Shown here: in pieces, positions 1 to 64,000 of the stretch | Layout: each line of letters opens with the position of its first letter | Position numbering within the stretch: the first letter of the stretch is position 1 | From: Paeniglutamicibacter gangotriensis Lz1y | GTDB taxonomy: Bacteria; Actinomycetota; Actinomycetes; Actinomycetales; Micrococcaceae | DNA length: 64,000 nucleotides | Direction of reading: 5' to 3' | Assembly (NCBI RefSeq): GCF_000348945.1 | Contig: NZ_AOCK01000003.1 | Coordinates: 248,001-312,000, forward strand | Position numbers and translations under genes: made by a program | The notes under the pieces: model-generated | What the model was told of the DNA's origin: nothing | Seen by the model: only the letters and a program-made list of their open reading frames with translations | Databases searched by the model: none

Positions 1-223
1 CGACGATGGCAGGGTGGCGCGCTTCAATGAGTTCCAGGCGCGAGTAGAGCACGTCGAACTCGGCGTCGGAGATCAGCGGGGCATCGTCGTTGTAATACGC
101 AGCGCGGTGCTTGCGGATCGTCTCGGTCAGCTCCTGGTACTCCTGGCGCAGTGCCTCATCGGGCACATCCGCATCGGGAGTTTGGAGCGTATCGGGCTGC
201 ATGGTCGGTTCTTGGTCAGTCAC
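1..223 (-). CDS. ligA: NAD-dependent DNA ligase LigA, N-terminal part (cut by window edge)
   Basis: This is the 5' end of a minus-strand gene running off the left edge; about 74 codons are visible. After a short variable N-terminus the translation reads LRQEYQELTETIRKHRAAYY, then NDDAPLISDAEFDVLYSRLE. This matches the conserved N-terminal Ia domain of bacterial NAD-dependent DNA ligases (YYxxDxPxISDAEYDxL), which binds the NMN half of NAD. The enzyme seals nicks in replication and repair. The start could be GTG at 223, where a GGAGAG sits almost against the codon, or ATG at 202, which lacks a well-placed ribosome site. Everything downstream of the Ia domain, including the adenylated lysine, lies outside the window. 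Confidence 0.85.
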   Translation of the reverse strand, partial: MTDQEPTMQPDTLQTPDADVPDEALRQEYQELTETIRKHRAAYYNDDAPLISDAEFDVLYSRLELIEARHPAIV

Positions 224-332
224 CTCTCCATTTTGCCCCAGAACACCGACGAGTTGGTGCCCGGGCGCGGTGCGCGTGTGGCGCGGCGCTTCGGTGGGCT
301 CCTACGGGCTCCCGAGTGCTGGTGGCGCGTGG

Positions 333-353
333 GCCCCCGGTTGCCTAGGGGGC
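333..353. other. Weak GC hairpin in the PP2C-ligA gap
   Basis: The gap 224-439 holds no gene I can support. Its only structure is a 6-bp inverted repeat GCCCCC/GGGGGC with a 9-nt loop. It lies about 90 nt downstream of the PP2C stop and upstream of ligA, so it could be a weak terminator, but no T-run follows on either strand. Confidence 0.25.
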
Positions 354-439
354 TCCGGTAAGAGCCTGTCCTCGGATGCCGCCCGGGAAGGGGCAGGTAC
401 CCGGGGGTCAGCCATCGGGGGCGGGCACCGAAGTTTCTG

Positions 440-1594
440 TCAGGGAGACTCGACGTCGATGATGATCACCGAGATATTGTCCCGGCCGCCGCTGGCTAGG
501 GCGGCGTCGATGAGCTGGTGAACCGCTGCGGCGCGATCCGGGACGTGGGCGAGGATCTGTTCCATGGCGGAGTGCTCGACCTCTCCGGTGAGCCCGTCGG
601 TGCACAGCAGGTAGCGATCCCCCGGGCGCGGGATGTGGAACTGGGTGTCGGGCACCGCGTTGCCGCCGGCGCCCAGAGCGCGGGTGATCAGGTTGCGTTG
701 AGGGTGAATGCGGGCTTCGGCCTCGGTGATGATCCCGGCGTCCAGAAGTTCCTGGACCGCCGAGTGGTCCCGGGTCAGCTGGGTCAGCACACCGTTGCGC
801 AGCCGATAGCCGCGCGAATCCCCGACGTTGAGCAGCATCAGCCGCACCTGCCCGGTGGGGGCCGTGGTGGCGGTGGGGGTGGTTGCCGGGGCAGGGGTAT
901 CAGGTGCCTGGGCCCCGGGGATCGGGGTGACCTTGGCGGAGGTGACTACCACCGGCGGCACGGGGGCAGGCTCAGCCAGTGCGGCTTCGAGTTCGGCGCG
1001 CGGGAGCACATCGGTGGTAGGTTCCGGGTGATCGGCGGTGGCCGGGTCGCTGAGTGGTTCCTCGTCGGGACCGGGGGTCGGGGGCGTCGAGGCGTGTGCG
1101 GCCTCGAACGCTTCGTCGGTGCCCGGCAGGTAGCGCGGCTCGCCCAGGGCAGGCATCGGCAGGCGCAGCACATCGGTGGCGGGAGCCGGATGCGTTCCTT
1201 GGCCCGGCGAAGACTCCGGGGCGTGGTCCCCCGAGACGGGCCAGGTGCCGCCGTTCTGTTCCGTGCGCACCAGCGCCAGCGCGCAGAGCGTGGTTCCGCC
1301 GCGGGCCCCGATGGCCCGACGAATGGACTCGTCGGCTGCGTTGACCCGGGCCAGCACGTCGCTGGCGTGCGGCAGCGTGCGCGGGGAACCAGAGTTTGCC
1401 CCCGCGGTATCGGCAAGTTCTGCCAGGGCGGCGATGCCCAGCCGGGAGGCCAGGTCCCCGGCCTCGTGACCACCCATGCCGTCGGCCACGGCAAAGATCG
1501 TTCCGGCGTCGAGCACCGCGTCTTCATTCACGGCCCGGCGCAGCCCGATATCTGTTGCCGCAGTGGCATGCACCTGCCCGAATCCGTAGTCCAT
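440..1594 (-). CDS. PP2C-family Ser/Thr protein phosphatase with a long Pro/Ala/Thr-rich insertion
   Basis: A 384-residue PPM/PP2C phosphatase that removes phosphate from Ser/Thr using a two-metal centre. Conserved motifs appear in order: NED at residues 23-25, DGMGGHEAG at 38-46, GDSRGY near 258-263, CTDGLTG near 331-337 and GGRDN near 369-373; the Asp residues in these motifs are the expected metal ligands. The odd part is a Pro/Ala/Thr/Glu-rich stretch of roughly 135 residues (about 111-247). It sits between the strand ending TTLCALALV and the strand VRLMLLNVGDSRG, which are nearly adjacent in ordinary bacterial PP2Cs. There is no membrane segment, so it is cytoplasmic. Its ATG directly follows the TAG of the adenylate cyclase gene, so the two are probably translationally coupled. 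Confidence 0.9.
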   Translation of the reverse strand: MDYGFGQVHATAATDIGLRRAVNEDAVLDAGTIFAVADGMGGHEAGDLASRLGIAALAELADTAGANSGSPRTLPHASDVLARVNAADESIRRAIGARGGTTLCALALVRTEQNGGTWPVSGDHAPESSPGQGTHPAPATDVLRLPMPALGEPRYLPGTDEAFEAAHASTPPTPGPDEEPLSDPATADHPEPTTDVLPRAELEAALAEPAPVPPVVVTSAKVTPIPGAQAPDTPAPATTPTATTAPTGQVRLMLLNVGDSRGYRLRNGVLTQLTRDHSAVQELLDAGIITEAEARIHPQRNLITRALGAGGNAVPDTQFHIPRPGDRYLLCTDGLTGEVEHSAMEQILAHVPDRAAAVHQLIDAALASGGRDNISVIIIDVESP

Positions 1595-2887
1595 CTAGTC
1601 CAACACCAGTCCCGATCCGGTACCAGGTGCCAGGCGCACCGGGGTGACATCGCCGAAGCCGCGCACCGCGGTGGTTTCCTGAGGTTCAAGCACAAAGCGC
1701 GCATCCCCGGCCAGCGTGGAGGCGGTGAGCTCGTCGGTGAGCACCGTGCCGGGCTCGGCCAGCGAGGTCAGCCGCGCGGCAAGGTTCACCGTCGGACCGT
1801 AGATGTCTCCTAGTCGGGAAAGCACCCTGCCCCAGACCAGAGCGACGCGGGTGTTGGGCAGCAGCTCGTCGGCGGCGAACTCCTTGGACATCGCCAGGGA
1901 GATCTGCGCGCCGGCCTGTGGGGTCTCGGCCACAAAGAGCACCTCATCGCCGACGGTCTTGACCAACCGGCCACCGCCGATGGAGATGATCTCGGCGCAC
2001 TTGGACTCGAAGCGCTGCACCAACTGCGCCAGCGTGCGTTCATTCATGCGGCGCGAGAGCGCGGTGTAGGAGACCAGGTCAGCGAAGCCCACGGCGCGAG
2101 CCAGCGGCAGCGGGGCATCATCCTCGGAGCCGTCGCGGCCCTCGGCGGAGGCTGCCAGGCCGGTCTCGGCGCGCAACACCAGCCGGTGCACCGCGGCGTT
2201 GAGCTGCCGGCGCCAGGAATAGACCAGCAGGTCCTCGAGCGGTTCGATGATCTCCGGCAGCAGGTTCACCAGGTTCCGGCGCGCCTCGGGGTCGCTCATC
2301 TTCTGGTTCTGCACCATGTCTTCGACCAGTGCCTCGACCTGCCAGACCACCATGCGGTCGGTCATCTGGCCCACCGAGCGGGTCAGCGAGATCGCGGTTT
2401 CCTCGGTCAGGGTGCCCTCGCGGACCATGTTCAGGATGGATTTGAGGGCATCTTGGTCGACGCCGGTGAAAAAGACTTCTTCGTCGCCCAGGTTCGGGAA
2501 GCCCAGGGCGCGCCAAATCTTGCGCGCTGAGAGCAGCGAGACCCCCGCCCCGGCGGCCATTTCACGCCTGCGCATGGTGCGGTCGGCTCCCAGCAGGCGC
2601 CGTTCCAGCTCACGCACGGAGTCGCGGGCAGGTCCCGGGGTGGTCCGGTTGACCTGCTCGGGGCGCTTCATGGCCTCCAACAAGTCGGCCAACGGGTCCG
2701 CGAGTGCTGGCTCAAGCTCAACTGCCCCGGCCGGAACGGCAGCCGTCGGTTCCTCGGCGGGGCCCACCGTGGTCCCGGTGACCGCGGTATCGGGGCTTGT
2801 GGGGGGATGACGATGGGCACGTGCCGCGTCACGGGCAGCGGTGGGCGCAACGGCTTGGGTGCCCGTCGCCGGCGACCGCTCACTCAT
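1595..2887 (-). CDS. Class III adenylate cyclase with N-terminal helical regulatory region
   Basis: With the ATG at 2887 the protein has 430 residues; an in-frame ATG at 2935 would add 16 residues but overlap the upstream gene by 56 nt instead of 8. The first ~60 residues are low complexity. Residues ~60-230 form a helical regulatory region, and the class III catalytic domain covers ~260-430. Visible catalytic residues are the metal Asp in FADLV (~270), Lys and Asp in KTVGDEVLF (~310 and ~314), and Asn/Arg in GPTVNLAARLT (~368 and ~372). It should convert ATP to cAMP. Soluble cyclases with an N-terminal helical regulator are known in actinobacteria; I recall a pyruvate-stimulated enzyme from 'Brevibacterium liquefaciens' as a likely relative, which I could not compare. 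It is flanked by a PH-domain protein and a PP2C phosphatase in one apparent operon. Confidence 0.88.
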   Translation of the reverse strand: MSERSPATGTQAVAPTAARDAARAHRHPPTSPDTAVTGTTVGPAEEPTAAVPAGAVELEPALADPLADLLEAMKRPEQVNRTTPGPARDSVRELERRLLGADRTMRRREMAAGAGVSLLSARKIWRALGFPNLGDEEVFFTGVDQDALKSILNMVREGTLTEETAISLTRSVGQMTDRMVVWQVEALVEDMVQNQKMSDPEARRNLVNLLPEIIEPLEDLLVYSWRRQLNAAVHRLVLRAETGLAASAEGRDGSEDDAPLPLARAVGFADLVSYTALSRRMNERTLAQLVQRFESKCAEIISIGGGRLVKTVGDEVLFVAETPQAGAQISLAMSKEFAADELLPNTRVALVWGRVLSRLGDIYGPTVNLAARLTSLAEPGTVLTDELTASTLAGDARFVLEPQETTAVRGFGDVTPVRLAPGTGSGLVLD

Positions 2888-3506
2888 GCTCAGTCCATTC
2901 TCTGGGGTTCTGGGGGTGTTGGTGCTGCTGCTCATGCGCTTCGTTCGTCGGCCTCATCGGCGGGAGCCCGCCGTTTCCTTCTACCATGTTTACACCATCC
3001 ACCGCCGGGAAGTGCGGCAGGGCGGTGATGGCCCCGACGCAATGGCCGCGCATGCGGGCCACTGCCGGAACGTGGGTGATGTCCACCCGGTCCTCACCCA
3101 GCACGATCCGCAACGTCCCGGGGGCCAGTTGCGGCGCGTTGTGACGCACCACCGCAACGATATCGTGGATTGCGTACAACCCGATGGAATGTTGCCCCGC
3201 GGCCCGGCGTCCGCGTTTGGTCACGATGCGTTCGGTGGTCAGGTAGATGTAGCGGTTGGCCCAGCGGATCCACGGGCGCAGGCACCAGACGAACAGCAGC
3301 ACCCCCGACACCACCGCCAACAGGGCCAGAAACAGGGGGCGCCCCTCGACGAGCCAGGGCGCCAGGTCCTCGCGCAGCAGCAGGCCGGTGAGGTAACTGG
3401 TGGCGGCGACCAGAAACAGGAAGCCCAGCAGGGGGCCGCGCAGCACCCTGCGGTGGGCACGGGTCTTGACGAGGACGCGTTCGCGTTTCTCCAGTATCAA
3501 TTTCAC
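2880..3506 (-). CDS. PH-domain (bPH2-like) membrane protein
   Basis: A 208-residue protein with two membrane segments (about residues 24-45 and 57-77). A soluble domain follows, containing RYIYLTTERIVTKRG and DIVAVVRHNAPQLAPGTLRI, which fits the bacterial PH-like (bPH2/DUF304) fold. It starts at GTG 3506 behind AAGGAG eight bases upstream. Its last codons overlap the start of the adenylate cyclase gene (ATGAGTGA), so membrane protein, cyclase and phosphatase probably form one transcript. The C-terminal ~45 residues are polar and His/Gln-rich. The molecular function of bPH2 proteins is not established; a membrane-linked role in the cAMP/phosphatase group is inference from position. Confidence 0.7.
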   Translation of the reverse strand: MKLILEKRERVLVKTRAHRRVLRGPLLGFLFLVAATSYLTGLLLREDLAPWLVEGRPLFLALLAVVSGVLLFVWCLRPWIRWANRYIYLTTERIVTKRGRRAAGQHSIGLYAIHDIVAVVRHNAPQLAPGTLRIVLGEDRVDITHVPAVARMRGHCVGAITALPHFPAVDGVNMVEGNGGLPPMRPTNEAHEQQHQHPQNPREWTEHE

Positions 3507-3703
3507 GTCCCGGCTCCTTCAACCCACACACCGGTTGTGCGTGCCGGTCTTGCTCCCTGTCCATGGTAGTTCTAGCGCTCCCACGTTTTGGTCTTCGGCC
3601 CGCCCGTGCACCGTGCTGCGGCGTCTGCACGCCGCCAGCATTCTTCCCCGTCTCACGGGGCAAAGGCCCGGTCCCGTTGCATGCCTCACCCATCTTCAGC
3701 CGC

Positions 3704-4702
3704 TTAGGCGTAGCTGCCGTCGGAGCGGCGCAGGTGCTGGACGTCACCGGCCAGTATGTGGTGCTCGGTCCCGGCCTCGTCGCGGACCCTCAGCGCGCCT
3801 TCGGCGTCCAGGTCAGTGGCGGTGCCGCGCAACACCGTGCCGTTGGGCAGGTGCGCATCGACCTGGTGTCCGATGGTCACCATGGCCGAACGCACCACTT
3901 CGCGCAGGCTGCTGGACGTGTCCCGCACCTGGCTTGGCGCCATGGGGGCGACGGAGTCGGCCTCGGGGGCTGACAGCTGCTGGGGAACCGGGTATCGGGC
4001 AGGGGTCGAAGCATTGCCGCCGGCTCCTTCGAAGGCCCGGAACAAGTGCGTCACCCGGCGCAGGTAACCTTCCAGCAGCAATGTTCTATCGAGGGTCGCG
4101 GCACCCAGGGTGCCCAGGCTTGCGGCGGTGGCTACCGGCAGCTCCGCGGCGGTGAGTGAGACGTTGAGCCCGGCGCCGACGATGACTACCGGGCCTTCGG
4201 GGCGCATGACCAGCTGGGCCAGCACCCCGCAGACCTTGCTTCCCCCGGCCACCACGTCGTTGGGCCATTTCAGCCCGGCCCCCACCCCGGCGTCCTCACG
4301 CAGCGTCCACACCATCGCGGTGGAGCAGAGCATCGACAGCCAGGCCAGTCCGGCCTGATTGAATCCGGGGGCGGGACGGAAGTAGATGCTGGTGGCCAGG
4401 GAACTGCGTGCCGGGGCCTGCCAGCCGCGGCCCAGCCGCCCGTGCCCCGCCATCTGGTGTTCGGTGGTTTCGACCGACAGGTTGGTCAACGGCTGGTGGG
4501 TAGCGCGCTGCGCCAGATCATCGTTCGTCGACCCGGTGTGCTCGCTGACCCACAGCTCCCCCATGCCCAGTTCGTCCATGACGGTGCGCAGCCGGGGCTC
4601 ATCCAACGGCACACGGTCCGCCGCGCCGGCTACAGGGTCCGCGGCGGCATCCGAGGTTGCGCGCTGGTTTTCGGGTGTTTCCGGGTGCGGTTTAATGCTC
4701 AT
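3704..4702 (-). CDS. birA: Biotin--[acetyl-CoA-carboxylase] ligase (BirA, class I without HTH)
   Basis: A 332-residue biotin protein ligase that makes biotinyl-AMP and transfers biotin to the carrier lysine of acyl-CoA carboxylase. The adenylate-binding loop reads GHGRLGRGW (canonical GRGRxGRxW, with His replacing the first Arg), followed by KWPNDV and VGAGLNV. The N-terminus has no winged helix, so it should be an enzyme only and not a repressor. The N-terminal ~30 residues and a Pro/Ser-rich stretch at ~228-262 are low complexity. The ATG at 4702 has GGGAGG almost touching it, so a later start is possible. Its likely substrate is the biotinylated alpha subunit at 19.9 kb, and the beta and epsilon subunits lie just to the right. 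Confidence 0.9.
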   Translation of the reverse strand: MSIKPHPETPENQRATSDAAADPVAGAADRVPLDEPRLRTVMDELGMGELWVSEHTGSTNDDLAQRATHQPLTNLSVETTEHQMAGHGRLGRGWQAPARSSLATSIYFRPAPGFNQAGLAWLSMLCSTAMVWTLREDAGVGAGLKWPNDVVAGGSKVCGVLAQLVMRPEGPVVIVGAGLNVSLTAAELPVATAASLGTLGAATLDRTLLLEGYLRRVTHLFRAFEGAGGNASTPARYPVPQQLSAPEADSVAPMAPSQVRDTSSSLREVVRSAMVTIGHQVDAHLPNGTVLRGTATDLDAEGALRVRDEAGTEHHILAGDVQHLRRSDGSYA

Positions 4703-4742
4703 GCCTCCCAGCCTATCGATCCGTGGCTCCGGGGGAACCGGC

Positions 4743-5603
4743 CTACAAGAAGATGTCGCCGATCAGGGCGGATTCGGGGGCGCCCATGGAGTATCCGGAC
4801 AGGTCGGTGATGCCCGCGGCGGCCAGCACCGACTCGTCGGTAAAGAAGTTTCCGCTGCAGCTCCGTGCGTCGGAGCTCAGGATCGCCTGGGCTGCGTCGG
4901 CGACGATACGGGCCGAGCGAGCGGCCTGGACCATCTTGTCTCCACCAGGCATGTTGCGGATCGCTGCGGTGTCGATCAGCGTCGCCGGCCACAGCGAGTT
5001 CACCCCGATGCCGGTGTCACGCAATTCCTCGGCCAGGCCCAGGGTGGTCATGGACATTCCGTACTTGGCCATGGTGTAGGCCAAGTGCTTGCCTGCCCAC
5101 ATCGGATCAAGGTTCAGCGGCGGCGAGAGGGTCAGGATGTGTCCGTTCTCGCTCTTGCGCAGGTGCGGAAGCGCGCACTTGGACAGCAGGAAGGTACCGC
5201 GCACGTTGATGTCCATCATCAGGTCGTAGCGCTTCATCGATACGTCGTCGGTGGTGGAAAGGTCGATGGCCGAGGCGTTGTTGACCACCATGTCGATGCC
5301 GCCGAAGCGCTCGATCGTTTGGGCGACGGCGGAGGCCACATCCTCGTCGTTGCGTACATCTCCCACGATGGCCAATGCCGCGCCTCCGGCGGCGGTGATC
5401 TCATCTGCGGCGGTGAACACGGTTCCGGCGAGGTTGGCCTGGGCGGTGGCGGTCTTGGCCATAATGGCCACGTTTGCTCCGTCCGCTGCCGCACGCAAGG
5501 CGATGGCCAACCCGATGCCGCGGCTGCCTCCGCTCATCAGGATGGTCTTGCCCTGCAGGGGCTTGGCATTGGGGGCGATGACGTCGCGGGGGGATTCACT
5601 CAT
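4743..5603 (-). CDS. Short-chain dehydrogenase/reductase, HSDL2-like
   Basis: About 286 residues from the ATG at 5603; a GTG at 5612 would add three. It has a Rossmann fold with cofactor loop GGSRGIG, NNAS near the end of strand 4, Ser in LTLSPPLNL, and the catalytic pair YxxxK in YTMAKYGMS. The motif SGGSRGIGLAIALRAAADGA and the overall layout resemble the hydroxysteroid dehydrogenase-like protein 2 subgroup, which is often linked to fatty-acid metabolism; the substrate is unknown. It is transcribed divergently from the acyl-CoA carboxylase beta gene, across an intergenic region carrying a palindrome just upstream of its start. Confidence 0.85.
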   Translation of the reverse strand: MSESPRDVIAPNAKPLQGKTILMSGGSRGIGLAIALRAAADGANVAIMAKTATAQANLAGTVFTAADEITAAGGAALAIVGDVRNDEDVASAVAQTIERFGGIDMVVNNASAIDLSTTDDVSMKRYDLMMDINVRGTFLLSKCALPHLRKSENGHILTLSPPLNLDPMWAGKHLAYTMAKYGMSMTTLGLAEELRDTGIGVNSLWPATLIDTAAIRNMPGGDKMVQAARSARIVADAAQAILSSDARSCSGNFFTDESVLAAAGITDLSGYSMGAPESALIGDIFL

Positions 5604-5635
5604 GTGAGCCACATTACGTGAACCGCCGACAGTTT

Positions 5636-5651
5636 GCTACTCGTGAGTAAC
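5636..5651. promoter_or_regulatory. TACTC-GT-GAGTA operator-like palindrome between SDR and carboxylase genes
   Basis: The sequence GCTACTCGTGAGTAAC forms an inverted repeat with 7-bp arms and one mismatch. It lies ~33 bp upstream of the SDR start. On the minus strand a TAAAAT-like -10 element sits immediately upstream, so a bound protein would cover the transcription start. The shape fits a TetR/GntR-type operator; which regulator binds it is unknown. Confidence 0.5.
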
Positions 5652-5797
5652 TTATTTTATGGACGACTCGCGCCCCAACACGGTACGAATTTGTAGCATT
5701 CCTACACACAATTCGGCCCATAGCCTCATTAGACTGGCCAAGGTGGCATGGTTGTTGTGCCTTTCCTACTACGTAACTACTTCAAGGGAGCCATGGG

Positions 5798-7411
5798 ATG
5801 ACCCAGAGCCGCATCGCTGACGCCACGGAATCGATCGACCTGACCACCACTGTGGGCAAGATCGCCGAGTTCCGTCGCCGCGAGGCCCTCGCCCAGGCGC
5901 CCTCGGGCGCCGAAGCCATCGAAAAGCAGCACGCCCGCGGCAAGCACACCGCCCGCGAACGCCTTGAGATGCTGCTCGACGAGGGGTCATTCGTCGAATT
6001 CGATGCCCTGGCCGTGCACCGCACCTCCGCCTTCGGCATGGACAAGAAGCGCCCCTTGGGCGACGGACTGGTCTCCGGCTACGGCACCGTGGACGGGCGC
6101 CAGGTCGCGGTCTATTCCCAGGACTTCACCGTCTACGGCGGTTCCCTGTCCCAGGTCAACGGCGAAAAGATCGTCAAGGTCCAGGAATTCGCGCTGCGTA
6201 CCGGCTGCCCGGTCGTCGGTATCCTCGACGGCGGCGGCGCACGCATCCAGGAGGGTGTCGCCTCGCTGGCGATGTTTGCCGACATCTTCCGCAACAACGT
6301 GCATGCCTCCGGTGTGGTCCCGCAGATCTCGCTGATCATGGGCCCCAGCGCCGGCGGCGCGGCATACTCCCCCGCACTGACCGATTACGTGATCATGGTC
6401 GATAAGACCAGCCACATGTTCATCACCGGCCCCGATGTGATCAAGACCGTCACCGGCGAAGAAGTGGACATGGAGACCTTGGGCGGCGCGCGCCAGCACA
6501 ACGCCACCACCGGCACCGCCACCTACCTGGCCACCGACGAATCCGATGCGATCGAGTTCTGCAAGGAACTGCTTGAGTTCCTGCCCTCGAACAACATCTC
6601 CGATGCCCCGGCCACCGAATTCGACGAGGAACTCGAAATCACCGCCGAGGACCTCGAGCTCGATGCACTGATCCCGGACTCGGCCAACCAGCCCTACGAC
6701 ATGCGCAAGGTGATCGAGCACATCGTCGATGACGGTATCTTCTTGGAGATGCAGTCGTTGTACGCGCCGAATGTGATGATCGGCTACGCCCGCGTCGAGG
6801 GCGCCACCATCGGCATCGTCGCCAACCAGCCGATGCAGTTCGCCGGCACCCTCGATATCGCCGCATCCGAGAAGGCCGCCCGCTTCGTGCGCAATTGCGA
6901 CGCCTTCAACATCCCGCTCCTCACCCTGGTCGATGTCCCGGGCTTCCTGCCGGGCAAGGACCAGGAATTCCAGGGCATCATCCGCCGCGGCGCCAAGCTG
7001 CTCTACGCCTACGCCGAGGCCACCGTGCCGAAGCTGACGGTGATCACGCGCAAGGCCTACGGCGGAGCGTACATCGTGATGGGTTCCAAGAAACTTGGTG
7101 CAGACATCAACCTGGCTTGGCCGACGGCGCAGATCGGCGTGATGGGCGCCCAGGGAGCCGTGAACATCCTCTACCGCCGCGACCTTGCAGCAGTGGCCGC
7201 CGAGGGCGGCGACGTGGAGGCCCGGCGCACCGCGATCATCGAGGGCTACGAGGCCGAACTGCTCAACCCCTACCAGGCAGCCGAGCTTGGCTATGTGGAC
7301 GCGGTCATCGCCCCATCCGAAACCCGGTTGCAGATCGTCCGCGGCCTGCGCGCCACCCGCGACAAGCACGCCGCGCTGCCGGCCAAGAAGCACGGGAACA
7401 TCCCGCTGTGA
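5798..7411 (+). CDS. Acyl-CoA (propionyl-/acetyl-CoA) carboxylase beta subunit
   Basis: A 537-residue carboxyltransferase subunit of the AccD5/PccB type. It transfers CO2 from biotin to acetyl- or propionyl-CoA to make malonyl- or methylmalonyl-CoA. Family features include [20 protein letters not shown] near the N-terminus, the oxyanion region [34 protein letters not shown], the second oxyanion loop around DVPGFLPG, and the C-terminal [14 protein letters not shown]. The length is typical. AAGGGAG precedes the ATG. The stop overlaps the epsilon-subunit start by four bases. The partner alpha subunit is encoded separately at 19.9 kb and birA lies nearby. Substrate range cannot be read from the sequence alone. 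Confidence 0.95.
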
Positions 7412-7632
7412 GCACCGACCAGATGGGACCGGACGCGCTCGCGGCCGTGCAGATCACCCGCGGAAATCCCACGGCCGAGGAGATCGCGGCGCTTACCGCG
7501 ATCATCTCCGCGATGGATTCGACGGACCACGGCGCCACAGCTCCTTCGGGCACCGAACTGCGCCGTGGACGTATCCGTCGGCGCCGCGCGCTCAATGCAG
7601 CCCCACTGCCTTGGAAGGTCGGCCGACAATAG
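7408..7632 (+). CDS. Acyl-CoA carboxylase epsilon subunit (AccE)
   Basis: A 74-residue protein read from GTG 7408, overlapping the beta-subunit stop (GTGA). The sequence contains [20 protein letters not shown] followed by TAIISAM, then a basic stretch [12 protein letters not shown] and a C-terminal LPWKVGRQ. The (V)xRGxPTxEExAAL motif at the N-terminus and the terminal W are hallmarks of the actinobacterial AccE/PccE epsilon subunit. That subunit stabilises the alpha-beta complex and raises its activity. Its position directly after the beta subunit is the usual arrangement in Mycobacterium and Streptomyces. Confidence 0.88.
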
Positions 7633-7694
7633 CCTGACGTGAACCGCCCTCAGGACATGAGTTACTGGTTCACTGGTTCACTTGGCGATGTTGC

Positions 7695-7739
7695 AAAGGT
7701 CCGGCACGCGGTAGAAAAACCTGCTCGCGCCGGACCCTT
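7695..7739 (+). terminator. Stem-loop downstream of the carboxylase beta/epsilon genes
   Basis: Two 11-nt arms (AAAGGTCCGGC and GCCGGACCCTT, one mismatch) flank a 23-nt loop. The structure starts about 60 nt after the epsilon stop. No T-run follows, so it could be a factor-dependent terminator or an mRNA-protecting hairpin. Just before it, 7664-7682 holds two and a half tandem copies of ACTGGTTC. Confidence 0.5.
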
Positions 7740-7819
7740 GCGGCATCTGCCCAACACCCGGTCAAAAGTTTCACTCCGAAATCTTCAACAACACTTTCAT
7801 ATGCGCTTAGGCTGGTGGC

Positions 7820-9487
7820 ATGACCAACACCACATCCGTGCGCACACCCAGCGCCATCGACGCCGTTGCCAACGATTTCTTTAGCAGCCTGCTCGAACTC
7901 GTCCCGGAATTCGCCACCGAGCTGGGGCTGCCCGGACAAGAGGCTTCCTACTCCGACTACTCGCCATCGGGTATCGCGGCACTGACCGCTGCCGCACGCC
8001 AGACCCTGGCCAAGCTCCAGGTCTTGGAACCTGTGGACGAAATCGATGCAACAACCCTCGATGCCATGAATGAGCGCCTCGGCCTGGAAATCGAAATCGC
8101 CGAAACCCGCCGCACCGAGCTGAACAACATCGCCTCCCCCGCCCAGGAACTGCGGGCCATCTTCGATTTGATGCCGCAGGAGACCGGCGCGGACTACGGG
8201 TTCATTGCCGAGCGCATGCACAACCTGCCCACCGCCATGGACGGCTACATCGCCTCGCTACGCGACTCCGCAGCCCGCGGCCTGGTCTCCGCAGCCCGGC
8301 AGGTCAAAATCGTGATTTCCCAGGGACGCGACTACGCCAAGGACGGCGGCTTCTTCGATGCCTTGGCTGCGGCCGGCACCGCAGTCGATGCGACGCTCGG
8401 TGAGCGCCTGAGCTCCGGTGCTCAGGCGGCGAACGCCGCGTACCTGCGTCTGGCCACGGTACTGGAGCAGGAATTACTGCCGCTGGCCCCCGAGAAGGAT
8501 GCGGTGGGCCGGGAATACTACGCGTTGATGTCACGCCGCTTCCTGGGTGCCGAGGTCGATCTGGAGGAAACCTACGCCTGGGGTGTGAACGAGCTGGCCA
8601 GCATCATCGTCGAACAGGAGCGCGTGGCGGACCAGATCAAGCCCGGAGCCACCATCGAGCAGGCCAAGGAGATCTTGAATCAGGACCCGGCACGGCAGCT
8701 GGCCGGGACCGAGGCACTAAAAACCTGGATGCAGGAGAAGTCCGACGCCGCGATCGTTGCCCTTGGTGGCAGCCACTTTGAGATCCCCGCACCCATGGAC
8801 CAGATCCAGTGCATGATCGCGCCCACCCAAGAGGGCGGCATCTATTACACCGGCCCCTCAGAGGACTTCAGCCGGCCGGGCCGCATGTGGTGGTCGGTAC
8901 CCGAGGGTGAGGACCAGTTCACCACCTGGGCCGAGCTCACCACGGTCTACCATGAGGGCGTCCCGGGCCACCACCTGCAGGTGGCCACCGCAGTTATGGC
9001 CAGCGACACCCTCAACAACTGGCGCCGCCACGCCTGCTGGGTTTCGGGGCACGGCGAGGGCTGGGCCCTGTACGCCGAGCGCCTGATGCACGATTTGGGC
9101 CACCTCGATGACCCGGGAGACCACCTGGGCATGCTCGACGCCCAACGGATGCGTGCCGCCCGCGTCGTCTTTGACATCGGTGTGCACCTAGAACTTGAGA
9201 TCCCCGAAGCCTGGGGCACGGGAACTTGGGACAGCGAATCGGGTTTCGCTTTCCTGCAGAAGAACCTGGACATCTCGGCCGGGCAGTTGGAATTCGAGTT
9301 CACCCGTTACCTCGGCTGGCCGGGCCAAGCACCGGCTTACAAGGTCGGCCAGCGCCTCTGGGAGCAGATCCGCGATGAGCGTGCTTCCCGGGCCGGGGCG
9401 GACTTTGATTTGAAGGCCTTCCATACCCAAGCCTTGGGGCTCGGGTCGGTGGGACTGGATACTCTGCGCCGGGCGCTGTTGGCCTAA
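7820..9487 (+). CDS. DUF885 family protein (putative zinc metallopeptidase)
   Basis: A 555-residue DUF885 protein. The signature motifs are HEGVPGHHLQ at residues ~378-387, resembling a gluzincin zinc site (HExxxGHH), and GEGWALYAERL ~35 residues later, supplying the likely third Glu ligand. There is no signal peptide or membrane segment, so it is cytoplasmic. Some family members are reported or predicted peptidases, but the substrate here is unknown. It stands alone between the carboxylase genes and a convergent LuxR gene. The first residues MTNTTSVRTPS are variable; the ATG lacks an obvious ribosome site, so its mRNA may be leaderless or near-leaderless. Confidence 0.85.
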   Translation: MTNTTSVRTPSAIDAVANDFFSSLLELVPEFATELGLPGQEASYSDYSPSGIAALTAAARQTLAKLQVLEPVDEIDATTLDAMNERLGLEIEIAETRRTELNNIASPAQELRAIFDLMPQETGADYGFIAERMHNLPTAMDGYIASLRDSAARGLVSAARQVKIVISQGRDYAKDGGFFDALAAAGTAVDATLGERLSSGAQAANAAYLRLATVLEQELLPLAPEKDAVGREYYALMSRRFLGAEVDLEETYAWGVNELASIIVEQERVADQIKPGATIEQAKEILNQDPARQLAGTEALKTWMQEKSDAAIVALGGSHFEIPAPMDQIQCMIAPTQEGGIYYTGPSEDFSRPGRMWWSVPEGEDQFTTWAELTTVYHEGVPGHHLQVATAVMASDTLNNWRRHACWVSGHGEGWALYAERLMHDLGHLDDPGDHLGMLDAQRMRAARVVFDIGVHLELEIPEAWGTGTWDSESGFAFLQKNLDISAGQLEFEFTRYLGWPGQAPAYKVGQRLWEQIRDERASRAGADFDLKAFHTQALGLGSVGLDTLRRALLA

Positions 9488-9985
9488 GTTCCGTCTCCCG
9501 CGCCCATGGATGAGTGCGCGGCGGGTTCCCGTCTGCAGTTTTGCGGCCGGGACCCGTGACGGATCATCCCCGTCCGGCACGCAGCCATCGAATTCAATTC
9601 CCGGGCTGAACAGGCATTTAGTCCACCACGCGCAAACCGCTTGACGTGGAGCATGGAATTACCCTGGAGCGAGGGTGAAGGCGAGGGTGAATCCGACTCT
9701 CATCACTGCTATTCCACCTCATTTCCTGCCATAGTGAGACTTGTTGCTGCGAATTACGCAGAGGTGACCACGGCCCGGGAAACCGGAAAACTCCACCTCG
9801 CGGATAAAAGCCTTAGTTGCTGGGAGAATTCGCAGCGCGGCATGGTGCATTGCTTGGGGGCTGCATCAGTGCCGGCAGGGGGATGGTTTTGAGTCTAGTG
9901 TTGGTACAGACCATCTCCCCAATTTCTAACTCATGGCTTGTGGGTCGTGCGCAGCCACACACCGCGCGTCAAAGACGCTGCGGGC
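9488..9985. other. Gene-free gap between convergent DUF885 and LuxR genes
   Basis: About 500 bases without a supported gene. A weak bulged hairpin (CGGGTTCCCG/CGGGACCCG) at 9522-9556 may terminate the DUF885 transcript. A 12-bp tandem duplication (GCGAGGGTGAAG/T) lies at 9669-9692. An open frame at 9653-9892 could encode ~79 residues, but it has no ribosome site and no recognisable pattern. Confidence 0.5.
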
Positions 9986-12637
9986 CTAGTCGAAGTTTTC
10001 CACTTCCGGGCTCGTCACGAGACCCTGTACTCGTGCAGCTTCCAACGCGGAAGCCCGGTCCGAGACACCAAGTTTGCGGTAGATGCTGCGCAGCTGGCTC
10101 TTGACGGTGTTGACGGAAACAAACTGGTGCCCGGCGATTTCGGCCGCACTTCCGGTCATGACCAATTCCTCCAAAACCGCCAGCTCCCTGGCGCTCAACT
10201 CCGCCCTGCCCAATCCACCGGGGATGTTTGAGACGGTGTTCGGATCGATCCTGAGTTCGATCCCCAGCGCGCGGCTTTCGGCAAGCACCCGTTCCAGGTC
10301 CGGGGCAGGAAGCAGGTTCAACGCCATGGCCAACCCGTATTCCTCGCTCAACGCCGCCACCGTACGAAACGCCCCGCCAATGACCGTGCGATTGTTTTGC
10401 TGCAGCGAAGCGCCGAGCACCAACACGGCCTGCGCGAAGCGTGTACGTGGCTGCACCGCCACCCCCAACGCCGTACAGAGTCGCAGGACCTCCTGAGGGT
10501 CTCCCTGGGCAAGCCGGACCCGCGCCTGCATCATCGTCTTGGAGGTCTCCGAGTTTGACTTGGCCGCGATCTTCAACGCGTTGATTGGGTCCCCCGCCGC
10601 AAGGTTCAACAAGCACGAAGCCGATACCAGCATGCTCTTGCCGACCCGCTGCGCCACCGGTTGTTCTCGTTCGCGCACTAGATATCCTTGCATGCGCACC
10701 AGCGACGTAGTTGTTTCCCCGTTGACGACCGCCAGAAGCGCCTCGGCCAAGCGTATGGCCGGCCAGAATTCGTTGTTGTGCTGGTCGATGCGCGCCAGCT
10801 CCACCCAGCGTGCCGCGTCGTCGAACCGCTGCTCCTCCATGGCGCAGACGAAGGAGGCCAACCTGAACGGGGTCGCGAAATACGGGTTGGTATCGGGATC
10901 GGCCCAATGCTCAGGAGCCGATTCGGACAGCAGCGCCGAACACCTGTGAATGTCCCCGCTCAGGGCATAGAGGTAGGCCTGCACCGTGGTCGCGTAGTGG
11001 TCGTTGTCGACACGGCGGTGCCGATGGTCCGACGAAACCCCCAGCTCGGCTGCGATGAACGCCTCGTCCCCGGCACCGCCGGCATGCAGACCCAGCGCCA
11101 ATTGGACCAGCATCGCCCCTTCGAAAGGCCCCAGGTCATCGCGTTGTTCCAGAGACATCTCCCGATGGAGGGTGATGCCGCTGCGCGCGGCCTTGACCGA
11201 CAGCTCACCGATGCCGCTGAGTCTGGCGGCAACGGATTCAATCACCATCATGACCAGCCGGTCGGCGGGCGCAGCCTTTCGTCCCACCGTCCGTGCCCCG
11301 GCCGAGGCCAGCGCCAACAATTCCAGGGTCTTGAGCTTGAAGTTCCCCGTGGAGCTGTAGGCGATCGCCAAGCAGATGGCAAGCATCGGGTAACGTGCCA
11401 GGACCGTCAGTGGCAGCTCGTCAAGCAGCAGCGAACCGCGGGTGCCCAGCTCCCCGTCGAGATATTCATCGGCGTGCATGCGCAAGACCTCGGATGCCAG
11501 TTGGTGGTCCGGCGCCGCCAACGCATGTCGCAGGGCGCGGAACGCCGAGCCCCGGGCCATCTCGTAGCGGGCACAAATACGGTGCAGCGATCCCATCCGG
11601 TCGGCATCCGAGGCGAGGTAGGTGTTGACAGCCACCCGCCGCAGGAGAGGGTGCAGGCAATATTCCTCATCGGGGTTCCGCGAGCAACGGTACAGCAGCC
11701 CGCGGGCCTCGAGATCCGCGAGCCACTTGTCGGGCTGTTGGGACGTCAGGTGCTTCACCAGCGCGTGGGGCACCGTCGTGGGCACGGCTAGTACCGCAAA
11801 AAAATCCCGCTCCCCCGGGCCGAAGTCCTCGTTCTCCAGCAACATCTTGACGTCGCGCTCCACGGCGGAGAGCACTTCGGCCAGATATTCCTTGGCCACG
11901 GGTGACAGCTCGGCGGACCTTGGATCCTGCAGCCCGGCCAAGGTCGGCGGCTTCCTGCGACGTCCCGCCGACCGTGCCGATACGGGCGTTTCCATCGTCT
12001 CGGCACGAAGCCTGGCCATGCGCAGCAATACCGGGGTGCCACATAGCTCCGTGGACAGCGGGACGGCGTAGTCCTCCAGTGCGGTCCCGCGGAAATATGC
12101 GGCGGCCTCGTCTGCGGTGAAGCCAAATTCGTGCGGCGCGATGACGTTGATGCCCAGCGGCAACAAAGTGCGCTGGCGTTCAAACTCCAAGTACTCGCGG
12201 GTCAGCATCACAACCCTGCGGTCGGGGTATTCACGTCCCATGTCCTGAAGATATTGGCTGAGCTGTGGTTCATGGGCTGCGCCAAGGCCTGCGAGCACCA
12301 CAAGATGGGAATCGGGCTCGGCTGCTTGTGCGAACTGGTGGGCGAGCAACTCCTCGAGGCGGGTCTCATCCGGAAGACATTCGATCCAGCTCCAGCTGTT
12401 GGCCGGCGCATCGCGCCGGGAGAGCCATCCACGCACGGCCACTCGTTTGCCGCTGCCGCGTTGCCCCCTGGCAATAACGACCGAGGAAGAGAGTGCGCGA
12501 TCGAACAACCCATCGAGGCGTGGTCGTGGAATCGATTCTTCGTTGCTCTCCCAGATCATCTGATCTTTAAACCTCGCTCCCCCGAATGGTCTTCTGCGGG
12601 AGCCGAGAACCAGTCGAAAGGCGCGTAGAAGTACCAT
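9986..12637 (-). CDS. Large ATP-binding LuxR-family (LAL/MalT-like) transcriptional regulator
   Basis: Up to 883 residues. An N-terminal P-loop reads GQRGSGKR (~58-65), next comes a NACHT/STAND-like ATPase region, then a long helical repeat region (~330-800). A C-terminal LuxR helix-turn-helix (~815-870) contains LSARELAVLEELV and VSVNTVKSQLRSIYRKLGVS. This is the LAL/MalT layout, in which ligand and ATP binding trigger multimerisation and transcription activation. The ATG at 12637 has no ribosome site; an in-frame ATG at 12559 (MIWESNEESIP) has GAGG 12 bases upstream and is a credible alternative. It is divergent from the dicarboxylate symporter gene, with a spaced inverted repeat between them, so that transporter is its most likely target. 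Confidence 0.88.
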   Translation of the reverse strand: MVLLRAFRLVLGSRRRPFGGARFKDQMIWESNEESIPRPRLDGLFDRALSSSVVIARGQRGSGKRVAVRGWLSRRDAPANSWSWIECLPDETRLEELLAHQFAQAAEPDSHLVVLAGLGAAHEPQLSQYLQDMGREYPDRRVVMLTREYLEFERQRTLLPLGINVIAPHEFGFTADEAAAYFRGTALEDYAVPLSTELCGTPVLLRMARLRAETMETPVSARSAGRRRKPPTLAGLQDPRSAELSPVAKEYLAEVLSAVERDVKMLLENEDFGPGERDFFAVLAVPTTVPHALVKHLTSQQPDKWLADLEARGLLYRCSRNPDEEYCLHPLLRRVAVNTYLASDADRMGSLHRICARYEMARGSAFRALRHALAAPDHQLASEVLRMHADEYLDGELGTRGSLLLDELPLTVLARYPMLAICLAIAYSSTGNFKLKTLELLALASAGARTVGRKAAPADRLVMMVIESVAARLSGIGELSVKAARSGITLHREMSLEQRDDLGPFEGAMLVQLALGLHAGGAGDEAFIAAELGVSSDHRHRRVDNDHYATTVQAYLYALSGDIHRCSALLSESAPEHWADPDTNPYFATPFRLASFVCAMEEQRFDDAARWVELARIDQHNNEFWPAIRLAEALLAVVNGETTTSLVRMQGYLVREREQPVAQRVGKSMLVSASCLLNLAAGDPINALKIAAKSNSETSKTMMQARVRLAQGDPQEVLRLCTALGVAVQPRTRFAQAVLVLGASLQQNNRTVIGGAFRTVAALSEEYGLAMALNLLPAPDLERVLAESRALGIELRIDPNTVSNIPGGLGRAELSARELAVLEELVMTGSAAEIAGHQFVSVNTVKSQLRSIYRKLGVSDRASALEAARVQGLVTSPEVENFD

Positions 12638-12671
12638 AATTGCCGATTGCTTGAAAGCTCAGCTTAACATC

Positions 12672-12772
12672 GGGGACCCACGATATGTAATGGAACACAA
12701 ATACGCCGCAATAACCGGGTATGGGGGTCCCCTGCGTAACAATGCTCAATACTGGCTGTCATTTGCTATGGT
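12672..12772 (+). promoter_or_regulatory. Divergent luxR/symporter control region: spaced inverted repeat and extended -10 promoter
   Basis: GGGGACCC (12672-12679) and its exact complement GGGTCCCC (12725-12732) are separated by 45 bp, about four to five helical turns. To the right, TGCTATGGT (-10 TATGGT at 12767-12772) resembles an extended -10 element without a good -35, as expected at an activator-dependent promoter. The GTG of the symporter gene follows ~20 bases later. Confidence 0.4.
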
Positions 12773-12792
12773 TCACCGCCTAGCTTCTTAGC

Positions 12793-14181
12793 GTGACTAC
12801 TTCAAAGACGACGCCCCAGCGGCGCATCCCCGCTTGGGCCACAGCATTTGGCCCGCAAATCATCATCGCCCTGATCCTGGGCCTCGGACTGGGCCTACTG
12901 GCGAAATACACCGGCCACACCAAGGACACCCCGACCGGGCTGGGCACCACACTGGCCACACTGGGCTCCAGCTACATCTCCCTGCTCAAGGCCGCGGTCA
13001 TCCCGCTGATCTTCTTCGCGGTCGTCGCCTCAATCGCCAACCTGGCCAAGGTCACCAACGCGGCACGCCTGGCCTGGCAGACCATCTTGTGGTTTGCCAT
13101 CACCTCCGCCATCTCCGTGGTCATCGGCATGGCACTGGGCACCGTACTGCGCCCCGGTGCCGGGACCGGCCAAACCGCACCGCCCGAATATGACGGGCGC
13201 ACCGGTGACTGGTGGTCGTTCCTCACCGGACTGATCCCCTCCAACTTCCTGGGCCTGGACGCCACGACCAAGGTCGCCGAGGGCGGGGACGTAAGCACCG
13301 CACTGAGCTTCAACGTGCTCCAAGTGCTGGTCATCGCCATCACCGTGGGCATCGCAGCACTTAAGGTCGGTGCCGCAGCCCGCCCGTTCCTGGACTTCTC
13401 CGCCGCCACACTCTCCGTCATCCAGAAGATCCTCTGGTGGATCATCCGGTTGGCCCCCATCGGCACCGTGGGACTGATCGGCAACGCGGTGGCCACCTAT
13501 GGCTGGGACACCATCGGCGCGCTGGGCAAGTTCACCTTGGCCATCTACATCGGTCTGGCCTTGGTGCTCTTTGGCCTCTACCCGATCCTGGTCCGCTCAC
13601 ATGGGCTGAGCATCAAGCAGTACTTCTCCGGGGTCTGGCCCGCCGTGCAGCTGGCCTTCGTCTCCCGCTCCTCCATCGGCACCCTGCCGCTGACCCAGCG
13701 AGTGACCGAACGCAACCTGGGTGTGCCCTCGGCCTACGCATCGTTCGCCGTGCCGCTGGGCGCCACAACCAAGATGGACGGTTGCGCCGCGATCTACCCG
13801 GCGATCTCCGCGATCTTCGTCGCCCAGTTCTTCGGCATCGATTTGACGCTGACCGACTACCTGCTGATCGCTATGGTCTCGGTCTTGGGCTCTGCAGCCA
13901 CGGCCGGTACCACCGGTGCCGTGGTCATGTTGACCCTGACCTTGTCCACCGTGGGACTGCCGCTTGCCGGCGTCGGCCTGATCCTGGCCGTTGACCCGAT
14001 CCTGGACATGGGTCGCACCGCGGTGAACGTCGCCGGTCAGGCATTGGTTCCGACCATCGTCGCCAAGCGCGAAGGCATCTTGGACGCGGAGCTGTACAAC
14101 GCCTCGCGTCTCGGGGACCCGTTCAACGACGAGTTCAAGGCCGACGCCGAGGTGCGCCAGGACGCGCCCGCGTCGGTCTAA
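12793..14181 (+). CDS. Dicarboxylate/amino acid:cation symporter (DAACS family, DctA/GltP-like)
   Basis: A 462-residue multi-spanning membrane protein of the sodium/proton-coupled dicarboxylate/glutamate symporter family. Family motifs include the hairpin region around SRSSIGTLPLT (serine-rich re-entrant loop 1), GATTKMDGCAAIYPAISAIFVAQ (canonical GATxNMDG, with Lys replacing Asn) and the second re-entrant loop AGTTGAVVML. DPILDMGRTAVNVAGQ contains the conserved Asp/Arg/Asn used in substrate and sodium binding. Likely substrates are C4-dicarboxylates or acidic amino acids. It starts at GTG 12793 with no ribosome site. The divergent LuxR gene probably controls it. A strong terminator follows. 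Confidence 0.92.
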   Translation: MTTSKTTPQRRIPAWATAFGPQIIIALILGLGLGLLAKYTGHTKDTPTGLGTTLATLGSSYISLLKAAVIPLIFFAVVASIANLAKVTNAARLAWQTILWFAITSAISVVIGMALGTVLRPGAGTGQTAPPEYDGRTGDWWSFLTGLIPSNFLGLDATTKVAEGGDVSTALSFNVLQVLVIAITVGIAALKVGAAARPFLDFSAATLSVIQKILWWIIRLAPIGTVGLIGNAVATYGWDTIGALGKFTLAIYIGLALVLFGLYPILVRSHGLSIKQYFSGVWPAVQLAFVSRSSIGTLPLTQRVTERNLGVPSAYASFAVPLGATTKMDGCAAIYPAISAIFVAQFFGIDLTLTDYLLIAMVSVLGSAATAGTTGAVVMLTLTLSTVGLPLAGVGLILAVDPILDMGRTAVNVAGQALVPTIVAKREGILDAELYNASRLGDPFNDEFKADAEVRQDAPASV

Positions 14182-14234
14182 GCCCTCCAGAACCCAGGGA
14201 GCACAAGACCCAGAGAGTAGTCACCACCTTATTC

Positions 14235-14297
14235 AGGGCGGGCCCTCCGGCTCGACGGATGCATCAGCATTCGCCGGGCCGGGCGGTCCGCCCTTTT
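14235..14297 (+). terminator. Terminator after the symporter gene
   Basis: Outer arms AGGGCGG (14235-14241) and CCGCCCT (14288-14294), enclosing further GC pairs, are followed by a short T-run (CCCTTTT). It lies ~55 nt past the symporter stop. Confidence 0.55.
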
Positions 14298-14351
14298 GGG
14301 TGTGCCAAGGCGGCAGGGTGCGGCAGCGGTTACAGGAAAATCATCGTCAAA

Positions 14352-14381
14352 TTGCACGGCATGCAACTTTGCACGTAGTGT
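14352..14381 (+). promoter_or_regulatory. tetR-MMPL promoter overlapped by three TGCAA half-sites
   Basis: TTGCAC at 14352-14357 can serve as a -35, with an 18-bp spacer before TAGTGT (14376-14381) as the -10. This puts the transcription start at or next to the GTG at 14388 (leaderless). Three TTGCA/TGCAA half-sites (14352-14356, 14362-14366, 14369-14373) form two overlapping inverted repeats inside the promoter. That is a typical place for autorepression by the TetR protein encoded immediately downstream. Confidence 0.55.
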
Positions 14382-14387
14382 AGAAAC

Positions 14388-15047
14388 GTGGATCTTCCTT
14401 CTTCTCCCCCCGTGTCCCGGCGCGAACTAAACAAGGCCGCCACCCGCCAGGCCATCGTCCGTTCCGTCTTCGAGCAATTGCAGTCCGTCGGCTACGAAGG
14501 GCTGACCGCCGAATCCGTTGCGGATGCCGCCGGGGTCTCCCGCCGCACCTTCTTCAACTATTTCCCCTCCATCGAGGCCGCGTTAAACGAGCCGACCAAG
14601 CTTTTGCTAGAGAATGCGGTGGCGGTGCTCGACGAGGTGGACCCGGGCATCGACCTGCTCTCCGCCGCCGTCACCACCGTGGAATCCCTAGTCGACCCGG
14701 CCCTGCTCGAGCCCATCGCAAATCTGTACCTGCTGGCCTCCGAACACCCCCAGATGGCCAGGATGCAGCTGGAGGCGTGGAACGACTGCGCCGAGGCGCT
14801 CACCGAGATCATCACCGCCCGGGCACCGAACGGCACCGAGCTGGCGGCCCGGGTCTTCGCCCAATGCATCATCGGTGCCGGCAAGGCAGCCTTCGGCCAG
14901 TGGTCCCGCCAACTCACCGAGGCCCGGGACCCCGCCGACCCGCGCCGCACCCAGATGCTCCGCGCCACTCTGGCCGAGGCCATCGCCCAATTGCGCGACG
15001 GCTTCCCCTCCCTGCAACAACGTGCACAGCACACCCGAAAGGCCTGA
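14388..15047 (+). CDS. TetR-family transcriptional regulator (AcrR-like)
   Basis: A 219-residue TetR protein. The N-terminal helix-turn-helix is visible: TRQAIVRSVFEQLQSVGYEG, then LTAESVADAAGVSRRTFFNYFPS, with the classic turn and the F-N-Y-F recognition region. The C-terminal ligand domain is variable. It starts at GTG, apparently leaderless. The stop is seven bases before the MMPL exporter ATG, so it very likely represses its own operon and responds to an exported substrate. Three half-sites overlap its promoter. Confidence 0.92.
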   Translation: MDLPSSPPVSRRELNKAATRQAIVRSVFEQLQSVGYEGLTAESVADAAGVSRRTFFNYFPSIEAALNEPTKLLLENAVAVLDEVDPGIDLLSAAVTTVESLVDPALLEPIANLYLLASEHPQMARMQLEAWNDCAEALTEIITARAPNGTELAARVFAQCIIGAGKAAFGQWSRQLTEARDPADPRRTQMLRATLAEAIAQLRDGFPSLQQRAQHTRKA

Positions 15048-15054
15048 GAACACC

Positions 15055-18000
15055 ATGGCTTCCTTCCTGTACCGCCTCGGTGCCTGGGCCTATGCCCGGC
15101 GTTGGGCCGTCGTGTCACTCTGGGCCGTCCTGTTGCTGATCATCGGCCTGTGCGCCGGGGCATTCATGGGCAAATTGACCAACAGCTTCTCCATCCCCGG
15201 CACCGAAACCCAGCGCACCTTGGACCGGATGAAGGTGGAAATGCCGGATCTGGCCGGCGGCACCGGGTCCATCGTCTTCCGCACCCAGGACGGCTCCGCA
15301 CTGTCCCCCGCCCAGGATCAGTCGATCGAAGCCGCGCTGCAGGATTTGGCCGGACAGTCGGAGATCACCGACGTGGCCCAGCCGCTGGAACTGCAACAGC
15401 AGCTCGACGATGCCACTCCCGAGCTGGCCAAGGGACAGGCGAAGCTCGACGATGCCGCCGAGCAACTGGCCGACGGTAAAAAGCAGTTGGAAGAGGGCCA
15501 GAAGGCCTTGCAGGACGCCCAGGCGGAGCTCGATTCCGGGCGCGTGCAGCTGGGGGACGCCAAGACGCAGCTTGCCGAGGGCAAAGCGCAATTAGCCGAC
15601 GGACAGGCACAACTCGATGCCGCGGCGGCCAAACTTGCCACCGGTGAGGCGGCACTGAAAAGCGGGCAGGCACAACTAAATGCCGGGCAAAAGAAGTGGG
15701 ACGCGGGCAACCGCGAGTACCAATCCGGTGCCAAGCAGGTTTCCGAGGGCCGCAAGGAGCTGGCCGCCGGGCAGGCGAAGCTTGATGCAGCAGCCAAGGA
15801 ACTGGCAGCTGGCCAAAAGCAGTACGACGCCGGAATGAAGAAACTGCTGCAGGGAAAGTCCCGCACCACCCTCGAAGGTGAGCTGGCCGCCGGCAAGGCG
15901 CAGGCCACGCAGGCGTTGGCCGCCGCCAAGGCCGGGCTGGCGAAGCTGAACCCGGGGATCGCTGCCGCCGAAAAGGGACTGGCCCAGGCCCAGGGTGCGT
16001 TGGAGCCGCTCAAGCAAATTCCCGAGAAGGAGCGAACCGCCGAACAACACGGTGCCATCGCCGAGCTCGAAGCAACGATTGCTGCTTTGAAGTCCACGCT
16101 CAACGGGGTGCCGGGCGATGCCACGGCGCCGGGCCTGTACACCCAGCGCGAGGCGGCGCTGGATGGCCAGGCCCAGGCCGAAGCCGGGCTGAAACAAATC
16201 GCCGAGGGCACCGCCGCCTTCGCATCACTCGATGCTGCCCAGGCGAAGCTGGATGCCGGGGCCAAGGATCTGGCCTCCGGGACCAAGACCCTGAAGACCA
16301 AGACCGCCGAGTTGGAGGCCGGAGCGGCCAAGCTCCCCGCCGCCAAGAAAAAGCTTGACGCGGGGGCAGGTGAGCTGGCCACCAACCGCGCCAAGCTGAA
16401 GGCAGCAGCGGCCAAGGTCTCCTCCGGGCGCTCCCAGCTGAATGCCGGGGCGGCCGAGCTCGACGCGAACGCCGCGAAGTTGGCCGATGGTCAGCAGCAG
16501 ATCGAAGAGAACCAGGCCACACTGCTCACCGGGCAACAGGTAGTCGATGAGAAGTCAGCGCAGCTGCCCCAGGCCGAGGCGAAGCTGGAGACCGGCGCCA
16601 AGGAGTTGGCCACCGGGCGAGCCGAGCTGGCCTTCGCCAAGCGCCAGGCAGGAGCCTCTGCGGGCATGCGCTTTGTCTCCGAGGATGGTTCCACCGCAGT
16701 GGCCCACGTGACCTTCGTCGGGCAGACCGACGCGCTGACCACCGAGCAGCGCGCCGACATCCAGTCGATCGCCGCAGGACCCGAGGCAGCAGGCGTCGAG
16801 GTGCTCTTCTCCAAGGAGATCCTGCAGGACCTTTCCTCCATCTTCGGGGCAGCGGAAATCATCGGGCTGGCCGTGGCCGCGGCGGTGCTGCTGATCATGC
16901 TCGGCACTCTGGTGGCCGCCGGGCTGCCGCTGCTCATGGCCGTGCTCGGGGTGGGAGCAGGCGTCGGCGGGACCCTGGCGCTGTCCTCGGTCATCGAGAT
17001 GGCCTCCATTACCCCGGCGCTGGCGCTGATGCTGGGACTGGCGGTGGGCATCGACTATTCGCTGTTCATCGTGCACCGGCACCGCCGCCAATTACTCGAT
17101 GGGGTGCCGCTGGGCGAATCCATTGCCCGGGCCACGGGCACCAGCGGCAACGCGGTGGTCTTCGCCGGGCTGACGGTGGTCATCGCGCTCTCCGCGCTGG
17201 CCGTGCCGGGCCTGCCGTTCCTCTCCGTGCTGGGCTTCTCCGCGGCATTCACCGTGATGATGGCGGTGCTGATCGCGATCACCCTGACCCCGGCCCTGTT
17301 GGGGGTCATCGGGCACCGGCTGGTGTCCAAGCGGGCCTGGGCACGCCGTGACGCCGCGGCCTCGACCCCGGACGCCGAGAATCTCGCCCCGTCCAACGAC
17401 GCGGGAAACCGCGGTTGGGGTGCCGTGGTCACGCGCCGCCCGTGGATCGCTGTCATCGCCTCCATCGCCATGCTCGCGGTGGTGGCACTGCCCGCCACGC
17501 AGCTGCGCACCGCCCTTCCCGACGGCAGCGCCGAACCCGTGGATTCGGGCGCCTACCAGGCCTACGAGCAGATGAGCGACGCGTTTGGTGCCGGGTACAA
17601 CGGCCCGCTGCTGGTGCTGGCTGATTTGCCCGGCGGACTGGATGCCCGGGGCGCCGATGCGGCAAACCTGGACGTGGCAGATGAGCTGCGAGCCATCCCC
17701 GGAGTAGTCGCCGCAATCCCGGTGCAGGTCAACGAGGAACGCAATCTCGGGGCCATCCAGGTGCTGCCGGACGAGGGTCCGGCCAGCGCCGAGACCGAGG
17801 CGCTGGTGCATGCACTGCGCGACGCCGCCCCTCAGATTCAGGCCGCCACCGGCTCGCACATCGCGGTCACCGGGCAGGTTGCCGCGCAGGTGGATGTCTC
17901 GGAGAAGCTCGCCGAGGCGTTGCCGCCGTACATCGGCATCGTGGTGGGATTGTCATTGATTCTGCTGCTGCTGGTGTTCCGCTCGGTCGTCGTGCCGCTG

Positions 18001-18600
18001 CTGGCCACCTTCGGCTTCCTGCTTTCGCTGGCCGCGGCCTTCGGCGCAACGGTCGCGGTGTACCAGCTCGGCTGGTTCGGTTCGCTCTTCGATGTGAACG
18101 TCCCGGGACCGATCATGAGCTTCCTGCCGATTCTGCTCACCGGCATCCTCTTCGGCCTGGCCATGGACTACCAGGTGTTCCTGGTCGCAGGGATGCGCGA
18201 GTCCTTCGCGCACGGACAGCCTGCCCGCGCAGCGGTGCGCTCCGGCTTCGCCCATTCGGCACCGGTGGTCACCGCCGCCGCGTTGATCATGACTTCCGTC
18301 TTTGCCGGGTTCGTGTTCTCGCACCTGACGATGATTCGGGCCATCGGCTTCGCGCTGGCCATCGGGGTACTCTTTGACGCGTTCATCGTGCGGATGACCC
18401 TGACCCCGGCGCTCATGCATCTGCTGGGCCGGCACGCCTGGTACATTCCGCGCTGGTTGGACCGAATCCTGCCGGATGTGGATGTGGAAGGCTCGAAGAT
18501 CGCCGCCCTGGCCGCACGGGACGCCGAAGACGACCCTACTGGCGGACCGGAACAGGGCGGTCCGCAGGCCTCGGCCTCTCGGGATACGGTGGATGCATGA
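15055..18600 (+). CDS. MMPL/RND-family exporter with a very long repeat-rich extracytoplasmic loop
   Basis: 1181 residues from the ATG at 15055; the frame stays open upstream, but this start follows the tetR stop by seven bases. One N-terminal membrane segment (~18-40) is followed by an Ala/Leu/Gln/Lys-rich loop at about 110-530. The loop is built from near-heptad units such as LADGKKQLEEGQKAL and LAAGQAKLDAAAKEL, which predict long coiled coils. A helix bundle follows (~595-760; contains ALMLGLAVGIDYSLFIVHRHRR with the conserved Asp-Tyr pair). Then come a second loop and a second bundle (~955-1140; FGLAMDYQVFLVAG). This is the two-fold MMPL layout driven by proton motive force. The repeats resemble those of YhgE/Pip-type proteins. 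The substrate is unknown: lipid, drug or cell-envelope component. Confidence 0.9.
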   Translation: MASFLYRLGAWAYARRWAVVSLWAVLLLIIGLCAGAFMGKLTNSFSIPGTETQRTLDRMKVEMPDLAGGTGSIVFRTQDGSALSPAQDQSIEAALQDLAGQSEITDVAQPLELQQQLDDATPELAKGQAKLDDAAEQLADGKKQLEEGQKALQDAQAELDSGRVQLGDAKTQLAEGKAQLADGQAQLDAAAAKLATGEAALKSGQAQLNAGQKKWDAGNREYQSGAKQVSEGRKELAAGQAKLDAAAKELAAGQKQYDAGMKKLLQGKSRTTLEGELAAGKAQATQALAAAKAGLAKLNPGIAAAEKGLAQAQGALEPLKQIPEKERTAEQHGAIAELEATIAALKSTLNGVPGDATAPGLYTQREAALDGQAQAEAGLKQIAEGTAAFASLDAAQAKLDAGAKDLASGTKTLKTKTAELEAGAAKLPAAKKKLDAGAGELATNRAKLKAAAAKVSSGRSQLNAGAAELDANAAKLADGQQQIEENQATLLTGQQVVDEKSAQLPQAEAKLETGAKELATGRAELAFAKRQAGASAGMRFVSEDGSTAVAHVTFVGQTDALTTEQRADIQSIAAGPEAAGVEVLFSKEILQDLSSIFGAAEIIGLAVAAAVLLIMLGTLVAAGLPLLMAVLGVGAGVGGTLALSSVIEMASITPALALMLGLAVGIDYSLFIVHRHRRQLLDGVPLGESIARATGTSGNAVVFAGLTVVIALSALAVPGLPFLSVLGFSAAFTVMMAVLIAITLTPALLGVIGHRLVSKRAWARRDAAASTPDAENLAPSNDAGNRGWGAVVTRRPWIAVIASIAMLAVVALPATQLRTALPDGSAEPVDSGAYQAYEQMSDAFGAGYNGPLLVLADLPGGLDARGADAANLDVADELRAIPGVVAAIPVQVNEERNLGAIQVLPDEGPASAETEALVHALRDAAPQIQAATGSHIAVTGQVAAQVDVSEKLAEALPPYIGIVVGLSLILLLLVFRSVVVPLLATFGFLLSLAAAFGATVAVYQLGWFGSLFDVNVPGPIMSFLPILLTGILFGLAMDYQVFLVAGMRESFAHGQPARAAVRSGFAHSAPVVTAAALIMTSVFAGFVFSHLTMIRAIGFALAIGVLFDAFIVRMTLTPALMHLLGRHAWYIPRWLDRILPDVDVEGSKIAALAARDAEDDPTGGPEQGGPQASASRDTVDA

Positions 18601-19316
18601 GCCAGAATCTAAACAGCGATACCACCGCCAATACCGCATCCGATGCCCTCGGGGATATCGAAAACCCCGAGGACCTGCCGCTGCTGGTGCTGGCCTCAGC
18701 CTCCCCGGGCCGGGCCAAGGTGCTCACCGATGCCGGGATCGACTTCGCCGTGCAGGTCTCCACCGTGGACGAGGACGCGGTGCTGGCCAGCGCCCTCGAG
18801 CGCTTCGGCGAGCTGGGCCCGGCCGACACCGCAATGCTGCTGGCCAAGTCCAAGGCCGAGGATGTCGCCGCGATGGACGCGGCGGACGGGGCCGTGGTGC
18901 TTGGCTGCGATTCGGTCTTCGAATTTGAGGGTGTCAGCTACGGCAAGCCGTATACCGCGCAGGCAGCAACCGAACGCTGGGAAGCAATGAGCGGGAAGTC
19001 CGGCATCCTGCACACCGGGCACTGGCTCATCGATAATCGTTCCGAAGACGAAGCAGACGGCGGCTCGGGGGCCACCATCGGCGCGGTCGCCTCCACCCGG
19101 GTGGACTTCGAGACGGTGTCAGCAGAAGAGATCGCCGCGTATGTAGCCTCCGGCGAACCGTTGCCGTGCGCCGGAGCGTTCACCATCGACGGGCGCGGTG
19201 CCGCCTTCATCCGCAGCATCGAGGGCAACCCGCACACGGTCATCGGCCTGAACGTTGCCACGCTGCGCGAGCTGCTGCACGAGACCGGTCTGTCCATAAC
19301 CGACATCTGGGCCTAA
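18597..19316 (+). CDS. maf: Maf family nucleotide pyrophosphatase
   Basis: A 239-residue Maf/HAM1-like protein that hydrolyses non-canonical or modified nucleoside triphosphates to monophosphates. Motifs: LASASPGRAKVL (canonical SxSPRR), VSTVDEDAVL, the Asp in GCDSVFEFEG, GKPYTAQAA, TRVDFETVSAEEIAAYV and GAFTIDGRGAAFI. The ATG overlaps the MMPL stop by four bases (ATGA), so it is translated with the exporter gene. Maf next to the acyl-CoA carboxylase genes is common in actinobacteria. A near-perfect terminator follows. Confidence 0.92.
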   Translation: MSQNLNSDTTANTASDALGDIENPEDLPLLVLASASPGRAKVLTDAGIDFAVQVSTVDEDAVLASALERFGELGPADTAMLLAKSKAEDVAAMDAADGAVVLGCDSVFEFEGVSYGKPYTAQAATERWEAMSGKSGILHTGHWLIDNRSEDEADGGSGATIGAVASTRVDFETVSAEEIAAYVASGEPLPCAGAFTIDGRGAAFIRSIEGNPHTVIGLNVATLRELLHETGLSITDIWA

Positions 19317-19338
19317 ACACCCGCACTAGCCATCCTTC

Positions 19339-19373
19339 AGGAGGCCCGCACCGATTCTCGGTGCGGGCCTCCT
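19339..19373 (+). terminator. Strong hairpin terminator after maf
   Basis: A perfect 15-bp stem (19339-19353 with 19359-19373) closed by a 5-nt ATTCT loop lies 22 nt past the maf stop. The tail GGTCGTT is not a strong T-run. Confidence 0.75.
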
Positions 19374-19435
19374 GGTCGTTGGGCCTCTTGAGGGAAGGGC
19401 ACGGGGAGCCAAAACAGCTTGCGCCAAGAAAGTAC

Positions 19436-19464
19436 TTGCCATTGTGGAAAGTAGTTTCTATGCT
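19436..19464 (+). promoter_or_regulatory. Sigma-70-type promoter of the small membrane protein gene
   Basis: TTGCCA (19436-19441) and TATGCT (19459-19464) are separated by exactly 17 bp, just upstream of a GGAGG-led ATG at 19494. Confidence 0.65.
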
Positions 19465-19493
19465 GAAGTGACAACGTCGACGCAGGAGGAACC

Positions 19494-19721
19494 ATGAACA
19501 CGAACAGCATCGCCACCACCGCCCCAGCAAACCGGGTCAACGGAGCCCAGTACGCATGGATCGGCTTCGCGATGGGGATCGCCTGCATGGCCGCACTGTT
19601 CATCTACGGGCTGTTGAGCAGCACCCCCGGAATGCTCGTGATGAGCTCCTCGATGGCGGCCATGCTGGGCGCAGTATGGGTCTCCACCAGCGCCACTGCC
19701 CGGAAGAAGAACCGGCGGTAG
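19494..19721 (+). CDS. Small membrane protein of unknown function
   Basis: 75 residues, not recognised as a known family. A Thr/Asn-rich N-terminus is followed by two hydrophobic segments (about residues 20-42 and 47-64) and a basic tail ARKKNRR, so both ends are probably cytoplasmic. It has its own promoter and a good GGAGG ribosome site 6 bases before the ATG. It sits between maf and the carboxylase alpha subunit; nothing ties it to carboxylase function beyond position. Confidence 0.65.
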   Translation: MNTNSIATTAPANRVNGAQYAWIGFAMGIACMAALFIYGLLSSTPGMLVMSSSMAAMLGAVWVSTSATARKKNRR

Positions 19722-19926
19722 CGAGCGGGCGTACACGTCACCCAAATCTGGGCCGCGCACAGCTCGAGGCCCGGGAACTCGGCACCCGGCACCGCGCCCG
19801 AGAGAAGTTGTATGAATCCTACAAAGATATGGTGACTTGGTGCCGACACTGGGCGGTTTGGCGGTACACATCCCACAACCGCGGGTAGGCTCCACAAGAG
19901 CATATTTAAAGGAGTTCACCCCTGCC

Positions 19927-21693
19927 ATGAGTCAGTTGACGAAGGTTCTCATCGCCAATCGCGGAGAAATCGCCGTACGCATCATTCGCGCTGCCCGGGA
20001 TGAGGGCATTGGATCGGTGGCCGTGTACGCCGAGCCTGACCGCGATGCCCTGCATTGCCGGTTGGCCGACGAAGCGTATTCATTGGGCGGCTCCACCGCC
20101 GCCGAGTCGTACCTCGACATCGATAAGATCATCGATGTCGCCAAACGCTCCGGCGCCGACGCGGTGCACCCCGGCTACGGATTCCTGGCCGAGAACGCCG
20201 GGTTCGCCCGTGCCGTGATCGATGCCGGGCTGATCTGGATTGGCCCGCCACCGGCAGCCATCGACCAGCTGGGTGACAAGGTTCAGGCCCGCCACCTGGC
20301 CGAAAAGGTCGGAGCCCCGCTGGTCCCCGGCACCAAGGACCCTGTCGAATCCACCGACGAGGTGCTGGCCTTCGCCGATGAGCACGGACTGCCGATGGCC
20401 ATCAAGGCCGCCTACGGTGGCGGCGGTCGCGGCATCAAGGTCGTACGCAACCGGGACGAAATCCCCGAAGCCTACGAATCCGCGGTCCGCGAAGCTGTTG
20501 CCGCCTTCGGGCGCGGCGAATGCTTCGTCGAACGCTTCCTCGATGCCCCGCGCCACGTCGAGACCCAGTGCCTGGCCGATGTGCACGGCAACGTCGTGGT
20601 GGTATCCACCCGCGATTGCTCACTGCAGCGCCGCAACCAGAAGCTCGTAGAAGAGGCCCCGGCACCGTTCCTGAGCCCGGAACAGGTCACCCGGCTCTAC
20701 GAGGCCTCCAAGGCCATCATGGTCGAAGCAGGCTACGTGGGAGCAGGCACCTGCGAATTCCTCGTCGGCCAGGACGGGGTGATCTCCTTCCTGGAGGTCA
20801 ACACCCGCCTGCAGGTGGAGCACACGATCTCCGAGGAGGTCACGGGCATCGATCTGGTCCGCGAACAGTTCCGGCTGGCCCGCGGCGAAGAGCTGGGCTA
20901 CACCGACCCCGAGGTGCGCGGACATTCCTTCGAGTTCCGCATCAACGGCGAAGACGCGGGACGCGGTTTCATGCCGGCCCCCGGCACCATCACCGCGATG
21001 GACCTGCCCACCGGCCCCGGTGTGCGCATCGACTCAGGTGTGGTCTGCGGAGAAACCGTGTCCGGGAACTTCGACTCGATGATCGCCAAGCTCATCGTCA
21101 CCGGCGCCACCCGCAACCAGGCCATCCAGCGCGCCCGCCGCGCACTGGCCGAGTACCGCATTGAGGGCATGCCCACGGTGTTGGCCTTCCACCGCGCGGT
21201 CATGGACGATGTTGCCTTCACCCCCGAGGAAGGCCCGTTCTCCATCCATACCCGCTGGATCGAGACCGAGTTCGACAACCAGATCCCTGCCTGGGACCCT
21301 GCCACCGCCGGCATCCCGGGCGAGGACACCGATCGTCATGCGATCACCGTGGAAGTCGGCGGCAAGCGCCTAGAGGTGGTGCTTCCGGCGTCGTTGGGAT
21401 CGATTTCTTCGGGCAGCAACGGCAAGACCCGCAAGAAGAAGCGCTCCACGCGCTCTTCGGCCACCACCGGTGCCTCGGGCGCCGATCTGGTCTCCCCCAT
21501 GCAGGGCACCATCGTGAAGGTCGCAGCAGCCGACGGGGATGTGGTCTGTGAGGGCGATTTGATCGTGGTCCTGGAGGCCATGAAGATGGAACAACCGCTG
21601 ACCGCCCACTGCGACGGCGTGGTCTCCGGACTCAGCGCGGTACCCGGGGACACCGTCTCCGCCGGCGCCGTGCTGGCATCCATCGGCGAATAA
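19927..21693 (+). CDS. Acyl-CoA carboxylase alpha subunit (biotin carboxylase + biotin carrier domains)
   Basis: 588 residues from ATG 19927, chosen because [20 protein letters not shown], the fixed start of biotin carboxylases, begins at residue 6 and AAAGGAG lies upstream. The biotin carboxylase part (1-~450) shows the ATP-grasp glycine loop GGGGRGIK, the catalytic stretch [20 protein letters not shown] and the C-terminal cap. A Lys/Arg/Ser linker (~500-515) leads to the carrier domain, with biotinyl-lysine at K553 in EAMKMEQ. It carboxylates biotin using ATP and bicarbonate and works with the beta and epsilon subunits at 5.8-7.6 kb; BirA at 3.7 kb should biotinylate it. This is the AccA3/PccA type of actinobacteria. 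Confidence 0.95.
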
Positions 21694-21720
21694 CACTCGC
21701 TGCCGCAGCACAGCGATCCG

Positions 21721-21761
21721 GGCGGGCCGGTCTTCCTCAAGGGAAGACTGGCCCGCCTTTT
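21721..21761 (+). terminator. Rho-independent terminator after the carboxylase alpha gene
   Basis: A 16-bp stem with one G-T pair (21721-21736 with 21742-21757), a 5-nt loop, then TTTT. It lies 28 nt past the stop. Confidence 0.9.
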
Positions 21762-21858
21762 GCCTGTCCCGCGCCGACTGCCGCCTTGGACCACGGGAGG
21801 CTGCAATTCCGCGCGACACGCCTTCCCCATGTCGGTGCGTACACTTAGGCCGGTGGGC

Positions 21859-22395
21859 ATGAAACCTGACGTGAGCACACAGCCCGCGCTGGACCCGAGC
21901 CCCGATCCGCCGCGATGCGGCAGCGAGCGGCAGACCTTGAGGGGGTTCCTGGCCTGCCAGCGCCGCACCCTTCAGATGAAATGCGCAGGGCTTAGCGCGA
22001 CAGCCCTGGGCACCTGCGCGGTTCCGCCTTCCGGGCTGTCCTTGCTGGTCTTGGTGCGCCACCTAAGCGATGTGGAACGCTTTTGGGTCCGCTCCTGCCT
22101 GGCCGGGAAGCAAGCACCGCCGCTGTACTGGGGCAAGGACGGCACAGAGACCGACTTCGACTTCCCGGCACCCGATGCCCAGCTGGTGGAGCTCTCTTTC
22201 ACCGCATGGAAGGAGGAGATGGCCCATGCCGATGTTGCCCTCGGCGCCGCACCGTTGGAACGTACAGTGGCGGCCGGGCACCACGGCACGGTATCGGTAC
22301 GCTGGATCCTCACCCACCTGATCGAGGAGTACTCCCGGCACAATGGCCACGCCGACCTGCTGCGCGAATGCCTCGACGGGACCGTGGGCGAATAG
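21859..22395 (+). CDS. DinB-like DUF664 family protein
   Basis: 178 residues from ATG 21859; in-frame ATGs upstream (21829) are possible. The start at 21859 fits a TACACT -10-like element ~16 bases upstream, giving a nearly leaderless mRNA. The sequence shows the DUF664 pattern: LRGFLACQRRTL at the N-terminus, LLVLVRHLSDVERFWVRSCL with a conserved His, and ILTHLIEEYSRHNGHADLLR with two more histidines expected to bind a metal. DinB/DUF664 proteins include thiol-dependent transferases and isomerases (mycothiol in actinobacteria). The exact reaction is unknown. Confidence 0.8.
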   Translation: MKPDVSTQPALDPSPDPPRCGSERQTLRGFLACQRRTLQMKCAGLSATALGTCAVPPSGLSLLVLVRHLSDVERFWVRSCLAGKQAPPLYWGKDGTETDFDFPAPDAQLVELSFTAWKEEMAHADVALGAAPLERTVAAGHHGTVSVRWILTHLIEEYSRHNGHADLLRECLDGTVGE

Positions 22396-22415
22396 TCTCT
22401 TGGGCTTTAACGCAC

Positions 22416-22446
22416 GCTGCCCGCATTCACGAGGAATGCGGGCAGC
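22416..22446. terminator. Bidirectional terminator between DUF664 and MFS genes
   Basis: A perfect 12-bp inverted repeat (GCTGCCCGCATT/AATGCGGGCAGC) with a 7-nt loop lies between two convergent genes. Confidence 0.75.
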
Positions 22447-22474
22447 CGGAGAAATCCGTTGCTAGAAGACGCTA

Positions 22475-23863
22475 CTAGGAGACGTTGTTCTCAAAGTCGA
22501 CGTCCTTGGTGTCCTTGGTCAGGAACAGGGCGATGAGCGTGAGCACCGCGCCGAGCGCTAAATAGACGCCGACCCAGACGGTGTTGCCTCCACCGAACTG
22601 CCACAGCGCGATGGCCACGAACGAGGCCGGGGCAGCACCTAAGACCGAGGAGAAGTTGTAGGCCACGGCGGAGCCGGTGTAGCGCACATTGGACGGGAAG
22701 AGCTCGGGCAGATACGCGGCCATCGGGCCGAAGGTCAGACCCATCAGGGTGAAGCCGATGATCAGGCCGACCATGGCCGAGGCCTTGCCCGGACCGAACA
22801 TCAGCGTCCACGCCAGACCGAAGACCAAGATGCCCAGAGTCACCCAGATCAGGAACTTACGCCGGCCGAATTTCTCGGCCAGCGGGCCCGAGACCACCGT
22901 GAATATACCGAAGAACACCACACCGATGATGAGCATCGTGAGGAACTCGGGTCGGTCAATGCCCAGTCCCGGGGCAAACGATGCCGCATCAAAGGCCTGG
23001 CCCTTGGCCTCGGCGGCCGCTTGGGCCTTCTCCACGGTGTCCACGGCGGTGCCGTAGGTCAGGGTGAAGGAGGTCATCAGGTAGAAGAGCACGTAGGTGG
23101 CAAACATGATGAAGGTGCCGGCCAGTACCTGGCGCCAGTGGTACTTCATGGTGGTCTTGAACGGGGACTTGGCCACCTTCTTCTGGTCCACGACCTTGGT
23201 GAAGGCCACCGATTCGACCAGCCTCAGGCGGACCCAGAGTCCCACGGCCACCATGACGGCGGAGAGGATGAACGGCACGCGCCAGCCCCAGGCCATGAAC
23301 TGCTCCGGGGTCAGGCTCAGCTGCAGGCCCACGAAGATCAGGTTGGCGATGATGAAGCCGATGGGGGCACCCAGCTGCGGGAAGGTGCCGTAGATGGCGC
23401 GCTTGTTGGCCGGAGCGTTCTCGGTGGCCAGCAGCGCGGCACCCGACCACTCGCCGCCGAGGGCCAGGCCCTGGGCGAAGCGCAGCAGCACCAGCATTAG
23501 CGGCGCCAGCACCACGAAGTTTCCTTGGGCCGGGGGCAGGAAGCCGATCAGGAAGGTGGCGATACCCATGAGCAGCAGCGAGGCCACCAGGGTCCCCTTG
23601 CGTCCGATCCTGTCACCGAAGTGCCCAAAGAGGATCGAGCCGACTGGTCGGGCAACGAAAGCTACGCCGAAGATCGCGAAGGAGGAGAGAATGGCATTGA
23701 CGTTCGACGCGTTCGGGAAGAACAGCGCCGGGAAGACCAGCACCGATGCCGTGGCATAGGCGTAGAAGTCAAAGAACTCAATGGTGGTGCCGATGAGGCT
23801 GGCAAACAGCACGCGTCCGCGTGTGTTTTCTTTCGGTGCTGTGACCGTGGTCTTGTTGGACAT
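22475..23863 (-). CDS. MFS transporter, metabolite:H+ symporter (MHS) family
   Basis: A 462-residue, 12-helix transporter. Typical MHS/ProP-ShiA features are IGTTIEFFDFYAYATASVLVFP in helix 1, RPVGSILFGHFGDRIGRKGTL between helices 2 and 3 (the GxxxDRxGRR-type loop), LRFAQGLALGGEWSGAALLATEN in helix 4 and LAEKFGRRKFLI between helices 8 and 9. These proteins import organic acids or osmolytes (citrate, shikimate, alpha-ketoglutarate, proline/betaine) with protons; the substrate here cannot be assigned. The 5' region contains an unusual set of GGACAAG repeats, implying dedicated regulation. Confidence 0.9.
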   Translation of the reverse strand: MSNKTTVTAPKENTRGRVLFASLIGTTIEFFDFYAYATASVLVFPALFFPNASNVNAILSSFAIFGVAFVARPVGSILFGHFGDRIGRKGTLVASLLLMGIATFLIGFLPPAQGNFVVLAPLMLVLLRFAQGLALGGEWSGAALLATENAPANKRAIYGTFPQLGAPIGFIIANLIFVGLQLSLTPEQFMAWGWRVPFILSAVMVAVGLWVRLRLVESVAFTKVVDQKKVAKSPFKTTMKYHWRQVLAGTFIMFATYVLFYLMTSFTLTYGTAVDTVEKAQAAAEAKGQAFDAASFAPGLGIDRPEFLTMLIIGVVFFGIFTVVSGPLAEKFGRRKFLIWVTLGILVFGLAWTLMFGPGKASAMVGLIIGFTLMGLTFGPMAAYLPELFPSNVRYTGSAVAYNFSSVLGAAPASFVAIALWQFGGGNTVWVGVYLALGAVLTLIALFLTKDTKDVDFENNVS

Positions 23864-23898
23864 TGTCTCGTGCTTCTCTTGGTGGATTCCTGCAAGTT

Positions 23899-23978
23899 GT
23901 TTAGGACAAGTTTAGGACTCAAGTCCAAGGAGTGGACACTCGTTCCACTATTTGGACAAGTGTGTCTCAAGTCTCACT
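23899..23978 (-). promoter_or_regulatory. Repeat-rich control region upstream of the MFS gene
   Basis: Within 80 bp are two direct copies of GTTTAGGAC, a second GGACAAG, the palindrome GGACT-CA-AGTCC (23916-23927) and the inverted repeat AGTGGA/TCCACT (23931-23949). Several GGAC-AAG half-sites in both orientations suggest cooperative binding of a regulator controlling the minus-strand MFS gene. Confidence 0.45.
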
Positions 23979-24039
23979 CCTTTAGCAACGACCGCACCGG
24001 CGTGGCGCCATCCGGAACCTGACAAGCGTTAAAGACATC

Positions 24040-24089
24040 TGCCGCCGCAAACCGCCTATTCCCGAGGGAAGAGTCGATTCGCGGCGGCA
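24040..24089 (-). terminator. Branched stem-loop terminator downstream of the LpdA-like gene
   Basis: A 9-bp perfect stem (TGCCGCCGC at 24040-24048, GCGGCGGCA at 24081-24089) encloses a second hairpin TTCCC-GA-GGGAA. It lies 20 nt beyond the stop of the minus-strand reductase gene. Confidence 0.55.
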
Positions 24090-24109
24090 AACACCATGCG
24101 CTCTGAGAT

Positions 24110-25516
24110 TTAGAGGTGGGTGTGGAGGCGGCGCGCGGCCTCGGAGATCGACCCGGAGAGCGAGGGATAGACCGAGAAGGTCTCGGCGATGTCATCAACA
24201 TGCAGCTTGTTGTGCACGGCCAAGGCGATCGGGAAGATCAGTTCCGAGGCACGCGGTGCTACCACCACGCCACCGATCACGGTTCCGGAGCCGCGGCGGG
24301 CCAGGATTTTCACGAAGCCCTGGTTCACGTTCATCATCTTCGCCCGTGCGTTGGTGGCCAGATCCAGTTTGATGATGTCAGCCTGATACTTGCCCTCGGC
24401 GACCATGCCCTCGGTAACCCCGACGGTGGCGATCTCCGGGGAGGTGAAGATGTTCGAGGAAACCTCGGTGAGCTTCAGCGGCTTGACCGAGTCGCCCAGC
24501 AGGTGGGCCATCGCGATGCGGCCCTGCATGGCCGAGACCGAGGCCAGCGCGAAGACGCCCGTGCAGTCACCGGCCGCGTAGACATTGGTGGCGGTGGTGC
24601 GCGAGACGCCGTCAACCTGGATGTGGCCGGATTCGGTGAGCTTGACGCCCGCTTCTTCCAGACCGATACCCGCGGTGTTGGGGATGGAACCAACCGCCAC
24701 CAAGCAGTGGCTGCCGATGATGACCCGTCCGTCGCTCAGGGTCACCTTGACGGAGTCGCCCTCGCGTTCAACGCCCTCGGCGCGGGACTTGGCCACGACG
24801 TTGACGCCGTTGTTCTTGAAGGCTTCTTCGAGCACCTCGGCGGCGTCGGCGTCCTCGCCGGGCAGCACGCGGTCACGCGAGGAAACCAGGGTGACCTTGG
24901 TGCCCAGCAGGTTATACGCGCTAGCGAACTCGGCGCCGGTGACACCTGAACCGACAACAATCAGGTGCTCGGGGATTTCCTTGAGGTTGTAGACCTGGGT
25001 CCAGTTGAAGATGCGCTCCCCGTCGGGAATCGCGGTGGGCAGTTCGCGCGGGTGCGCACCGACCGAGACCAGCAGCGCGTCGGCGTCAATGTTCTCGACG
25101 CTGCCGTCCGCCCGGGTGACCTCAACGGTCTTGGAATCCAGCAGCCTGCCTTCGCCGATGACTATGCGCACGCCCACGCGTTCGAGGCCCATGTGGATGT
25201 CCGAGGACTGTTCCCTGGCCAGTTCCAGCAACCGGGCGTTCATGACCGACAGATCGGCCACCGCTTCGGTGGATGCGTCGCCGACCTGGACGCCGAACTC
25301 GCGCGCACCGATCACCCGGCGCATCGCATCGGCCGTGGCAACCAGGGTCTTGGAGGGGACCACGTCGGTCAAAACCGCGGAACCACCCATTCCCGCGCGC
25401 TCGACAATGGTGACTTGTGCGCCTAGCTGGGCGCCCACCATGGCGGCTTCGTAGCCACCGGGGCCACCGCCAAGGATGACAAGTCGAGGGGAACTGGTAT
25501 CGCGTTGTGCACTCAC
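24110..25516 (-). CDS. LpdA-like flavoprotein (NAD(P)H:quinone reductase type) lacking the redox disulfide
   Basis: A 468-residue two-dinucleotide-binding flavoprotein of the pyridine nucleotide-disulfide oxidoreductase family. The FAD motif GGGPGGYEAAMVGAQLGAQV opens the protein, GSGVTGAEFASAYNLLG binds NAD(P), and AAGDCTGVFALASVSAMQGR binds FAD again. The region that normally holds the CxxxxC active site reads GMGGSAVLTDVVPSKT, with no cysteine. The C-terminal dimer domain ends without the His-Glu catalytic pair. This is the pattern I associate with M. tuberculosis LpdA (Rv3303c), a quinone reductase. It starts at GTG 25516 and is divergent from the purine nucleoside phosphorylase gene. Confidence 0.85.
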   Translation of the reverse strand: MSAQRDTSSPRLVILGGGPGGYEAAMVGAQLGAQVTIVERAGMGGSAVLTDVVPSKTLVATADAMRRVIGAREFGVQVGDASTEAVADLSVMNARLLELAREQSSDIHMGLERVGVRIVIGEGRLLDSKTVEVTRADGSVENIDADALLVSVGAHPRELPTAIPDGERIFNWTQVYNLKEIPEHLIVVGSGVTGAEFASAYNLLGTKVTLVSSRDRVLPGEDADAAEVLEEAFKNNGVNVVAKSRAEGVEREGDSVKVTLSDGRVIIGSHCLVAVGSIPNTAGIGLEEAGVKLTESGHIQVDGVSRTTATNVYAAGDCTGVFALASVSAMQGRIAMAHLLGDSVKPLKLTEVSSNIFTSPEIATVGVTEGMVAEGKYQADIIKLDLATNARAKMMNVNQGFVKILARRGSGTVIGGVVVAPRASELIFPIALAVHNKLHVDDIAETFSVYPSLSGSISEAARRLHTHL

Positions 25517-25629
25517 GATTACCTATTCTCCCCTAACCGCCACCAAGTGCACAACGCACACGCCGGGCGGTAGATCTCGGGCGTCGGGCGGTGGTTTCAG
25601 TGCCCGGGCCCGCCCGCGGACCCCATGGC

Positions 25630-25658
25630 CTGACAATGCGCGGTTCCGCCGGTAGGTT
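25630..25658 (+). promoter_or_regulatory. Leaderless promoter of the purine nucleoside phosphorylase gene
   Basis: CTGACA (25630-25635), a 17-bp spacer and TAGGTT (25653-25658) place the transcription start at about 25666, the GTG start codon itself. This is the main reason for choosing that start. Confidence 0.65.
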
Positions 25659-25665
25659 TAACCCC

Positions 25666-26475
25666 GTGATCGACATCGAATCTGCCCCCTTTGACCTAGC
25701 CAACACCGCCGCCGCCAAGATCGCCGAACTCACCGGCGTCCCAACCCATGACATTGCCCTGGTGCTGGGCTCCGGATGGGGTGAGGCGGCGAACCTGATC
25801 GGCGAGATAACCCACCGCATTGACGCCACCGACCTTCCCGGTTTCCACCCCGCAGCAGTGCCGGGGCACGTCGGCACGATTTCCTCGGTGCTCACCGCCG
25901 GAGGCAAGCGGGTACTGGTGCTCGGCGCACGCACCCACTACTACGAGGGCAAGGGCGTGCGCGCGGTGGTCCACGGAGTGCGCACCGCTGCCGCGGCTGG
26001 AGCCAAGACGCTGGTGCTGACCAACGGTTGCGGCGGGCTTGATCCGAACTGGGCACCGGGAACCCCGGTGTTGATCGCCGATCACCTCAACCTCACCGCA
26101 GCCTCCCCGTTGGAGGGTGCCACGTTCGTGGACCTGACCGACCTGTACTCCTCGCGCATCCGCGATCTGGCCCGCGAGGTCGATCCGTCGCTCGAGGAGG
26201 GCGTGTACGCGCAGTTCACCGGACCGCACTATGAGACCCCGGCCGAGGTCCGCTACGCCAAGACCATCGGTGCCGACCTGGTGGGCATGTCCACCGCGCT
26301 GGAGGCCATCGCCGCCCGCCACGCGGGCATGGAAGTCTTCGGCATCTCGCTGGTCACCAACCTGGCCGCAGGCATTTCCGCCACGGCGCTGAGCCACGCC
26401 GAGGTCATCGAGGCTGGCACCGCGGCAGGACCGCGGATCTCCGCGCTGCTGGCCGACATCGTCGCCAAGCTCTAA
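25666..26475 (+). CDS. Purine nucleoside phosphorylase (class II, trimeric type)
   Basis: 269 residues from a leaderless GTG. Family motifs: LVLGSGWGEAANLI (phosphate-binding Ser), the His in GFHPAAVPGHVG, ARTHYYEGKGV, LTNGCGGLDPNWAPGTPVLIADHLN, YAQFTGPHYETPAEVRYAKTIGADLVGMST, and the base-contacting region VTNLAAGIS. It phosphorolyses purine (deoxy)nucleosides to the free base and (deoxy)ribose-1-phosphate. The next two genes in the same direction (a phosphomutase and DeoC) can carry the sugar phosphate to glycolysis, so this looks like a nucleoside salvage/catabolic unit. Confidence 0.93.
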   Translation: MIDIESAPFDLANTAAAKIAELTGVPTHDIALVLGSGWGEAANLIGEITHRIDATDLPGFHPAAVPGHVGTISSVLTAGGKRVLVLGARTHYYEGKGVRAVVHGVRTAAAAGAKTLVLTNGCGGLDPNWAPGTPVLIADHLNLTAASPLEGATFVDLTDLYSSRIRDLAREVDPSLEEGVYAQFTGPHYETPAEVRYAKTIGADLVGMSTALEAIAARHAGMEVFGISLVTNLAAGISATALSHAEVIEAGTAAGPRISALLADIVAKL

Positions 26476-26525
26476 ACACCGCCAGCCGCACGTCCTCCCC
26501 CGCTACCGCCACCTAAAGGAAACCC

Positions 26526-28268
26526 ATGCCCATGAGCACCCCCCAGCCGGATGCCGGATTGCTGGATCGCGTCGCGGCCTGGGCCGCCCAGGACCCGGAC
26601 GCCGTCACCAAGGCGCAGCTGCTGGACTTGTGTGCCGCGGCCGCGGCCGGCGGGGATGCGGCAGCGGAGCTGGCAGATAGTTTTGCTTCGAACCTGGCCT
26701 TTGGCACCGCCGGGCTGCGTGCCGAGCTGGGTCCGGGTCCCAACCGGATGAACTCTATGGTGGTGCGCCGCACCGCCGCGGGCATCGGCCGCTTCCTCCT
26801 CGATGCCGCCGCCGGTGCATATGTTCCGCACGCGGTCATCGGCTTCGACGCCCGGCACAACTCGGAAGTTTTTGCCCGAGAGTCCGCCGCGGTGCTCACC
26901 GCCGCGGGCATCACCGTGCAACTGTTGCCCACTCCCCTGCCCACCCCGGTGCTTGCCTGGGCGGTGCGCGCGCTCGGCGCCGAAGCCGGGATCATGGTCA
27001 CCGCCAGCCACAACCCGCCGGCCGATAACGGTTACAAGGTCTACACCGGAGGTCGCGCGGAAACCGGCTGGGGCCAGGGCGCACAGATCGTCAGCCCCGT
27101 TGACGCCCAGATCGCCGCGCAGATCGATCACGACGAACCGATCGCATCCATCGCGCTGGCCAATTCAGGCTGGGAGGTACTGCCCGGCGCCGGAGAACCC
27201 GGCGATATGGAGGCCGCCTACCTGGCTGCCATCGCCTCGGTTCTCCCTGCAGCAACAAGCAGCGCTGCGCTGGGCACGGCACGGGAAAACCTGCGGATCG
27301 TGCTAACCCCCTTACACGGGGTCGGCGGGCACACCATGACCCAGGCACTGGGCGCCGCGGGGTTCTCGCAGGTGAACCTGGTCCCCGAGCAGGCCGAACC
27401 CGACCCGGACTTCCCCACCGTCGCCTTCCCCAACCCGGAGGAGCCCGGCGCCCTGGACCTGGCCCTGGCGCTGGCCGAGATCACGGATGCGGACCTGGTC
27501 ATTGCCAACGACCCGGATGCCGACCGCTGCGCTGCAGCGGTGAAGTTCGAGCACAACGGCTGGCGAATGCTGCGCGGCGACGAGGTCGGCTGGCTGCTCG
27601 GGGCGCGCTGCGCCCCCAACGCACCGGAGGGCTCGGTGCTGGCCAACTCCATCGTCTCCTCCCGGATGCTTGCTGCCATCGCCGCGCAGCACGGCCTGAA
27701 ACATGAGAACACCTTGACCGGGTTCAAGTGGATCTCCCGAGTTCCGTCTCTGGCCTTCGGCTACGAGGAGGCGCTGGGTTATTGCGTCGCCCCGTCGCTG
27801 GTCCGCGACAAGGACGGCATTTCCGCCGGGCTGCTGTTGGCCGACTACGCCGCCGAGCTCAAGGCTGCTGGCTCGTCGCTGCCGGAGGTGCTCGACTCTC
27901 TGGCGCTGGCCCACGGCCTGCACGCCACCGACCAGCTCTCGGTGCGGGTCGCGGACCTGAGTCTGCTGGACACCATGATGGCTTCGCTGCGTTTAAACCC
28001 GCCGGCAACCCTGGGCGGGGAGGAGGTCAGCGAATTCGAGGACCTGTCCGTGGGCGGGGTGCTGCCGCCGACCGACGGGCTCAGATTCCTCACCACGGCC
28101 GACACCCGGGTGATCATCCGCCCCTCGGGCACCGAGCCCAAGCTCAAGTGCTACCTTGAGCTGATTGTGCCGGTGCGCCACGCCGCCGATTTGCCCGCAG
28201 CCCGAGCCACTGCCGCCACCGGCCTGGCGGATATCAAGGCCGAACTTGCCGCGCTGCTCAAGAACTAG
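26526..28268 (+). CDS. Phospho-sugar mutase (PGM2/PmmB-like; possible phosphopentomutase)
   Basis: A 580-residue alpha-D-phosphohexomutase family protein. FGTAGLRAELGPGPNRMN marks the substrate N-terminus, the phosphoserine loop is VTASHNPPADNGYKVY, the metal loop is NDPDADRC, the sugar-specificity loop is around GYEEALGYCV, and the phosphate loop is RPSGTEPKLKCYLE. The GTAGLR/GYEEALGY combination is that of long mutases such as PGM2 and PmmB, several of which act on (deoxy)ribose-1-phosphate. Lying between PNP and DeoC, the missing step is exactly phosphopentomutase, so that activity is inferred. AAAGGA precedes the start; ATG 26532 is an alternative. Confidence 0.88.
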   Translation: MPMSTPQPDAGLLDRVAAWAAQDPDAVTKAQLLDLCAAAAAGGDAAAELADSFASNLAFGTAGLRAELGPGPNRMNSMVVRRTAAGIGRFLLDAAAGAYVPHAVIGFDARHNSEVFARESAAVLTAAGITVQLLPTPLPTPVLAWAVRALGAEAGIMVTASHNPPADNGYKVYTGGRAETGWGQGAQIVSPVDAQIAAQIDHDEPIASIALANSGWEVLPGAGEPGDMEAAYLAAIASVLPAATSSAALGTARENLRIVLTPLHGVGGHTMTQALGAAGFSQVNLVPEQAEPDPDFPTVAFPNPEEPGALDLALALAEITDADLVIANDPDADRCAAAVKFEHNGWRMLRGDEVGWLLGARCAPNAPEGSVLANSIVSSRMLAAIAAQHGLKHENTLTGFKWISRVPSLAFGYEEALGYCVAPSLVRDKDGISAGLLLADYAAELKAAGSSLPEVLDSLALAHGLHATDQLSVRVADLSLLDTMMASLRLNPPATLGGEEVSEFEDLSVGGVLPPTDGLRFLTTADTRVIIRPSGTEPKLKCYLELIVPVRHAADLPAARATAATGLADIKAELAALLKN

Positions 28269-28333
28269 CGCGCCACCGCCACCCGAATTCCTTGACACAC
28301 CATCGATCCGACCAGGAGCCTGATCCACACGCC

Positions 28334-29008
28334 ATGAGCACCAACATCGCCTCATACATCGACCACACGATCCTCAACCCCGATGCCGGTGCTGCCGACA
28401 TCGAGCGCATTTGCGCCGAGGCAACCACATACGCGTTCTTCTCCGTCTGCGTGAACCCGATCTGGGTCTCCACGGTGTCCGCGGCGTTGACCGGGTCCGG
28501 AGTCAAGACCTGCTCGGTGATCGGTTTCCCCTTCGGGGCCATCCCCACCGCCGCGAAGGTCGCCGAGGCCCGCGGGGCCATCGTCGACGGCGCCAACGAG
28601 ATCGACATGGTCATCAACATCGCCTCGGCCAAATCCGGTGATGAGGAAGCCCTGGTGGCCGAGATCACCGCGATCACCGAGGCCGTCCACGCGGGTGGTG
28701 CGATCTTGAAGGTCATCATCGAAACCGCGCTGCTCACGGACGATGAAAAGGTGTTGGCTTGCCGCGCTTCGGTGCGTGCCGGGGCCGACTTCGTGAAGAC
28801 TTCCACCGGTTTTGCCGGAGGCGGGGCCACCGTCAAGGACGTGGCGTTGATGCGCGCCACGGTGGGTCCGGATCTGGGAGTTAAGGCCTCCGGTGGGGTC
28901 CGTTCCTTGGAAACCGCCCACGCGATGATCGCGGCCGGGGCCACGAGGCTCGGATCGAGCTCGGGAGTTGCTATTGTGGAGGGTGAACAAGGCGCCGAGG
29001 GCTACTGA
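28334..29008 (+). CDS. deoC: Deoxyribose-phosphate aldolase
   Basis: 224 residues from ATG 28334 (MSTNIASYIDHTILNPDAGA; IDHTxL is the conserved start of DeoC). It splits 2-deoxyribose-5-phosphate into glyceraldehyde-3-phosphate and acetaldehyde. The Schiff-base lysine lies in DFVKTSTGFAGGGAT and the second catalytic lysine in GVKASGGVRS; IDMVINI holds the catalytic Asp. A GGAG lies 17 bases upstream of the start, rather far. An upstream in-frame ATG at 28292 would add 14 unconserved residues. It completes the PNP-mutase-DeoC pathway. Confidence 0.94.
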   Translation: MSTNIASYIDHTILNPDAGAADIERICAEATTYAFFSVCVNPIWVSTVSAALTGSGVKTCSVIGFPFGAIPTAAKVAEARGAIVDGANEIDMVINIASAKSGDEEALVAEITAITEAVHAGGAILKVIIETALLTDDEKVLACRASVRAGADFVKTSTGFAGGGATVKDVALMRATVGPDLGVKASGGVRSLETAHAMIAAGATRLGSSSGVAIVEGEQGAEGY

Positions 29009-29059
29009 TCCAGTTCCCCGGACGCGCATTGAGAACTGAAAACCCTTAGGAGAATCGCT

Positions 29060-29308
29060 GTGTACTCGAACGGCAAGAACTTAGCCCACTCGGGCCAGGG
29101 CCGGTTGGCCGGTAACATCACCGCTTTTGTGGTGTTCTTTATCATGTTCCTTGGCTGCCTCTACTCGCTGTCGTTCTGGACGCTGGAGAACGCCTGGATC
29201 CCGGGCATTTCCTGTTTCGTTCTGGCCATGCTGGCCTTTGGCATCCCGCAGCACATTCTGGGCATGTCGGACAAGCACCCGGCCAAGACCGCCGAGCAGC
29301 AGGACTAG
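29060..29308 (+). CDS. Small two-helix membrane protein, unknown function
   Basis: 82 residues from GTG 29060 with TTAGGAG nine bases upstream. A polar start is followed by two hydrophobic segments (about 19-41 and 46-66) and a charged C-terminus (SDKHPAKTAEQQD). I do not recognise a functional family; short proteins of this size and topology are common in Micrococcaceae. It lies 50 nt behind deoC and may be co-transcribed with it. Confidence 0.7.
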   Translation: MYSNGKNLAHSGQGRLAGNITAFVVFFIMFLGCLYSLSFWTLENAWIPGISCFVLAMLAFGIPQHILGMSDKHPAKTAEQQD

Positions 29309-29332
29309 TCTCCGCAGCGTCTTTCCACTTTG

Positions 29333-29416
29333 GGGAGGCCGGAGCGCCACACTCATTTCCCACCCGCCGTCTTGCGGGGAGCGGGAAGTCGAGCATGTGC
29401 GGCGCGCCGGCCTCCC
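29333..29416. repeat. Long imperfect hairpin (20-bp arms, nested inner stem)
   Basis: Arms 29333-29352 and 29397-29416 are complementary at 18 of 20 positions. The 44-nt interior holds a second nested pairing (TTCCC/GGGAA and CCCGC/GCGGG). It follows the small membrane protein stop by 24 nt. It could be an extended terminator, although no T-run follows, or a small palindromic element. Confidence 0.55.
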
Positions 29417-29506
29417 TTTGTGCGCCGTCATTGCTCCGCTCGCCGGCGGCTTGTCGGGAGTTCCGGGCGACTCCGCGAACGACACCGCGGGCAGCCGACC
29501 AGCGCA

Positions 29507-29549
29507 TTTCTACGTGTTGTAGAAACGTACTGGTGGGCGAGGGTATGAT
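29507..29549 (+). promoter_or_regulatory. Palindrome and -10 element upstream of the universal stress protein gene
   Basis: TTTCTAC-gtgtt-GTAGAAA (29507-29525) is a perfect 7-bp inverted repeat with a 5-bp centre. A consensus-like -10, TATGAT (29544-29549), lies 18 bp downstream, where the palindrome occupies the expected -35 position. This suggests regulator-dependent transcription of the stress protein gene. Confidence 0.5.
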
Positions 29550-29615
29550 GATCCCAACAGGTCCTTTCGGGGCCCGTTTGACCAGCCTTCCGATTATGGA
29601 AAAGAGCGATGCATC

Positions 29616-30053
29616 ATGGAAAACACTGAACGCGGCAGGATTGTTGTCGGTATCGATGGTTCGGCACAATCGATCTCCGCCCTTCGCTACGCCGCCTCCC
29701 TGGCCGACTCCCTGGGCCACGACCTGGTTGCCTTCTCCTCTTGGCTGCCGCGCGTCGCGTTGGAGGACTACACCCCGGATTGGGCACCGGAGCAGGACGC
29801 CCGCGATGCCCTGGAGAAATCCATCGTCCAGGCCTTCGGCGACGCGCTACCAAAAAACCTGGAACGCGAGGTCCTGATGGGGCCGGCCGCCCCCAACCTG
29901 ATCGAGGTCTCCAAGGGTGCGGTGATGGTGGTCCTGGGCACCCGTGGCCGCGGAGGGTTCAAGGGCCTGGTCATGGGGTCGGTCTCCAGCTCGCTGGCGG
30001 CTCACGCCAAATGCCCGGTGCTGATCCACCACGGCGAAGAACCAGCGGCCTGA
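29616..30053 (+). CDS. Universal stress protein (UspA family, ATP-binding type)
   Basis: A 145-residue single Usp domain. It begins IVVGIDGSAQSISALRYAAS, with the Asp that contacts adenine, and ends with the ATP-binding loop GTRGRGGFKGLVMGSVSSSL followed by AHAKCPVLI. The G-2x-G-9x-G(S) signature is intact, so it should bind ATP. Such proteins accumulate under stress or growth arrest. The promoter region carries a palindrome over the -35 position. The gene is monocistronic and ends at a perfect palindrome shared with the convergent mfd gene. Confidence 0.92.
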   Translation: MENTERGRIVVGIDGSAQSISALRYAASLADSLGHDLVAFSSWLPRVALEDYTPDWAPEQDARDALEKSIVQAFGDALPKNLEREVLMGPAAPNLIEVSKGAVMVVLGTRGRGGFKGLVMGSVSSSLAAHAKCPVLIHHGEEPAA

Positions 30054-30094
30054 TAAAGACCCACCCGGGTACCGCACGGTAGCCCGCTTTGACC

Positions 30095-30130
30095 CGGATG
30101 CCGGGCACCATCGATGGTGCCCGGCATCCG
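30095..30130. terminator. Perfect 36-bp palindrome between usp and mfd
   Basis: Both 18-bp halves are exact complements with no spacer (centre ATC-GAT). It lies 42 nt after the usp stop and 27 nt after the mfd stop on the other strand, so it can terminate both transcripts. Confidence 0.75.
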
Positions 30131-30156
30131 TGCGCGTAGCCCTGTGCGCCCAAGCC

Positions 30157-33100
30157 CTAGGCGTTGGGACGCGAGGCCTCGGCGACAAAGATGTTGGACA
30201 GCACATCCGAGACCCACCGCAGGATCTCCTCGTCCACCAGGTCCCGGCCGCCGATCGCCGCAGTCTTCGGCTTGGGGATCAAGATGGCGTTGAGCGCCGG
30301 TTTGTCCGCGGCACCCTTGTACATCCGGGCCAGGCGCAGCTGCCGCGAATCGGGCAGGTTCGCCACCGCTGCCGGAGCGAACTTGATCATGTTGCCCATC
30401 ATCGCCACATCGGACAGCCCCAGAGCCCTGGCGCGGATGCGGATCCGGGCGACCTCCAGCAGGTTCACCACGGGTGCGGGCGGTAGCCCGTAACGGTCCA
30501 CCAGCTCCGCCAGCACATCGTCGAGCTCCGGGAAGTCCGTGGCGGCGGCGATCTTCCGATAGGCCTCCAGACGCAGCCGCTCACCGGGCACGTAGTCGTG
30601 CGGAAGGTGCGCATTGACCGGCAGTTCGATCTTCATCTCGGTGGCCTTCTCCACTGCCTCGCCCTTGAAGTCGGCCACAGCCTCCCCGACCAGGCGCAGG
30701 TACAGATCGAAGCCGACCCCGGCGATGTGCCCGGACTGTTCCCCGCCGAGCAGGTTGCCTGCCCCACGGATCTCCAGGTCCTTCATGGCCAGCTGGTAGC
30801 CCGAACCGAGCTCGTTGTGCGCCGCCACGGCCTTGAGCCTCTCCAGGGCGACCTCGCCCAGCGGCTTCTCCGCGTTCCACAGGAAGTAGGCGTAGGCGCG
30901 CTCGCGGCCGCGACCCACGCGCCCGCGCAGCTGGTGCAGCTGGGACAGCCCGTAGTTATCAGCCTTATCCACGATCAGCGTGTTGGCGTTGGAGATGTCC
31001 AGGCCGGTTTCGATGATGGTGGTGGAGACCAGCACATCGAACTTCTTCTCCCAGAAGTCCTGGATGATTTTTTCCAGCCGGGATTCGCTCATCTTGCCGT
31101 GGGCGACCTCGACCCGTGCCTCGGGGACCAACTCGCGCAGCTCGGCGGCGACCTTGTCGATGGAGGAGACGCGGTTGTGCACAAAGAAGACCTGCCCGTC
31201 GCGCATCAGCTCACGGCGGATGGCAGCGGAGATCTGCTTATCGGTGCGCGGTCCCACATAGGTGAGCACCGGGTGGCGTTCCTCCGGCGGGGTGGCCAGC
31301 GTGGAGGTCTCGCGGATGCCGGTCAACGACATCTCCAAGGTGCGCGGGATCGGGGTGGCGGACATGGAGAGCACATCCACGTTGGTGCGCATCTTCTTGA
31401 GCTGCTCCTTGTGCTCGACACCGAAGCGCTGCTCCTCATCGACCACCACCAGCCCCAGGTCCTTGAACTGGACGGTGTCCGAGAGCAGCCGGTGGGTGCC
31501 GATGACCACGTCGACGGTACCGTTTTTCAGCCCCTCGATGATGTCCTTGGACTCCTTGGCACTCTGGAAGCGCGAGAGCGTCTTCACGCGCACCGGGAAG
31601 CCTGAGTAGCGTTCGGTGAAGGTCTGCTGGTGCTGGGAGGCCAGCAGCGTGGTGGGAACCAGCACCGCGACCTGCTTGGAGTCCTGCACGGCCTTGAATG
31701 CGGCGCGCACCGCGATCTCGGTCTTGCCGAAGCCCACATCGCCGGAGACCAGCCGGTCCATCGGGACCTCGCGCTCCATGTCGGCCTTGACCTCGTTGAT
31801 GGTGGTCAGCTGGTCGGGAGTCTCCACATAGGCGAAGGCCTCCTCCAGCTCATACTGCCAGGGGGTGTCGGAGCCAAAGGCATGCCCGCGCGAGGCCATG
31901 CGCGCCGAATAGAGCTTGATCAGATCGGCGGCGATCTCCTTGACCGCCTTGCGGGCCTTGGACTTGGTGCTTGACCAGTCCGAGCCGCCCATCTTGGACA
32001 GCGTGGGTGCTTCCCCGCCGACGTAGCGGGTGACCTGGTCCAGCTGGTCGGTGGGCACAAACAGTTTGTCCCCCGGAGCACCGCGCTTCGAGGGTGCGTA
32101 TTCCAGCACCAGGTATTCGCGTTTGGCCTCCGCGCCGCCGGCGACCTTGCGGGCGATCAGCTCCACGAACTTGGCAATGCCGTGCTGTTCGTGCACCACA
32201 TAGTCGCCCTCGGTCAGCGTGATCGGGTCCACCGCGTTGCGGCGTTTGGCAGCCATCCGCTTGGCCCCGCGCGGGGCGTAGGCACTGGAGCGGCCCAACA
32301 GGTCGGCCTCGGTGAGGAAGCCGAGCTTCAGCGAATCCAGGGCGAACCCGCGCCCGGCCTGCGCCGTGGTGATCTCGATCAGCCCGTGGGTGGGGGCATC
32401 ATCCAGGGAGTCGATGCGGTGTGTGGGGATGTCCGCGTCGTGGAAGAGCTCGGCCAGGCGCTGGGCGGGGCCGGGACCGTCGGTGGCGACCACGATGGAC
32501 CAGTCGTCCTTGATACGTGAGGAGATGAACTCGAGCATCTCCGCCACATCGCCCTGGTAGCCGCGCGGTTCGCGCGCTTCGACACGGATCGAGTCGGCCT
32601 CGGGCAAAAGCTCGGTGTCCGAGCCCAACGAGGTCACCGACCACCAGGAGACCTGCGCCGCGTGCGCGTCGGTCCGGGTGGTGGACAGGGAGGTGAAGTT
32701 CCCCGCCTCCAGCTCGGCCGCCGCGGCCTGCGCCTGGGCCTGGGAGATATCCAGCGGGGCGGCCCCGCCGTCGGAAGCGGTGGCCCAAGCCGCGGCCAGG
32801 AACTCGGCGTTGGTGGCTTCCAGATCGTAGGCGCGGGCACGAACCCGTTCGGGTTCCATCACCACGGCGATGGATTCGGCCGGCAGCAAGGACAGCAGCG
32901 GCACCATGGCATCAACCAGCAGAGGTGCCAGCGACTCCATGCCTTCGACCGCCACGCCCCCGGCGATCTTGGCCAGCAGGTCGCGGGCCGCGGGCATCTG
33001 CTCCTGGAGCTTGGCGGCCCGGGACATCACCGCGGGGGTGATCAACAGTTCGCGGCAGGGCGGGGCCTGGATCGAGGTGGGAGCCTCGGTTTCCAGCGAG

Positions 33101-33771
33101 CGCTGGTCGGCGATGGAGAAGTAGCGCATGGCCTCGATCTGATCACCGAAGAAGTCGATGCGCACCGGGTGGTTGGAGGTGGGCGGGAAGACATCGATGA
33201 TGCCGCCGCGCACGGCGAACTCCCCGCGGTGCGTGACCATGTCCACGCGTCCGTAGGCGGCATCGGCCAGCGACCTGACCACTGCGGAGAACTCGTAGTC
33301 CTCTCCCACGCTCAGGTTCACCGGCTCCAGTTTGCCCAGCCCCGCGACCAGCGGTTGGATGACCGCACGGATCGGGGCGACAATGACCTGCAGTGCCGGG
33401 TCCTTGGTTTCCATCCGGCGCAGCACATGCAACCGGCGTCCTACGGTGTCGGAGCGCGGGGAGAGCCGTTCGTGGGGCAGTGTTTCCCAGGAGGGGAACT
33501 CCTCCACGGCGTCTGGGGGCAGGAATCCTTGCAGCCCTGCCACCAGTTCCTCGGCCTCGCGTCCGGTGGCGGTGATTGCCAGTACCACTGTGCCCGGGAC
33601 TCTGGAGCGCAATGCCTCGATGGTCTCCGTGGTAATGACCGCACGCATCCCGGCGGGGGCGGCGATCTCCAGTTCGTTGGCGCGGTCCGCATAGGCGGTG
33701 GCCGCATTGGAATGGATGCGGGAGTAGGAGGTGTCTTCCCGCAAGGCGGTGCGCAGGCCGTGAAGCGCCAT
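30157..33771 (-). CDS. mfd: Transcription-repair coupling factor Mfd
   Basis: 1204 residues from ATG 33771 ([13 protein letters not shown]), chosen because AAAGGA lies 11 bases upstream; the frame is open to 33852. Mfd recognises stalled RNA polymerase, pushes it off and recruits UvrA. The order is UvrB-like N-terminal module ([22 protein letters not shown]), RNA-polymerase-interaction domain ([16 protein letters not shown]), then the RecG-like translocase. The translocase shows [19 protein letters not shown] (Walker A), [11 protein letters not shown] (DEEQ box), [15 protein letters not shown], and the TRG region around [21 protein letters not shown]-terminal TRCF domain follows. The length is normal. 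Confidence 0.95.
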
Positions 33772-33853
33772 CTGCTGGGGGTCCTTTCCGAAGACCTGAT
33801 GCGCGCACAACACAAGTACCCGGGAACCATGATGAGTCCCGGGGTGCGCCATT

Positions 33854-33892
33854 CAAGCGTACCGCTGTGCGCGCGCAAGCCCGGTACGCTTG
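33854..33892. promoter_or_regulatory. 11-bp inverted repeat between divergent mfd and DUF2505 genes
   Basis: CAAGCGTACCG (33854-33864) and CGGTACGCTTG (33882-33892) are exact complements around a 17-bp centre that itself holds the 10-bp palindrome TGCGCGCGCA. Each arm contains TACGCT reading outward, so the repeat may embed mirror-image -10 elements or be a shared operator. Confidence 0.45.
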
Positions 33893-33947
33893 GGGGGTTC
33901 CAAGAACATTTCGTTCGGCCAATCTATTTCGTACGGAGTTTTGCCCC

Positions 33948-34445
33948 ATGGCCCTTAACGCCACCACAGAATTGACCCACGCACCCGAGGCCGTCATCGC
34001 CACCCTGGCCGACCGCGACTTTGCCGAGCACCTGACCGGTTTGGTCGGCGGAACGCTCAAGAGCTTCGAGGTTGCCGGCGAAACCGCCGCAGCATTCACC
34101 TTGACCACCGTGCGCACCGTACCCACCGACCGGGCCCCGGAAATCGCTCGCAAGTTCGTCGGGCAGACCGTGGACATCACCCAGGTCGAATCCTGGTCGG
34201 CCCCGGCCGCCGATGGAAGCCGCACCGCCTCCTTGAAGGTCACCGTCGGCTCGCTGCCGGTGTCGGTGGCAGGTACCGAGTCGCTGACTGCCACCGCCGC
34301 GGGATCCGCTCTGGGTGTGGAGGCTACGGTTTCTTCCTCCATCCCGTTTGTGGGCGGCAAGATCGCCTCGGCCGCGGAACCCTTCATTTCCAAGGCGCTG
34401 AAGTTGCAGGGCACCAAGGTCTCCGCGTGGATCGAACGCGGCTAA
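33948..34445 (+). CDS. DUF2505 family protein (START/polyketide-cyclase-like fold)
   Basis: 165 residues from ATG 33948 with GGAG nine bases upstream. The sequence ATTELTHAPEAVIATLADRD, then FAEHLTGLVGG, a central strand-rich part and a C-terminal helix (KIASAAEPFISKALKLQ) fit DUF2505. This is an actinobacterial family of small lipid-binding-like helix-grip proteins of unknown function. It is divergent from mfd and monocistronic, ending at a good terminator. No catalytic residues can be assigned. Confidence 0.75.
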   Translation: MALNATTELTHAPEAVIATLADRDFAEHLTGLVGGTLKSFEVAGETAAAFTLTTVRTVPTDRAPEIARKFVGQTVDITQVESWSAPAADGSRTASLKVTVGSLPVSVAGTESLTATAAGSALGVEATVSSSIPFVGGKIASAAEPFISKALKLQGTKVSAWIERG

Positions 34446-34497
34446 TCGAATAGTCAGCTTCCGCCGCTGCTGATTGCGGTCGCTGAAGCCGATAATG

Positions 34498-34553
34498 GGA
34501 CCGGCTCCCGAGGTGTCCTCCGCGGGCGGGTCGCGAGCCGGTCCTCGTGTTTT
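34498..34553 (+). terminator. Rho-independent terminator after the DUF2505 gene
   Basis: A 10-bp stem (GGACCGGCTC at 34498-34507, GAGCCGGTCC at 34535-34544) with a GC-rich loop is followed by TCGTGTTTT. Confidence 0.75.
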
Positions 34554-34711
34554 GGCCGGTACCGGCATACCGTGGGCCGGAAGCGGCCGCGCTGTCATCC
34601 TGCTTAGAGGATGTGCATCAGAACACGTTGAAGCGTTAGTGTTGGTTCTGGTGTGCCGGGAAGTCTGGTCGGCGATAACTTTAGCGTCCCCGAAATGAAT
34701 TGATGTTCCAC

Positions 34712-36064
34712 ATGAGCGATTCCCCTACACCCAAGCCGAAACCAAGGACCGCCTTCGGCCCAGGTAGTTATACCGAACACCTGCGTATCGGGGAAATCCT
34801 GCGCAAGGAAACCGTCGGCGGCCTCGTCCTGATCATTGGTGCGGTCGTTGCCCTCATCTGGGCCAATTCGCCAGCGTCGGACAGCTACTTCGCCCTTCGC
34901 GACTTCCACTTCGGTTTCGAGGTCTTCGGCATCGACCTGAACCTGTCCCTCGGTCATTGGGCAGCCGACGGCCTGCTGGCAGTGTTCTTCTTCCTGGTCG
35001 GCCTCGAGCTGAAGAAGGAATTCGTCGCCGGGGACCTTCGCGACATGAAACGTGCCATCGTCCCGGTGACCGCCGCCTTCGGCGGTGTACTGGTCCCGGC
35101 ACTGATCTTCGTCGCCCTGAATGCCTCTACAGGCGGGGAAACCCTGCGCGGCTGGGCCATCCCCACCGCCACCGACATTGCCTTCGCCGTGGCGGTGCTG
35201 GCAGTCATCGGGTCGAATCTGCCCTCCCCGTTGCGCATCTTCCTGCTGACCCTCGCGGTGGTCGATGACCTCATTGCCATCGTGATCATCGCCTTCGTCT
35301 TCACCGACGAACTGCGCCCGCCGTACCTCCTGATGGCCTTGGCTCCCATTGCCCTGTACGCCTTCGTCACGCACAAGTGGCCGAGGTTCTTTGCCGCCAA
35401 TGCCTGGGCACCCTGGATCATCCTGCTGCCGCTGGGCATCGCCGCGTGGGCACTGGTCTTCGGCTCGGGCATCCACTCGACCATTGCAGGGGTGGTTCTG
35501 GGCTTCTGCGTCCCGGTGCTGCGCAAGAACAAACACGAAATCGACAAACCGGGGCTGGCCGAGAAGTTTGAACACCGATTCCGTCCGCTCTCCAGCGGAT
35601 TCTGTGTACCGGTGTTTGCGTTCTTCTCCGCCGGCGTGGCCGTCGGCGGCGCGGAGGGCTTCGCTTCTGCCTTGGGCGACCCGGTGCTGTGGGGCATTGT
35701 CTTCGGCCTGGTCTTCGGTAAACCCCTTGGCATCCTGGGCGCCACGTGGCTGGTGACCCGGTCGACCAAGGCCAACCTGGATCCCGATACCAAATGGGGA
35801 GACCTCTTGGGCGTGACGTTCCTGGCCGGCATCGGCTTCACCGTGTCGCTGCTGGTCTCGGAGCTGTCCTTCGGTCTGGCCTCGCCGCACTACGACCATG
35901 CCAAGGTCGCGATTCTGACCGGATCGTTGATTGCCGCGATCCTTGGCACCATTTGGCTGCGTCCGCGCGATCGCCGTTATCGCCTGGTGAATGAGCGTGC
36001 TGCCAGGGACGAGGATCTAGACGGCATTCCGGATATCTTCCAGAAGCCGGAAGACAAAGCTTAA
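34712..36064 (+). CDS. nhaA: Na+/H+ antiporter NhaA
   Basis: About 450 residues and 11-12 membrane helices. Signature segments: [39 protein letters not shown] (helix IV region with T-D-I) and [19 protein letters not shown] (the adjacent Asp pair that binds sodium and protons). [25 protein letters not shown] and [17 protein letters not shown] follow. It exports sodium in exchange for protons for salt and alkaline pH homeostasis. The start is uncertain: ATG 34712 (MSDSPTPKP), ATG 34703 or TTG 34700, none with a clear ribosome site. The C-terminal ~30 residues are polar. A very long hairpin follows the stop. Confidence 0.93.
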
Positions 36065-36081
36065 CGGAACCATCGTCGACA

Positions 36082-36140
36082 GGAAGGGCCGGTTCGGCTC
36101 GCCCCCGGAAAATCCAGGGGCGAGCCGAACCGGCCCTTCC
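36082..36140. terminator. Perfect 24-bp bidirectional terminator between nhaA and sufU
   Basis: Positions 36082-36105 and 36117-36140 are fully complementary over 24 bp, with an 11-nt loop. The structure sits midway between convergent nhaA and sufU. Confidence 0.85.
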
Positions 36141-36157
36141 GGTTTAAGCGTGCAGAC

Positions 36158-36607
36158 CTACACGTTGGCCGCCAGCAGGGCGGCCTCGGCGGCCACCCAG
36201 GAGAGCATGGCGCACTTGACGCGGGCGGGGAACTTGGAGACCCCCGCGAAGGCCGCCCCGTCGCCGAGCACTTCTTCGTCCCCGGGGCGGGCGCCGCGCG
36301 AACGCATCAGCTCACGGAATTCGTCGAGGATGACCAGGAACTCCTCGCGGTCGATCCCTTCGGCCATCTCGCTGAGCACCGAGGCCGAGGCCATCGAGAT
36401 CGAGCAGCCGTCCCCTTCCCAGGAGACGTTCTTCAGCGTGCTGCCCTCGAGCTGGATGCGCAGCCGGATGTGGTCGCCGCACACCGGGTTATGCTGCACC
36501 GACTCTCCACTGGTGACACCCGCGGGTGCTTCGCGGAGTCCCGACCCATACCGGGTCTTGGCATGGTCCAAGATGATTTGTTGGTACAGCTGGTCTAGAT
36601 CGCTCAC
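36158..36607 (-). CDS. sufU: SufU-type zinc sulfurtransferase / Fe-S assembly protein
   Basis: 149 residues. It is a zinc-dependent acceptor that takes persulfide from SufS and feeds Fe-S cluster assembly. The zinc ligands are visible: Cys43 and Asp45 in NPVCGD, Cys68 in EGDGCSIS and Cys132 in RVKCAMLSW. The 18-20 residue insertion that separates SufU from IscU is present between ~95 and 120. It starts at GTG 36607, overlapping the sufS stop by four bases. The SufBCD scaffold genes are not in this window. Confidence 0.93.
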   Translation of the reverse strand: MSDLDQLYQQIILDHAKTRYGSGLREAPAGVTSGESVQHNPVCGDHIRLRIQLEGSTLKNVSWEGDGCSISMASASVLSEMAEGIDREEFLVILDEFRELMRSRGARPGDEEVLGDGAAFAGVSKFPARVKCAMLSWVAAEAALLAANV

Positions 36608-37920
36608 TTGCCGACTCCGAAGTATCCGCGCACATCGGCGACCGCATTAAGCAGGGCGTCGATATCGCTGGTGGTGTTGTATAGGTAGGTGCTGGCACGG
36701 GTGCTGGAGACCACGCCCAGCGCGCGGTGCAGCGGTTGGGCGCAGTGGTGTCCCACGCGCACCGCGACGCCGCGCGAATCCAAGAACTGACCCACATCGT
36801 GCGGGTGCACGCCCTCGATGATGAACGGGGCGGTGCCGATGCGTGCGGCGCCCGGGCCCGGGCCCAGCACCCGGACACCGGGGATGGAGCCCAGACCGGT
36901 GAGCATGCGTTCGCCCAGCAGCTCTTCCCACGCCGCGATACGGTCCATGCCTACCTCGCTCAGGTAGGACACGGCGGTGGCCAGTCCGTGGGCCTGGGCG
37001 ATACGTTGGGTACCTGCCTCGAAACGCATCGGAGAGGGAAGGTATTCGGCCTTTTCCATGGTCACCGAGGTGATCATCGATCCGCCGGTCAGGAATGGTG
37101 GCATGGCGTCGAGCAGCGCTGCCCGTCCGTAGAGGCCGCCGATTCCGGTGGGTCCGAGCATCTTGTGCCCGGAGAAGGCCATGAAGTCCACGGACAGGTC
37201 CTTGACGTTCACCGGCAGGTGCGGGACGGATTGGCAACCATCGAGCACCGTCAGGGCACCCACGGACCGGGCCAGGGCCACCAGAGCCGGGACATCGATC
37301 ACGGTTCCCAGGACGTTGGAGACGTGGGTGAAGGCCAGGATCCGGGTGGCGGGGGTGACGATCTGCTCGGCCAGGTCCATGCGCAGCGCGCCGGCTTCAT
37401 CAACGGGGATGTACTTCAGCGTCGCTCCGGTGCGCAGGGCCAATTCCTGCCAGGGGATGAGGTTGGCGTGGTGTTCGAGCTCGGTGACGACGATTTCATC
37501 GCCCGGCCCCAAGGCGAAGGCCCGTGCCGTCTCTCCCCCGAGGCCCGCACTGGCATTGCCGAAGGAATAGGTCAGCAGGTTCAGGGCCTCGGTGGCGTTG
37601 GAGGTCCAAATGACCTCGTTGTCCTTGGCTCCGATGAATCTTGCTACATCGGTGCGGGATTGTTCGAAGATGTCGGTTGCCTCAACGGCCAAGGAATGGG
37701 CGCCGCGGTGCACGGCAGCGTTGAAGTTCTCGTAGAAATGTTGTTCGGCTTCGTATACGCAGGTGGGTTTCTGCGAGGTGGCGCCCGAATCCAGGTAGGT
37801 CAGCGGGGTCCCGTTGACACTGCGGCCCAGGATCGGGAAGTCGGCGCGCAGTCGCGAGGCCTCGGCGTCGTTCAGAGGCCGGGGAAGGGTATCTTGCGTC
37901 GTAGGCAATGCACTTGACAC
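36604..37920 (-). CDS. sufS: Cysteine desulfurase SufS
   Basis: 438 residues from GTG 37920, chosen because GGAGG lies eight bases upstream; the frame is open to 38064 but without such a site. It is a PLP enzyme (group II desulfurase) that removes sulfur from cysteine. LTYLDSGATSQKP is the N-terminal motif, TELEHHANLIPWQ holds the PLP-stacking His, DGCQSVPHLPVNV holds the Asp, FSGHKMLGPTG holds the PLP lysine and VGHHCAQPLH holds the persulfide cysteine. Its stop overlaps sufU, its dedicated acceptor. Confidence 0.94.
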   Translation of the reverse strand: MSSALPTTQDTLPRPLNDAEASRLRADFPILGRSVNGTPLTYLDSGATSQKPTCVYEAEQHFYENFNAAVHRGAHSLAVEATDIFEQSRTDVARFIGAKDNEVIWTSNATEALNLLTYSFGNASAGLGGETARAFALGPGDEIVVTELEHHANLIPWQELALRTGATLKYIPVDEAGALRMDLAEQIVTPATRILAFTHVSNVLGTVIDVPALVALARSVGALTVLDGCQSVPHLPVNVKDLSVDFMAFSGHKMLGPTGIGGLYGRAALLDAMPPFLTGGSMITSVTMEKAEYLPSPMRFEAGTQRIAQAHGLATAVSYLSEVGMDRIAAWEELLGERMLTGLGSIPGVRVLGPGPGAARIGTAPFIIEGVHPHDVGQFLDSRGVAVRVGHHCAQPLHRALGVVSSTRASTYLYNTTSDIDALLNAVADVRGYFGVGK

Positions 37921-38111
37921 GTGGGGATCCTCCGAAGGTGGTTTCATGCCGACCGCGTCGCGGGAGCCCAGCCATGCGGGACCGACGGGCGGGTTCGCAG
38001 GACAAAACGTCATTACGGCATCATTTACTTCGCTAATTCTCCCACGTCCCGGCCGCCGTGGCATATAAGTGGACCCTTACCATGACGCGCACGAGGCAGC
38101 CAATGGGCATT

Positions 38112-38133
38112 AAAAAAGACCCGGCAGCGGGTC
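38112..38133 (-). terminator. Rho-independent terminator with T6 tail
   Basis: On the minus strand, GACCCG-CTGC-CGGGTC is followed directly by six T residues, the most canonical terminator in the window. It lies ~190 nt downstream of the pth stop. Confidence 0.9.
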
Positions 38134-38278
38134 GGGGGTGGTCCAGTCCCGGAAAGGCCGCCGGCCGCCGGCCCAGTGGCCTGGCAGCAGAGGCCGCAAG
38201 AGGCGCGGTCACGGCATAGGTGGCGGGGAACAACGGCCACCTACCCCGAATCGTGCAGAATCATCCGCGGATTCGGGG
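38112..38278 (-). ncRNA. Candidate small RNA (or structured pth 3' UTR) ending in a canonical terminator
   Basis: Reading on the minus strand, hairpin 1 pairs 38278-38270 with 38252-38244 (CCCCGAATC/GATTCGGGG). Hairpin 2 is immediately adjacent and pairs 38243-38236 with 38224-38217 (TAGGTGGC/GCCACCTA). A GC-rich repetitive stretch follows, then the terminator at 38133-38112. No open reading frame fills it. The gap 37921-38324 otherwise holds only the sufS leader. I cannot match it to a named RNA family from memory, and it may simply be the pth 3' end. Confidence 0.35.
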
Positions 38279-38324
38279 CAGTAGCCGGTTAACCAGGCGT
38301 CATATTCGGGGGCACATGCCCTGT

Positions 38325-38906
38325 TTAGAAAACATGGAATTTGCGTTGGGCGCTGTCGAGCCCATGGTGCACCAGTTCCTCCACGACGTCGGCGGAGGTA
38401 TCCACCAGGAAGGCAAGATCCTTCTTTTCGTCCTTGGAGAAGTCCTTTAAGACGTAGTCTGCGGTGTCCATACGGCCCGGGGGTCGCCCGACGCCCACGC
38501 GTACGCGCAGGTAGTCCTTGGTGCCTAGTGCCTTGGACATGTCGCGCAGGCCGTTGTGGCCGCCTTCGCCACCACCACGTTTGAGCTTGACGGTGTCAAA
38601 GGGGATGTCGATCTCGTCATGCACCGCAATAACATGGTCAGGATCGATGCCGAAGAACTTCGCCAGGTTGGCCACGGGCCCGCCGGAGAGGTTCATGAAG
38701 GTCATCGGTTTGGCCAGGATGATCCGTGGCCCACCGATCCCCATGCGCCCTTCCAATATCTGGGCGCGAGAGGAGTGGGTCTTGAATTTCCCGCCGATAC
38801 GGGCGGCCAGTTCGTCCACGACCATCTGACCCACATTGTGCCTGTTATGCGCGTAGCCGGGCCCGGGGTTTCCGAGCCCGGCTACAAGCCAGGTATCGCT
38901 ACTCAT
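38325..38906 (-). CDS. pth: Peptidyl-tRNA hydrolase
   Basis: 193 residues. It releases tRNA from peptidyl-tRNA that has dropped off the ribosome. Motifs: LVAGLGNPGPGYAHNRHNVGQ with the catalytic His, KPMTFMNLSGGPV, HDEIDIPFDTVKLKRGGGEGGHNGLRD with the second active-site residues, and VRVGVGRPPGRMD. It lies 21 nt behind rplY in the usual actinobacterial rplY-pth order. Confidence 0.95.
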   Translation of the reverse strand: MSSDTWLVAGLGNPGPGYAHNRHNVGQMVVDELAARIGGKFKTHSSRAQILEGRMGIGGPRIILAKPMTFMNLSGGPVANLAKFFGIDPDHVIAVHDEIDIPFDTVKLKRGGGEGGHNGLRDMSKALGTKDYLRVRVGVGRPPGRMDTADYVLKDFSKDEKKDLAFLVDTSADVVEELVHHGLDSAQRKFHVF

Positions 38907-38927
38907 GTGCGAACCGTGTGGTGAAGA

Positions 38928-39509
38928 CTACTCGGCGGAAGCTGCCGACTCTGCTTCCGGCTCGGCCTCTGCAATTGCTGCATCGACGGTTGCGATAACG
39001 ACGTCGCCTTCGACGGCCAGTGCGGTGCCTTCCGGGAGAACCAGCTCGGAAGCCAGGATCTGGGTACCTGCCTGCAGGCCCGCGATGTTTGCCACAACGT
39101 GCTCCGGCAGCGCAACTGCTTCTGCTTCGACGGCGATGCTCGGGTGGTCCAGCGACAGGGTGGTGCCGGCGGTCAGTTCGCCCTGGATGAGCACGGAAAC
39201 CTCAACGATGACCTTCTCACCCTTCTTGACGATCAGGAGGTCAAGGTGGTCGACGGTCTGGCGCAGTGCGTGGCGCTGGATGTCCTTCACCAGGGTGACG
39301 GTCTCTTCACCGTCAACGGCGATGCTCAGCAGGGCGTTGGAGCCACGAACAGCAAGGGTGGTGGCTGCGACGGGCAGCAGGACGCGGACCGGATCGGTGC
39401 CGTGGCCGTAGATGACTGCAGGGATCTGGCCGCCGCGGCGGGCCTGGCGTGCGGCACCCTTACCGAAGTCGGTGCGCAGTTCGCCGTCAAGCTTGATGAT
39501 GTTAGCCAT
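38928..39509 (-). CDS. rplY: 50S ribosomal protein L25 (general stress protein Ctc form)
   Basis: 193 residues, the long TL5/Ctc form that binds 5S rRNA. The N-terminal L25 domain (GKGAARQARRGGQIPAVIYG, ~15-34) is followed by the C-terminal TL5 beta domain, VDHLDLLIVKKGEKVIVEVSV to LPEHVVANIAGLQAGTQILA. The tail is acidic, Ala/Glu-rich. AAGGAG lies eight bases before the ATG. The upstream gap (39510-39816, 307 bp) holds the rplY leader and promoter, which I could not pin down, and the prs terminator. Confidence 0.94.
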   Translation of the reverse strand: MANIIKLDGELRTDFGKGAARQARRGGQIPAVIYGHGTDPVRVLLPVAATTLAVRGSNALLSIAVDGEETVTLVKDIQRHALRQTVDHLDLLIVKKGEKVIVEVSVLIQGELTAGTTLSLDHPSIAVEAEAVALPEHVVANIAGLQAGTQILASELVLPEGTALAVEGDVVIATVDAAIAEAEPEAESAASAE

Positions 39510-39738
39510 GGTGTTCTCCTTGTGGAAGATGATTGATTGTTTCCTGCCCCGCTCGGGCCTAGAAGCATCATCATCCGATTCCTTTGCAAGGAGCTGGACG
39601 CCAAGTGCATTTCTAGCCTCGTCGATAACGGCCCTCCATTTTCATGGAGTTCCCTCGCCTGGGCACAAGCAGCTACTTTATCAGGAACAAGCCCATGGAC
39701 AGAAATTGCGGGTTCTGACGCAGCTGCCATCAACGACG

Positions 39739-39783
39739 GCGGGCCCCGGCGCCACCCCCAGAAGGGGGAACACCGGGGCCCGC
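39739..39783 (-). terminator. Hairpin terminator after prs
   Basis: An 11-bp outer stem (39739-39749 with 39773-39783) encloses an inner CCCCC/GGGGG stem. It lies 34 nt past the prs stop on the minus strand, with no strong T-run. Confidence 0.65.
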
Positions 39784-39816
39784 ACACCCATCGGTGTTTC
39801 GAGGGGCTGTTGCCGT

Positions 39817-40797
39817 TTAGGCGTCGCCGTCGAACAGGCTGGTGACCGAGCCGTCCTCAAAAACTTCCTTGATGGCACGGGCCAGCAGGGGGGCAATCGA
39901 AAGCACTGTCAGCGTTTCGAACCGCTTGGATTCGGGGATCGGCAGGGTGTTGGTGACCACAACTTCACGGGCTCCGCACTCGGCCAGACGCTGGGCGGCC
40001 GGATCGGAGAAGACCGCGTGGGTCGCGGCAATGATGACGTCCTTGGCACCGGCGTCCTTGAGGACCTTCACGGCCCCGGCGATCGTCCCGCCGGTGTCGA
40101 TCATGTCATCGATCAACACGCAGGTGCGACCCTTGACCTGGCCGACAACCGTCTTGGAGACGGCCTGGTTCGGCATGGTGAGGTCGCGGGACTTGTGCAC
40201 GAAGGCCAGTGGCGCACCGCCAAGGCGTTCGGCCCACTGCTCGGCCACACGGACGCGCCCGGTATCGGGGGAAACCACGGTGACCGGGTCATCCCCGACT
40301 TCCTTGCGGATGTGCTCGGCCAGCAACGGGATAGCAAAGAGGTGGTCCACCGGACCGTCGAAGAAGCCCTGGATCTGCGCGGTGTGCAGGTCCACGCTCA
40401 TGATCCGGTCGGCGCCTGCAACCTTGAACATGTCGGCGACCAGACGTGCCGAGATCGGCTCGCGGCCGCGACCCTTCTTGTCCTGGCGGGCGTAGGGGTA
40501 GAACGGGGCGACAACGGTGATGCGCCGGGCCGAAGCCCGCTTCATGGAGTCGACCATGATCAGCTGCTCCATAAGCCAGTTGTTCAACGGTGCCGGGTGC
40601 GACTGAATGACGAAGATTTCCTTGCCACGCACGGATTCGTCGGACCTGACGTAGATCTCCCCGTTGGCAAAGTCATAGGCATTCAGCGGCAGCAGTTCGG
40701 TGCCCAGCTCTGCGGCCACCTGCTCAGCCAGCTCGGGGTGGGCACGCCCGGAAGCCAGCACCAGCTTCTTATCGACGTTATAGCTAAGTTCGCTCAT
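39817..40797 (-). CDS. prs: Ribose-phosphate pyrophosphokinase (PRPP synthase)
   Basis: 326 residues. It makes PRPP from ribose-5-phosphate and ATP for nucleotide, histidine and tryptophan synthesis. Class I features: FANGEIYVRSDESVRGKEIF, the ATP loop region PYARQDKKGRGREPISARL, SVDLHTAQIQGFFDGPVDHL (metal-binding His), VSPDTGRVRVAEQWAE, and the PRPP-binding loop VLIDDMIDTGGTIAGA. It lies 46 nt behind glmU; glmU-prs is a conserved pair. Confidence 0.96.
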   Translation of the reverse strand: MSELSYNVDKKLVLASGRAHPELAEQVAAELGTELLPLNAYDFANGEIYVRSDESVRGKEIFVIQSHPAPLNNWLMEQLIMVDSMKRASARRITVVAPFYPYARQDKKGRGREPISARLVADMFKVAGADRIMSVDLHTAQIQGFFDGPVDHLFAIPLLAEHIRKEVGDDPVTVVSPDTGRVRVAEQWAERLGGAPLAFVHKSRDLTMPNQAVSKTVVGQVKGRTCVLIDDMIDTGGTIAGAVKVLKDAGAKDVIIAATHAVFSDPAAQRLAECGAREVVVTNTLPIPESKRFETLTVLSIAPLLARAIKEVFEDGSVTSLFDGDA

Positions 40798-40843
40798 GGG
40801 ATCGCTTTCTCGCTCAGACGGGGATCGGAAATGATGTGGAGGG

Positions 40844-42316
40844 TTACTTGACCTGGTCCGCGGATCCGGGGTTCACACCGGAATCCAATGCGGACTTGAA
40901 TGCGGCTTCCGCTGCCGCGGAGCCTGGACGCTTGGAAATCGTCCAGCCCTCGGTAGTGCGTTGCGGAGCCACGGACAGGGCAAGGGCCCCCGCCGGAACG
41001 TTTTTGCGCACGACAGCGCCGGCACCGGTGTAGGCGCCGTCCCCGATGGTCACGGGGGCGACAAATACGGTGTTGGAAGCGGTGCGTACGTGCGAGCCGA
41101 TGACGGTGCGGTGCTTGTTGACACCGTCGTAGTTGGCCGTGATGTTGCCACAGCCGATGTTGGTGTATTCACCAATTTCGGTGTCGCCTGAGTAGCCCAG
41201 GTGCGAAAGCTTGGATCCGCGACCCACCACGATGTTCTTCGTTTCGTAGAAGGCGCCGATCTTGGCGTCGGGACCAAGGTTGGTCTTAGCCCGAAGGTAG
41301 GCGAAGGGTCCAACCGTCGCGCCTTCGGCAATGATCGAATCGGTAACGTCGGAGCGAACGATCTTGGCGCCCTGACCAACCTGGGTACTGGTCAGGGTGG
41401 TGTCCGGGCCGATGACCGCGTCGGTGCCGATCGCGGTGGTGCCGTGCAGCTGGGTGCCGGGCTTGATGGTCACATCGTTTGACAGGGCGACCTCAACGTC
41501 GATCCAGGTGCTGTCGGGATCAATGATGCTGACACCGGCGCGCATCCACTTTTCCAAGATGCGGCGGTTCATTTCCTTGCCGAGTGCCGCAAGCTGCACT
41601 CGGTCGTTGGCACCTTCGACCTGCCAGGCGTCTTCGGTCACCACAGCAGCCACGCGGCCGCCGGTGGACCGGGCGATGCCCAGGACGTCGGTCAGGTACA
41701 TTTCGCCCTGCGCGTTCTCGGTGGTGACCTCGGCCAAGGCCGAGCGCAGCACCTGGGCATCAAAGGCATAGATGCCGGAGTTCACTTCACGGATCGCGCG
41801 CTCGTCGTCGCTGGCATCCTTGTGCTCGCGAATGCCGGTGACGGTTCCGTCCTCGGCGCGCAGGATTCGACCGTACCCGGTGGCGTCATCAAGCAGTGCG
41901 GTCAGCACCGTCACGGCGTTCCCGTCGGAATCGTGGGTGGCCACCAGCTCGGCAAGCAGCCCGCTCGTCAACAGTGGAACGTCACCGTAGGTCACCACGA
42001 TGGTGCCCTCAATTTCCGGGTCAAGTTGCTCGAGGCCCTGCTGCACGGCGCGGCCTGTGCCCGGGATCTCGTCCTGGTCGGCAATGACGACGTCCGGTTT
42101 GATCTGCAAGAGGTGTTCGACGACTCGCTCACGCTCAAAGCGGACCACGGCCACGAGCTTTTGGGGCTCGATCCCCTCGGCTGCGGCAAGTGCGTGGCCC
42201 ACCATGGAGCGTCCACCGATTTCGTGCAAGATCTTGGGTTTCGCCGATTTCATTCGGGTTCCCGCGCCTGCGGCGAGAACAATGACAGCGGCTGGTGCGT
42301 TGGCGTGAACGCTCAA
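40844..42316 (-). CDS. glmU: Bifunctional UDP-N-acetylglucosamine pyrophosphorylase / glucosamine-1-phosphate acetyltransferase
   Basis: 490 residues. The N-terminal uridyltransferase has IVLAAGAGTRMKSAKPKILHEIGGRSMVGHAL and VVTYGDVPLLT. The C-terminal acetyltransferase is a left-handed beta-helix of hexapeptide repeats with YETKNIVVGRGSKLSHLGYSGD and GCGNITANYDGVNKHRTVIG. It supplies UDP-GlcNAc for peptidoglycan and surface polysaccharides. The final ~30 residues are an unconserved tail. Order with prs and the upstream tRNA-Gln is typical of actinobacteria. Confidence 0.96.
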   Translation of the reverse strand: MSVHANAPAAVIVLAAGAGTRMKSAKPKILHEIGGRSMVGHALAAAEGIEPQKLVAVVRFERERVVEHLLQIKPDVVIADQDEIPGTGRAVQQGLEQLDPEIEGTIVVTYGDVPLLTSGLLAELVATHDSDGNAVTVLTALLDDATGYGRILRAEDGTVTGIREHKDASDDERAIREVNSGIYAFDAQVLRSALAEVTTENAQGEMYLTDVLGIARSTGGRVAAVVTEDAWQVEGANDRVQLAALGKEMNRRILEKWMRAGVSIIDPDSTWIDVEVALSNDVTIKPGTQLHGTTAIGTDAVIGPDTTLTSTQVGQGAKIVRSDVTDSIIAEGATVGPFAYLRAKTNLGPDAKIGAFYETKNIVVGRGSKLSHLGYSGDTEIGEYTNIGCGNITANYDGVNKHRTVIGSHVRTASNTVFVAPVTIGDGAYTGAGAVVRKNVPAGALALSVAPQRTTEGWTISKRPGSAAAEAAFKSALDSGVNPGSADQVK

Positions 42317-42375
42317 GATTGGGACTCCCTGTACTTTGGCTAGCCGGACCGGCCGGGCCAGGCCTCATCATTCTA

Positions 42376-42397
42376 TCCCGGGAAAATTCCCGGGATT
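42376..42397 (-). terminator. Hairpin between tRNA-Gln and glmU
   Basis: A perfect 10-bp inverted repeat (ATCCCGGGAA/TTCCCGGGAT) with a 2-nt centre lies 16 nt downstream of the tRNA on the minus strand. It probably ends the tRNA transcript. Confidence 0.6.
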
Positions 42398-42413
42398 TCA
42401 ATGAGTGATATGT

Positions 42414-42485
42414 TCCGCCCATAGGATTCGAACCTATACTCCACAGCTCCAAAGGCTGGGGTGCTGCCATTACACCAGGGCGGAA
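42414..42485 (-). tRNA. tRNA-Gln (anticodon TTG)
   Basis: A 72-nt tRNA on the minus strand. The acceptor arm TCCGCCC pairs fully with GGGCGGA, with discriminator A. The D arm GTGT-AATGGCA-GCAC is typical of tRNA-Gln. The anticodon loop CTTTGGA carries TTG, the variable loop is short, and the T arm is ATAGG-TTCGAAT-CCTAT. CCA is not encoded. One C-T mismatch occurs at the top of the anticodon stem. It reads CAA, and CAG by wobble. Confidence 0.93.
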
Positions 42486-42594
42486 TGTGCGTTGAGCTTG
42501 CCTCGTCGGCACAGTGAACTATTCTGCCATGATTCGGGTGGTCGATGCGACTTGGCCAAATGGACGTGTCAATCTGCCGCTCGCACCCCGCGGT

Positions 42595-42622
42595 TTGACG
42601 TGGTTTCGGCCACAGTTGTGCT
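42595..42622 (+). promoter_or_regulatory. Leaderless-type promoter of the TetR gene
   Basis: TTGACG (42595-42600), a 16-bp spacer and TGTGCT (42617-42622) put the transcription start next to the ATGATG at 42627-42632. Confidence 0.5.
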
Positions 42623-42626
42623 TACC

Positions 42627-43280
42627 ATGATGTTCATGAGCCACCCCGCACGCCCTCGCACGCGCATGACCGGCGTCCAACGCCGGTTGCAACTGATCGA
42701 CATCTCACGCCAACTTTTCTCCCTGCGCGGTGTCGATGGGACAACTATTGAGGAAATCGCGCGGGCCGCAGGTGTTTCCAAACCGGTGGTCTATGAACAC
42801 TTCGGTTCCAAGGAAGCGCTCTACATGGAAGTGGTCACCAATGAGTATCGGGAACTGCTTGCCCGCATCACCGAGTCGCTGGCGGGTGACGATTCCGCAC
42901 GTGTCCTGTTGGAAAAGGCAGCACTGGCAATACTGACGTACATCGAGGAGTGCACCGAGGGTTTCCGCATCTTGGTGCGCGATGCTCCCCCGTCCCAGCC
43001 CGAAGGCACTTACTCGACACTGCTGACCAAGGTCACCGAGCAAGTCGAGCATATTCTGGCCGATGAGTTTACCCACCGCGGGTTCAGTTCCGAAGATGGA
43101 TCGATCTACGCGCAAATGCTGGTGGGCATGGTCGCTATGACCGCCCAGTGGTGGCTGGATGCCCGGCATCCGGACAAGCGGACCGTTGCCGCGCACGTGG
43201 TCAATCTTGCTTGGTACGGGTTGACCGGTTTGCGCAAGGAACCTAGCTTGCAGGACACGCAAATACCTACTGCAGAATAA
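42627..43280 (+). CDS. TetR-family transcriptional regulator
   Basis: 217 residues from ATG 42627; ATG 42630 and 42636 are equally possible and the mRNA appears leaderless. The helix-turn-helix is clear: GVQRRLQLIDISRQLFSLRG, then VDGTTIEEIARAAGVSKPVVYEHFGSKEALYMEVV. The C-terminal part (TAQWWLDARHPDKRTVAAHV) has the pattern common to a large actinobacterial TetR subgroup. Its target is unknown. It is the last gene of core-like composition before the AT-richer accessory region. Confidence 0.9.
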   Translation: MMFMSHPARPRTRMTGVQRRLQLIDISRQLFSLRGVDGTTIEEIARAAGVSKPVVYEHFGSKEALYMEVVTNEYRELLARITESLAGDDSARVLLEKAALAILTYIEECTEGFRILVRDAPPSQPEGTYSTLLTKVTEQVEHILADEFTHRGFSSEDGSIYAQMLVGMVAMTAQWWLDARHPDKRTVAAHVVNLAWYGLTGLRKEPSLQDTQIPTAE

Positions 43281-43848
43281 GACCTTAGAGATCGCCATAG
43301 GGTTGCACAGAGACCTCCATAGACTCAGAAGGTGGGCTTTCCCTATGGGCCCCGCCGCTTTGGATTCCGCCCAATGGCTCTCTCCTGTTTCCTGGCTGTG
43401 CTGAACCCCATCGCTGAGGACTGGCGCCGCGGCCAGCCAGCACACCTCCGGAGAGTCTCAGATACAGGCAGGTCTGAAGACTCCAGCGCCGGAGAAGACC
43501 TGAATCCGCACGGACCTTGGTGTGGGTGGTCAGCTGCCAGAAACCAAAGAACTAGCCCGATAGCTTGGACAGGCTAAGAAGGCTCACAACGGTCATCTTG
43601 AATATTTCTTGGCGTGGAGAAGCTGCATCAAAGACTCAAGCCACAAACTTATTGTCGCCATGGTTTACTCGTGGAATCGCGCGGCGGTCTCCCCAGCTCA
43701 AGATCGTTCCGCCGATAACAACGACTTCAATCCACCTCGCCCGTGTTGGGCCAACAGCAAAGACGATTGAGCCCCTGAAAAGGATTCGGTAATGAATGTG
43801 CCGACGTCAGCCCATTTGACCGTTGTCGGCACAATCGCACTGAAGTTT
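43281..43848. other. Gene-free gap at the left border of the accessory region
   Basis: About 570 bases without an intact gene. An 8-bp inverted repeat (CCATAGGG at 43295-43302, CCCTATGG at 43341-43348) may terminate the TetR gene. On the minus strand, 43636-43798 is open for ~54 codons without a start codon and reads RWIEVVVIGGTILSWGDRRA near its middle. This could be a gene remnant, but I do not recognise it. Confidence 0.4.
43797..43833 (-). terminator. Hairpin downstream of cysN
   Basis: A 9-bp inverted repeat (TGTGCCGAC/GTCGGCACA) with a 19-nt loop starts 15 nt beyond the cysN stop on the minus strand. Confidence 0.5.
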
Positions 43849-45099
43849 CTACGAGGCCTCAATAATCATGCCTGCGGCTACGGTGTTGTTGGTGACTTCA
43901 TCAATGAGAATAAAGCCTCCGGTGGTTCGGTTTTTGTGATAGGAATCCGCGAGTAATGGCTGCGTGGTCCGTATCGAGATTCGGCCTATTTCGTTCAGGG
44001 TCAGATTCGTTGCGTCCTCGTCTCGGTGCAGAGTGTTAATGTTCAGCCCATAACGCAGTTCCTTAATCAAAGCCCGAGTCGATTTGGTCGTCTGCTTGAT
44101 CCCTAGCTTCTGCCCCACTTTCATGGGTTTATCACTCATCCAACAAATCATGGCCTCGATGTTCTGTGCCACTTGAGGTTGGTTGTTGGGCCGCACGATC
44201 ATATCGCCGCGGGAAACGTCCAGATCATCTTCCAGTCGCACTGTCACGGACATCGGTGGGTAAGCCAATTCCACCGGACCGTCAGCAGTTGACACTTCCT
44301 TGATTGTTGAAGGAATGCCGCTTGGCAAAACCACCACCTTGTCCCCCGCTTTCATAACACCGCTGGCAACCTGGCCGGCGTATCCCCTGTAGTCATGGTG
44401 TCCATTGTTGTGCGGACGAATGACGTATTGGACAGGGAATCGCACGTCAACCATGTTCGAGTCGCTGGCTGTCTGGACGTTTTCCAAGTGATGCATCAGC
44501 GACGCACCTTGGTACCAGGGCATGTTTTCTGAACGTCTCACCACGTTGTCGCCAGTCAATGCAGAGACTGGGATGACTTGGACATCTGCAATATTCAAAC
44601 GAGCCGCATAGTCGGTAAATTCCCGACGGATGTCTTCAAAGACTTCCTGTGACCAATCAACGAGGTCCATTTTGTTTACGGCGATCACCAGGTGTGGAAC
44701 CTCCAAGAGAGAGACCAAGAAGGCGTGGCGGCGCGATTGTTCGACCAGTCCCTTGCGCGCGTCCACCAAGACAATGGACAAATCTGAGGTCGAAGCCCCC
44801 GTGACCATATTGCGTGTGTACTGGATATGACCGGGTGTATCGGCCACAATAAATTTGCGATTTGGGGTGGAGAAGTACCGGTAGGCGACATCGATGGTGA
44901 TCCCTTGCTCGCGTTCGGCCCGTAGGCCGTCAGTAAGTAAGGCTAGATCGACGTATTCAGAACCACGCTCGTGGCTTGTCTTCTCAACCGAATCCAACTG
45001 GTCTACAAAGATCGCTTTAGAGTCAAAAAGTAGACGTCCAATGAGCGTGCTCTTTCCATCATCCACTGAGCCAGCAGTAGCAATGCGTAGCAGGTCCAT
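43849..45099 (-). CDS. cysN: Sulfate adenylyltransferase large subunit (GTPase) CysN
   Basis: 416 residues from ATG 45099, one base after the cysD stop; the frame is open to 45171 but the conserved start DLLRIATAGSVDDGKSTLIG fixes the choice. It is an EF-Tu-like GTPase: P-loop GSVDDGKST (10-18), DTPGHIQYTRNMVTGAS, NKMDLVDW, then two beta-barrel domains. GTP hydrolysis drives APS formation by CysD. The length fits CysN alone, with no fused APS kinase; that activity is encoded separately by cysC at 47 kb. Codon use is more AT-rich than in the core genes to the left. Confidence 0.95.
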   Translation of the reverse strand: MDLLRIATAGSVDDGKSTLIGRLLFDSKAIFVDQLDSVEKTSHERGSEYVDLALLTDGLRAEREQGITIDVAYRYFSTPNRKFIVADTPGHIQYTRNMVTGASTSDLSIVLVDARKGLVEQSRRHAFLVSLLEVPHLVIAVNKMDLVDWSQEVFEDIRREFTDYAARLNIADVQVIPVSALTGDNVVRRSENMPWYQGASLMHHLENVQTASDSNMVDVRFPVQYVIRPHNNGHHDYRGYAGQVASGVMKAGDKVVVLPSGIPSTIKEVSTADGPVELAYPPMSVTVRLEDDLDVSRGDMIVRPNNQPQVAQNIEAMICWMSDKPMKVGQKLGIKQTTKSTRALIKELRYGLNINTLHRDEDATNLTLNEIGRISIRTTQPLLADSYHKNRTTGGFILIDEVTNNTVAAGMIIEAS

Positions 45100-45100
45100 T

Positions 45101-46030
45101 TTAGAAATACCCTTCCTTCTTGCGGTCTTCCATCGCCGCCTCGCTGACTTGGTCATCCCCTCGGGTTGCACCGCGCTCGGTGATGCGCGTTGCAGCTACT
45201 TCTTCCACAATCGCTCGTGACGTCGTCGCAGAAGAAGATACTGCCGCGGTGAGGGTGGCATCCCCCACGGTGCGATATCGGACCATCTCAGTTCGCACGA
45301 TTTCATTCTCACGCGGTTGGCAGAATGGGTGGACCGCAAAAAGCATCCCGTGGCGGTCAAATACTTCGCGGCGGTGCGCAAAATAGATCGACGGCAAGAG
45401 GACGTTTTCACGTTCGATGTAGTTCCAGATATCAAGTTCTGTCCAGTTGGACAGTGGGAAGACTCGGATGCTCTCACCGTGATTCAGCCGGCTGTTGTAG
45501 AGGTTCCACAGTTCCGGGCGTTGGTTTTTCGGATCCCACTGACCAAACTCGTCACGGAATGAGAACACCCGTTCCTTGGCACGGGCCTTCTCCTCGTCCC
45601 GGCGAGCGCCCCCCATCAAGGCGTTAAGCTGGTGACTTTCAATGGTGTCAAGAAGCACCGGAGTCTGGATACGGTTGCGCGAGCCGTTGCGCTCCTCGAC
45701 CACGTCCCCGGCGTCAATTGCGTCCTGGACAGAACCAACAATAAGTCGTACTCCTCGGCGGGCGACTTCGGCGTCCCGGAAGTCCAGAACTTCTTGGAAG
45801 TTATGTCCGGTATCGATATGGACGACAGGAAACGGAATAGCGGCCGGCGCAAAAGCCTTCGCTGCGAGGTGCAGCAGCACTGCCGAGTCTTTGCCCCCTG
45901 AGAAAAGCAGGCCGGGCCGCTCGAGTTCTGCGACAACTTCACGAATAATGAAGATCGATTCAGCCTCTAGTGCAGAGATCTGGTCCAGCTGAAATCGCAA
46001 GCTGGTAGCGGTAACATTTTTTACTTTCAT
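45101..46030 (-). CDS. cysD: Sulfate adenylyltransferase small subunit CysD
   Basis: A 309-residue ATP pyrophosphatase of the PAPS-reductase-like fold that makes APS from ATP and sulfate. The PP-loop SGGKDS is at residues 44-49. VVHIDTGHNFQEVLDFRD, GARRDEEKARAKERVFSFRD, WNLYNSRLNHGESIRVFPLSNWTELDIW and the C-terminal DRKKEGYF are diagnostic of CysD rather than CysH. GGGGGA lies seven bases before the ATG. It is co-transcribed with cysQ upstream and cysN downstream. Confidence 0.96.
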   Translation of the reverse strand: MKVKNVTATSLRFQLDQISALEAESIFIIREVVAELERPGLLFSGGKDSAVLLHLAAKAFAPAAIPFPVVHIDTGHNFQEVLDFRDAEVARRGVRLIVGSVQDAIDAGDVVEERNGSRNRIQTPVLLDTIESHQLNALMGGARRDEEKARAKERVFSFRDEFGQWDPKNQRPELWNLYNSRLNHGESIRVFPLSNWTELDIWNYIERENVLLPSIYFAHRREVFDRHGMLFAVHPFCQPRENEIVRTEMVRYRTVGDATLTAAVSSSATTSRAIVEEVAATRITERGATRGDDQVSEAAMEDRKKEGYF

Positions 46031-46075
46031 TGAGAATCCCCCAAGTTCAATGATCGAACGTCTTGATGTAGTTGG

Positions 46076-46897
46076 CTAAGAGTGCTCGCGGATTGCATCG
46101 AGCAAGGTGTCCTTCAAATCAGCGCGACAGACGAGTAGATCGGGAAGGTACGGATCGTCCCGGTTGTATTCAAGCGCTCTACCGTCGATCCGGCTCGTGT
46201 GCAGTCCCTTGCCAGCGGCAACGGCGACTGGTGCAGCCGAATCCCATTCAAACTGGCCGCCTGCGTGGATGTAAGCGTCAACTTCCCCACGTGCCACTGC
46301 GCAGACTTTGTAGCCTGCGGACCCCATGGGAACAAGTTCCACGTTTGTATGTTGCGCAAGCTGGTTAGTCACTTCTGGTGCACGGGTGCGTGAGACGGCA
46401 ATCCGTACTGGTCGCCCGTTGATTTCGGCCACGTCGAGCTGGCCGTCGTCACTCCCCAGCACTAAATCTAATCCGGGAAGTGCAACGGCGCCGGCAACGA
46501 GCGAGCCATTTTCCCATAATGCGACGTGCACGGCCCAGTCGCTCCGAAACTCGGAATACTCGCGTGTGCCATCGAGTGGGTCGATGATCCAGACCCTTTT
46601 GCTCTTCAACCGACGCTTATCGTCTAAGGCTTCTTCGGATAAAATAGCGTCTTCCGGATTCAGTTCCCTCAACGCGCGATCAAGGTACTGCTGAGATACT
46701 TTGTCTCCAGCGTCTTTGAGCGCGTGGCCTTCCAAACCGAGTTCACCGGCTTGAGCTCGAAGTTCTAGTAATTTTTTCCCAGCACTACCCGCTAGGTCAA
46801 TTGCTCGTTGCAGGTCTCCCACCTGAATGTCCCCCATTCCCCCATAAGAAAACCAAGATCTTCCCCAAGACCCATGGTGTTCCGCAATACTATCCAT
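46076..46897 (-). CDS. cysQ: 3'(2'),5'-bisphosphate nucleotidase CysQ (PAP phosphatase)
   Basis: 273 residues from ATG 46897 with GAGG eight bases upstream. It is an inositol-monophosphatase-fold enzyme: ILSEEALDD supplies metal ligands, VWIIDPLDGTREYSEFRSDW is the DPxDGT metal site, and QFEWDSAAPVAVAAGKGL is the C-terminal WDxAA motif. The family hydrolyses PAP, the by-product of PAPS-using enzymes, and sometimes PAPS itself. As first gene of cysQ-cysD-cysN it fits recycling of PAP from the sulfotransferase encoded 12 kb to the right. The first ~20 residues are extra. Confidence 0.92.
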   Translation of the reverse strand: MDSIAEHHGSWGRSWFSYGGMGDIQVGDLQRAIDLAGSAGKKLLELRAQAGELGLEGHALKDAGDKVSQQYLDRALRELNPEDAILSEEALDDKRRLKSKRVWIIDPLDGTREYSEFRSDWAVHVALWENGSLVAGAVALPGLDLVLGSDDGQLDVAEINGRPVRIAVSRTRAPEVTNQLAQHTNVELVPMGSAGYKVCAVARGEVDAYIHAGGQFEWDSAAPVAVAAGKGLHTSRIDGRALEYNRDDPYLPDLLVCRADLKDTLLDAIREHS

Positions 46898-46932
46898 GTT
46901 TGTACCTCAGATAGAAGGGGTTCGACCACACG

Positions 46933-46960
46933 GTTATAAATTGAGCTTGATCTGGCACAA
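46933..46960 (-). promoter_or_regulatory. Promoter of the cysQ-cysD-cysN operon
   Basis: On the minus strand TTGTGC (46960-46955), a 16-bp spacer and TATAAC (46938-46933) lie ~36 bp upstream of the cysQ ATG. The divergent cysC gene starts at 47014. Confidence 0.55.
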
Positions 46961-47013
46961 ACGTGTTTTCGAATCTAGTGTGGACTTCAGGCAGATACTT
47001 CTTGGGGGAGAGA

Positions 47014-48192
47014 ATGGCGAACTTTGACAACGATTTACTCAATAGTCCGTTGTTGCAGCTCGATTTCGAGCAATTGGACGTGCTTGAGTTAGTCCTTGGT
47101 GGGTTATTGGATCCTTGTTCCATTGAGCTGTCAAGCATTCCCCAATGGGCCGAAATCGGTGAGATCTCTCCATCGAAAGCCGATGGAAGCAAGGGCGTAT
47201 TACTAGCAGATCCAGATGGCACAGCCTTGGCGGTCGTGAATTACCGGGCTCTGGACGACGGGGATAAAGACAGTCACGAGGTCATAGGTGTCTGGCCACT
47301 GGCTAAGCCTGAGCACGGGTCATTCCGCGAACTCCGCATCACCTCTTCGTTAGGTTCACAACCGGTGGTGTTATTTGACCAGGCTCCGACTCCTTTGGAC
47401 ATCCAAGCGTTACGCTCAAGGCCTTCTTTGCCTGCCAACACCTGCTTCGTGCTGGTGTGCAACAGTTCCGGGTCTCGTGACCCCGCCCATATAGATCAAA
47501 TAGAGCAGTTGCAGGCCACCGCAGAAATTTTCGAGGATGTGAAAGTCGCTCACCTAGTGCTTCCCGATTCGACTTCCGAGCATCTGGCGATGGAACGACT
47601 TTCTTCGCATGTGGTTATCGATCTGCGTGGATTCAAGGATAATGCTGCCGCTACATCACAAGGTGTTGTATTCATGTTTAGTGGCCTGTCAGGCTCCGGG
47701 AAGTCCACATTGGCGCGCGCCGTTCAGCAGCAAATTCATCAGCATCTTCCACAACGCGCAGTGTTGCTCGATGGGGATGACATCCGACGGTTTATTTCCA
47801 AGGGTCTGGGGTTCTCCCGTGAGGACCGCGAGACCAATGTGGAGCGTATCGGGTGGATTGCTGCACGCATCTCCGAGGTCGGCGGTATCGCGTTGTGTGC
47901 ACCAATCGCCCCGTTCCACGCGACTCGTGCTGCGGTTCGTTCAATGACCACGCAAGTTGGCCGCTTTTACCTCATCTACGTGAGCACTCCTCTGGCAGTA
48001 TGTGAAGCACGAGACCGCAAAGGTTTGTATGCCAAGGCCCGAGCCGGGTTGGTCACGGACTTCACAGGCATAGATTCTCCCTACGAAGAACCGGTCGATG
48101 CAGATCTGATCCTGGATTTGTCGGTATTAGACGTTCAGACAGCTACGGAACAAGTCATAGGGCTATTGCGGACACAGCAGACTAATCTTTGA
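47014..48192 (+). CDS. cysC: Adenylyl-sulfate (APS) kinase CysC with ~200-residue N-terminal extension
   Basis: 392 residues from ATG 47014, preceded by GGGGGAG. The C-terminal ~180 residues are a complete APS kinase: Walker A GLSGSGKST (~224-232), VLLDGDDIRRFISKGLGFSREDRETNVERIGWIAARI, CAPIAPFHATRAAVRSM, FYLIYVSTPLAVCEARDRKGLYAKARAGLVTDFTGIDSPYEEP. It phosphorylates APS to PAPS. The N-terminal ~200 residues are not a recognisable CysN or ATP-sulfurylase catalytic domain; they may be a degenerate sulfurylase/PUA-like or regulatory domain. It is divergent from cysQDN and convergent with the permease gene. Confidence 0.93.
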   Translation: MANFDNDLLNSPLLQLDFEQLDVLELVLGGLLDPCSIELSSIPQWAEIGEISPSKADGSKGVLLADPDGTALAVVNYRALDDGDKDSHEVIGVWPLAKPEHGSFRELRITSSLGSQPVVLFDQAPTPLDIQALRSRPSLPANTCFVLVCNSSGSRDPAHIDQIEQLQATAEIFEDVKVAHLVLPDSTSEHLAMERLSSHVVIDLRGFKDNAAATSQGVVFMFSGLSGSGKSTLARAVQQQIHQHLPQRAVLLDGDDIRRFISKGLGFSREDRETNVERIGWIAARISEVGGIALCAPIAPFHATRAAVRSMTTQVGRFYLIYVSTPLAVCEARDRKGLYAKARAGLVTDFTGIDSPYEEPVDADLILDLSVLDVQTATEQVIGLLRTQQTNL

Positions 48193-48227
48193 TTAGTTCA
48201 CCCTAATTGGGACAACTACTCTTGCGG

Positions 48228-49991
48228 TTAGAGCGGCCACACCAGCGGGACGACGGTCAGGGTCACCGCGGCGGTAACTAAGCTCATCGGAACGCCTATC
48301 CTGACAAAATCCGAGACCCGGTAACCGCCAGGGCCCATGACCATCAAATTTGTCTGATAGCCAATGGGAATAATGAAACTGGCTGAGGCAGCGGCCATCA
48401 CAGTGATGGCAAACGGCATAAAGTTGGCGCCTACAGTGTCGGCCACGGCCATGGCAATGGGAAAGACCAGTACCGCTGCTGCGTTGTTGGTCAGGAGCTC
48501 GGTAAAGCACAACGTGAGCAGGAAGACGAGCGCAAGTGCACCCCTGGGGCCGACATCGGCGATGAGCAGGGTGTCAGCGATCGTCGCAGCGGCCCCGGTT
48601 TTTACCATCGCTGCTCCCAAAGCAAATGACGCAGCAATCACGATGATGACCTGCAAGTCAATATGTCGTCGCACGTTACCCACCGAGAGACATCCGGTGA
48701 CCAGCATTGCTAGCGATGCCAGCAGTGCAGCCTGGATGACTTCCAGCACTCCGAACGCGTTCAGCAACACCATGCCCAGCAAAATCAATATAGCCCAGGG
48801 AGCCTTGCGGAAGTTGGCGGGGGCTACATCGCTGATACTGCTGACCAACATGAAGTCCCGGCGGAAACGGTAGTTCCGAACGAAGTCCACATTGGTTTCC
48901 AGCAGTAGAGTATCTCCCACCCTGAATTTGACGTCGCCGATCTTGCCGCGAAGCATTTGTCCTGATCGAGAGATCGACAGAATCACGGCGTGGTAGTGCG
49001 AGCGGAATTGATTCTCCTTGACAGTTTGACCGATTCCGGTGAAGTCCGGGCCGATAACGGCTTCAACCAATCGACGCTGAGAATGGCGAATACCCAGTTT
49101 GTTCACGTCTCCGGCGCTGGGCTCCAGACCCCGAATTTCACGAAGCTCACTTGCACACTGGGGTGCCCCGACGAAAATGAGGACATCGTTTGGGTCCAGA
49201 ATGAGCTCCGGGGTGACTTCCACGACCAAATGTTCATCCCGCTCAAGCCTGGTCAGAAATCCATGGACCAGACTACGCAGTCCTGCTGCCGCTACGGATT
49301 TTCCCACCAGGGGTCCGTTGGCTAGCACCCTGAACTCGACCGCGTATTCGCGAGCGGTCTGCATTTGCTCCACCGCGTCTTCTCGGTTGGGTAGCAGACG
49401 GTTGCCACACAAGGTGAGGAATATGGAGCCAACCACCGTCAAGGGAACGCCCACTGCTGCAATGTCGAACATCCTCAGGGACACGCCCTTTTCGGCCTGC
49501 AGCAGACCATCAATTACTAGGTTGGTGCTAGTACCAATCAGAGTCATCGTCCCGCCAAGGATAGCCATGTAACTCAGTGGAATGAGCATTTTGGATACGG
49601 GAATGCGCACCCGGGCCGACCAATCCTGAATGGCGGGCAAAAGCATGGCGACAACAGTGGTGTTGTTCAGAAATGCGCTCAGTCCTCCGACGGGAAGTAG
49701 CATTCGCAGATATGCTCCACGGATGCTTGAAGGCCGTCCCAGCAGGTTTTGTGCGATCCATTGCACCGCGCCTGTTTCACTTAGGCCCGCAGCCACCACG
49801 TAGAGTACGGCCACGGTGATGACCCCGGTGTTTGAAAACCCGGACAACGCCTCCACGGGGGTCAGGATGCCCATCAGCATGAGGGCTAGCGCGGCACCCA
49901 TCAAGATGATGTCCGCGGCAATTCTCGTGGCGGACAATAGCACCAGCACCGCTAAGACAATGGCCAGCGTCAACACGGCGTCGAAGCCCAC
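48228..49991 (-). CDS. DASS/SLC13-type permease with two RCK_C (TrkA-C) domains, probable sulfate transporter
   Basis: About 587 residues from GTG 49991, chosen for the GGGGGAG just upstream; an ATG at 50021 would add ten residues. Membrane helices occur at both ends (residues ~1-200 and ~395-587). Duplicated family motifs are NNTTVVAMLLPAI with GTSTNLVIDG in the first half, and TNNAAAVLVFPIA with PIGYQTNLMVMGPGGY in the second. The cytoplasmic middle (~205-380) holds two TrkA-C/RCK_C domains (EFRVLANGPLVGKSVAAAGL and RRLVEAVIGPDFTGIGQTVK). This layout is shared with sulfate permeases such as the algal SAC1/SLT type. Sulfate as substrate is inferred from the flanking cys genes. Confidence 0.85.
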   Translation of the reverse strand: MGFDAVLTLAIVLAVLVLLSATRIAADIILMGAALALMLMGILTPVEALSGFSNTGVITVAVLYVVAAGLSETGAVQWIAQNLLGRPSSIRGAYLRMLLPVGGLSAFLNNTTVVAMLLPAIQDWSARVRIPVSKMLIPLSYMAILGGTMTLIGTSTNLVIDGLLQAEKGVSLRMFDIAAVGVPLTVVGSIFLTLCGNRLLPNREDAVEQMQTAREYAVEFRVLANGPLVGKSVAAAGLRSLVHGFLTRLERDEHLVVEVTPELILDPNDVLIFVGAPQCASELREIRGLEPSAGDVNKLGIRHSQRRLVEAVIGPDFTGIGQTVKENQFRSHYHAVILSISRSGQMLRGKIGDVKFRVGDTLLLETNVDFVRNYRFRRDFMLVSSISDVAPANFRKAPWAILILLGMVLLNAFGVLEVIQAALLASLAMLVTGCLSVGNVRRHIDLQVIIVIAASFALGAAMVKTGAAATIADTLLIADVGPRGALALVFLLTLCFTELLTNNAAAVLVFPIAMAVADTVGANFMPFAITVMAAASASFIIPIGYQTNLMVMGPGGYRVSDFVRIGVPMSLVTAAVTLTVVPLVWPL

Positions 49992-50213
49992 AATACTCCC
50001 CCTGTATTGTTTGCCATCCACCCCATATGGACGGCCAAACTAAGTCCATCTCATGCAGAAGAAGAAGAATCCCGGAATCTGCCATTCGATAATTTAACCC
50101 AGTTACTGGATTCATCATTGCAGAGCAAAGCGCATCAGTCTATGAAGATTTATACTCTTTCGCAGTGCAACAGGGTGCGTTAAGCTCTCGACACCTAGCA
50201 TCGGCCACAGCAA

Positions 50214-50257
50214 AACAGGTAGCCCGAAACCGGTTGAAGGGTCCCGGGCCACCTGTT
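50214..50257 (-). terminator. Rho-independent terminator of the giant PKD-protein gene
   Basis: 13-nt arms with one mismatch (AACAGGTAGCCCG and CGGGCCACCTGTT). On the minus strand the second arm runs into TTTT. It lies 15 nt past the stop. Confidence 0.8.
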
Positions 50258-50271
50258 CAGTGCGTGGCGAT

Positions 50272-53200
50272 TCAGTCAATGGCTCCAAGCACCACCGTAC
50301 CCATTGCCGCATTGGCGGTGCTACTGTCGGCCACCCCTGTCAGGTTGCCGACTGGGCCCGCACCGACCGGACCTCCCGAATCGGCCAACATCCATGACAG
50401 ATGCCCGCCTCCGCTACCGGCTCCGGTTTGTCGGACTGCCAACGTGGACGGAACCTGCCAGGCGGTAGTTGCCGCTGTCTTGTCTGTCCAGTAGGACAAT
50501 GCCCAATCGCCTGAGGCTGCTTCAGCTTCGGGAGTTTTGTGCTGATCCGTTGAACCGACTTCGGGTTCAAACACAAAGGACGCTGAGCTCACAGTCGCAT
50601 TGCGGTAGACCGAGACCACCAGTGAGCCTCGGGCATATCCATCGGAGGAGACGTTCACCGTGGAACCGGCATCTGCTGCCGTGGCCACCTTGGAGAACAT
50701 CATTGCCTGCATGGAGGCCGTCGCCACATGTGCCCGTTGCTCCCATGCTGATGGAATCGAAGGCGCGGAGGCGAATTGATTGGTCGAGAAAATCCCGACC
50801 AGCAGGTCTCCTGCTTCAACGCCACCTGGGATCTGTACCGAATGCGTCATTGCATTGACCGTCCCGGAGTTCGCGGCCGAAGCCACGAATGCCACATCAG
50901 ATTCAGGCGGTGGGGCATCATTTGCTTCAACTTCAACCGTCTGGCTCACGGTATTGGTGGCGCCAGCGGGGTCGGCGACTTCCAGGCTCACGGTATAGCT
51001 GCCGGCTTCGGGGAAGGAATGACTGAAGCTTTCGCCCACGGCCAGCTGCGACCCCTCAACGGTCCAAGCGTATTCCAGGAGGGAACCGTCCGGATCCGCT
51101 GAGCCTGTCCCATCAAAGATGCAGGACAGGAACGTACAGTCCCAGTCGAATGCCGCCACTGGGTCTGCATTGTCCCCGCCGTCGTCACCATCGGGGCTTC
51201 CGGCGAGCACCACCGATGCCATCACGGCATTGGCTGTGGTTGAATCCGCGGTGGCTGTCAGTCCGCCGGTAGCACCGGCGCTAACGGCGCCATTCGAGTC
51301 CGCCAACATCCAGGACAGGTGTCCGGCACCGCTGCCGGCGCCAGTTTGCCGTACCACTGTGCTGTCGGGCAATACCCACGTACCAGTCGTCGCGGTTTTA
51401 TCGGCCCAGTAGGACATCAGCCAACTGTTTTCTTGGGCAGTGAGCGCAGGGGTCGTATGCACGGAGCCGCTGGAGGTCTCTGGCTGCATCGCAAACGACG
51501 CGGCGTCTACCGTGGCATCACGGTAAACCGATATGACCAGCGAGCCTTTGACCCAGGAACTGGTAGTCACTGTCAGAGTAGTGCCAGCATCCGAGCTCGC
51601 CGCCACCTTGGAGTAAACTGCGCCACTCATCGATGTGGTGGAGGCATCCGCCCGGGTTTCCCAACCGTCCGGTGCGCCAAGGGTGGTGCCACCATTATTG
51701 GTTGACAACATTGCCACCATCAGGTCACCTTCCTGCACTCCAGAGGGGATGGTCACCTGATGATTCAGTGCCGTATCCACCCCGGCATTTGCCGCTGAAT
51801 CAACGAACGAGACGTCGTTTCCTGGTTCTGGTCCAGGATCCGCTGTCACCGACACCGACAAGGTGAAGGTGGCGGTCTCATTCGAATCATCTGTCACCGT
51901 CAAAGTCACCTGGTAGGTGCCAGCCGCAGCAAAGGCGTAGGTAGCCACCGTGCCGGTTGCTACTTCAACCCCGTCAGTGCTCCAGCTGTAGCCGATGATT
52001 TCACCGTCAGGATCGTTTGAGGCCGTCCCATCAAAGGTGCACGAGAGGAAGACACAGTCTTGGCTGAAAGTGGCCTCAGGAAGCTGGTTCGGTGTCGGCG
52101 ATACCTCAACGTCCACTTCTGTGGTGTTGGTTGCCCCATCGTCATCGGTGACCGTCAAGCTCACCGTGTAGGTACCCGCCAAGGGGAACTCGTAGCTGAA
52201 CTCCGCCTCGTCGCCACTGCCACCGTCGCTGGTTGTCCAGGAGAATGTGACAATCTCACCATCTTGGTCGGTTGAGCCGCCACCGTTGAAGGTACAGCTC
52301 AACTCATTACAGATGCTTTGGATTGCTGCTTCCGGCGTCTGGTTTGGTGACTCGGTCACGGTCACCGTAGTGCTCGTGCTCGCGGTGGCACCCTCGTTAT
52401 CGGTGACCGTCAAGGTCGCTTCGAAGTCACCAGCTTGGCTGTAACTGTGTTCGACTTCCTCTCCGGTTGCCGTGGTTCCGTCCCCGAAGTCCCAGTCATA
52501 GGAATCAATTTCTCCATCGGGGTCGGTGGATTCAGCACCGCTAAAGACACAGTCTAAATCAGTACATTTCTGGGTCATCGATGCCGTTGGGGATTGGTTC
52601 GGTAGCGGTGGAGCGCCGTCACTTTCGGTGGATATCAGTGCCCGGCTTGTCCAGTTCACTCCATCAACTTCCGGACCGCTGACCACCTGAGTTGGACCGT
52701 TGGCCGTACCATCGGTGACTGTCTGGGTCCATGGAGCTGCCAACAGCTGTCCCTCGGAGTTCGCCAAATACAACTGGTCCTCCGCGAGGAACATGCCGTG
52801 CACATTACTCCAGGTGATTCCGGAGTCCCCGGTGGCAACTGTGAAACGCTCAGCGCCCACAATGCCGCTGTCCAAATCGAAGTACCTCATGAACAACGAG
52901 TTCTGCCCGCTGAGAGTGAAGTAGATGCGATCGTTCTTGAACACCAAGCCGCTCATCTGTTGCATCTCACCGGCATAGTTACTTAATCCATAGAGATCAT
53001 GAACAGTAGCTGAGCCCAGTGCCGCACCATTAAACGAACGGCTGTGGAACTCGCCATTGCTCGTAGCCAGATACATTCGGTCATTGGCCACAAAGCCCCC
53101 GCGAACCGCATCCCAGGCCACATCACCGGTAATCTCAGCTGGCCCCTTCGAAGCGGCAAGACTACCGTTGTAGTAGGTCTCCGTCACCTGGTTTTCGGTA

Positions 53201-55095
53201 CCTGGTGCCGGAGCGTCGGCATCGAGGTCAACGATCTCGATGCCGTTAACTGCCGGGTTCTCAATGACGTGGTCAAATGAAACTGTCACCTGACCGTCAC
53301 TGACCAGTTGTTTGTTCAGCATCGTGCCAATATCGTGGCCAGGGTCATCGTTCATATCGACGTTGCTAAATGCCTGTTCGCCGTCCACATCAATGTTGTA
53401 AACCCTCGTTCCGGGATCCGTGGTGCAGGTACACCGGTCGGACACATACACACGCACTTCAATGTTCTTTCCGGAGTCCACCGGAAAGTTGAATTCCATG
53501 CGTGGATCACCCGACGGATCCCAGCGCTCAGTTGAATAGATTCCCAGAGCCGTGGAATCGGGAACAGCATCGGTCACCGACGCGATAGCGTTGTACCCAG
53601 CCGAGTTATTTCCGCTACTGCGATAGTCGCTTCCCGGTGCTGTGTTGTCGCCCAACCAATCTATTCCGGCATCAACCGAAGGAATCGTATCGCCACCGGT
53701 GTTGAGCCGGTACAGGTACCGAGGGTCATCTTCTTGGGTTACTGAACCAGCCTGAATAACATCCACCGGCAGCACCGGAGGTTCGGCCGTAGGGATTTCT
53801 GATCCATTGGCCAATGGGAACAAAGCGATTCGGCCCTTGTAGACGTAGCGGGCAATGCGGTCGGTATCCGACCCGACCCACAGCCCCTGTTCGGTCGCCA
53901 TCAGGTCAAATACACCGCGTCCACGGTCACGCCCCGGGTTCCAGTCGATGGGCATCCCGTTACTTGCACTTAGCGCGCCGATTCCTTCTCGTCCCACGGC
54001 GCCTTGTCCGGCAGCGTCGGCGCGGAAGGGGTTATTGACCCACCGCATATGGCCACCGAAATAAATGGTGTGCTGCGTGGCTTCTACCGCGTAGACGCTG
54101 TCGCCACCGGTGTAGTCCACCCACACCGGGTTGACGTTCTGCCCGGTGTCGTCACTTTGCCACCGCGAAATGGAATCACAGAGCGATGGTGCTCCACTGC
54201 CAAAGCCACCCATCGAAGACAAAGCGAAGTAGCTTCCGTCCGGGGCAAAATCTAGATCATTGAGGTAGTAAGCGAAGGATGGGTAGCAGTTTGGCTTCCA
54301 GCGGTCGGTCTTCCAATCCGCCACGGTAGTCTGCTGCCCGCTGATATCTAGCATGCCGACCTGGGCACGATCTTCGCCATCAACTTCCATGAAGTTGCCG
54401 GTGGCGACCAGTTTTTCGCCCGCGTTGTCAACGTCAAACTTATGGACAAAGGTGTTACCTCCCCTGTGCTGCCCGGTGAAGGGAAGTACGGTTCGGTTCG
54501 AGAGCGCGCCGGTGGTGGCGTTGACTTCGGCAAGCCCTTGCCGTGATTGCCCGGCCACGGTGGTGAATTCACCACCAAAAAATAACCGGTCACCCACCAG
54601 ATTGATGTCGTGAACGACGGCGTTGATCTGCCCGGTATTAAATTGGCTGATTCGCTGTCCGTTGCTGATGTTAAGGCGCAACACCTTGGGTGATGACGAA
54701 CCATTCAAGGTGCCGAACTGCCCGCCGACGTAGATCGAGTTGCCATCGGGTGCGGCCACCAGAGCGCGGACGGTGCTATTGAACGTTGGGTTAAAGCTGG
54801 TGCTAATCGTCCCAGTGTTTTTGTTGAAGGCCACGATTCTTGATCGGTTAAGCACCGGCCCACCACTGGCTGCCTGGACTTGCGTAAAGTTTCCTCCCAA
54901 TACGATTAGGTCTCCGACCTCCGCAATGGAAAACACAATCCCGTCCAACACGTGCGGAGTGTTGTTCGCCGGCGTCGCCGAGACGACCGTGGAGTATTCC
55001 TGATCAGAGCCCAGGGCAGGTAAAGCAGTTACCCCCGTAATCCCCAAGACCATTGCGAAACCCGCTAAAAACGCAAAAACCCTCTTGAATCTCAT
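50272..55095 (-). CDS. Giant secreted protein: beta-propeller, malectin-like, PKD and duplicated sandwich domains
   Basis: 1607 residues from ATG 55095 (GGGGGAG four bases upstream). A Sec signal (MRFKRVFAFLAGFAMVLG to about ALG at 29) starts the protein. Residues ~40-455 form a propeller-like region with repeats such as IYVGGQFGTLNG and LFFGGEFTTVAG. Residues ~458-625 look like a malectin carbohydrate-binding domain (YRLNTGGD, MEFNFPVDSGKNIEVRVYVSD, NGIEIVDLD). Residues ~640-820 form a second propeller-like part. PKD domains start near 835, 920, 1005 and 1310, each with a Cys pair such as CTDLDC. Two ~200-residue sandwich domains (~1095-1295 and ~1400-1607) are near copies. No LPXTG motif or C-terminal anchor is seen. 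It probably binds or organises the locus polysaccharide; this is inference. Confidence 0.8.
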   Translation of the reverse strand: MRFKRVFAFLAGFAMVLGITGVTALPALGSDQEYSTVVSATPANNTPHVLDGIVFSIAEVGDLIVLGGNFTQVQAASGGPVLNRSRIVAFNKNTGTISTSFNPTFNSTVRALVAAPDGNSIYVGGQFGTLNGSSSPKVLRLNISNGQRISQFNTGQINAVVHDINLVGDRLFFGGEFTTVAGQSRQGLAEVNATTGALSNRTVLPFTGQHRGGNTFVHKFDVDNAGEKLVATGNFMEVDGEDRAQVGMLDISGQQTTVADWKTDRWKPNCYPSFAYYLNDLDFAPDGSYFALSSMGGFGSGAPSLCDSISRWQSDDTGQNVNPVWVDYTGGDSVYAVEATQHTIYFGGHMRWVNNPFRADAAGQGAVGREGIGALSASNGMPIDWNPGRDRGRGVFDLMATEQGLWVGSDTDRIARYVYKGRIALFPLANGSEIPTAEPPVLPVDVIQAGSVTQEDDPRYLYRLNTGGDTIPSVDAGIDWLGDNTAPGSDYRSSGNNSAGYNAIASVTDAVPDSTALGIYSTERWDPSGDPRMEFNFPVDSGKNIEVRVYVSDRCTCTTDPGTRVYNIDVDGEQAFSNVDMNDDPGHDIGTMLNKQLVSDGQVTVSFDHVIENPAVNGIEIVDLDADAPAPGTENQVTETYYNGSLAASKGPAEITGDVAWDAVRGGFVANDRMYLATSNGEFHSRSFNGAALGSATVHDLYGLSNYAGEMQQMSGLVFKNDRIYFTLSGQNSLFMRYFDLDSGIVGAERFTVATGDSGITWSNVHGMFLAEDQLYLANSEGQLLAAPWTQTVTDGTANGPTQVVSGPEVDGVNWTSRALISTESDGAPPLPNQSPTASMTQKCTDLDCVFSGAESTDPDGEIDSYDWDFGDGTTATGEEVEHSYSQAGDFEATLTVTDNEGATASTSTTVTVTESPNQTPEAAIQSICNELSCTFNGGGSTDQDGEIVTFSWTTSDGGSGDEAEFSYEFPLAGTYTVSLTVTDDDGATNTTEVDVEVSPTPNQLPEATFSQDCVFLSCTFDGTASNDPDGEIIGYSWSTDGVEVATGTVATYAFAAAGTYQVTLTVTDDSNETATFTLSVSVTADPGPEPGNDVSFVDSAANAGVDTALNHQVTIPSGVQEGDLMVAMLSTNNGGTTLGAPDGWETRADASTTSMSGAVYSKVAASSDAGTTLTVTTSSWVKGSLVISVYRDATVDAASFAMQPETSSGSVHTTPALTAQENSWLMSYWADKTATTGTWVLPDSTVVRQTGAGSGAGHLSWMLADSNGAVSAGATGGLTATADSTTANAVMASVVLAGSPDGDDGGDNADPVAAFDWDCTFLSCIFDGTGSADPDGSLLEYAWTVEGSQLAVGESFSHSFPEAGSYTVSLEVADPAGATNTVSQTVEVEANDAPPPESDVAFVASAANSGTVNAMTHSVQIPGGVEAGDLLVGIFSTNQFASAPSIPSAWEQRAHVATASMQAMMFSKVATAADAGSTVNVSSDGYARGSLVVSVYRNATVSSASFVFEPEVGSTDQHKTPEAEAASGDWALSYWTDKTAATTAWQVPSTLAVRQTGAGSGGGHLSWMLADSGGPVGAGPVGNLTGVADSSTANAAMGTVVLGAID
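50275..51818 (-). repeat. Intragenic duplication in the PKD-protein gene
   Basis: Roughly 51210-51818 and 50275-50905 encode two copies of one ~200-residue domain. Shared stretches include V.RQTGAGSG.GHLSWMLADS near the end and F.SAAN.G at the start. They are separated by one PKD domain, so a sandwich+PKD unit may have duplicated. Confidence 0.75.
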
Positions 55096-55420
55096 TTTCT
55101 CCCCCAGCCAACCCCAAGTCGTCGGCCATGTCGAGTGACATTTAACTGCACATGTTAGGCAGATGTCCCCCATTATCGGCAGTAATACGCTTTCACGGAA
55201 TAGAGGTACTACACGGTAGATACTCGTTAAGGTTCACGACTACTTGTCTTCTTTCGCCACAGACACTCGTTGGCGACAAATTTTGAGCACGTAAGTGCAA
55301 CCCGATAAACATCTGACTGCCATCTCTTCCAATTCGCGACTGTTTCTCGGTAAGCTGGCGTCAATTTCAACTCGGAGATGGGGATTTCCGGGTTCGGTTT
55401 AAGACTGGGGATAAGAACCG
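55096..55420. other. Divergent intergenic region between PKD-protein and polymerase genes
   Basis: 325 bases with no gene. It must hold both promoters of the polysaccharide locus. On the minus strand a GATAAT -10-like element lies ~75 bp upstream of the PKD-protein ATG. A small inverted repeat ATGTC-gagt-GACAT lies closer to that start. I could not place a convincing plus-strand promoter. Confidence 0.45.
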
Positions 55421-56821
55421 ATGCGGCCACGCAATCTGGGGGGGCAAGCCACGGCCACGCACACAACGTGGCGACTGCGGACAAACTCTTGGTTTGCCCG
55501 CAATCCGGCATGGCCACTCGTAATTTTTCTTGGAGCGTTTCCGCTCTGGTGGCTCCTGGGACTCGGCAGCATCGGCTTCATTATCGTCGGGCTGCTGCTG
55601 GGGTACCAGCTACTCAAACAGCCTTCGATTACTGTCCCCCCGGGGTTTCGACTCTGGTTCCTTTTTTTAGTTATCGTTTTCCTAGGCGTCCTGGTGCTTT
55701 GGGTTCCGGTACCTGGCTTGTTACCAGAGAGCGGGCCTTCCCGCGTCCTGAGCTGGGCCTTCCGGCTAATCTGGTTGCTGTCCAGCACTGTCGTCATGTT
55801 GTTCATAGGAAATTCCTCGCAGAAACGGCTGCCCGATCGCACTGTGATTATCCTGCTGGGCATGCTCTTTGCCGTGACTGTCATTGGCGGCTATGCCGGA
55901 ATTTTCCTCAGTTCATTTGATTTCCCGTCCTTGCTGGAAGTGGTTCTTCCGCAGGCCATTGCCTCCAACACCTTCATGAACACGCAGATCCATCCGGGCC
56001 TAGCCCAAGTGCAAGACATTCTCGGGTACTCAAGTCCCCGCCCGAAAGCACCCTTCGATTACGCGAATACTTGGGGCGCCAATTACGGGCTGTTGCTGCC
56101 CTTCTATCTGATGTCCATCAAGTACTTCAGCAAGAAGTGGGCTCGGGGTCTGCTGTGGATGGGACTGCTGGTGGCGCTGCCGCCCGCGGTGCTCTCGCTG
56201 AATCGGGCGATGTGGCTGGGTTTGGCAGTGCTGGCAATCATCGCAGTGGTCCGTCTGACACTCAGCGGACACTTCGCAGCACTGGCAGCAGTCTGCATTT
56301 CCTTCATCACAGGGGCGATCCTGTTGCTGAGCACACCCTTGTGGGACATCATTGAGTCGCGACTGGAGAATCCGCATAGCAATACTGGCCGGGCCAATTT
56401 GGCCGGCTATACGGTACAGACGACACTGGAGCAATCCCCTCTCATCGGATTTGGTTCAACGCGAACCCGCCAAGGTAATTTCTTTTCCATCGCTGCTGGG
56501 GCCACAGCAGACTGCCACCAATGTAACCCGCCGCAGCTGGGCACTCAGGGCACGTTATGGTTCCTAATTTTTTGCACCGGATTCCTCGGAACCGCACTTT
56601 TTCTCGCCTTTTTCATCAAGCGTTTCTTGCCTGTCTTCAAAACCAAGAATCCTGAGCATTGGGCGCTACTTTATCCAGCAGTGTTCTTCCTTTGTGTCTT
56701 GCCCACTTACGACACGATTACTACCTCGCTTTTCATTCTCATGATGGTCACCGGATTGTCCTGGCGTTGGTTTCAGGAAGAACATACGGCAAATCAATTG
56801 AAAGAGCGGGCCTTCCGATGA
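55421..56821 (+). CDS. O-antigen ligase/polymerase family membrane protein (Wzy-like)
   Basis: 466 residues with about 11-12 membrane helices and a large extracytoplasmic loop (~200-300 and ~340-380). The pattern VLSLNRAMWLGLAVLAIIAV followed by a loop and then LIGFGSTRT...LGTQGTLWFLIF is that of the Wzy_C/O-antigen ligase superfamily (SxxRxxW/G and a late G-T-x-G motif). Such proteins polymerise undecaprenyl-linked repeat units or attach glycans outside the membrane. It is the first gene of a five-gene plus-strand operon; its stop overlaps the next start (ATGA). Confidence 0.85.
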   Translation: MRPRNLGGQATATHTTWRLRTNSWFARNPAWPLVIFLGAFPLWWLLGLGSIGFIIVGLLLGYQLLKQPSITVPPGFRLWFLFLVIVFLGVLVLWVPVPGLLPESGPSRVLSWAFRLIWLLSSTVVMLFIGNSSQKRLPDRTVIILLGMLFAVTVIGGYAGIFLSSFDFPSLLEVVLPQAIASNTFMNTQIHPGLAQVQDILGYSSPRPKAPFDYANTWGANYGLLLPFYLMSIKYFSKKWARGLLWMGLLVALPPAVLSLNRAMWLGLAVLAIIAVVRLTLSGHFAALAAVCISFITGAILLLSTPLWDIIESRLENPHSNTGRANLAGYTVQTTLEQSPLIGFGSTRTRQGNFFSIAAGATADCHQCNPPQLGTQGTLWFLIFCTGFLGTALFLAFFIKRFLPVFKTKNPEHWALLYPAVFFLCVLPTYDTITTSLFILMMVTGLSWRWFQEEHTANQLKERAFR

Positions 56822-58032
56822 GCAGCATCACCAACGAACGACTCGATTCGCTTCTTGAGACGGTGCAACAGCTCTACCCGTCTTCCCAAGTGCGCGTGGT
56901 GCGAAAACTATCGGCACAACAGCAGGGCCTGCGGCTGGTGCCGTCTCTCAGCAATCCTCGCCTAGCAGTACCGGCGACGGTGCCCAGCGCTGCCATGTGG
57001 TCAGCCATTCGCCCATGCGCCAGCGACACTGCGAGCAACAAGGTTCGCCGGTATGGACTGGCCGCAATGCTACGCAGCCCATTGCTCCGCTGGTTGATGC
57101 CTTCGGGAATTGTCATCGATGCAGCGCCAGATTCCATCTTGGAAGTTTTTGAAAATGTGTTCGGTCGGGAAGTTTGCTTCAGTCTGATGACCGGTACCGC
57201 CAGAGCCAATCGGAAACCCGTGCTGGGTGTTTTTGATTCTTCTGGTAATGAGCTCGGCTTCGCCAAAGTCGGTTTCTCCGAACTTGCCAAGGACCTGGTC
57301 CAGAACGAATACCATGCCTTGCAGGCGATGAATAAAGTGCAACATCCGGGGATCCAGGTGCCCAGAGTTCTGAACCTAACCCCGTGGAACGACGCTCCTG
57401 TGCTCATCATGTCGGCGTTGCGTCCCGATGCATGGCAGCAGGCAATCGATCTTCCTGTGGCTACGGTACGGGCAATCATAGCCAGTGCCCCGGTGCGTAG
57501 TGAACGGATCAATCAATCTCAGTGGTTCTACACTCTCTTGACCACTTTGCAAGATCTACCTAGCGAAGCCGAGGCAGCGCCGCTGATTGACTTATTGCGG
57601 GCCATGGCAGTCCGGTTCAACCACCTTGAGGTGGCTACCGGTGCATGGCACGGAGATTTTGGGGCATGGAATATGGCTAGAACCTCCGGAGCACCGATGG
57701 TGTGGGATTGGGAAAGATATTCCCTAGATATCCCGCTCGGACTTGATCTTTTCCATTTTAGCTCGCACGAGTCACTGCGTCGGATCGGCGATTCCGAGTC
57801 GGCCATCACGGCACTGACCAATCCTCATCTGGCTCGGGCTGCCCACTCGCTGCATCGGCAATATACCGATTCCTCAGAAAGTATCGACTTGGCCCAACTG
57901 TTGCCGCTGATGTATTTGGCGACGATGGCTGCTCGCTTCATCACCGACGGGTTCCGTCATTCAGTCGGCGACACCTTGGCTTTAGGACAGTGGCACGTAT
58001 CCGTGCTCAAAGAACTCTATTCAAAGCGCTAA
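56818..58032 (+). CDS. APH/choline-kinase-like phosphotransferase in the polysaccharide operon
   Basis: 404 residues; the ATG overlaps the polymerase stop. The C-terminal half holds a protein-kinase-like catalytic site: GAWHGDFGAWNMA (His278, Asp280, Asn285) and MVWDWERYSLDIPLGLDLFHF with the metal Asp at ~297. This matches the HGDxxxxN...DWE pattern of aminoglycoside/choline/fructosamine kinases. FAKVGFSELAKDLVQNEYHAL gives the expected ATP-binding lysine and an Asn-Glu pair. The first ~130 residues are not recognisable. Lying between polymerase and sulfotransferase, it probably phosphorylates a sugar or lipid precursor of the polymer; an antibiotic-resistance role is unlikely. Confidence 0.7.
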   Translation: MSSITNERLDSLLETVQQLYPSSQVRVVRKLSAQQQGLRLVPSLSNPRLAVPATVPSAAMWSAIRPCASDTASNKVRRYGLAAMLRSPLLRWLMPSGIVIDAAPDSILEVFENVFGREVCFSLMTGTARANRKPVLGVFDSSGNELGFAKVGFSELAKDLVQNEYHALQAMNKVQHPGIQVPRVLNLTPWNDAPVLIMSALRPDAWQQAIDLPVATVRAIIASAPVRSERINQSQWFYTLLTTLQDLPSEAEAAPLIDLLRAMAVRFNHLEVATGAWHGDFGAWNMARTSGAPMVWDWERYSLDIPLGLDLFHFSSHESLRRIGDSESAITALTNPHLARAAHSLHRQYTDSSESIDLAQLLPLMYLATMAARFITDGFRHSVGDTLALGQWHVSVLKELYSKR

Positions 58033-58044
58033 TCGGAGGTAACA

Positions 58045-58914
58045 ATGACCAGTCAAGAATTCGTCGTGGAAGACACGATTCAGCACTCCGCACGTCAGTT
58101 CGCCCGAACTACACTCGTGAGCTTCGGACAGCTGACCTCAGCCTTACGGATGCCACCATCATTCATCATCGCCGGGGCCCAGCGCTGCGCGACAACCAGC
58201 CTATTTCGGATGCTGTCTCGTCATCCGCAGGTGCGCCAGCCTACCCTCAACAAGGGCATCCATTTCTTTGACACTGCCGAGCGCTTTAGCCGGGGCGCGA
58301 GTTTCTATGCTGGGCACTTTCCGTTACGTCTCCCATGGAACGACCGCAGAATCAGCGGGGAAGCCAGCCCCTACTATCTGTTTCATCCGCTGGCCATGCA
58401 ACGGATTGCCCAGACAGCGCCACAGGCTCAGGTGATCGTGTTGTTACGCGACCCCGTGGAACGGGCCTTCTCGGCCTATAAGCAGGAGAAGGGTCGCGGA
58501 TTTGAAACGTTGGGTTTTGAAGAAGCCTTAGCCTCGGAGGAAGAACGGCTAACGGGCGAAGAGGCTAAAATCATTGCCGACCCCGAATACCAGTCGTTCG
58601 CTCACCAGCACTTCGGCTATGTAGCCCGCGGGCACTACACCTATCAACTTGAGCGAGCAAATAAAGCCCTGGCTCCAGGTAAGTTGACCGTTCTCGACGC
58701 CGATGCGTTCTTCAACCCCGGATTGGAAGGCTGGGACGCGTTGTTGGGGCAGATCGGGCTTGATCCATGGCGGCCCCAAGAAATCATTCGTTCCAATGCG
58801 CGGCCTGGAGATCCGATGCCTGAGCACCTGCGTGCCAGCTTAGAGGCCGAATTTCATGGTGAGAATAGTCAGCTTAGCGAGTATTTGGGTTTTATCCCCA
58901 GCTGGCTAAAATGA
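58045..58914 (+). CDS. PAPS-dependent sulfotransferase
   Basis: A 289-residue cytosolic sulfotransferase-fold protein that moves sulfate from PAPS to an acceptor hydroxyl. The 5'-phosphosulfate loop reads FIIAGAQRCATTSLFRML (43-54; the usual Lys/Gly positions are Arg47 and Ala49). The 3'-phosphate site reads VIVLLRDPVERAFSAYKQEKGRG with Arg135 and Ser143. HFFD (73-76) and GEASPYYLFHP follow the heparan/GlcNAc sulfotransferase pattern. GAGG lies six bases before the ATG. It sits in the polysaccharide operon between the kinase and the Wzz-like gene, and PAPS can come from cysDNC 10-15 kb to the left. Polymer sulfation is therefore the best hypothesis. Confidence 0.9.
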   Translation: MTSQEFVVEDTIQHSARQFARTTLVSFGQLTSALRMPPSFIIAGAQRCATTSLFRMLSRHPQVRQPTLNKGIHFFDTAERFSRGASFYAGHFPLRLPWNDRRISGEASPYYLFHPLAMQRIAQTAPQAQVIVLLRDPVERAFSAYKQEKGRGFETLGFEEALASEEERLTGEEAKIIADPEYQSFAHQHFGYVARGHYTYQLERANKALAPGKLTVLDADAFFNPGLEGWDALLGQIGLDPWRPQEIIRSNARPGDPMPEHLRASLEAEFHGENSQLSEYLGFIPSWLK

Positions 58915-59777
58915 TTGCCAAGTTATCCAGTAAACACCGCCGACGGCAGGAAGCCAGACCGCAAGACCATACTGTCACCGGTGTTTTTCTCACCCCGCTG
59001 CGCAGTCCGTTGCGGACCATTCTCTGTTTCCTTGTGGTCTTCGCCAGCTGCGCGGCACTGTACTTCTCAACGCCAGCTAAGTATTCGGCTCGAATGGACC
59101 TGGTGGTGGTGGCAGTTACCGGCCCGTCTCAGGTGGCCAGTGACCGCGATATCAGCATCGACTCCGCCGTCCAGATTCTCTATTCGGATGCAGTCGTGGG
59201 TGAAACTGCCCGTGAACTGAATTATCCCGGGCGTTCCACTGGTTTGCTCGATGAACTGAGCATCTCGCCACTAATCAATTCAAGGATCTTGCGATTGTTC
59301 GTGGCCAACGAGGATCCTCATCAAGCACTTGCTGCTGTGAGCCTTCTGACCGAAAATTTTTTGGCTGAACGCGAGGCACGGCTCGTTACGCTAGCTCAGA
59401 CCCGACGCAGCGAACTACAGCGGAGCATAGACTCACTGGCGCAACAGGTCAGCGACTTGGACCTCACTGAGATCTCCAGCGCTGACCGTAGGGAATTCCT
59501 CTCCGAGCTATCCAATGAGCGAACTCAATTGCAGTTCGCGATTGCGGCAATAGATACCCTGCCTCCCGAACCGGGCTTCATTTCACGCCAAGCCACCTTA
59601 CCAACCACCGCCAATCGGCCATCTGCACCCATCTATATTGGCTCGTCATTTGGCCTTGCCATCATTCTGTCTTTCGTTATCGCGCCCAGCCGACGGGTTT
59701 TCGCCGGCTTTAGCTGGCCCACGAAAACTGAACAAAAATCACAACAAATACGGATCCAAGGGAGTTCAAATGTCTGA
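58911..59777 (+). CDS. Wzz/YveK-like polysaccharide co-polymerase (chain-length determinant)
   Basis: 288 residues, overlapping the sulfotransferase stop by four bases. Two membrane segments (about 36-53 and 240-257) flank an extracytoplasmic domain with a coiled stretch (~150-215, LVTLAQTRRSELQRSIDSLAQQVSDL). The basic N-terminus and the C-terminal tail are cytoplasmic. This is the Wzz topology, with the YSARMDLVV strand after helix 1 and a Pro-rich segment (LPTTANRPSAPIY) before helix 2. No tyrosine-kinase domain is attached. It should control chain length with the Wzy-like polymerase. Confidence 0.8.
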   Translation: MIAKLSSKHRRRQEARPQDHTVTGVFLTPLRSPLRTILCFLVVFASCAALYFSTPAKYSARMDLVVVAVTGPSQVASDRDISIDSAVQILYSDAVVGETARELNYPGRSTGLLDELSISPLINSRILRLFVANEDPHQALAAVSLLTENFLAEREARLVTLAQTRRSELQRSIDSLAQQVSDLDLTEISSADRREFLSELSNERTQLQFAIAAIDTLPPEPGFISRQATLPTTANRPSAPIYIGSSFGLAIILSFVIAPSRRVFAGFSWPTKTEQKSQQIRIQGSSNV

Positions 59778-60708
59778 AATACCCTCAGCGCAGCGCTTAC
59801 CCTCTGTGACTGCAGTCATTGCCACGCAGGATCGGGTTGAGCTGCTCCAGCGCGCAGTCACGGCCATTTGGAATCAGTCCTATGCCGGGTCTATCACTAT
59901 CAATATCGTTTACGACAATCATCTAGCCCATCCTGAGCTGGCCCGTCGTGCGGAGAATCGGGAAGTCCGGGTACTTTCCAATGACCGTACCCCGGGACTG
60001 GCTGGGGCTCGGAACACCGGGATCCTGGCCACCCAGACCGATCTGGTGGCGTTCTGCGACGATGACGATGCTTGGAAGCCTGACAAGCTCTCCAAGCAGG
60101 TGGAATTGTTGAGCTCACAGTCGGCCCAAGCCTGCGTGTCTGGCATCGAGATCGAGTATGGGGATAAACGCATTGTGCGGATACCTCAAGTTGCTTCGCT
60201 CAACAGCGAAACGATTACCCGGGATCGGCTGACCGGGGCCCACCCTTCAAGCTATCTCTTCGACCGTCACTTTCTCGCTGAACAAATCGGTCTGGTAGAT
60301 GAGAGCATTCCCTATGGTTATGGGGAAGACTATGATCTGCTCATTCGGGCGGCGAAGCACGGACGTGTGGCGTTGTTACCGGAACCGGCCGTCAACGTAC
60401 TTTGGCATAAGGGTGGCTCTTACTTCTCACGCCGTTGGGAAGCCATGGAAGCCGGTATCAGCTTCCTGATCGTTAAACATCCAGAACTCACCGCGACTAA
60501 ACCTACCGCGGCATGGCTGCACGGGCAGCGGGCTTTTGCTTTGGCCTCGCTCAAAAACCGTCGCAGCGAAGCAGTGAAGGTCGCCACGCAATCAATCAGG
60601 CTCAATCCCAGACAACCCCGAGGTTATTTGGCCCTTGCAGTATGCACCGGGGCGCTCAGCCCACAGTGGGTGGTTAACCGCCTGAATGAGAAAGGGCGCG
60701 GAATCTAG
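59770..60708 (+). CDS. Family 2 glycosyltransferase
   Basis: 312 residues from ATG 59770, overlapping the Wzz-like stop by eight bases, with AAGGGAG upstream. GT-A fold: VTAVIATQDRVELLQRAVTAIWNQSY, PGLAGARNTGILATQTDLVAFCDDDDAWKP with the metal-binding DxD, and GYGEDYDLLIRAAKHGRVAL with the catalytic ED pair. It transfers an unknown sugar onto a lipid-linked intermediate or the growing chain at the inner face of the membrane. It is the last gene of the plus-strand operon. Confidence 0.9.
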   Translation: MSEIPSAQRLPSVTAVIATQDRVELLQRAVTAIWNQSYAGSITINIVYDNHLAHPELARRAENREVRVLSNDRTPGLAGARNTGILATQTDLVAFCDDDDAWKPDKLSKQVELLSSQSAQACVSGIEIEYGDKRIVRIPQVASLNSETITRDRLTGAHPSSYLFDRHFLAEQIGLVDESIPYGYGEDYDLLIRAAKHGRVALLPEPAVNVLWHKGGSYFSRRWEAMEAGISFLIVKHPELTATKPTAAWLHGQRAFALASLKNRRSEAVKVATQSIRLNPRQPRGYLALAVCTGALSPQWVVNRLNEKGRGI

Positions 60709-60720
60709 TCAAACAGTTTC

Positions 60721-60758
60721 CAGCGGCAGGCACAGAAATGATTCTGCACCCGCCGCTG
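60721..60758. terminator. Hairpin between convergent glycosyltransferase genes
   Basis: A 7-bp outer stem CAGCGGC/GCCGCTG encloses an inner CAGAA-ATGA-TTCTG hairpin, 13 nt past the GT2 stop. It can serve both strands. Confidence 0.5.
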
Positions 60759-60830
60759 AAGGCCTTGCGCCCTTCCCACTTGCGCATGTCTGCCACCGGT
60801 AACAGAGGATATTTCGGTTCGTGGGAGACT

Positions 60831-61406
60831 TCAGAAAGAAATGGCCTGCTTAATCCGGCGCAGGATACGGTTCAGATTTCTTGTGGATCCATTCATGGTC
60901 TTTTCCAGCTCTTGGGCAAGTTTCACCCCGGCCGCTTCCGGTGCGGCCAGTCGAGGCTCAGTGCGCAGACCAGCAGGGTCCAACATCGCTTTATCCAGTG
61001 CCTGGTGAAGCGCCTCACGCTCGTCGACATAGATCGCGTTTCCATGCTCGGCCATGACTTTGGTGAATTCGATCTGGTGCCCATCTACCACCTCGCGCAG
61101 CTGTGGAAAGCGAGGCACCGCAATCGGGATGATACCAACTTCGCGAACATCAAGAATCGATCCCGGGCCACCTTGCACCACGACAACGTCCGCCTGCTGA
61201 TAAATCTTCAATAGATCCGCGCGCGCCAGACGGTCTTTTCCAACGCCGTTGCGGGGTATCCGGCTCGCCCCATGCTGAACGAAGACACTGGGGGCTTCGC
61301 TTTGCTGTTCCACCCACTGATCGACCCAATCGATGAGTCGGTCGAAGAGGTGGTGGTCGGTCCCCACGGAGACTACGAGCCGGTACTTTCCCGAATCAGT
61401 AGTCAC
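60831..61406 (-). CDS. PssE/Alg13-like glycosyltransferase catalytic subunit
   Basis: 191 residues from GTG 61406, which overlaps the pssD-like stop (GTGA). RLVVSVGTDHHLFDRLIDWVDQW at the start, then VFVQHGASRIP and a GT28-type donor-binding region ADVVVVQGGPGSILDVREVGIIPIAVPR, match the C-terminal half of family 28 transferases (Alg13, PssE, EpsF, Cps14G). These work as a two-subunit enzyme with a membrane-recruiting partner. It adds the second sugar of a lipid-linked repeat unit. The C-terminus is basic and helical. Confidence 0.85.
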   Translation of the reverse strand: MTTDSGKYRLVVSVGTDHHLFDRLIDWVDQWVEQQSEAPSVFVQHGASRIPRNGVGKDRLARADLLKIYQQADVVVVQGGPGSILDVREVGIIPIAVPRFPQLREVVDGHQIEFTKVMAEHGNAIYVDEREALHQALDKAMLDPAGLRTEPRLAAPEAAGVKLAQELEKTMNGSTRNLNRILRRIKQAISF

Positions 61407-61852
61407 AGGACTGCCCCAATGTTCACTGCCTCGGGATAATACTTCTTTTGTTCTTCCCACTGCACGCAGAAAAGATCACTGAGTGGATAACAGATTCTGC
61501 CACTGAGTGTGGGCATCGTAATCCGGTCAAAACATTCCAAATAGACTGTTTTGATCCCCATTACATAGGCGATGACGAAAAACGGGACACTGGCCCCGGC
61601 ACCAACTGACATAATCACGTCTGGGCGTTCGCGGCGTAATGTTCGAATGGCTAGGAAAAAGTTCCGCACCGCATTCGGGATGTTTCTGGTGGTCGGCCAA
61701 TAACACCACGTGACTTCTTCATTGGCGAGCGCTTTCTCGACCTCGGGACGTTGGAACGTGACCCAGCTGCGTTGGTGTTGCTCCCACCACTGGCGTAGCG
61801 GGAGCAGTTGGGCCAGATGCCCACCGGGTGAAGTAACAAATAGGATTTTCAT
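61403..61852 (-). CDS. PssD/Alg14-like glycosyltransferase membrane-anchor subunit
   Basis: 149 residues from ATG 61852 with GGGAAAG six bases upstream. It begins KILFVTSPGGHLAQLLPLRQ (the GGHxxxLLxL motif of Alg14/PssD/CpsF), continues VIMSVGAGASVPFFVIAYVMGIKTVYLECFDRI, and ends with CVQWEEQKKYYPEAVNIGAVL. It recruits the PssE-like partner to the membrane to form an active heteromeric transferase. The overlapping pair forms an operon running toward the plus-strand cluster. Confidence 0.88.
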   Translation of the reverse strand: MKILFVTSPGGHLAQLLPLRQWWEQHQRSWVTFQRPEVEKALANEEVTWCYWPTTRNIPNAVRNFFLAIRTLRRERPDVIMSVGAGASVPFFVIAYVMGIKTVYLECFDRITMPTLSGRICYPLSDLFCVQWEEQKKYYPEAVNIGAVL

Positions 61853-61962
61853 AGTGGCTTTCCCAGAACCATCCCCTTGCCCAAAAACGCTGTTGGGCCT
61901 AGCAGCTCCCCCAGCTGCCCGGTTGGGTCCTGAAATTCTTTGGGGTCCAGCAGATGATGAGC

Positions 61963-62670
61963 TCACCAGCTCCATTCCCAGCCGTAGGATCCTTGGAATC
62001 CGCCGAGCGTAAAGCTCGCTGACCCTGCGCCTTCGGGCATATCTAAGACAACTAGACCACTTTGGTGTTCTCCTGGGTCGATGGGTGAGGGGACTCTTTC
62101 GTCCTCAGTGATGCAAGCCTCCGCATTGCCCACCGGGTCAATCACCGATTCTCCCTCGGCATCCCATGCCCTAAATTCGTGCACTGAAAGATAGAAATAC
62201 GGGAAACCTGATTTGGCAAGTTCTTCGTAGGCTTCGATGTCAAAATCAAGCGCTACGAATTGTCCGTTAATGCTCTGCGGAGCATCGTCAGCTGTGCATT
62301 CGAAATTGGCCGTGACATTGTTGGCGGTAAATGCCGCGAATTCCGTGCCATGATCTAGGTCCCTGAATACGGCCGGAGCTTCTTCTTCGACATCAAGATT
62401 TCCACGGTCGTTAAGACCCAAACTTTCAAGTTCATTAGGATCCGGAGCATCGACAGAGGACGTGGGAGCATCGCTTAATAGATTCAGCGAGGTCCCGTCG
62501 GTCGCTTGCGATTCTTCCGCTGCAGAGCTCGTTTCCGGCGTTGATGCAGCTTCCGTTGTTGATACCACTTCCGGTGTTGACATCACTTCCGGTTCTGCAT
62601 CACCGGAGGTGCACCCCACCAGCCCCAATGTCAGTGCCAAAACCGCAATAGAAAAGACGGTCCTTTTCAA
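61963..62670 (-). CDS. Secreted lipoprotein of unknown function
   Basis: 235 residues from TTG 62670, chosen because GGGGAGG lies six bases upstream and it gives a clean lipoprotein signal: KRTVFSIAVLALTLGLVGC with lipobox LVGC and mature Cys at about 20. A Ser/Thr/Glu-rich linker (~25-75) is followed by a compact domain (~80-235) with two further cysteines (FECTADD, EACITED) and many aromatic residues near the end (GSYGWEWSW). I do not recognise the domain; size and strands recall telokin/DUF4352-like beta sandwiches. Position suggests an accessory role in polymer export or attachment. Confidence 0.7.
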   Translation of the reverse strand: MKRTVFSIAVLALTLGLVGCTSGDAEPEVMSTPEVVSTTEAASTPETSSAAEESQATDGTSLNLLSDAPTSSVDAPDPNELESLGLNDRGNLDVEEEAPAVFRDLDHGTEFAAFTANNVTANFECTADDAPQSINGQFVALDFDIEAYEELAKSGFPYFYLSVHEFRAWDAEGESVIDPVGNAEACITEDERVPSPIDPGEHQSGLVVLDMPEGAGSASFTLGGFQGSYGWEWSW

Positions 62671-62835
62671 GATGAGCCTCCCCAAAGACTGTTAGACCGC
62701 GAACACCCCTATGTTCGGTAGTTTGATCTTAGCCCGAGCAGGGTCGCTTAGGTAGTGGTTTCCAAGCCTTTTTCCCACAGCCCAGATTCATCAGGCATAG
62801 CGTGGGTCGGGCAACAAGGTTCAGGAAACGCAAGA

Positions 62836-62875
62836 GGTGGAGGACGGTTCCAGAATTGTGAAACCGTCCTCCACC
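62836..62875 (-). terminator. Hairpin terminator after the GH26-like gene
   Basis: A perfect 14-bp stem (62836-62849 with 62862-62875) with a 12-nt loop lies 54 nt past the stop on the minus strand. The gap 62671-62929 shows nothing else clear. Confidence 0.75.
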
Positions 62876-62929
62876 GTAATCATCACTGACTGCTATCGGG
62901 CCAGTCGGTGAAGATCAGTAAGAAATTGC

Positions 62930-64000
62930 TTACTTATTCAAGAATGACTCACGTGCCACGTTGATGTAGTCCTCGTCGAGGAAGTCTTGGAAGGCGTTCA
63001 GTGAAGAGGCTTTCGAATCCACTTGGGTGATGCCGACGCTCAACTTGTCACCGTTGGGAGTTACTCCCATGCTGTCCCAGTAGACCAGGGCCTTGAGCTT
63101 GGGCAGATCCTGTAGCTGCTCGCTGGCAGTTTCCCAGAAATCTGCTTTATAGCTTGGGTATGCAGCGTCTTCGTCAACGCCCCACTCAGCGAGCATCTGT
63201 GGCTTGCTCGGGTACTTCTCCGCGGCCCAGTTGTAGAATCCAGGCCAAGTCTTCTCATTATGAGTGCGGTTTACCATGCCCTCCATATCGGTGAGCCAGA
63301 CCGGTGGCTTACCGAAGGCGTAAGGGTCTTGGGCGATCCAGTCGACGACATCGTTGCCGGGGTAAAGTTCCTCGAACCAGGACATTTCTCCCCACTTCTG
63401 GATACCGGTGTAGTTCATGACGGTTACCATGTTCGATGCGCCATTGTCGCGCAATACCTTAACAACGTGGCGGTAGAAGTTAGCGTAATCCTTGGCGGTC
63501 TGACCGGAGCCAGCAGCCTGGTTGACCTCGTCTTCCATCTCAGCGTTCAACGACAGGAAGAACTTCTGTGATGCGTTGCTGCTCATGTGCTGAGCCAAGG
63601 ACTTGAGGTAGGTATCGGCTTTGCCGTCAGCTACTTCTTTCCAAGTCAGACCGCTCGGCTTCCAGTTGTAGAACAGGATGCGGTTGGCGTCCTGCTCGTT
63701 CTGCCGATTGAGCTCGTTGTTATTCGGGAACATGGCACTCTGTCCACGCTTGTAATAGTGAGCGATATCCATCGGACGCTCGGCGGTCTGCTCAAAATTC
63801 AGCAGTGCCTGGTCCCACGACTCACCTTTAAGTGGATTTGCTGCGGCCCCAAACCAGATTCCGCAGTTCGGCACCAATATTTCCGATACGGTGCAGTTCG
63901 CGTCGCTGTCCACGTCGGGCGTGGTCTCGATGACGTCTTCAGGAACTGGGGCAGGTTCGAGCCCGCCCACCTGTGGTGGGGTGCTGTTCTTAGTGCTGAG
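62930..64000 (-). CDS. GH26-like glycoside hydrolase, partial (cut by right window edge)
   Basis: The 3' end of a minus-strand gene; at least 356 residues are visible and the frame stays open to the edge. After a Pro/Thr-rich linker, GIWFGAAANPLKGESWDQAL and RPMDIAHYYKRGQS begin a TIM-barrel domain. KFFLSLNAEMEDEV supplies a Glu in the acid/base position, and PQMLAEWGVDEDA supplies the likely nucleophile Glu after strand 7. The pattern resembles GH26 (beta-mannanase) enzymes found beside exopolysaccharide genes. The protein is probably secreted, since it begins beyond the edge and has an extracellular-style linker. It could trim or release the locus polymer. Substrate unknown. Confidence 0.75.
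   Translation of the reverse strand, partial: LSTKNSTPPQVGGLEPAPVPEDVIETTPDVDSDANCTVSEILVPNCGIWFGAAANPLKGESWDQALLNFEQTAERPMDIAHYYKRGQSAMFPNNNELNRQNEQDANRILFYNWKPSGLTWKEVADGKADTYLKSLAQHMSSNASQKFFLSLNAEMEDEVNQAAGSGQTAKDYANFYRHVVKVLRDNGASNMVTVMNYTGIQKWGEMSWFEELYPGNDVVDWIAQDPYAFGKPPVWLTDMEGMVNRTHNEKTWPGFYNWAAEKYPSKPQMLAEWGVDEDAAYPSYKADFWETASEQLQDLPKLKALVYWDSMGVTPNGDKLSVGITQVDSKASSLNAFQDFLDEDYINVARESFLNK

Follow-up and report, generated by a model that had tools for sequence, protein, structure and literature searches.

In the genome of Paeniglutamicibacter gangotriensis Lz1y, a low-GC island of ~37 kb (~55% GC vs ~65%) houses cys, sulfotransferase, and polymer genes, with a tRNA-Gln (TTG) gene (42412..42484, minus strand) at its left edge; coordinates refer to the window, the whole 64-kb stretch of DNA that was analyzed. 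Integration at tRNA-Gln with direct repeats was considered and rejected, as no matching att repeat was found (no tRNA copy of at least 12 bases and no flank repeat of at least 14). The original prediction placed genes for sulfate uptake, activation, and transfer in one ~20-kb block with polymer genes, and Pfam and NCBIfam matches identified cysN, cysD, cysQ, cysC, a permease, a sulfotransferase, a GT2 glycosyltransferase, PssD, and a PssE-like protein at 43849-64000. This gene content stood, but the extent did not, as the locus runs on past the window end: a second sulfotransferase, a flippase (Wzx), a WbaP/WcaJ-type transferase, and two LuxR-type regulators lie beyond it.

The gene for the GTPase subunit of ATP sulfurylase, cysN (43849..45171, minus strand), scored over the NF003478 cut-off, has the GTPase motifs, and is unfused to cysC; its true start is probably at ~45099. 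The catalytic subunit gene, cysD (45101..46030, minus strand), scored over the TIGR02039 and NF009214 cut-offs. The cysQ-type PAP phosphatase (46076..46897, minus strand; PF00459) fell under the NCBIfam CysQ cut-offs, but among solved structures it is closest to the PAP phosphatase 5djf (E 7e-64). CysC (46963..48192, plus strand) scored over the TIGR00455 cut-off and matches PF01583, with the APS kinase at residues 233-385 and a reduced, ATP-sulfurylase-like N-terminal part; we rejected an active ATP sulfurylase there, as in the alignment with 3cr8 the catalytic motif is only partly kept. The CitMHS/DASS-type permease with TrkA_C domains (48228..50021, minus strand) is over the PF03600 and below the TIGR00785 cut-off and has weak PDB relatives (VcINDY, 1e-12; SLC13 members down to SLC13A1, 3e-6); judging from its genomic context, it would take up sulfate.

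Sulfotransferase A (58045..58914, plus strand) matches PF13469 and PF00685 and carries motifs for the 5′ and 3′ phosphates of PAPS (QRxxTT, RDPxxRxxS), and with its profile relatives (3rnl, E 1e-35; HS3ST5, E 4e-28; NDST, E 6e-26) it is predicted from sequence to be of the heparan-sulfate type. Sulfotransferase B (C3:315946-317094, past the window end) is of a different type and only distantly related to solved enzymes, the best being 4gox, followed by tyrosylprotein and aryl sulfotransferases. Both PF00685 sulfotransferases of the genome are within the island.

The Wzy-like (55421..56821, plus strand) and Wzz-like (58911..59777, plus strand) proteins of the original prediction have no Pfam or NCBIfam match of their own; the former could be assigned through homologues in related loci, one of which has a weak, sub-threshold PF04932 match, while the latter, a membrane protein, is only tentatively Wzz-like. 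Between them, next to sulfotransferase A, lies a gene for a kinase-like protein (56803..58032, plus strand; longest ORF from 56659, true start unsure) with an FN3K/APH fold and the motifs HGDxxxWN and WDWE. Among the 50 matches listed, the nearest folds are those of FN3K and aminoglycoside kinases (11-17% identity); the protein's family profile gave nothing significant against PDB sequences, and one homologue (L053) matches PF01636. A role as a resistance gene was discarded, as the gene is beside polysaccharide genes in 41/41 loci found. The remaining genes encode a GT2 glycosyltransferase (59770..60708, plus strand; longest ORF from 59638), a PssE-like glycosyltransferase subunit with a GT28 C-terminal domain (60831..61460, minus strand; below cut-off), a PssD/Alg14-like subunit (61403..61975, minus strand; NF041549 over cut-off), a putative lipoprotein present in three related loci (61963..62685, minus strand), a probably secreted CBM96 and GH26 protein cut by the window end (62930..64000, on to C3:312612, minus strand), and a 1,633-residue surface protein with a Rax2-like propeller, malectin, and PKD repeats (50272..55173, minus strand), which has homologues in other loci.

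Among 295 Micrococcaceae genomes, sulfotransferase A was found in 17 and an APS kinase in 21, and all 17 are within the 21 (hypergeometric 3.5e-24, kinship ignored). The sulfotransferase profile behind this family test had two rows (A1) and that behind the phylum test below 20 rows (A3, E <= 1e-30); the samples contained one genome per species, and only the best first-look candidates per genome were scored. The two genes share a contig in 13/17, at 1.3-31.5 kb, and lie on different contigs of draft genomes in the other four; G064, one of the 17, has a stop within its sulfotransferase frame. All 13 same-contig loci hold cysQ, cysD, cysN, and cysC, so that the proposed check on co-occurrence of cysC and cysQ with the sulfotransferase came out positive. 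Sulfotransferase B was matched in 9/13, four of these matches being short and ~31% identical. Four APS-kinase genomes have no sulfotransferase A: G276 carries a similar locus cut by the contig start, and three show other arrangements. The company of these genes is beyond chance, as co-occurrence, linkage, and conserved gene content in related loci rule out an accidental neighborhood.

In the phylum sample, an APS kinase is common (192/396 genomes) and was present in 38 of the 40 genomes with the sulfotransferase-A type vs 154 of the 356 without it. Linkage is looser outside Micrococcaceae, with the two genes at least hundreds of kb apart in the single-contig genomes G334, G406, G667, and G324. 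Searching with sulfotransferase A gave 41 loci; all have the kinase-like gene, 40 a Wzy match, and 37 Wzx. Within the flank examined, 12 show no PAPS gene, and 5 of those 12 have one farther off.

The closest described system is wps-1 of Actinoplanes missouriensis, reported in 2026 (PMC13390465). It has in common with the present locus two sulfotransferases of different type, one of the heparan-sulfate type, a kinase-like protein (WpsI, the counterpart by gene order), GH26, GT2, Wzx, Wzy, and Wzz, and a linked APS-kinase gene, which in Actinoplanes is an adjacent gene of the ATP-sulfurylase/APS-kinase family (AMIS_7390). The present locus differs in holding a full PAPS set (cysD, cysN, cysC, cysQ) and a permease, in having PssDE and a WbaP/WcaJ-type transferase but no GT26, and in lying in a genome without the assimilation pathway. 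No Pfam match to GT26, a methyltransferase, or DUF4262 was found among the island proteins scanned, and we therefore regard the locus as a variant rather than a member of the wps-1 type. In Actinoplanes, wpsD (DUF4262) is reported to be dispensable but the GT26 and methyltransferase genes to be required, and losing the sulfotransferases or the kinase-like gene impairs sporangia or spore release. Loss of AMIS_7390, whose transcriptional control differs from that of wps-1, does so too, a result described as "unexpected"; the authors state that sulfation of the polymer awaits verification, and the word PAPS is absent from the main text (PMC13390465). A PAPS supply would explain this result and, if true, why deleting an "amino-acid" gene ruins Actinoplanes sporangia. 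For the sequence comparison, Catellatospora vulcania (Micromonosporaceae), which has a collinear wps-1 version, served as a stand-in for the A. missouriensis proteins.

Actinobacterial sulfotransferases acting on small molecules or lipids are known, as in sulfolipids and antibiotics, and sulfotransferase B is distant from solved enzymes; PAPS could thus be made here for a small molecule, lipid, or protein, with the polymer genes as mere neighbors. We consider this improbable, as the nearest relatives of sulfotransferase A are 3rnl and heparan-sulfate sulfotransferases, it is accompanied by Wzy, Wzx, and the kinase-like gene at the frequencies given above, and Actinoplanes wpsH mutants are described as resembling flippase and polymerase mutants (PMC13390465).

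The absence of cysH and sulfite reductase, predicted from the window, extends to the whole genome: the sole PF01507 match is the island cysD, and PF01077, which was positive in 11/14 control genomes, gave no match. Neither the island nor the rest of the genome thus holds the pair that assimilatory sulfate reduction needs, so no known route of sulfate assimilation is open to the cys genes. The genome has one strong APS kinase, and a search that covered PF01507, PF01077, APS kinase, and PF00685 gave no cysD, full APS kinase, or PF00685 sulfotransferase outside the island. Across the 15 genomes of the genus, 10 carry sulfite reductase plus a pair of PF01507 genes, interpreted as cysD and cysH, and no full APS kinase; two (G000, G002) have an APS kinase and one PF01507 gene but no PF01077, and three have none of these.

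The island CysN is 70-92% identical to CysN of 12 other sulfotransferase loci and 44-50% identical to the assimilatory CysN of 18 family genomes. In the CysN and CysD trees, a single branch divides the island-type from the assimilatory rows (100/100 and 100/99, respectively), and the split holds inside 10 genomes carrying both kinds; a long-branch warning applies to the assimilatory rows of G135, G105, and G203 against the island side. Rows L081 and L071 were dropped from the CysN tree for short frames, G276 is outside both trees, and the count for the island side includes S_G026, S_G183, and S_G084, which lack sulfotransferase A. The assimilatory cysD-cysN cluster of Micrococcaceae, with homologous CysD and CysN, is thus a separate lineage that comes with cysH and sulfite reductase, and none of 19 assimilatory regions had a cysC, cysQ, or permease match.

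These data bear on the possibility that an assimilatory cluster was relocated here and that its cys genes supply cysteine synthesis. The original prediction named as its counter-case a genome with no other sulfate-activation genes in which the cluster is needed for cysteine; the first half agrees with the single cysD and single full APS kinase found in the genome, but the second does not hold, as the genome also lacks cysH and sulfite reductase. Congeners with the assimilation set have no full APS kinase, 12/17 sulfotransferase-A genomes own a two-domain sulfite reductase, and the island CysN and CysD side with sulfotransferase loci, making this explanation very unlikely and upholding the claim that this is not an assimilation cluster.

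Least probable of all is a decayed or silent island, since, although low GC and GC3 compared with the neighboring glmU and a CysN nested among copies of another genus suggest a fairly recent acquisition, the genes examined have open frames, the motifs checked are intact, and 20 island genes have collinear counterparts in Glutamicibacter creatinolyticus at 47-92% identity, with no sign of decay.

The absent reductive branch, the congeners, the co-occurrence and linkage, and the CysD and CysN trees support a dedicated PAPS supply, and the locus is very probably a Wzx/Wzy-type exopolysaccharide locus with its own source of sulfate donor. We propose that sulfate is imported, probably by the DASS-type permease, and that CysD and CysN would convert it to APS and CysC to PAPS. 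A lipid-linked repeat unit would be begun by the WbaP/WcaJ-type transferase, lengthened by PssDE and GT2, and sulfated by the two cytoplasmic sulfotransferases, with CysQ clearing PAP; Wzx would then flip the unit and the Wzy-like protein polymerize it, while trimming or binding of the polymer may fall to the CBM96-GH26 protein and the malectin/PKD surface protein. With the reductive branch absent, sulfate activation probably serves only cell-surface decoration in this strain, which would make it a clean test system, one in which hardly anything but the polymer should take up label from 35S-sulfate. It seems likely that a Gram-positive bacterium has here lost assimilation and uses sulfate activation from a horizontally acquired island only for a Wzx/Wzy surface polymer, in a system found across several actinobacterial families. 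If true, the spread of this co-inherited system would make sulfated surface glycans a regular, overlooked trait of Actinomycetota and point to bacterial heparan-sulfate-like sulfotransferases with a natural PAPS supply for polymer engineering.

The original prediction expected few described examples in Micrococcaceae; no description of this locus in the family was found in the literature covered, which included a minority of subscription papers and no bioRxiv preprints, but the arrangement is not unique, given wps-1 and two capsules. The sulfated capsule polymers of Cobetia marina KMM 1449 (PMC11766843) and Vibrio sp. KMM 8419 (PMC11641403) have reported structures, and both papers place cysN, cysC, and cysD beside sulfotransferases in the polysaccharide locus, as here; Cobetia, with fused cysN/cysC, also has cysQ and a sulfate permease, matching the cysQ and predicted sulfate permease of our locus. 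Both are Gram-negative, with ABC-transporter (Kps) export and other sugars. A PAPS module in capsule-type loci is thus already known and its Gram-positive version is new, with a polymer that would be sulfated. Bacterial sulfated polysaccharides have been stated to be exclusively cyanobacterial (PMC8205485 and PMC13390465), a picture that a conserved actinobacterial locus with a dedicated donor supply would widen, alongside the Vibrio and Cobetia capsules. The synechan (xss) cluster of Synechocystis, as presented in the main text of PMC8205485, where the word PAPS is absent, differs in its cyanobacterial host and eight glycosyltransferases but is likewise of the Wzx/Wzy type, with two sulfotransferases and a STAND-type regulator also listed as a likeness, and the composition analysis of its polymer includes sulfate.

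All the genes of the original prediction, for sulfate activation (cysN, cysD and cysC), PAP removal (cysQ), sulfate uptake, sulfotransfer and polymer synthesis, were located in one block of the window (G000:C3:248001-312000, from a 4.32-Mb genome of 20 contigs with a completeness of 100). This is very probably a dedicated PAPS module serving a sulfated-polysaccharide locus rather than assimilation, and we infer the sulfate on the polymer. GC falls from ~65% to ~55% alongside a tRNA-Gln gene (42412-42484) and recovers at the right side near C3:327-328 kb, so the block is the left portion of a ~37-kb island. Within the window it also encodes a permease of the DASS type that carries TrkA_C domains, a surface protein with malectin and PKD domains, Wzy-like and kinase-like proteins (the latter at 56803-58032), the heparan-sulfate-type sulfotransferase A (58045-58914), a Wzz-like protein, a GT2, PssE and PssD, a small protein that is putatively a lipoprotein, and a CBM96-GH26 protein. 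Past the window end lie Wzx, a chain-length/tyrosine-kinase-like protein, a second sulfotransferase (B), a WbaP/WcaJ-type initiating transferase and, at the right end of the island, two LuxR-type ATPase regulators of ~850 aa (L004:13803-18897, a stretch past the window; C3:321803-326897), both of which travel with the locus in Glutamicibacter. At the left edge is a TetR-family regulator (42405-43280), whose longest frame overlaps tRNA-Gln and whose TetR domain starts near 42690.

The claim that the block lacks cysH and sulfite reductase extends to the whole genome, where PF01507 (CysD/CysH) matched the island cysD alone and PF01077 (sulfite/nitrite reductase) gave zero matches, with 11 of 14 control genomes positive. 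A separate assimilatory cys cluster was likewise not found elsewhere in the genome by these two families, and the one strong APS kinase match lies inside the island; a second is weak and partial, in a ~530-aa frame present in 15/15 genus genomes. Both PF00685 matches in the genome are in the island. Ten of the 15 genus genomes carry sulfite reductase and two PF01507 genes (taken as cysD and cysH), with no full APS kinase found in them, and cysD and cysN were confirmed in 8 of these 10, the 8 fetched. Lz1y and its congener G002 have one PF01507 gene and an APS kinase and lack PF01077. This distribution indicates that assimilation in the genus works without APS kinase, and that the two APS-kinase-bearing species lack the known reductive route. 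The remaining three (G001, G008 and G011, the last only 88% complete) are without PF01507, PF01077 and full APS kinase, and loss of sulfate assimilation thus seems recurrent in the genus.

The island enzymes were compared with 19 assimilatory regions that surround a sulfite reductase gene or an assimilatory cysD, of which 18 yielded CysD and CysN (none came from G084) and none matched cysC, cysQ or the permease. Island CysN is 44-50% identical to assimilatory CysN and 70-92% identical to that of 12 other sulfotransferase-bearing loci. In maximum-likelihood trees, a single branch splits the 18 assimilatory rows from the island-type rows (CysN 26, CysD 28) with support of 100/100 and 100/99, respectively, under a long-branch warning from the tree tool, and the 10 genomes with one copy of each type have them on opposite sides. 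In the CysN tree, Lz1y groups with Glutamicibacter creatinolyticus (G135), a different genus (97/90), apart from its congener G002, which, together with the low GC and GC3, speaks for horizontal acquisition of the island. G002 carries a divergent version adjoining glmU (identities: cysN 82%, cysD 79%, permease 69%, cysQ 62%, cysC 48%, sulfotransferase A 43%), with no match for sulfotransferase B, the CBM96-GH26 protein or the Wzz-like protein.

The predicted co-occurrence held among 295 family genomes: 17 genomes have the sulfotransferase (two-row profile A1, E <= 1e-10) and 21 have APS kinase (E <= 1e-20), with 17/17 falling within the 21 and 8 genera within 10 (hypergeometric 3.5e-24, counting genomes as independent despite kinship). 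In G064, which is among the 17, a stop interrupts the sulfotransferase frame. Thirteen of the 17 have the two genes on a single contig, at distances of 1.3 to 31.5 kb; in the drafts G018, G042, G048 and G064 they lie on separate contigs. All 13 same-contig loci match cysQ, cysD, cysN, cysC, the WbaP/WcaJ-type transferase and Wzx; 12 match Wzy, GT2 and the kinase-like gene, the exception (G239) being truncated by a contig end; and nine match sulfotransferase B, four of them short at ~31% identity. G. creatinolyticus has counterparts of all 20 tabulated island genes in conserved order. Four APS-kinase genomes lack the sulfotransferase, including G276, with cysD-cysQ-WbaP-cysC-LuxR-glmU from the contig start. 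In G026 (C18 from 12149) and G183 (C9 from 14455), a cysN-cysC fusion, cysD, cysQ and a DASS permease occur without sulfotransferase A, and G084, which has a sulfite reductase, carries cysQ-cysN-cysD-cysC without it in a lower-GC stretch (C1 from 322527).

A wider, named-genome scan with A1 gave 41 loci from Arthrobacter, Glutamicibacter, Paenarthrobacter, Nocardioides, Marmoricola, Mumia, Phycicoccus, Janibacter, Actinomadura, Nonomuraea, Catellatospora and relatives. In these stretches of <= 21 kb (tblastn, E <= 1e-6), the kinase-like gene (FN3K/APH fold) accompanies sulfotransferase A in 41/41; the loci with a match number 40 for Wzy, 37 for Wzx, 31 for GT2, 30 for the CBM96-GH26 protein and 25 for sulfotransferase B. 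At least one PAPS gene lies in 29 of these stretches (cysC 22, cysQ 17, cysD 14, cysN 14), and for 5 of the other 12 such genes lie farther away in the genome. In a phylum sample of 396 genomes, APS kinase occurs in 38/40 with the sulfotransferase type (20-row profile A3, E <= 1e-30) versus 154/356 without (Fisher 3.7e-11), the two exceptions, G345 and G485, being 82% and 89% complete. Linkage is not universal at this depth: among six genomes measured, the distance is 24 kb in G354, 8 kb in G572, and hundreds of kb or more in the single-contig G334, G406, G667 and G324.

Systems of this kind are already published. PAPS genes lie within capsule loci of Cobetia marina (PMC11766843) and Vibrio (PMC11641403), each with a reported sulfated polymer, and synechan (PMC8205485) is a Wzx/Wzy case with sulfate in its composition analysis. 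The wps-1 cluster of Actinoplanes missouriensis (PMC13390465, June 2026) encodes WpsA (GT2), the sulfotransferases WpsB and WpsH, WpsC (GT26), WpsE (GH26), WpsF (methyltransferase), WpsG (Wzx), WpsI (kinase-like), WpsJ (Wzy) and WpsK (Wzz). Loss of wpsA, C, G, H, I, J or K gives squashed sporangia, and wpsB mutants look normal with spore release of ~1/10. Deletion of the adjoining AMIS_7390 (ATP sulfurylase/APS kinase family) "unexpectedly" caused severe defects, while on agar mutants were indistinguishable by eye. The authors of the paper connect this enzyme family with sulfur-containing amino acids; its main text does not use the word PAPS. In Catellatospora vulcania (L064), of the same family as Actinoplanes, the order is cysC, CBM96 protein (GH26 part aligned), Wzz, Wzy, kinase-like, sulfotransferase A, flippase, methyltransferase, sulfotransferase B and GT2, which fits wps-1 plus AMIS_7390 in reverse. 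In our reading, AMIS_7390 would supply PAPS for WpsH and WpsB, although its transcriptional control differs from that of wps-1, which counts against this (PMC13390465). As far as the literature searched shows, what is new is the occurrence of a complete putative PAPS module within a Wzx/Wzy locus of a Gram-positive bacterium, the strict co-inheritance of this module among Micrococcaceae, a separate CysDN lineage, and a host with sulfate activation apparently disconnected from assimilation.

Profile relatives of sulfotransferase A include 3rnl (1e-35), HS 3-O-sulfotransferase 5 (4e-28) and NDST (6e-26), and R47, T50, T51, R135, P137, R140 and S143 are unchanged across 20 sequences; sulfotransferase B is more weakly similar (best 4gox, 3e-9). 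The CysC family profile covers the ATP sulfurylase-APS kinase 3cr8 (2e-117), but in CysC the sulfurylase part is shortened, and therefore CysDN should be required alongside it. CysQ matches 5djf (7e-64) and the GH26 part 2vi0 (9e-31). The AlphaFold model of the kinase-like protein (mean pLDDT 90.9) has FN3K and aminoglycoside kinases as its nearest folds, and the protein may phosphorylate a repeat-unit sugar.
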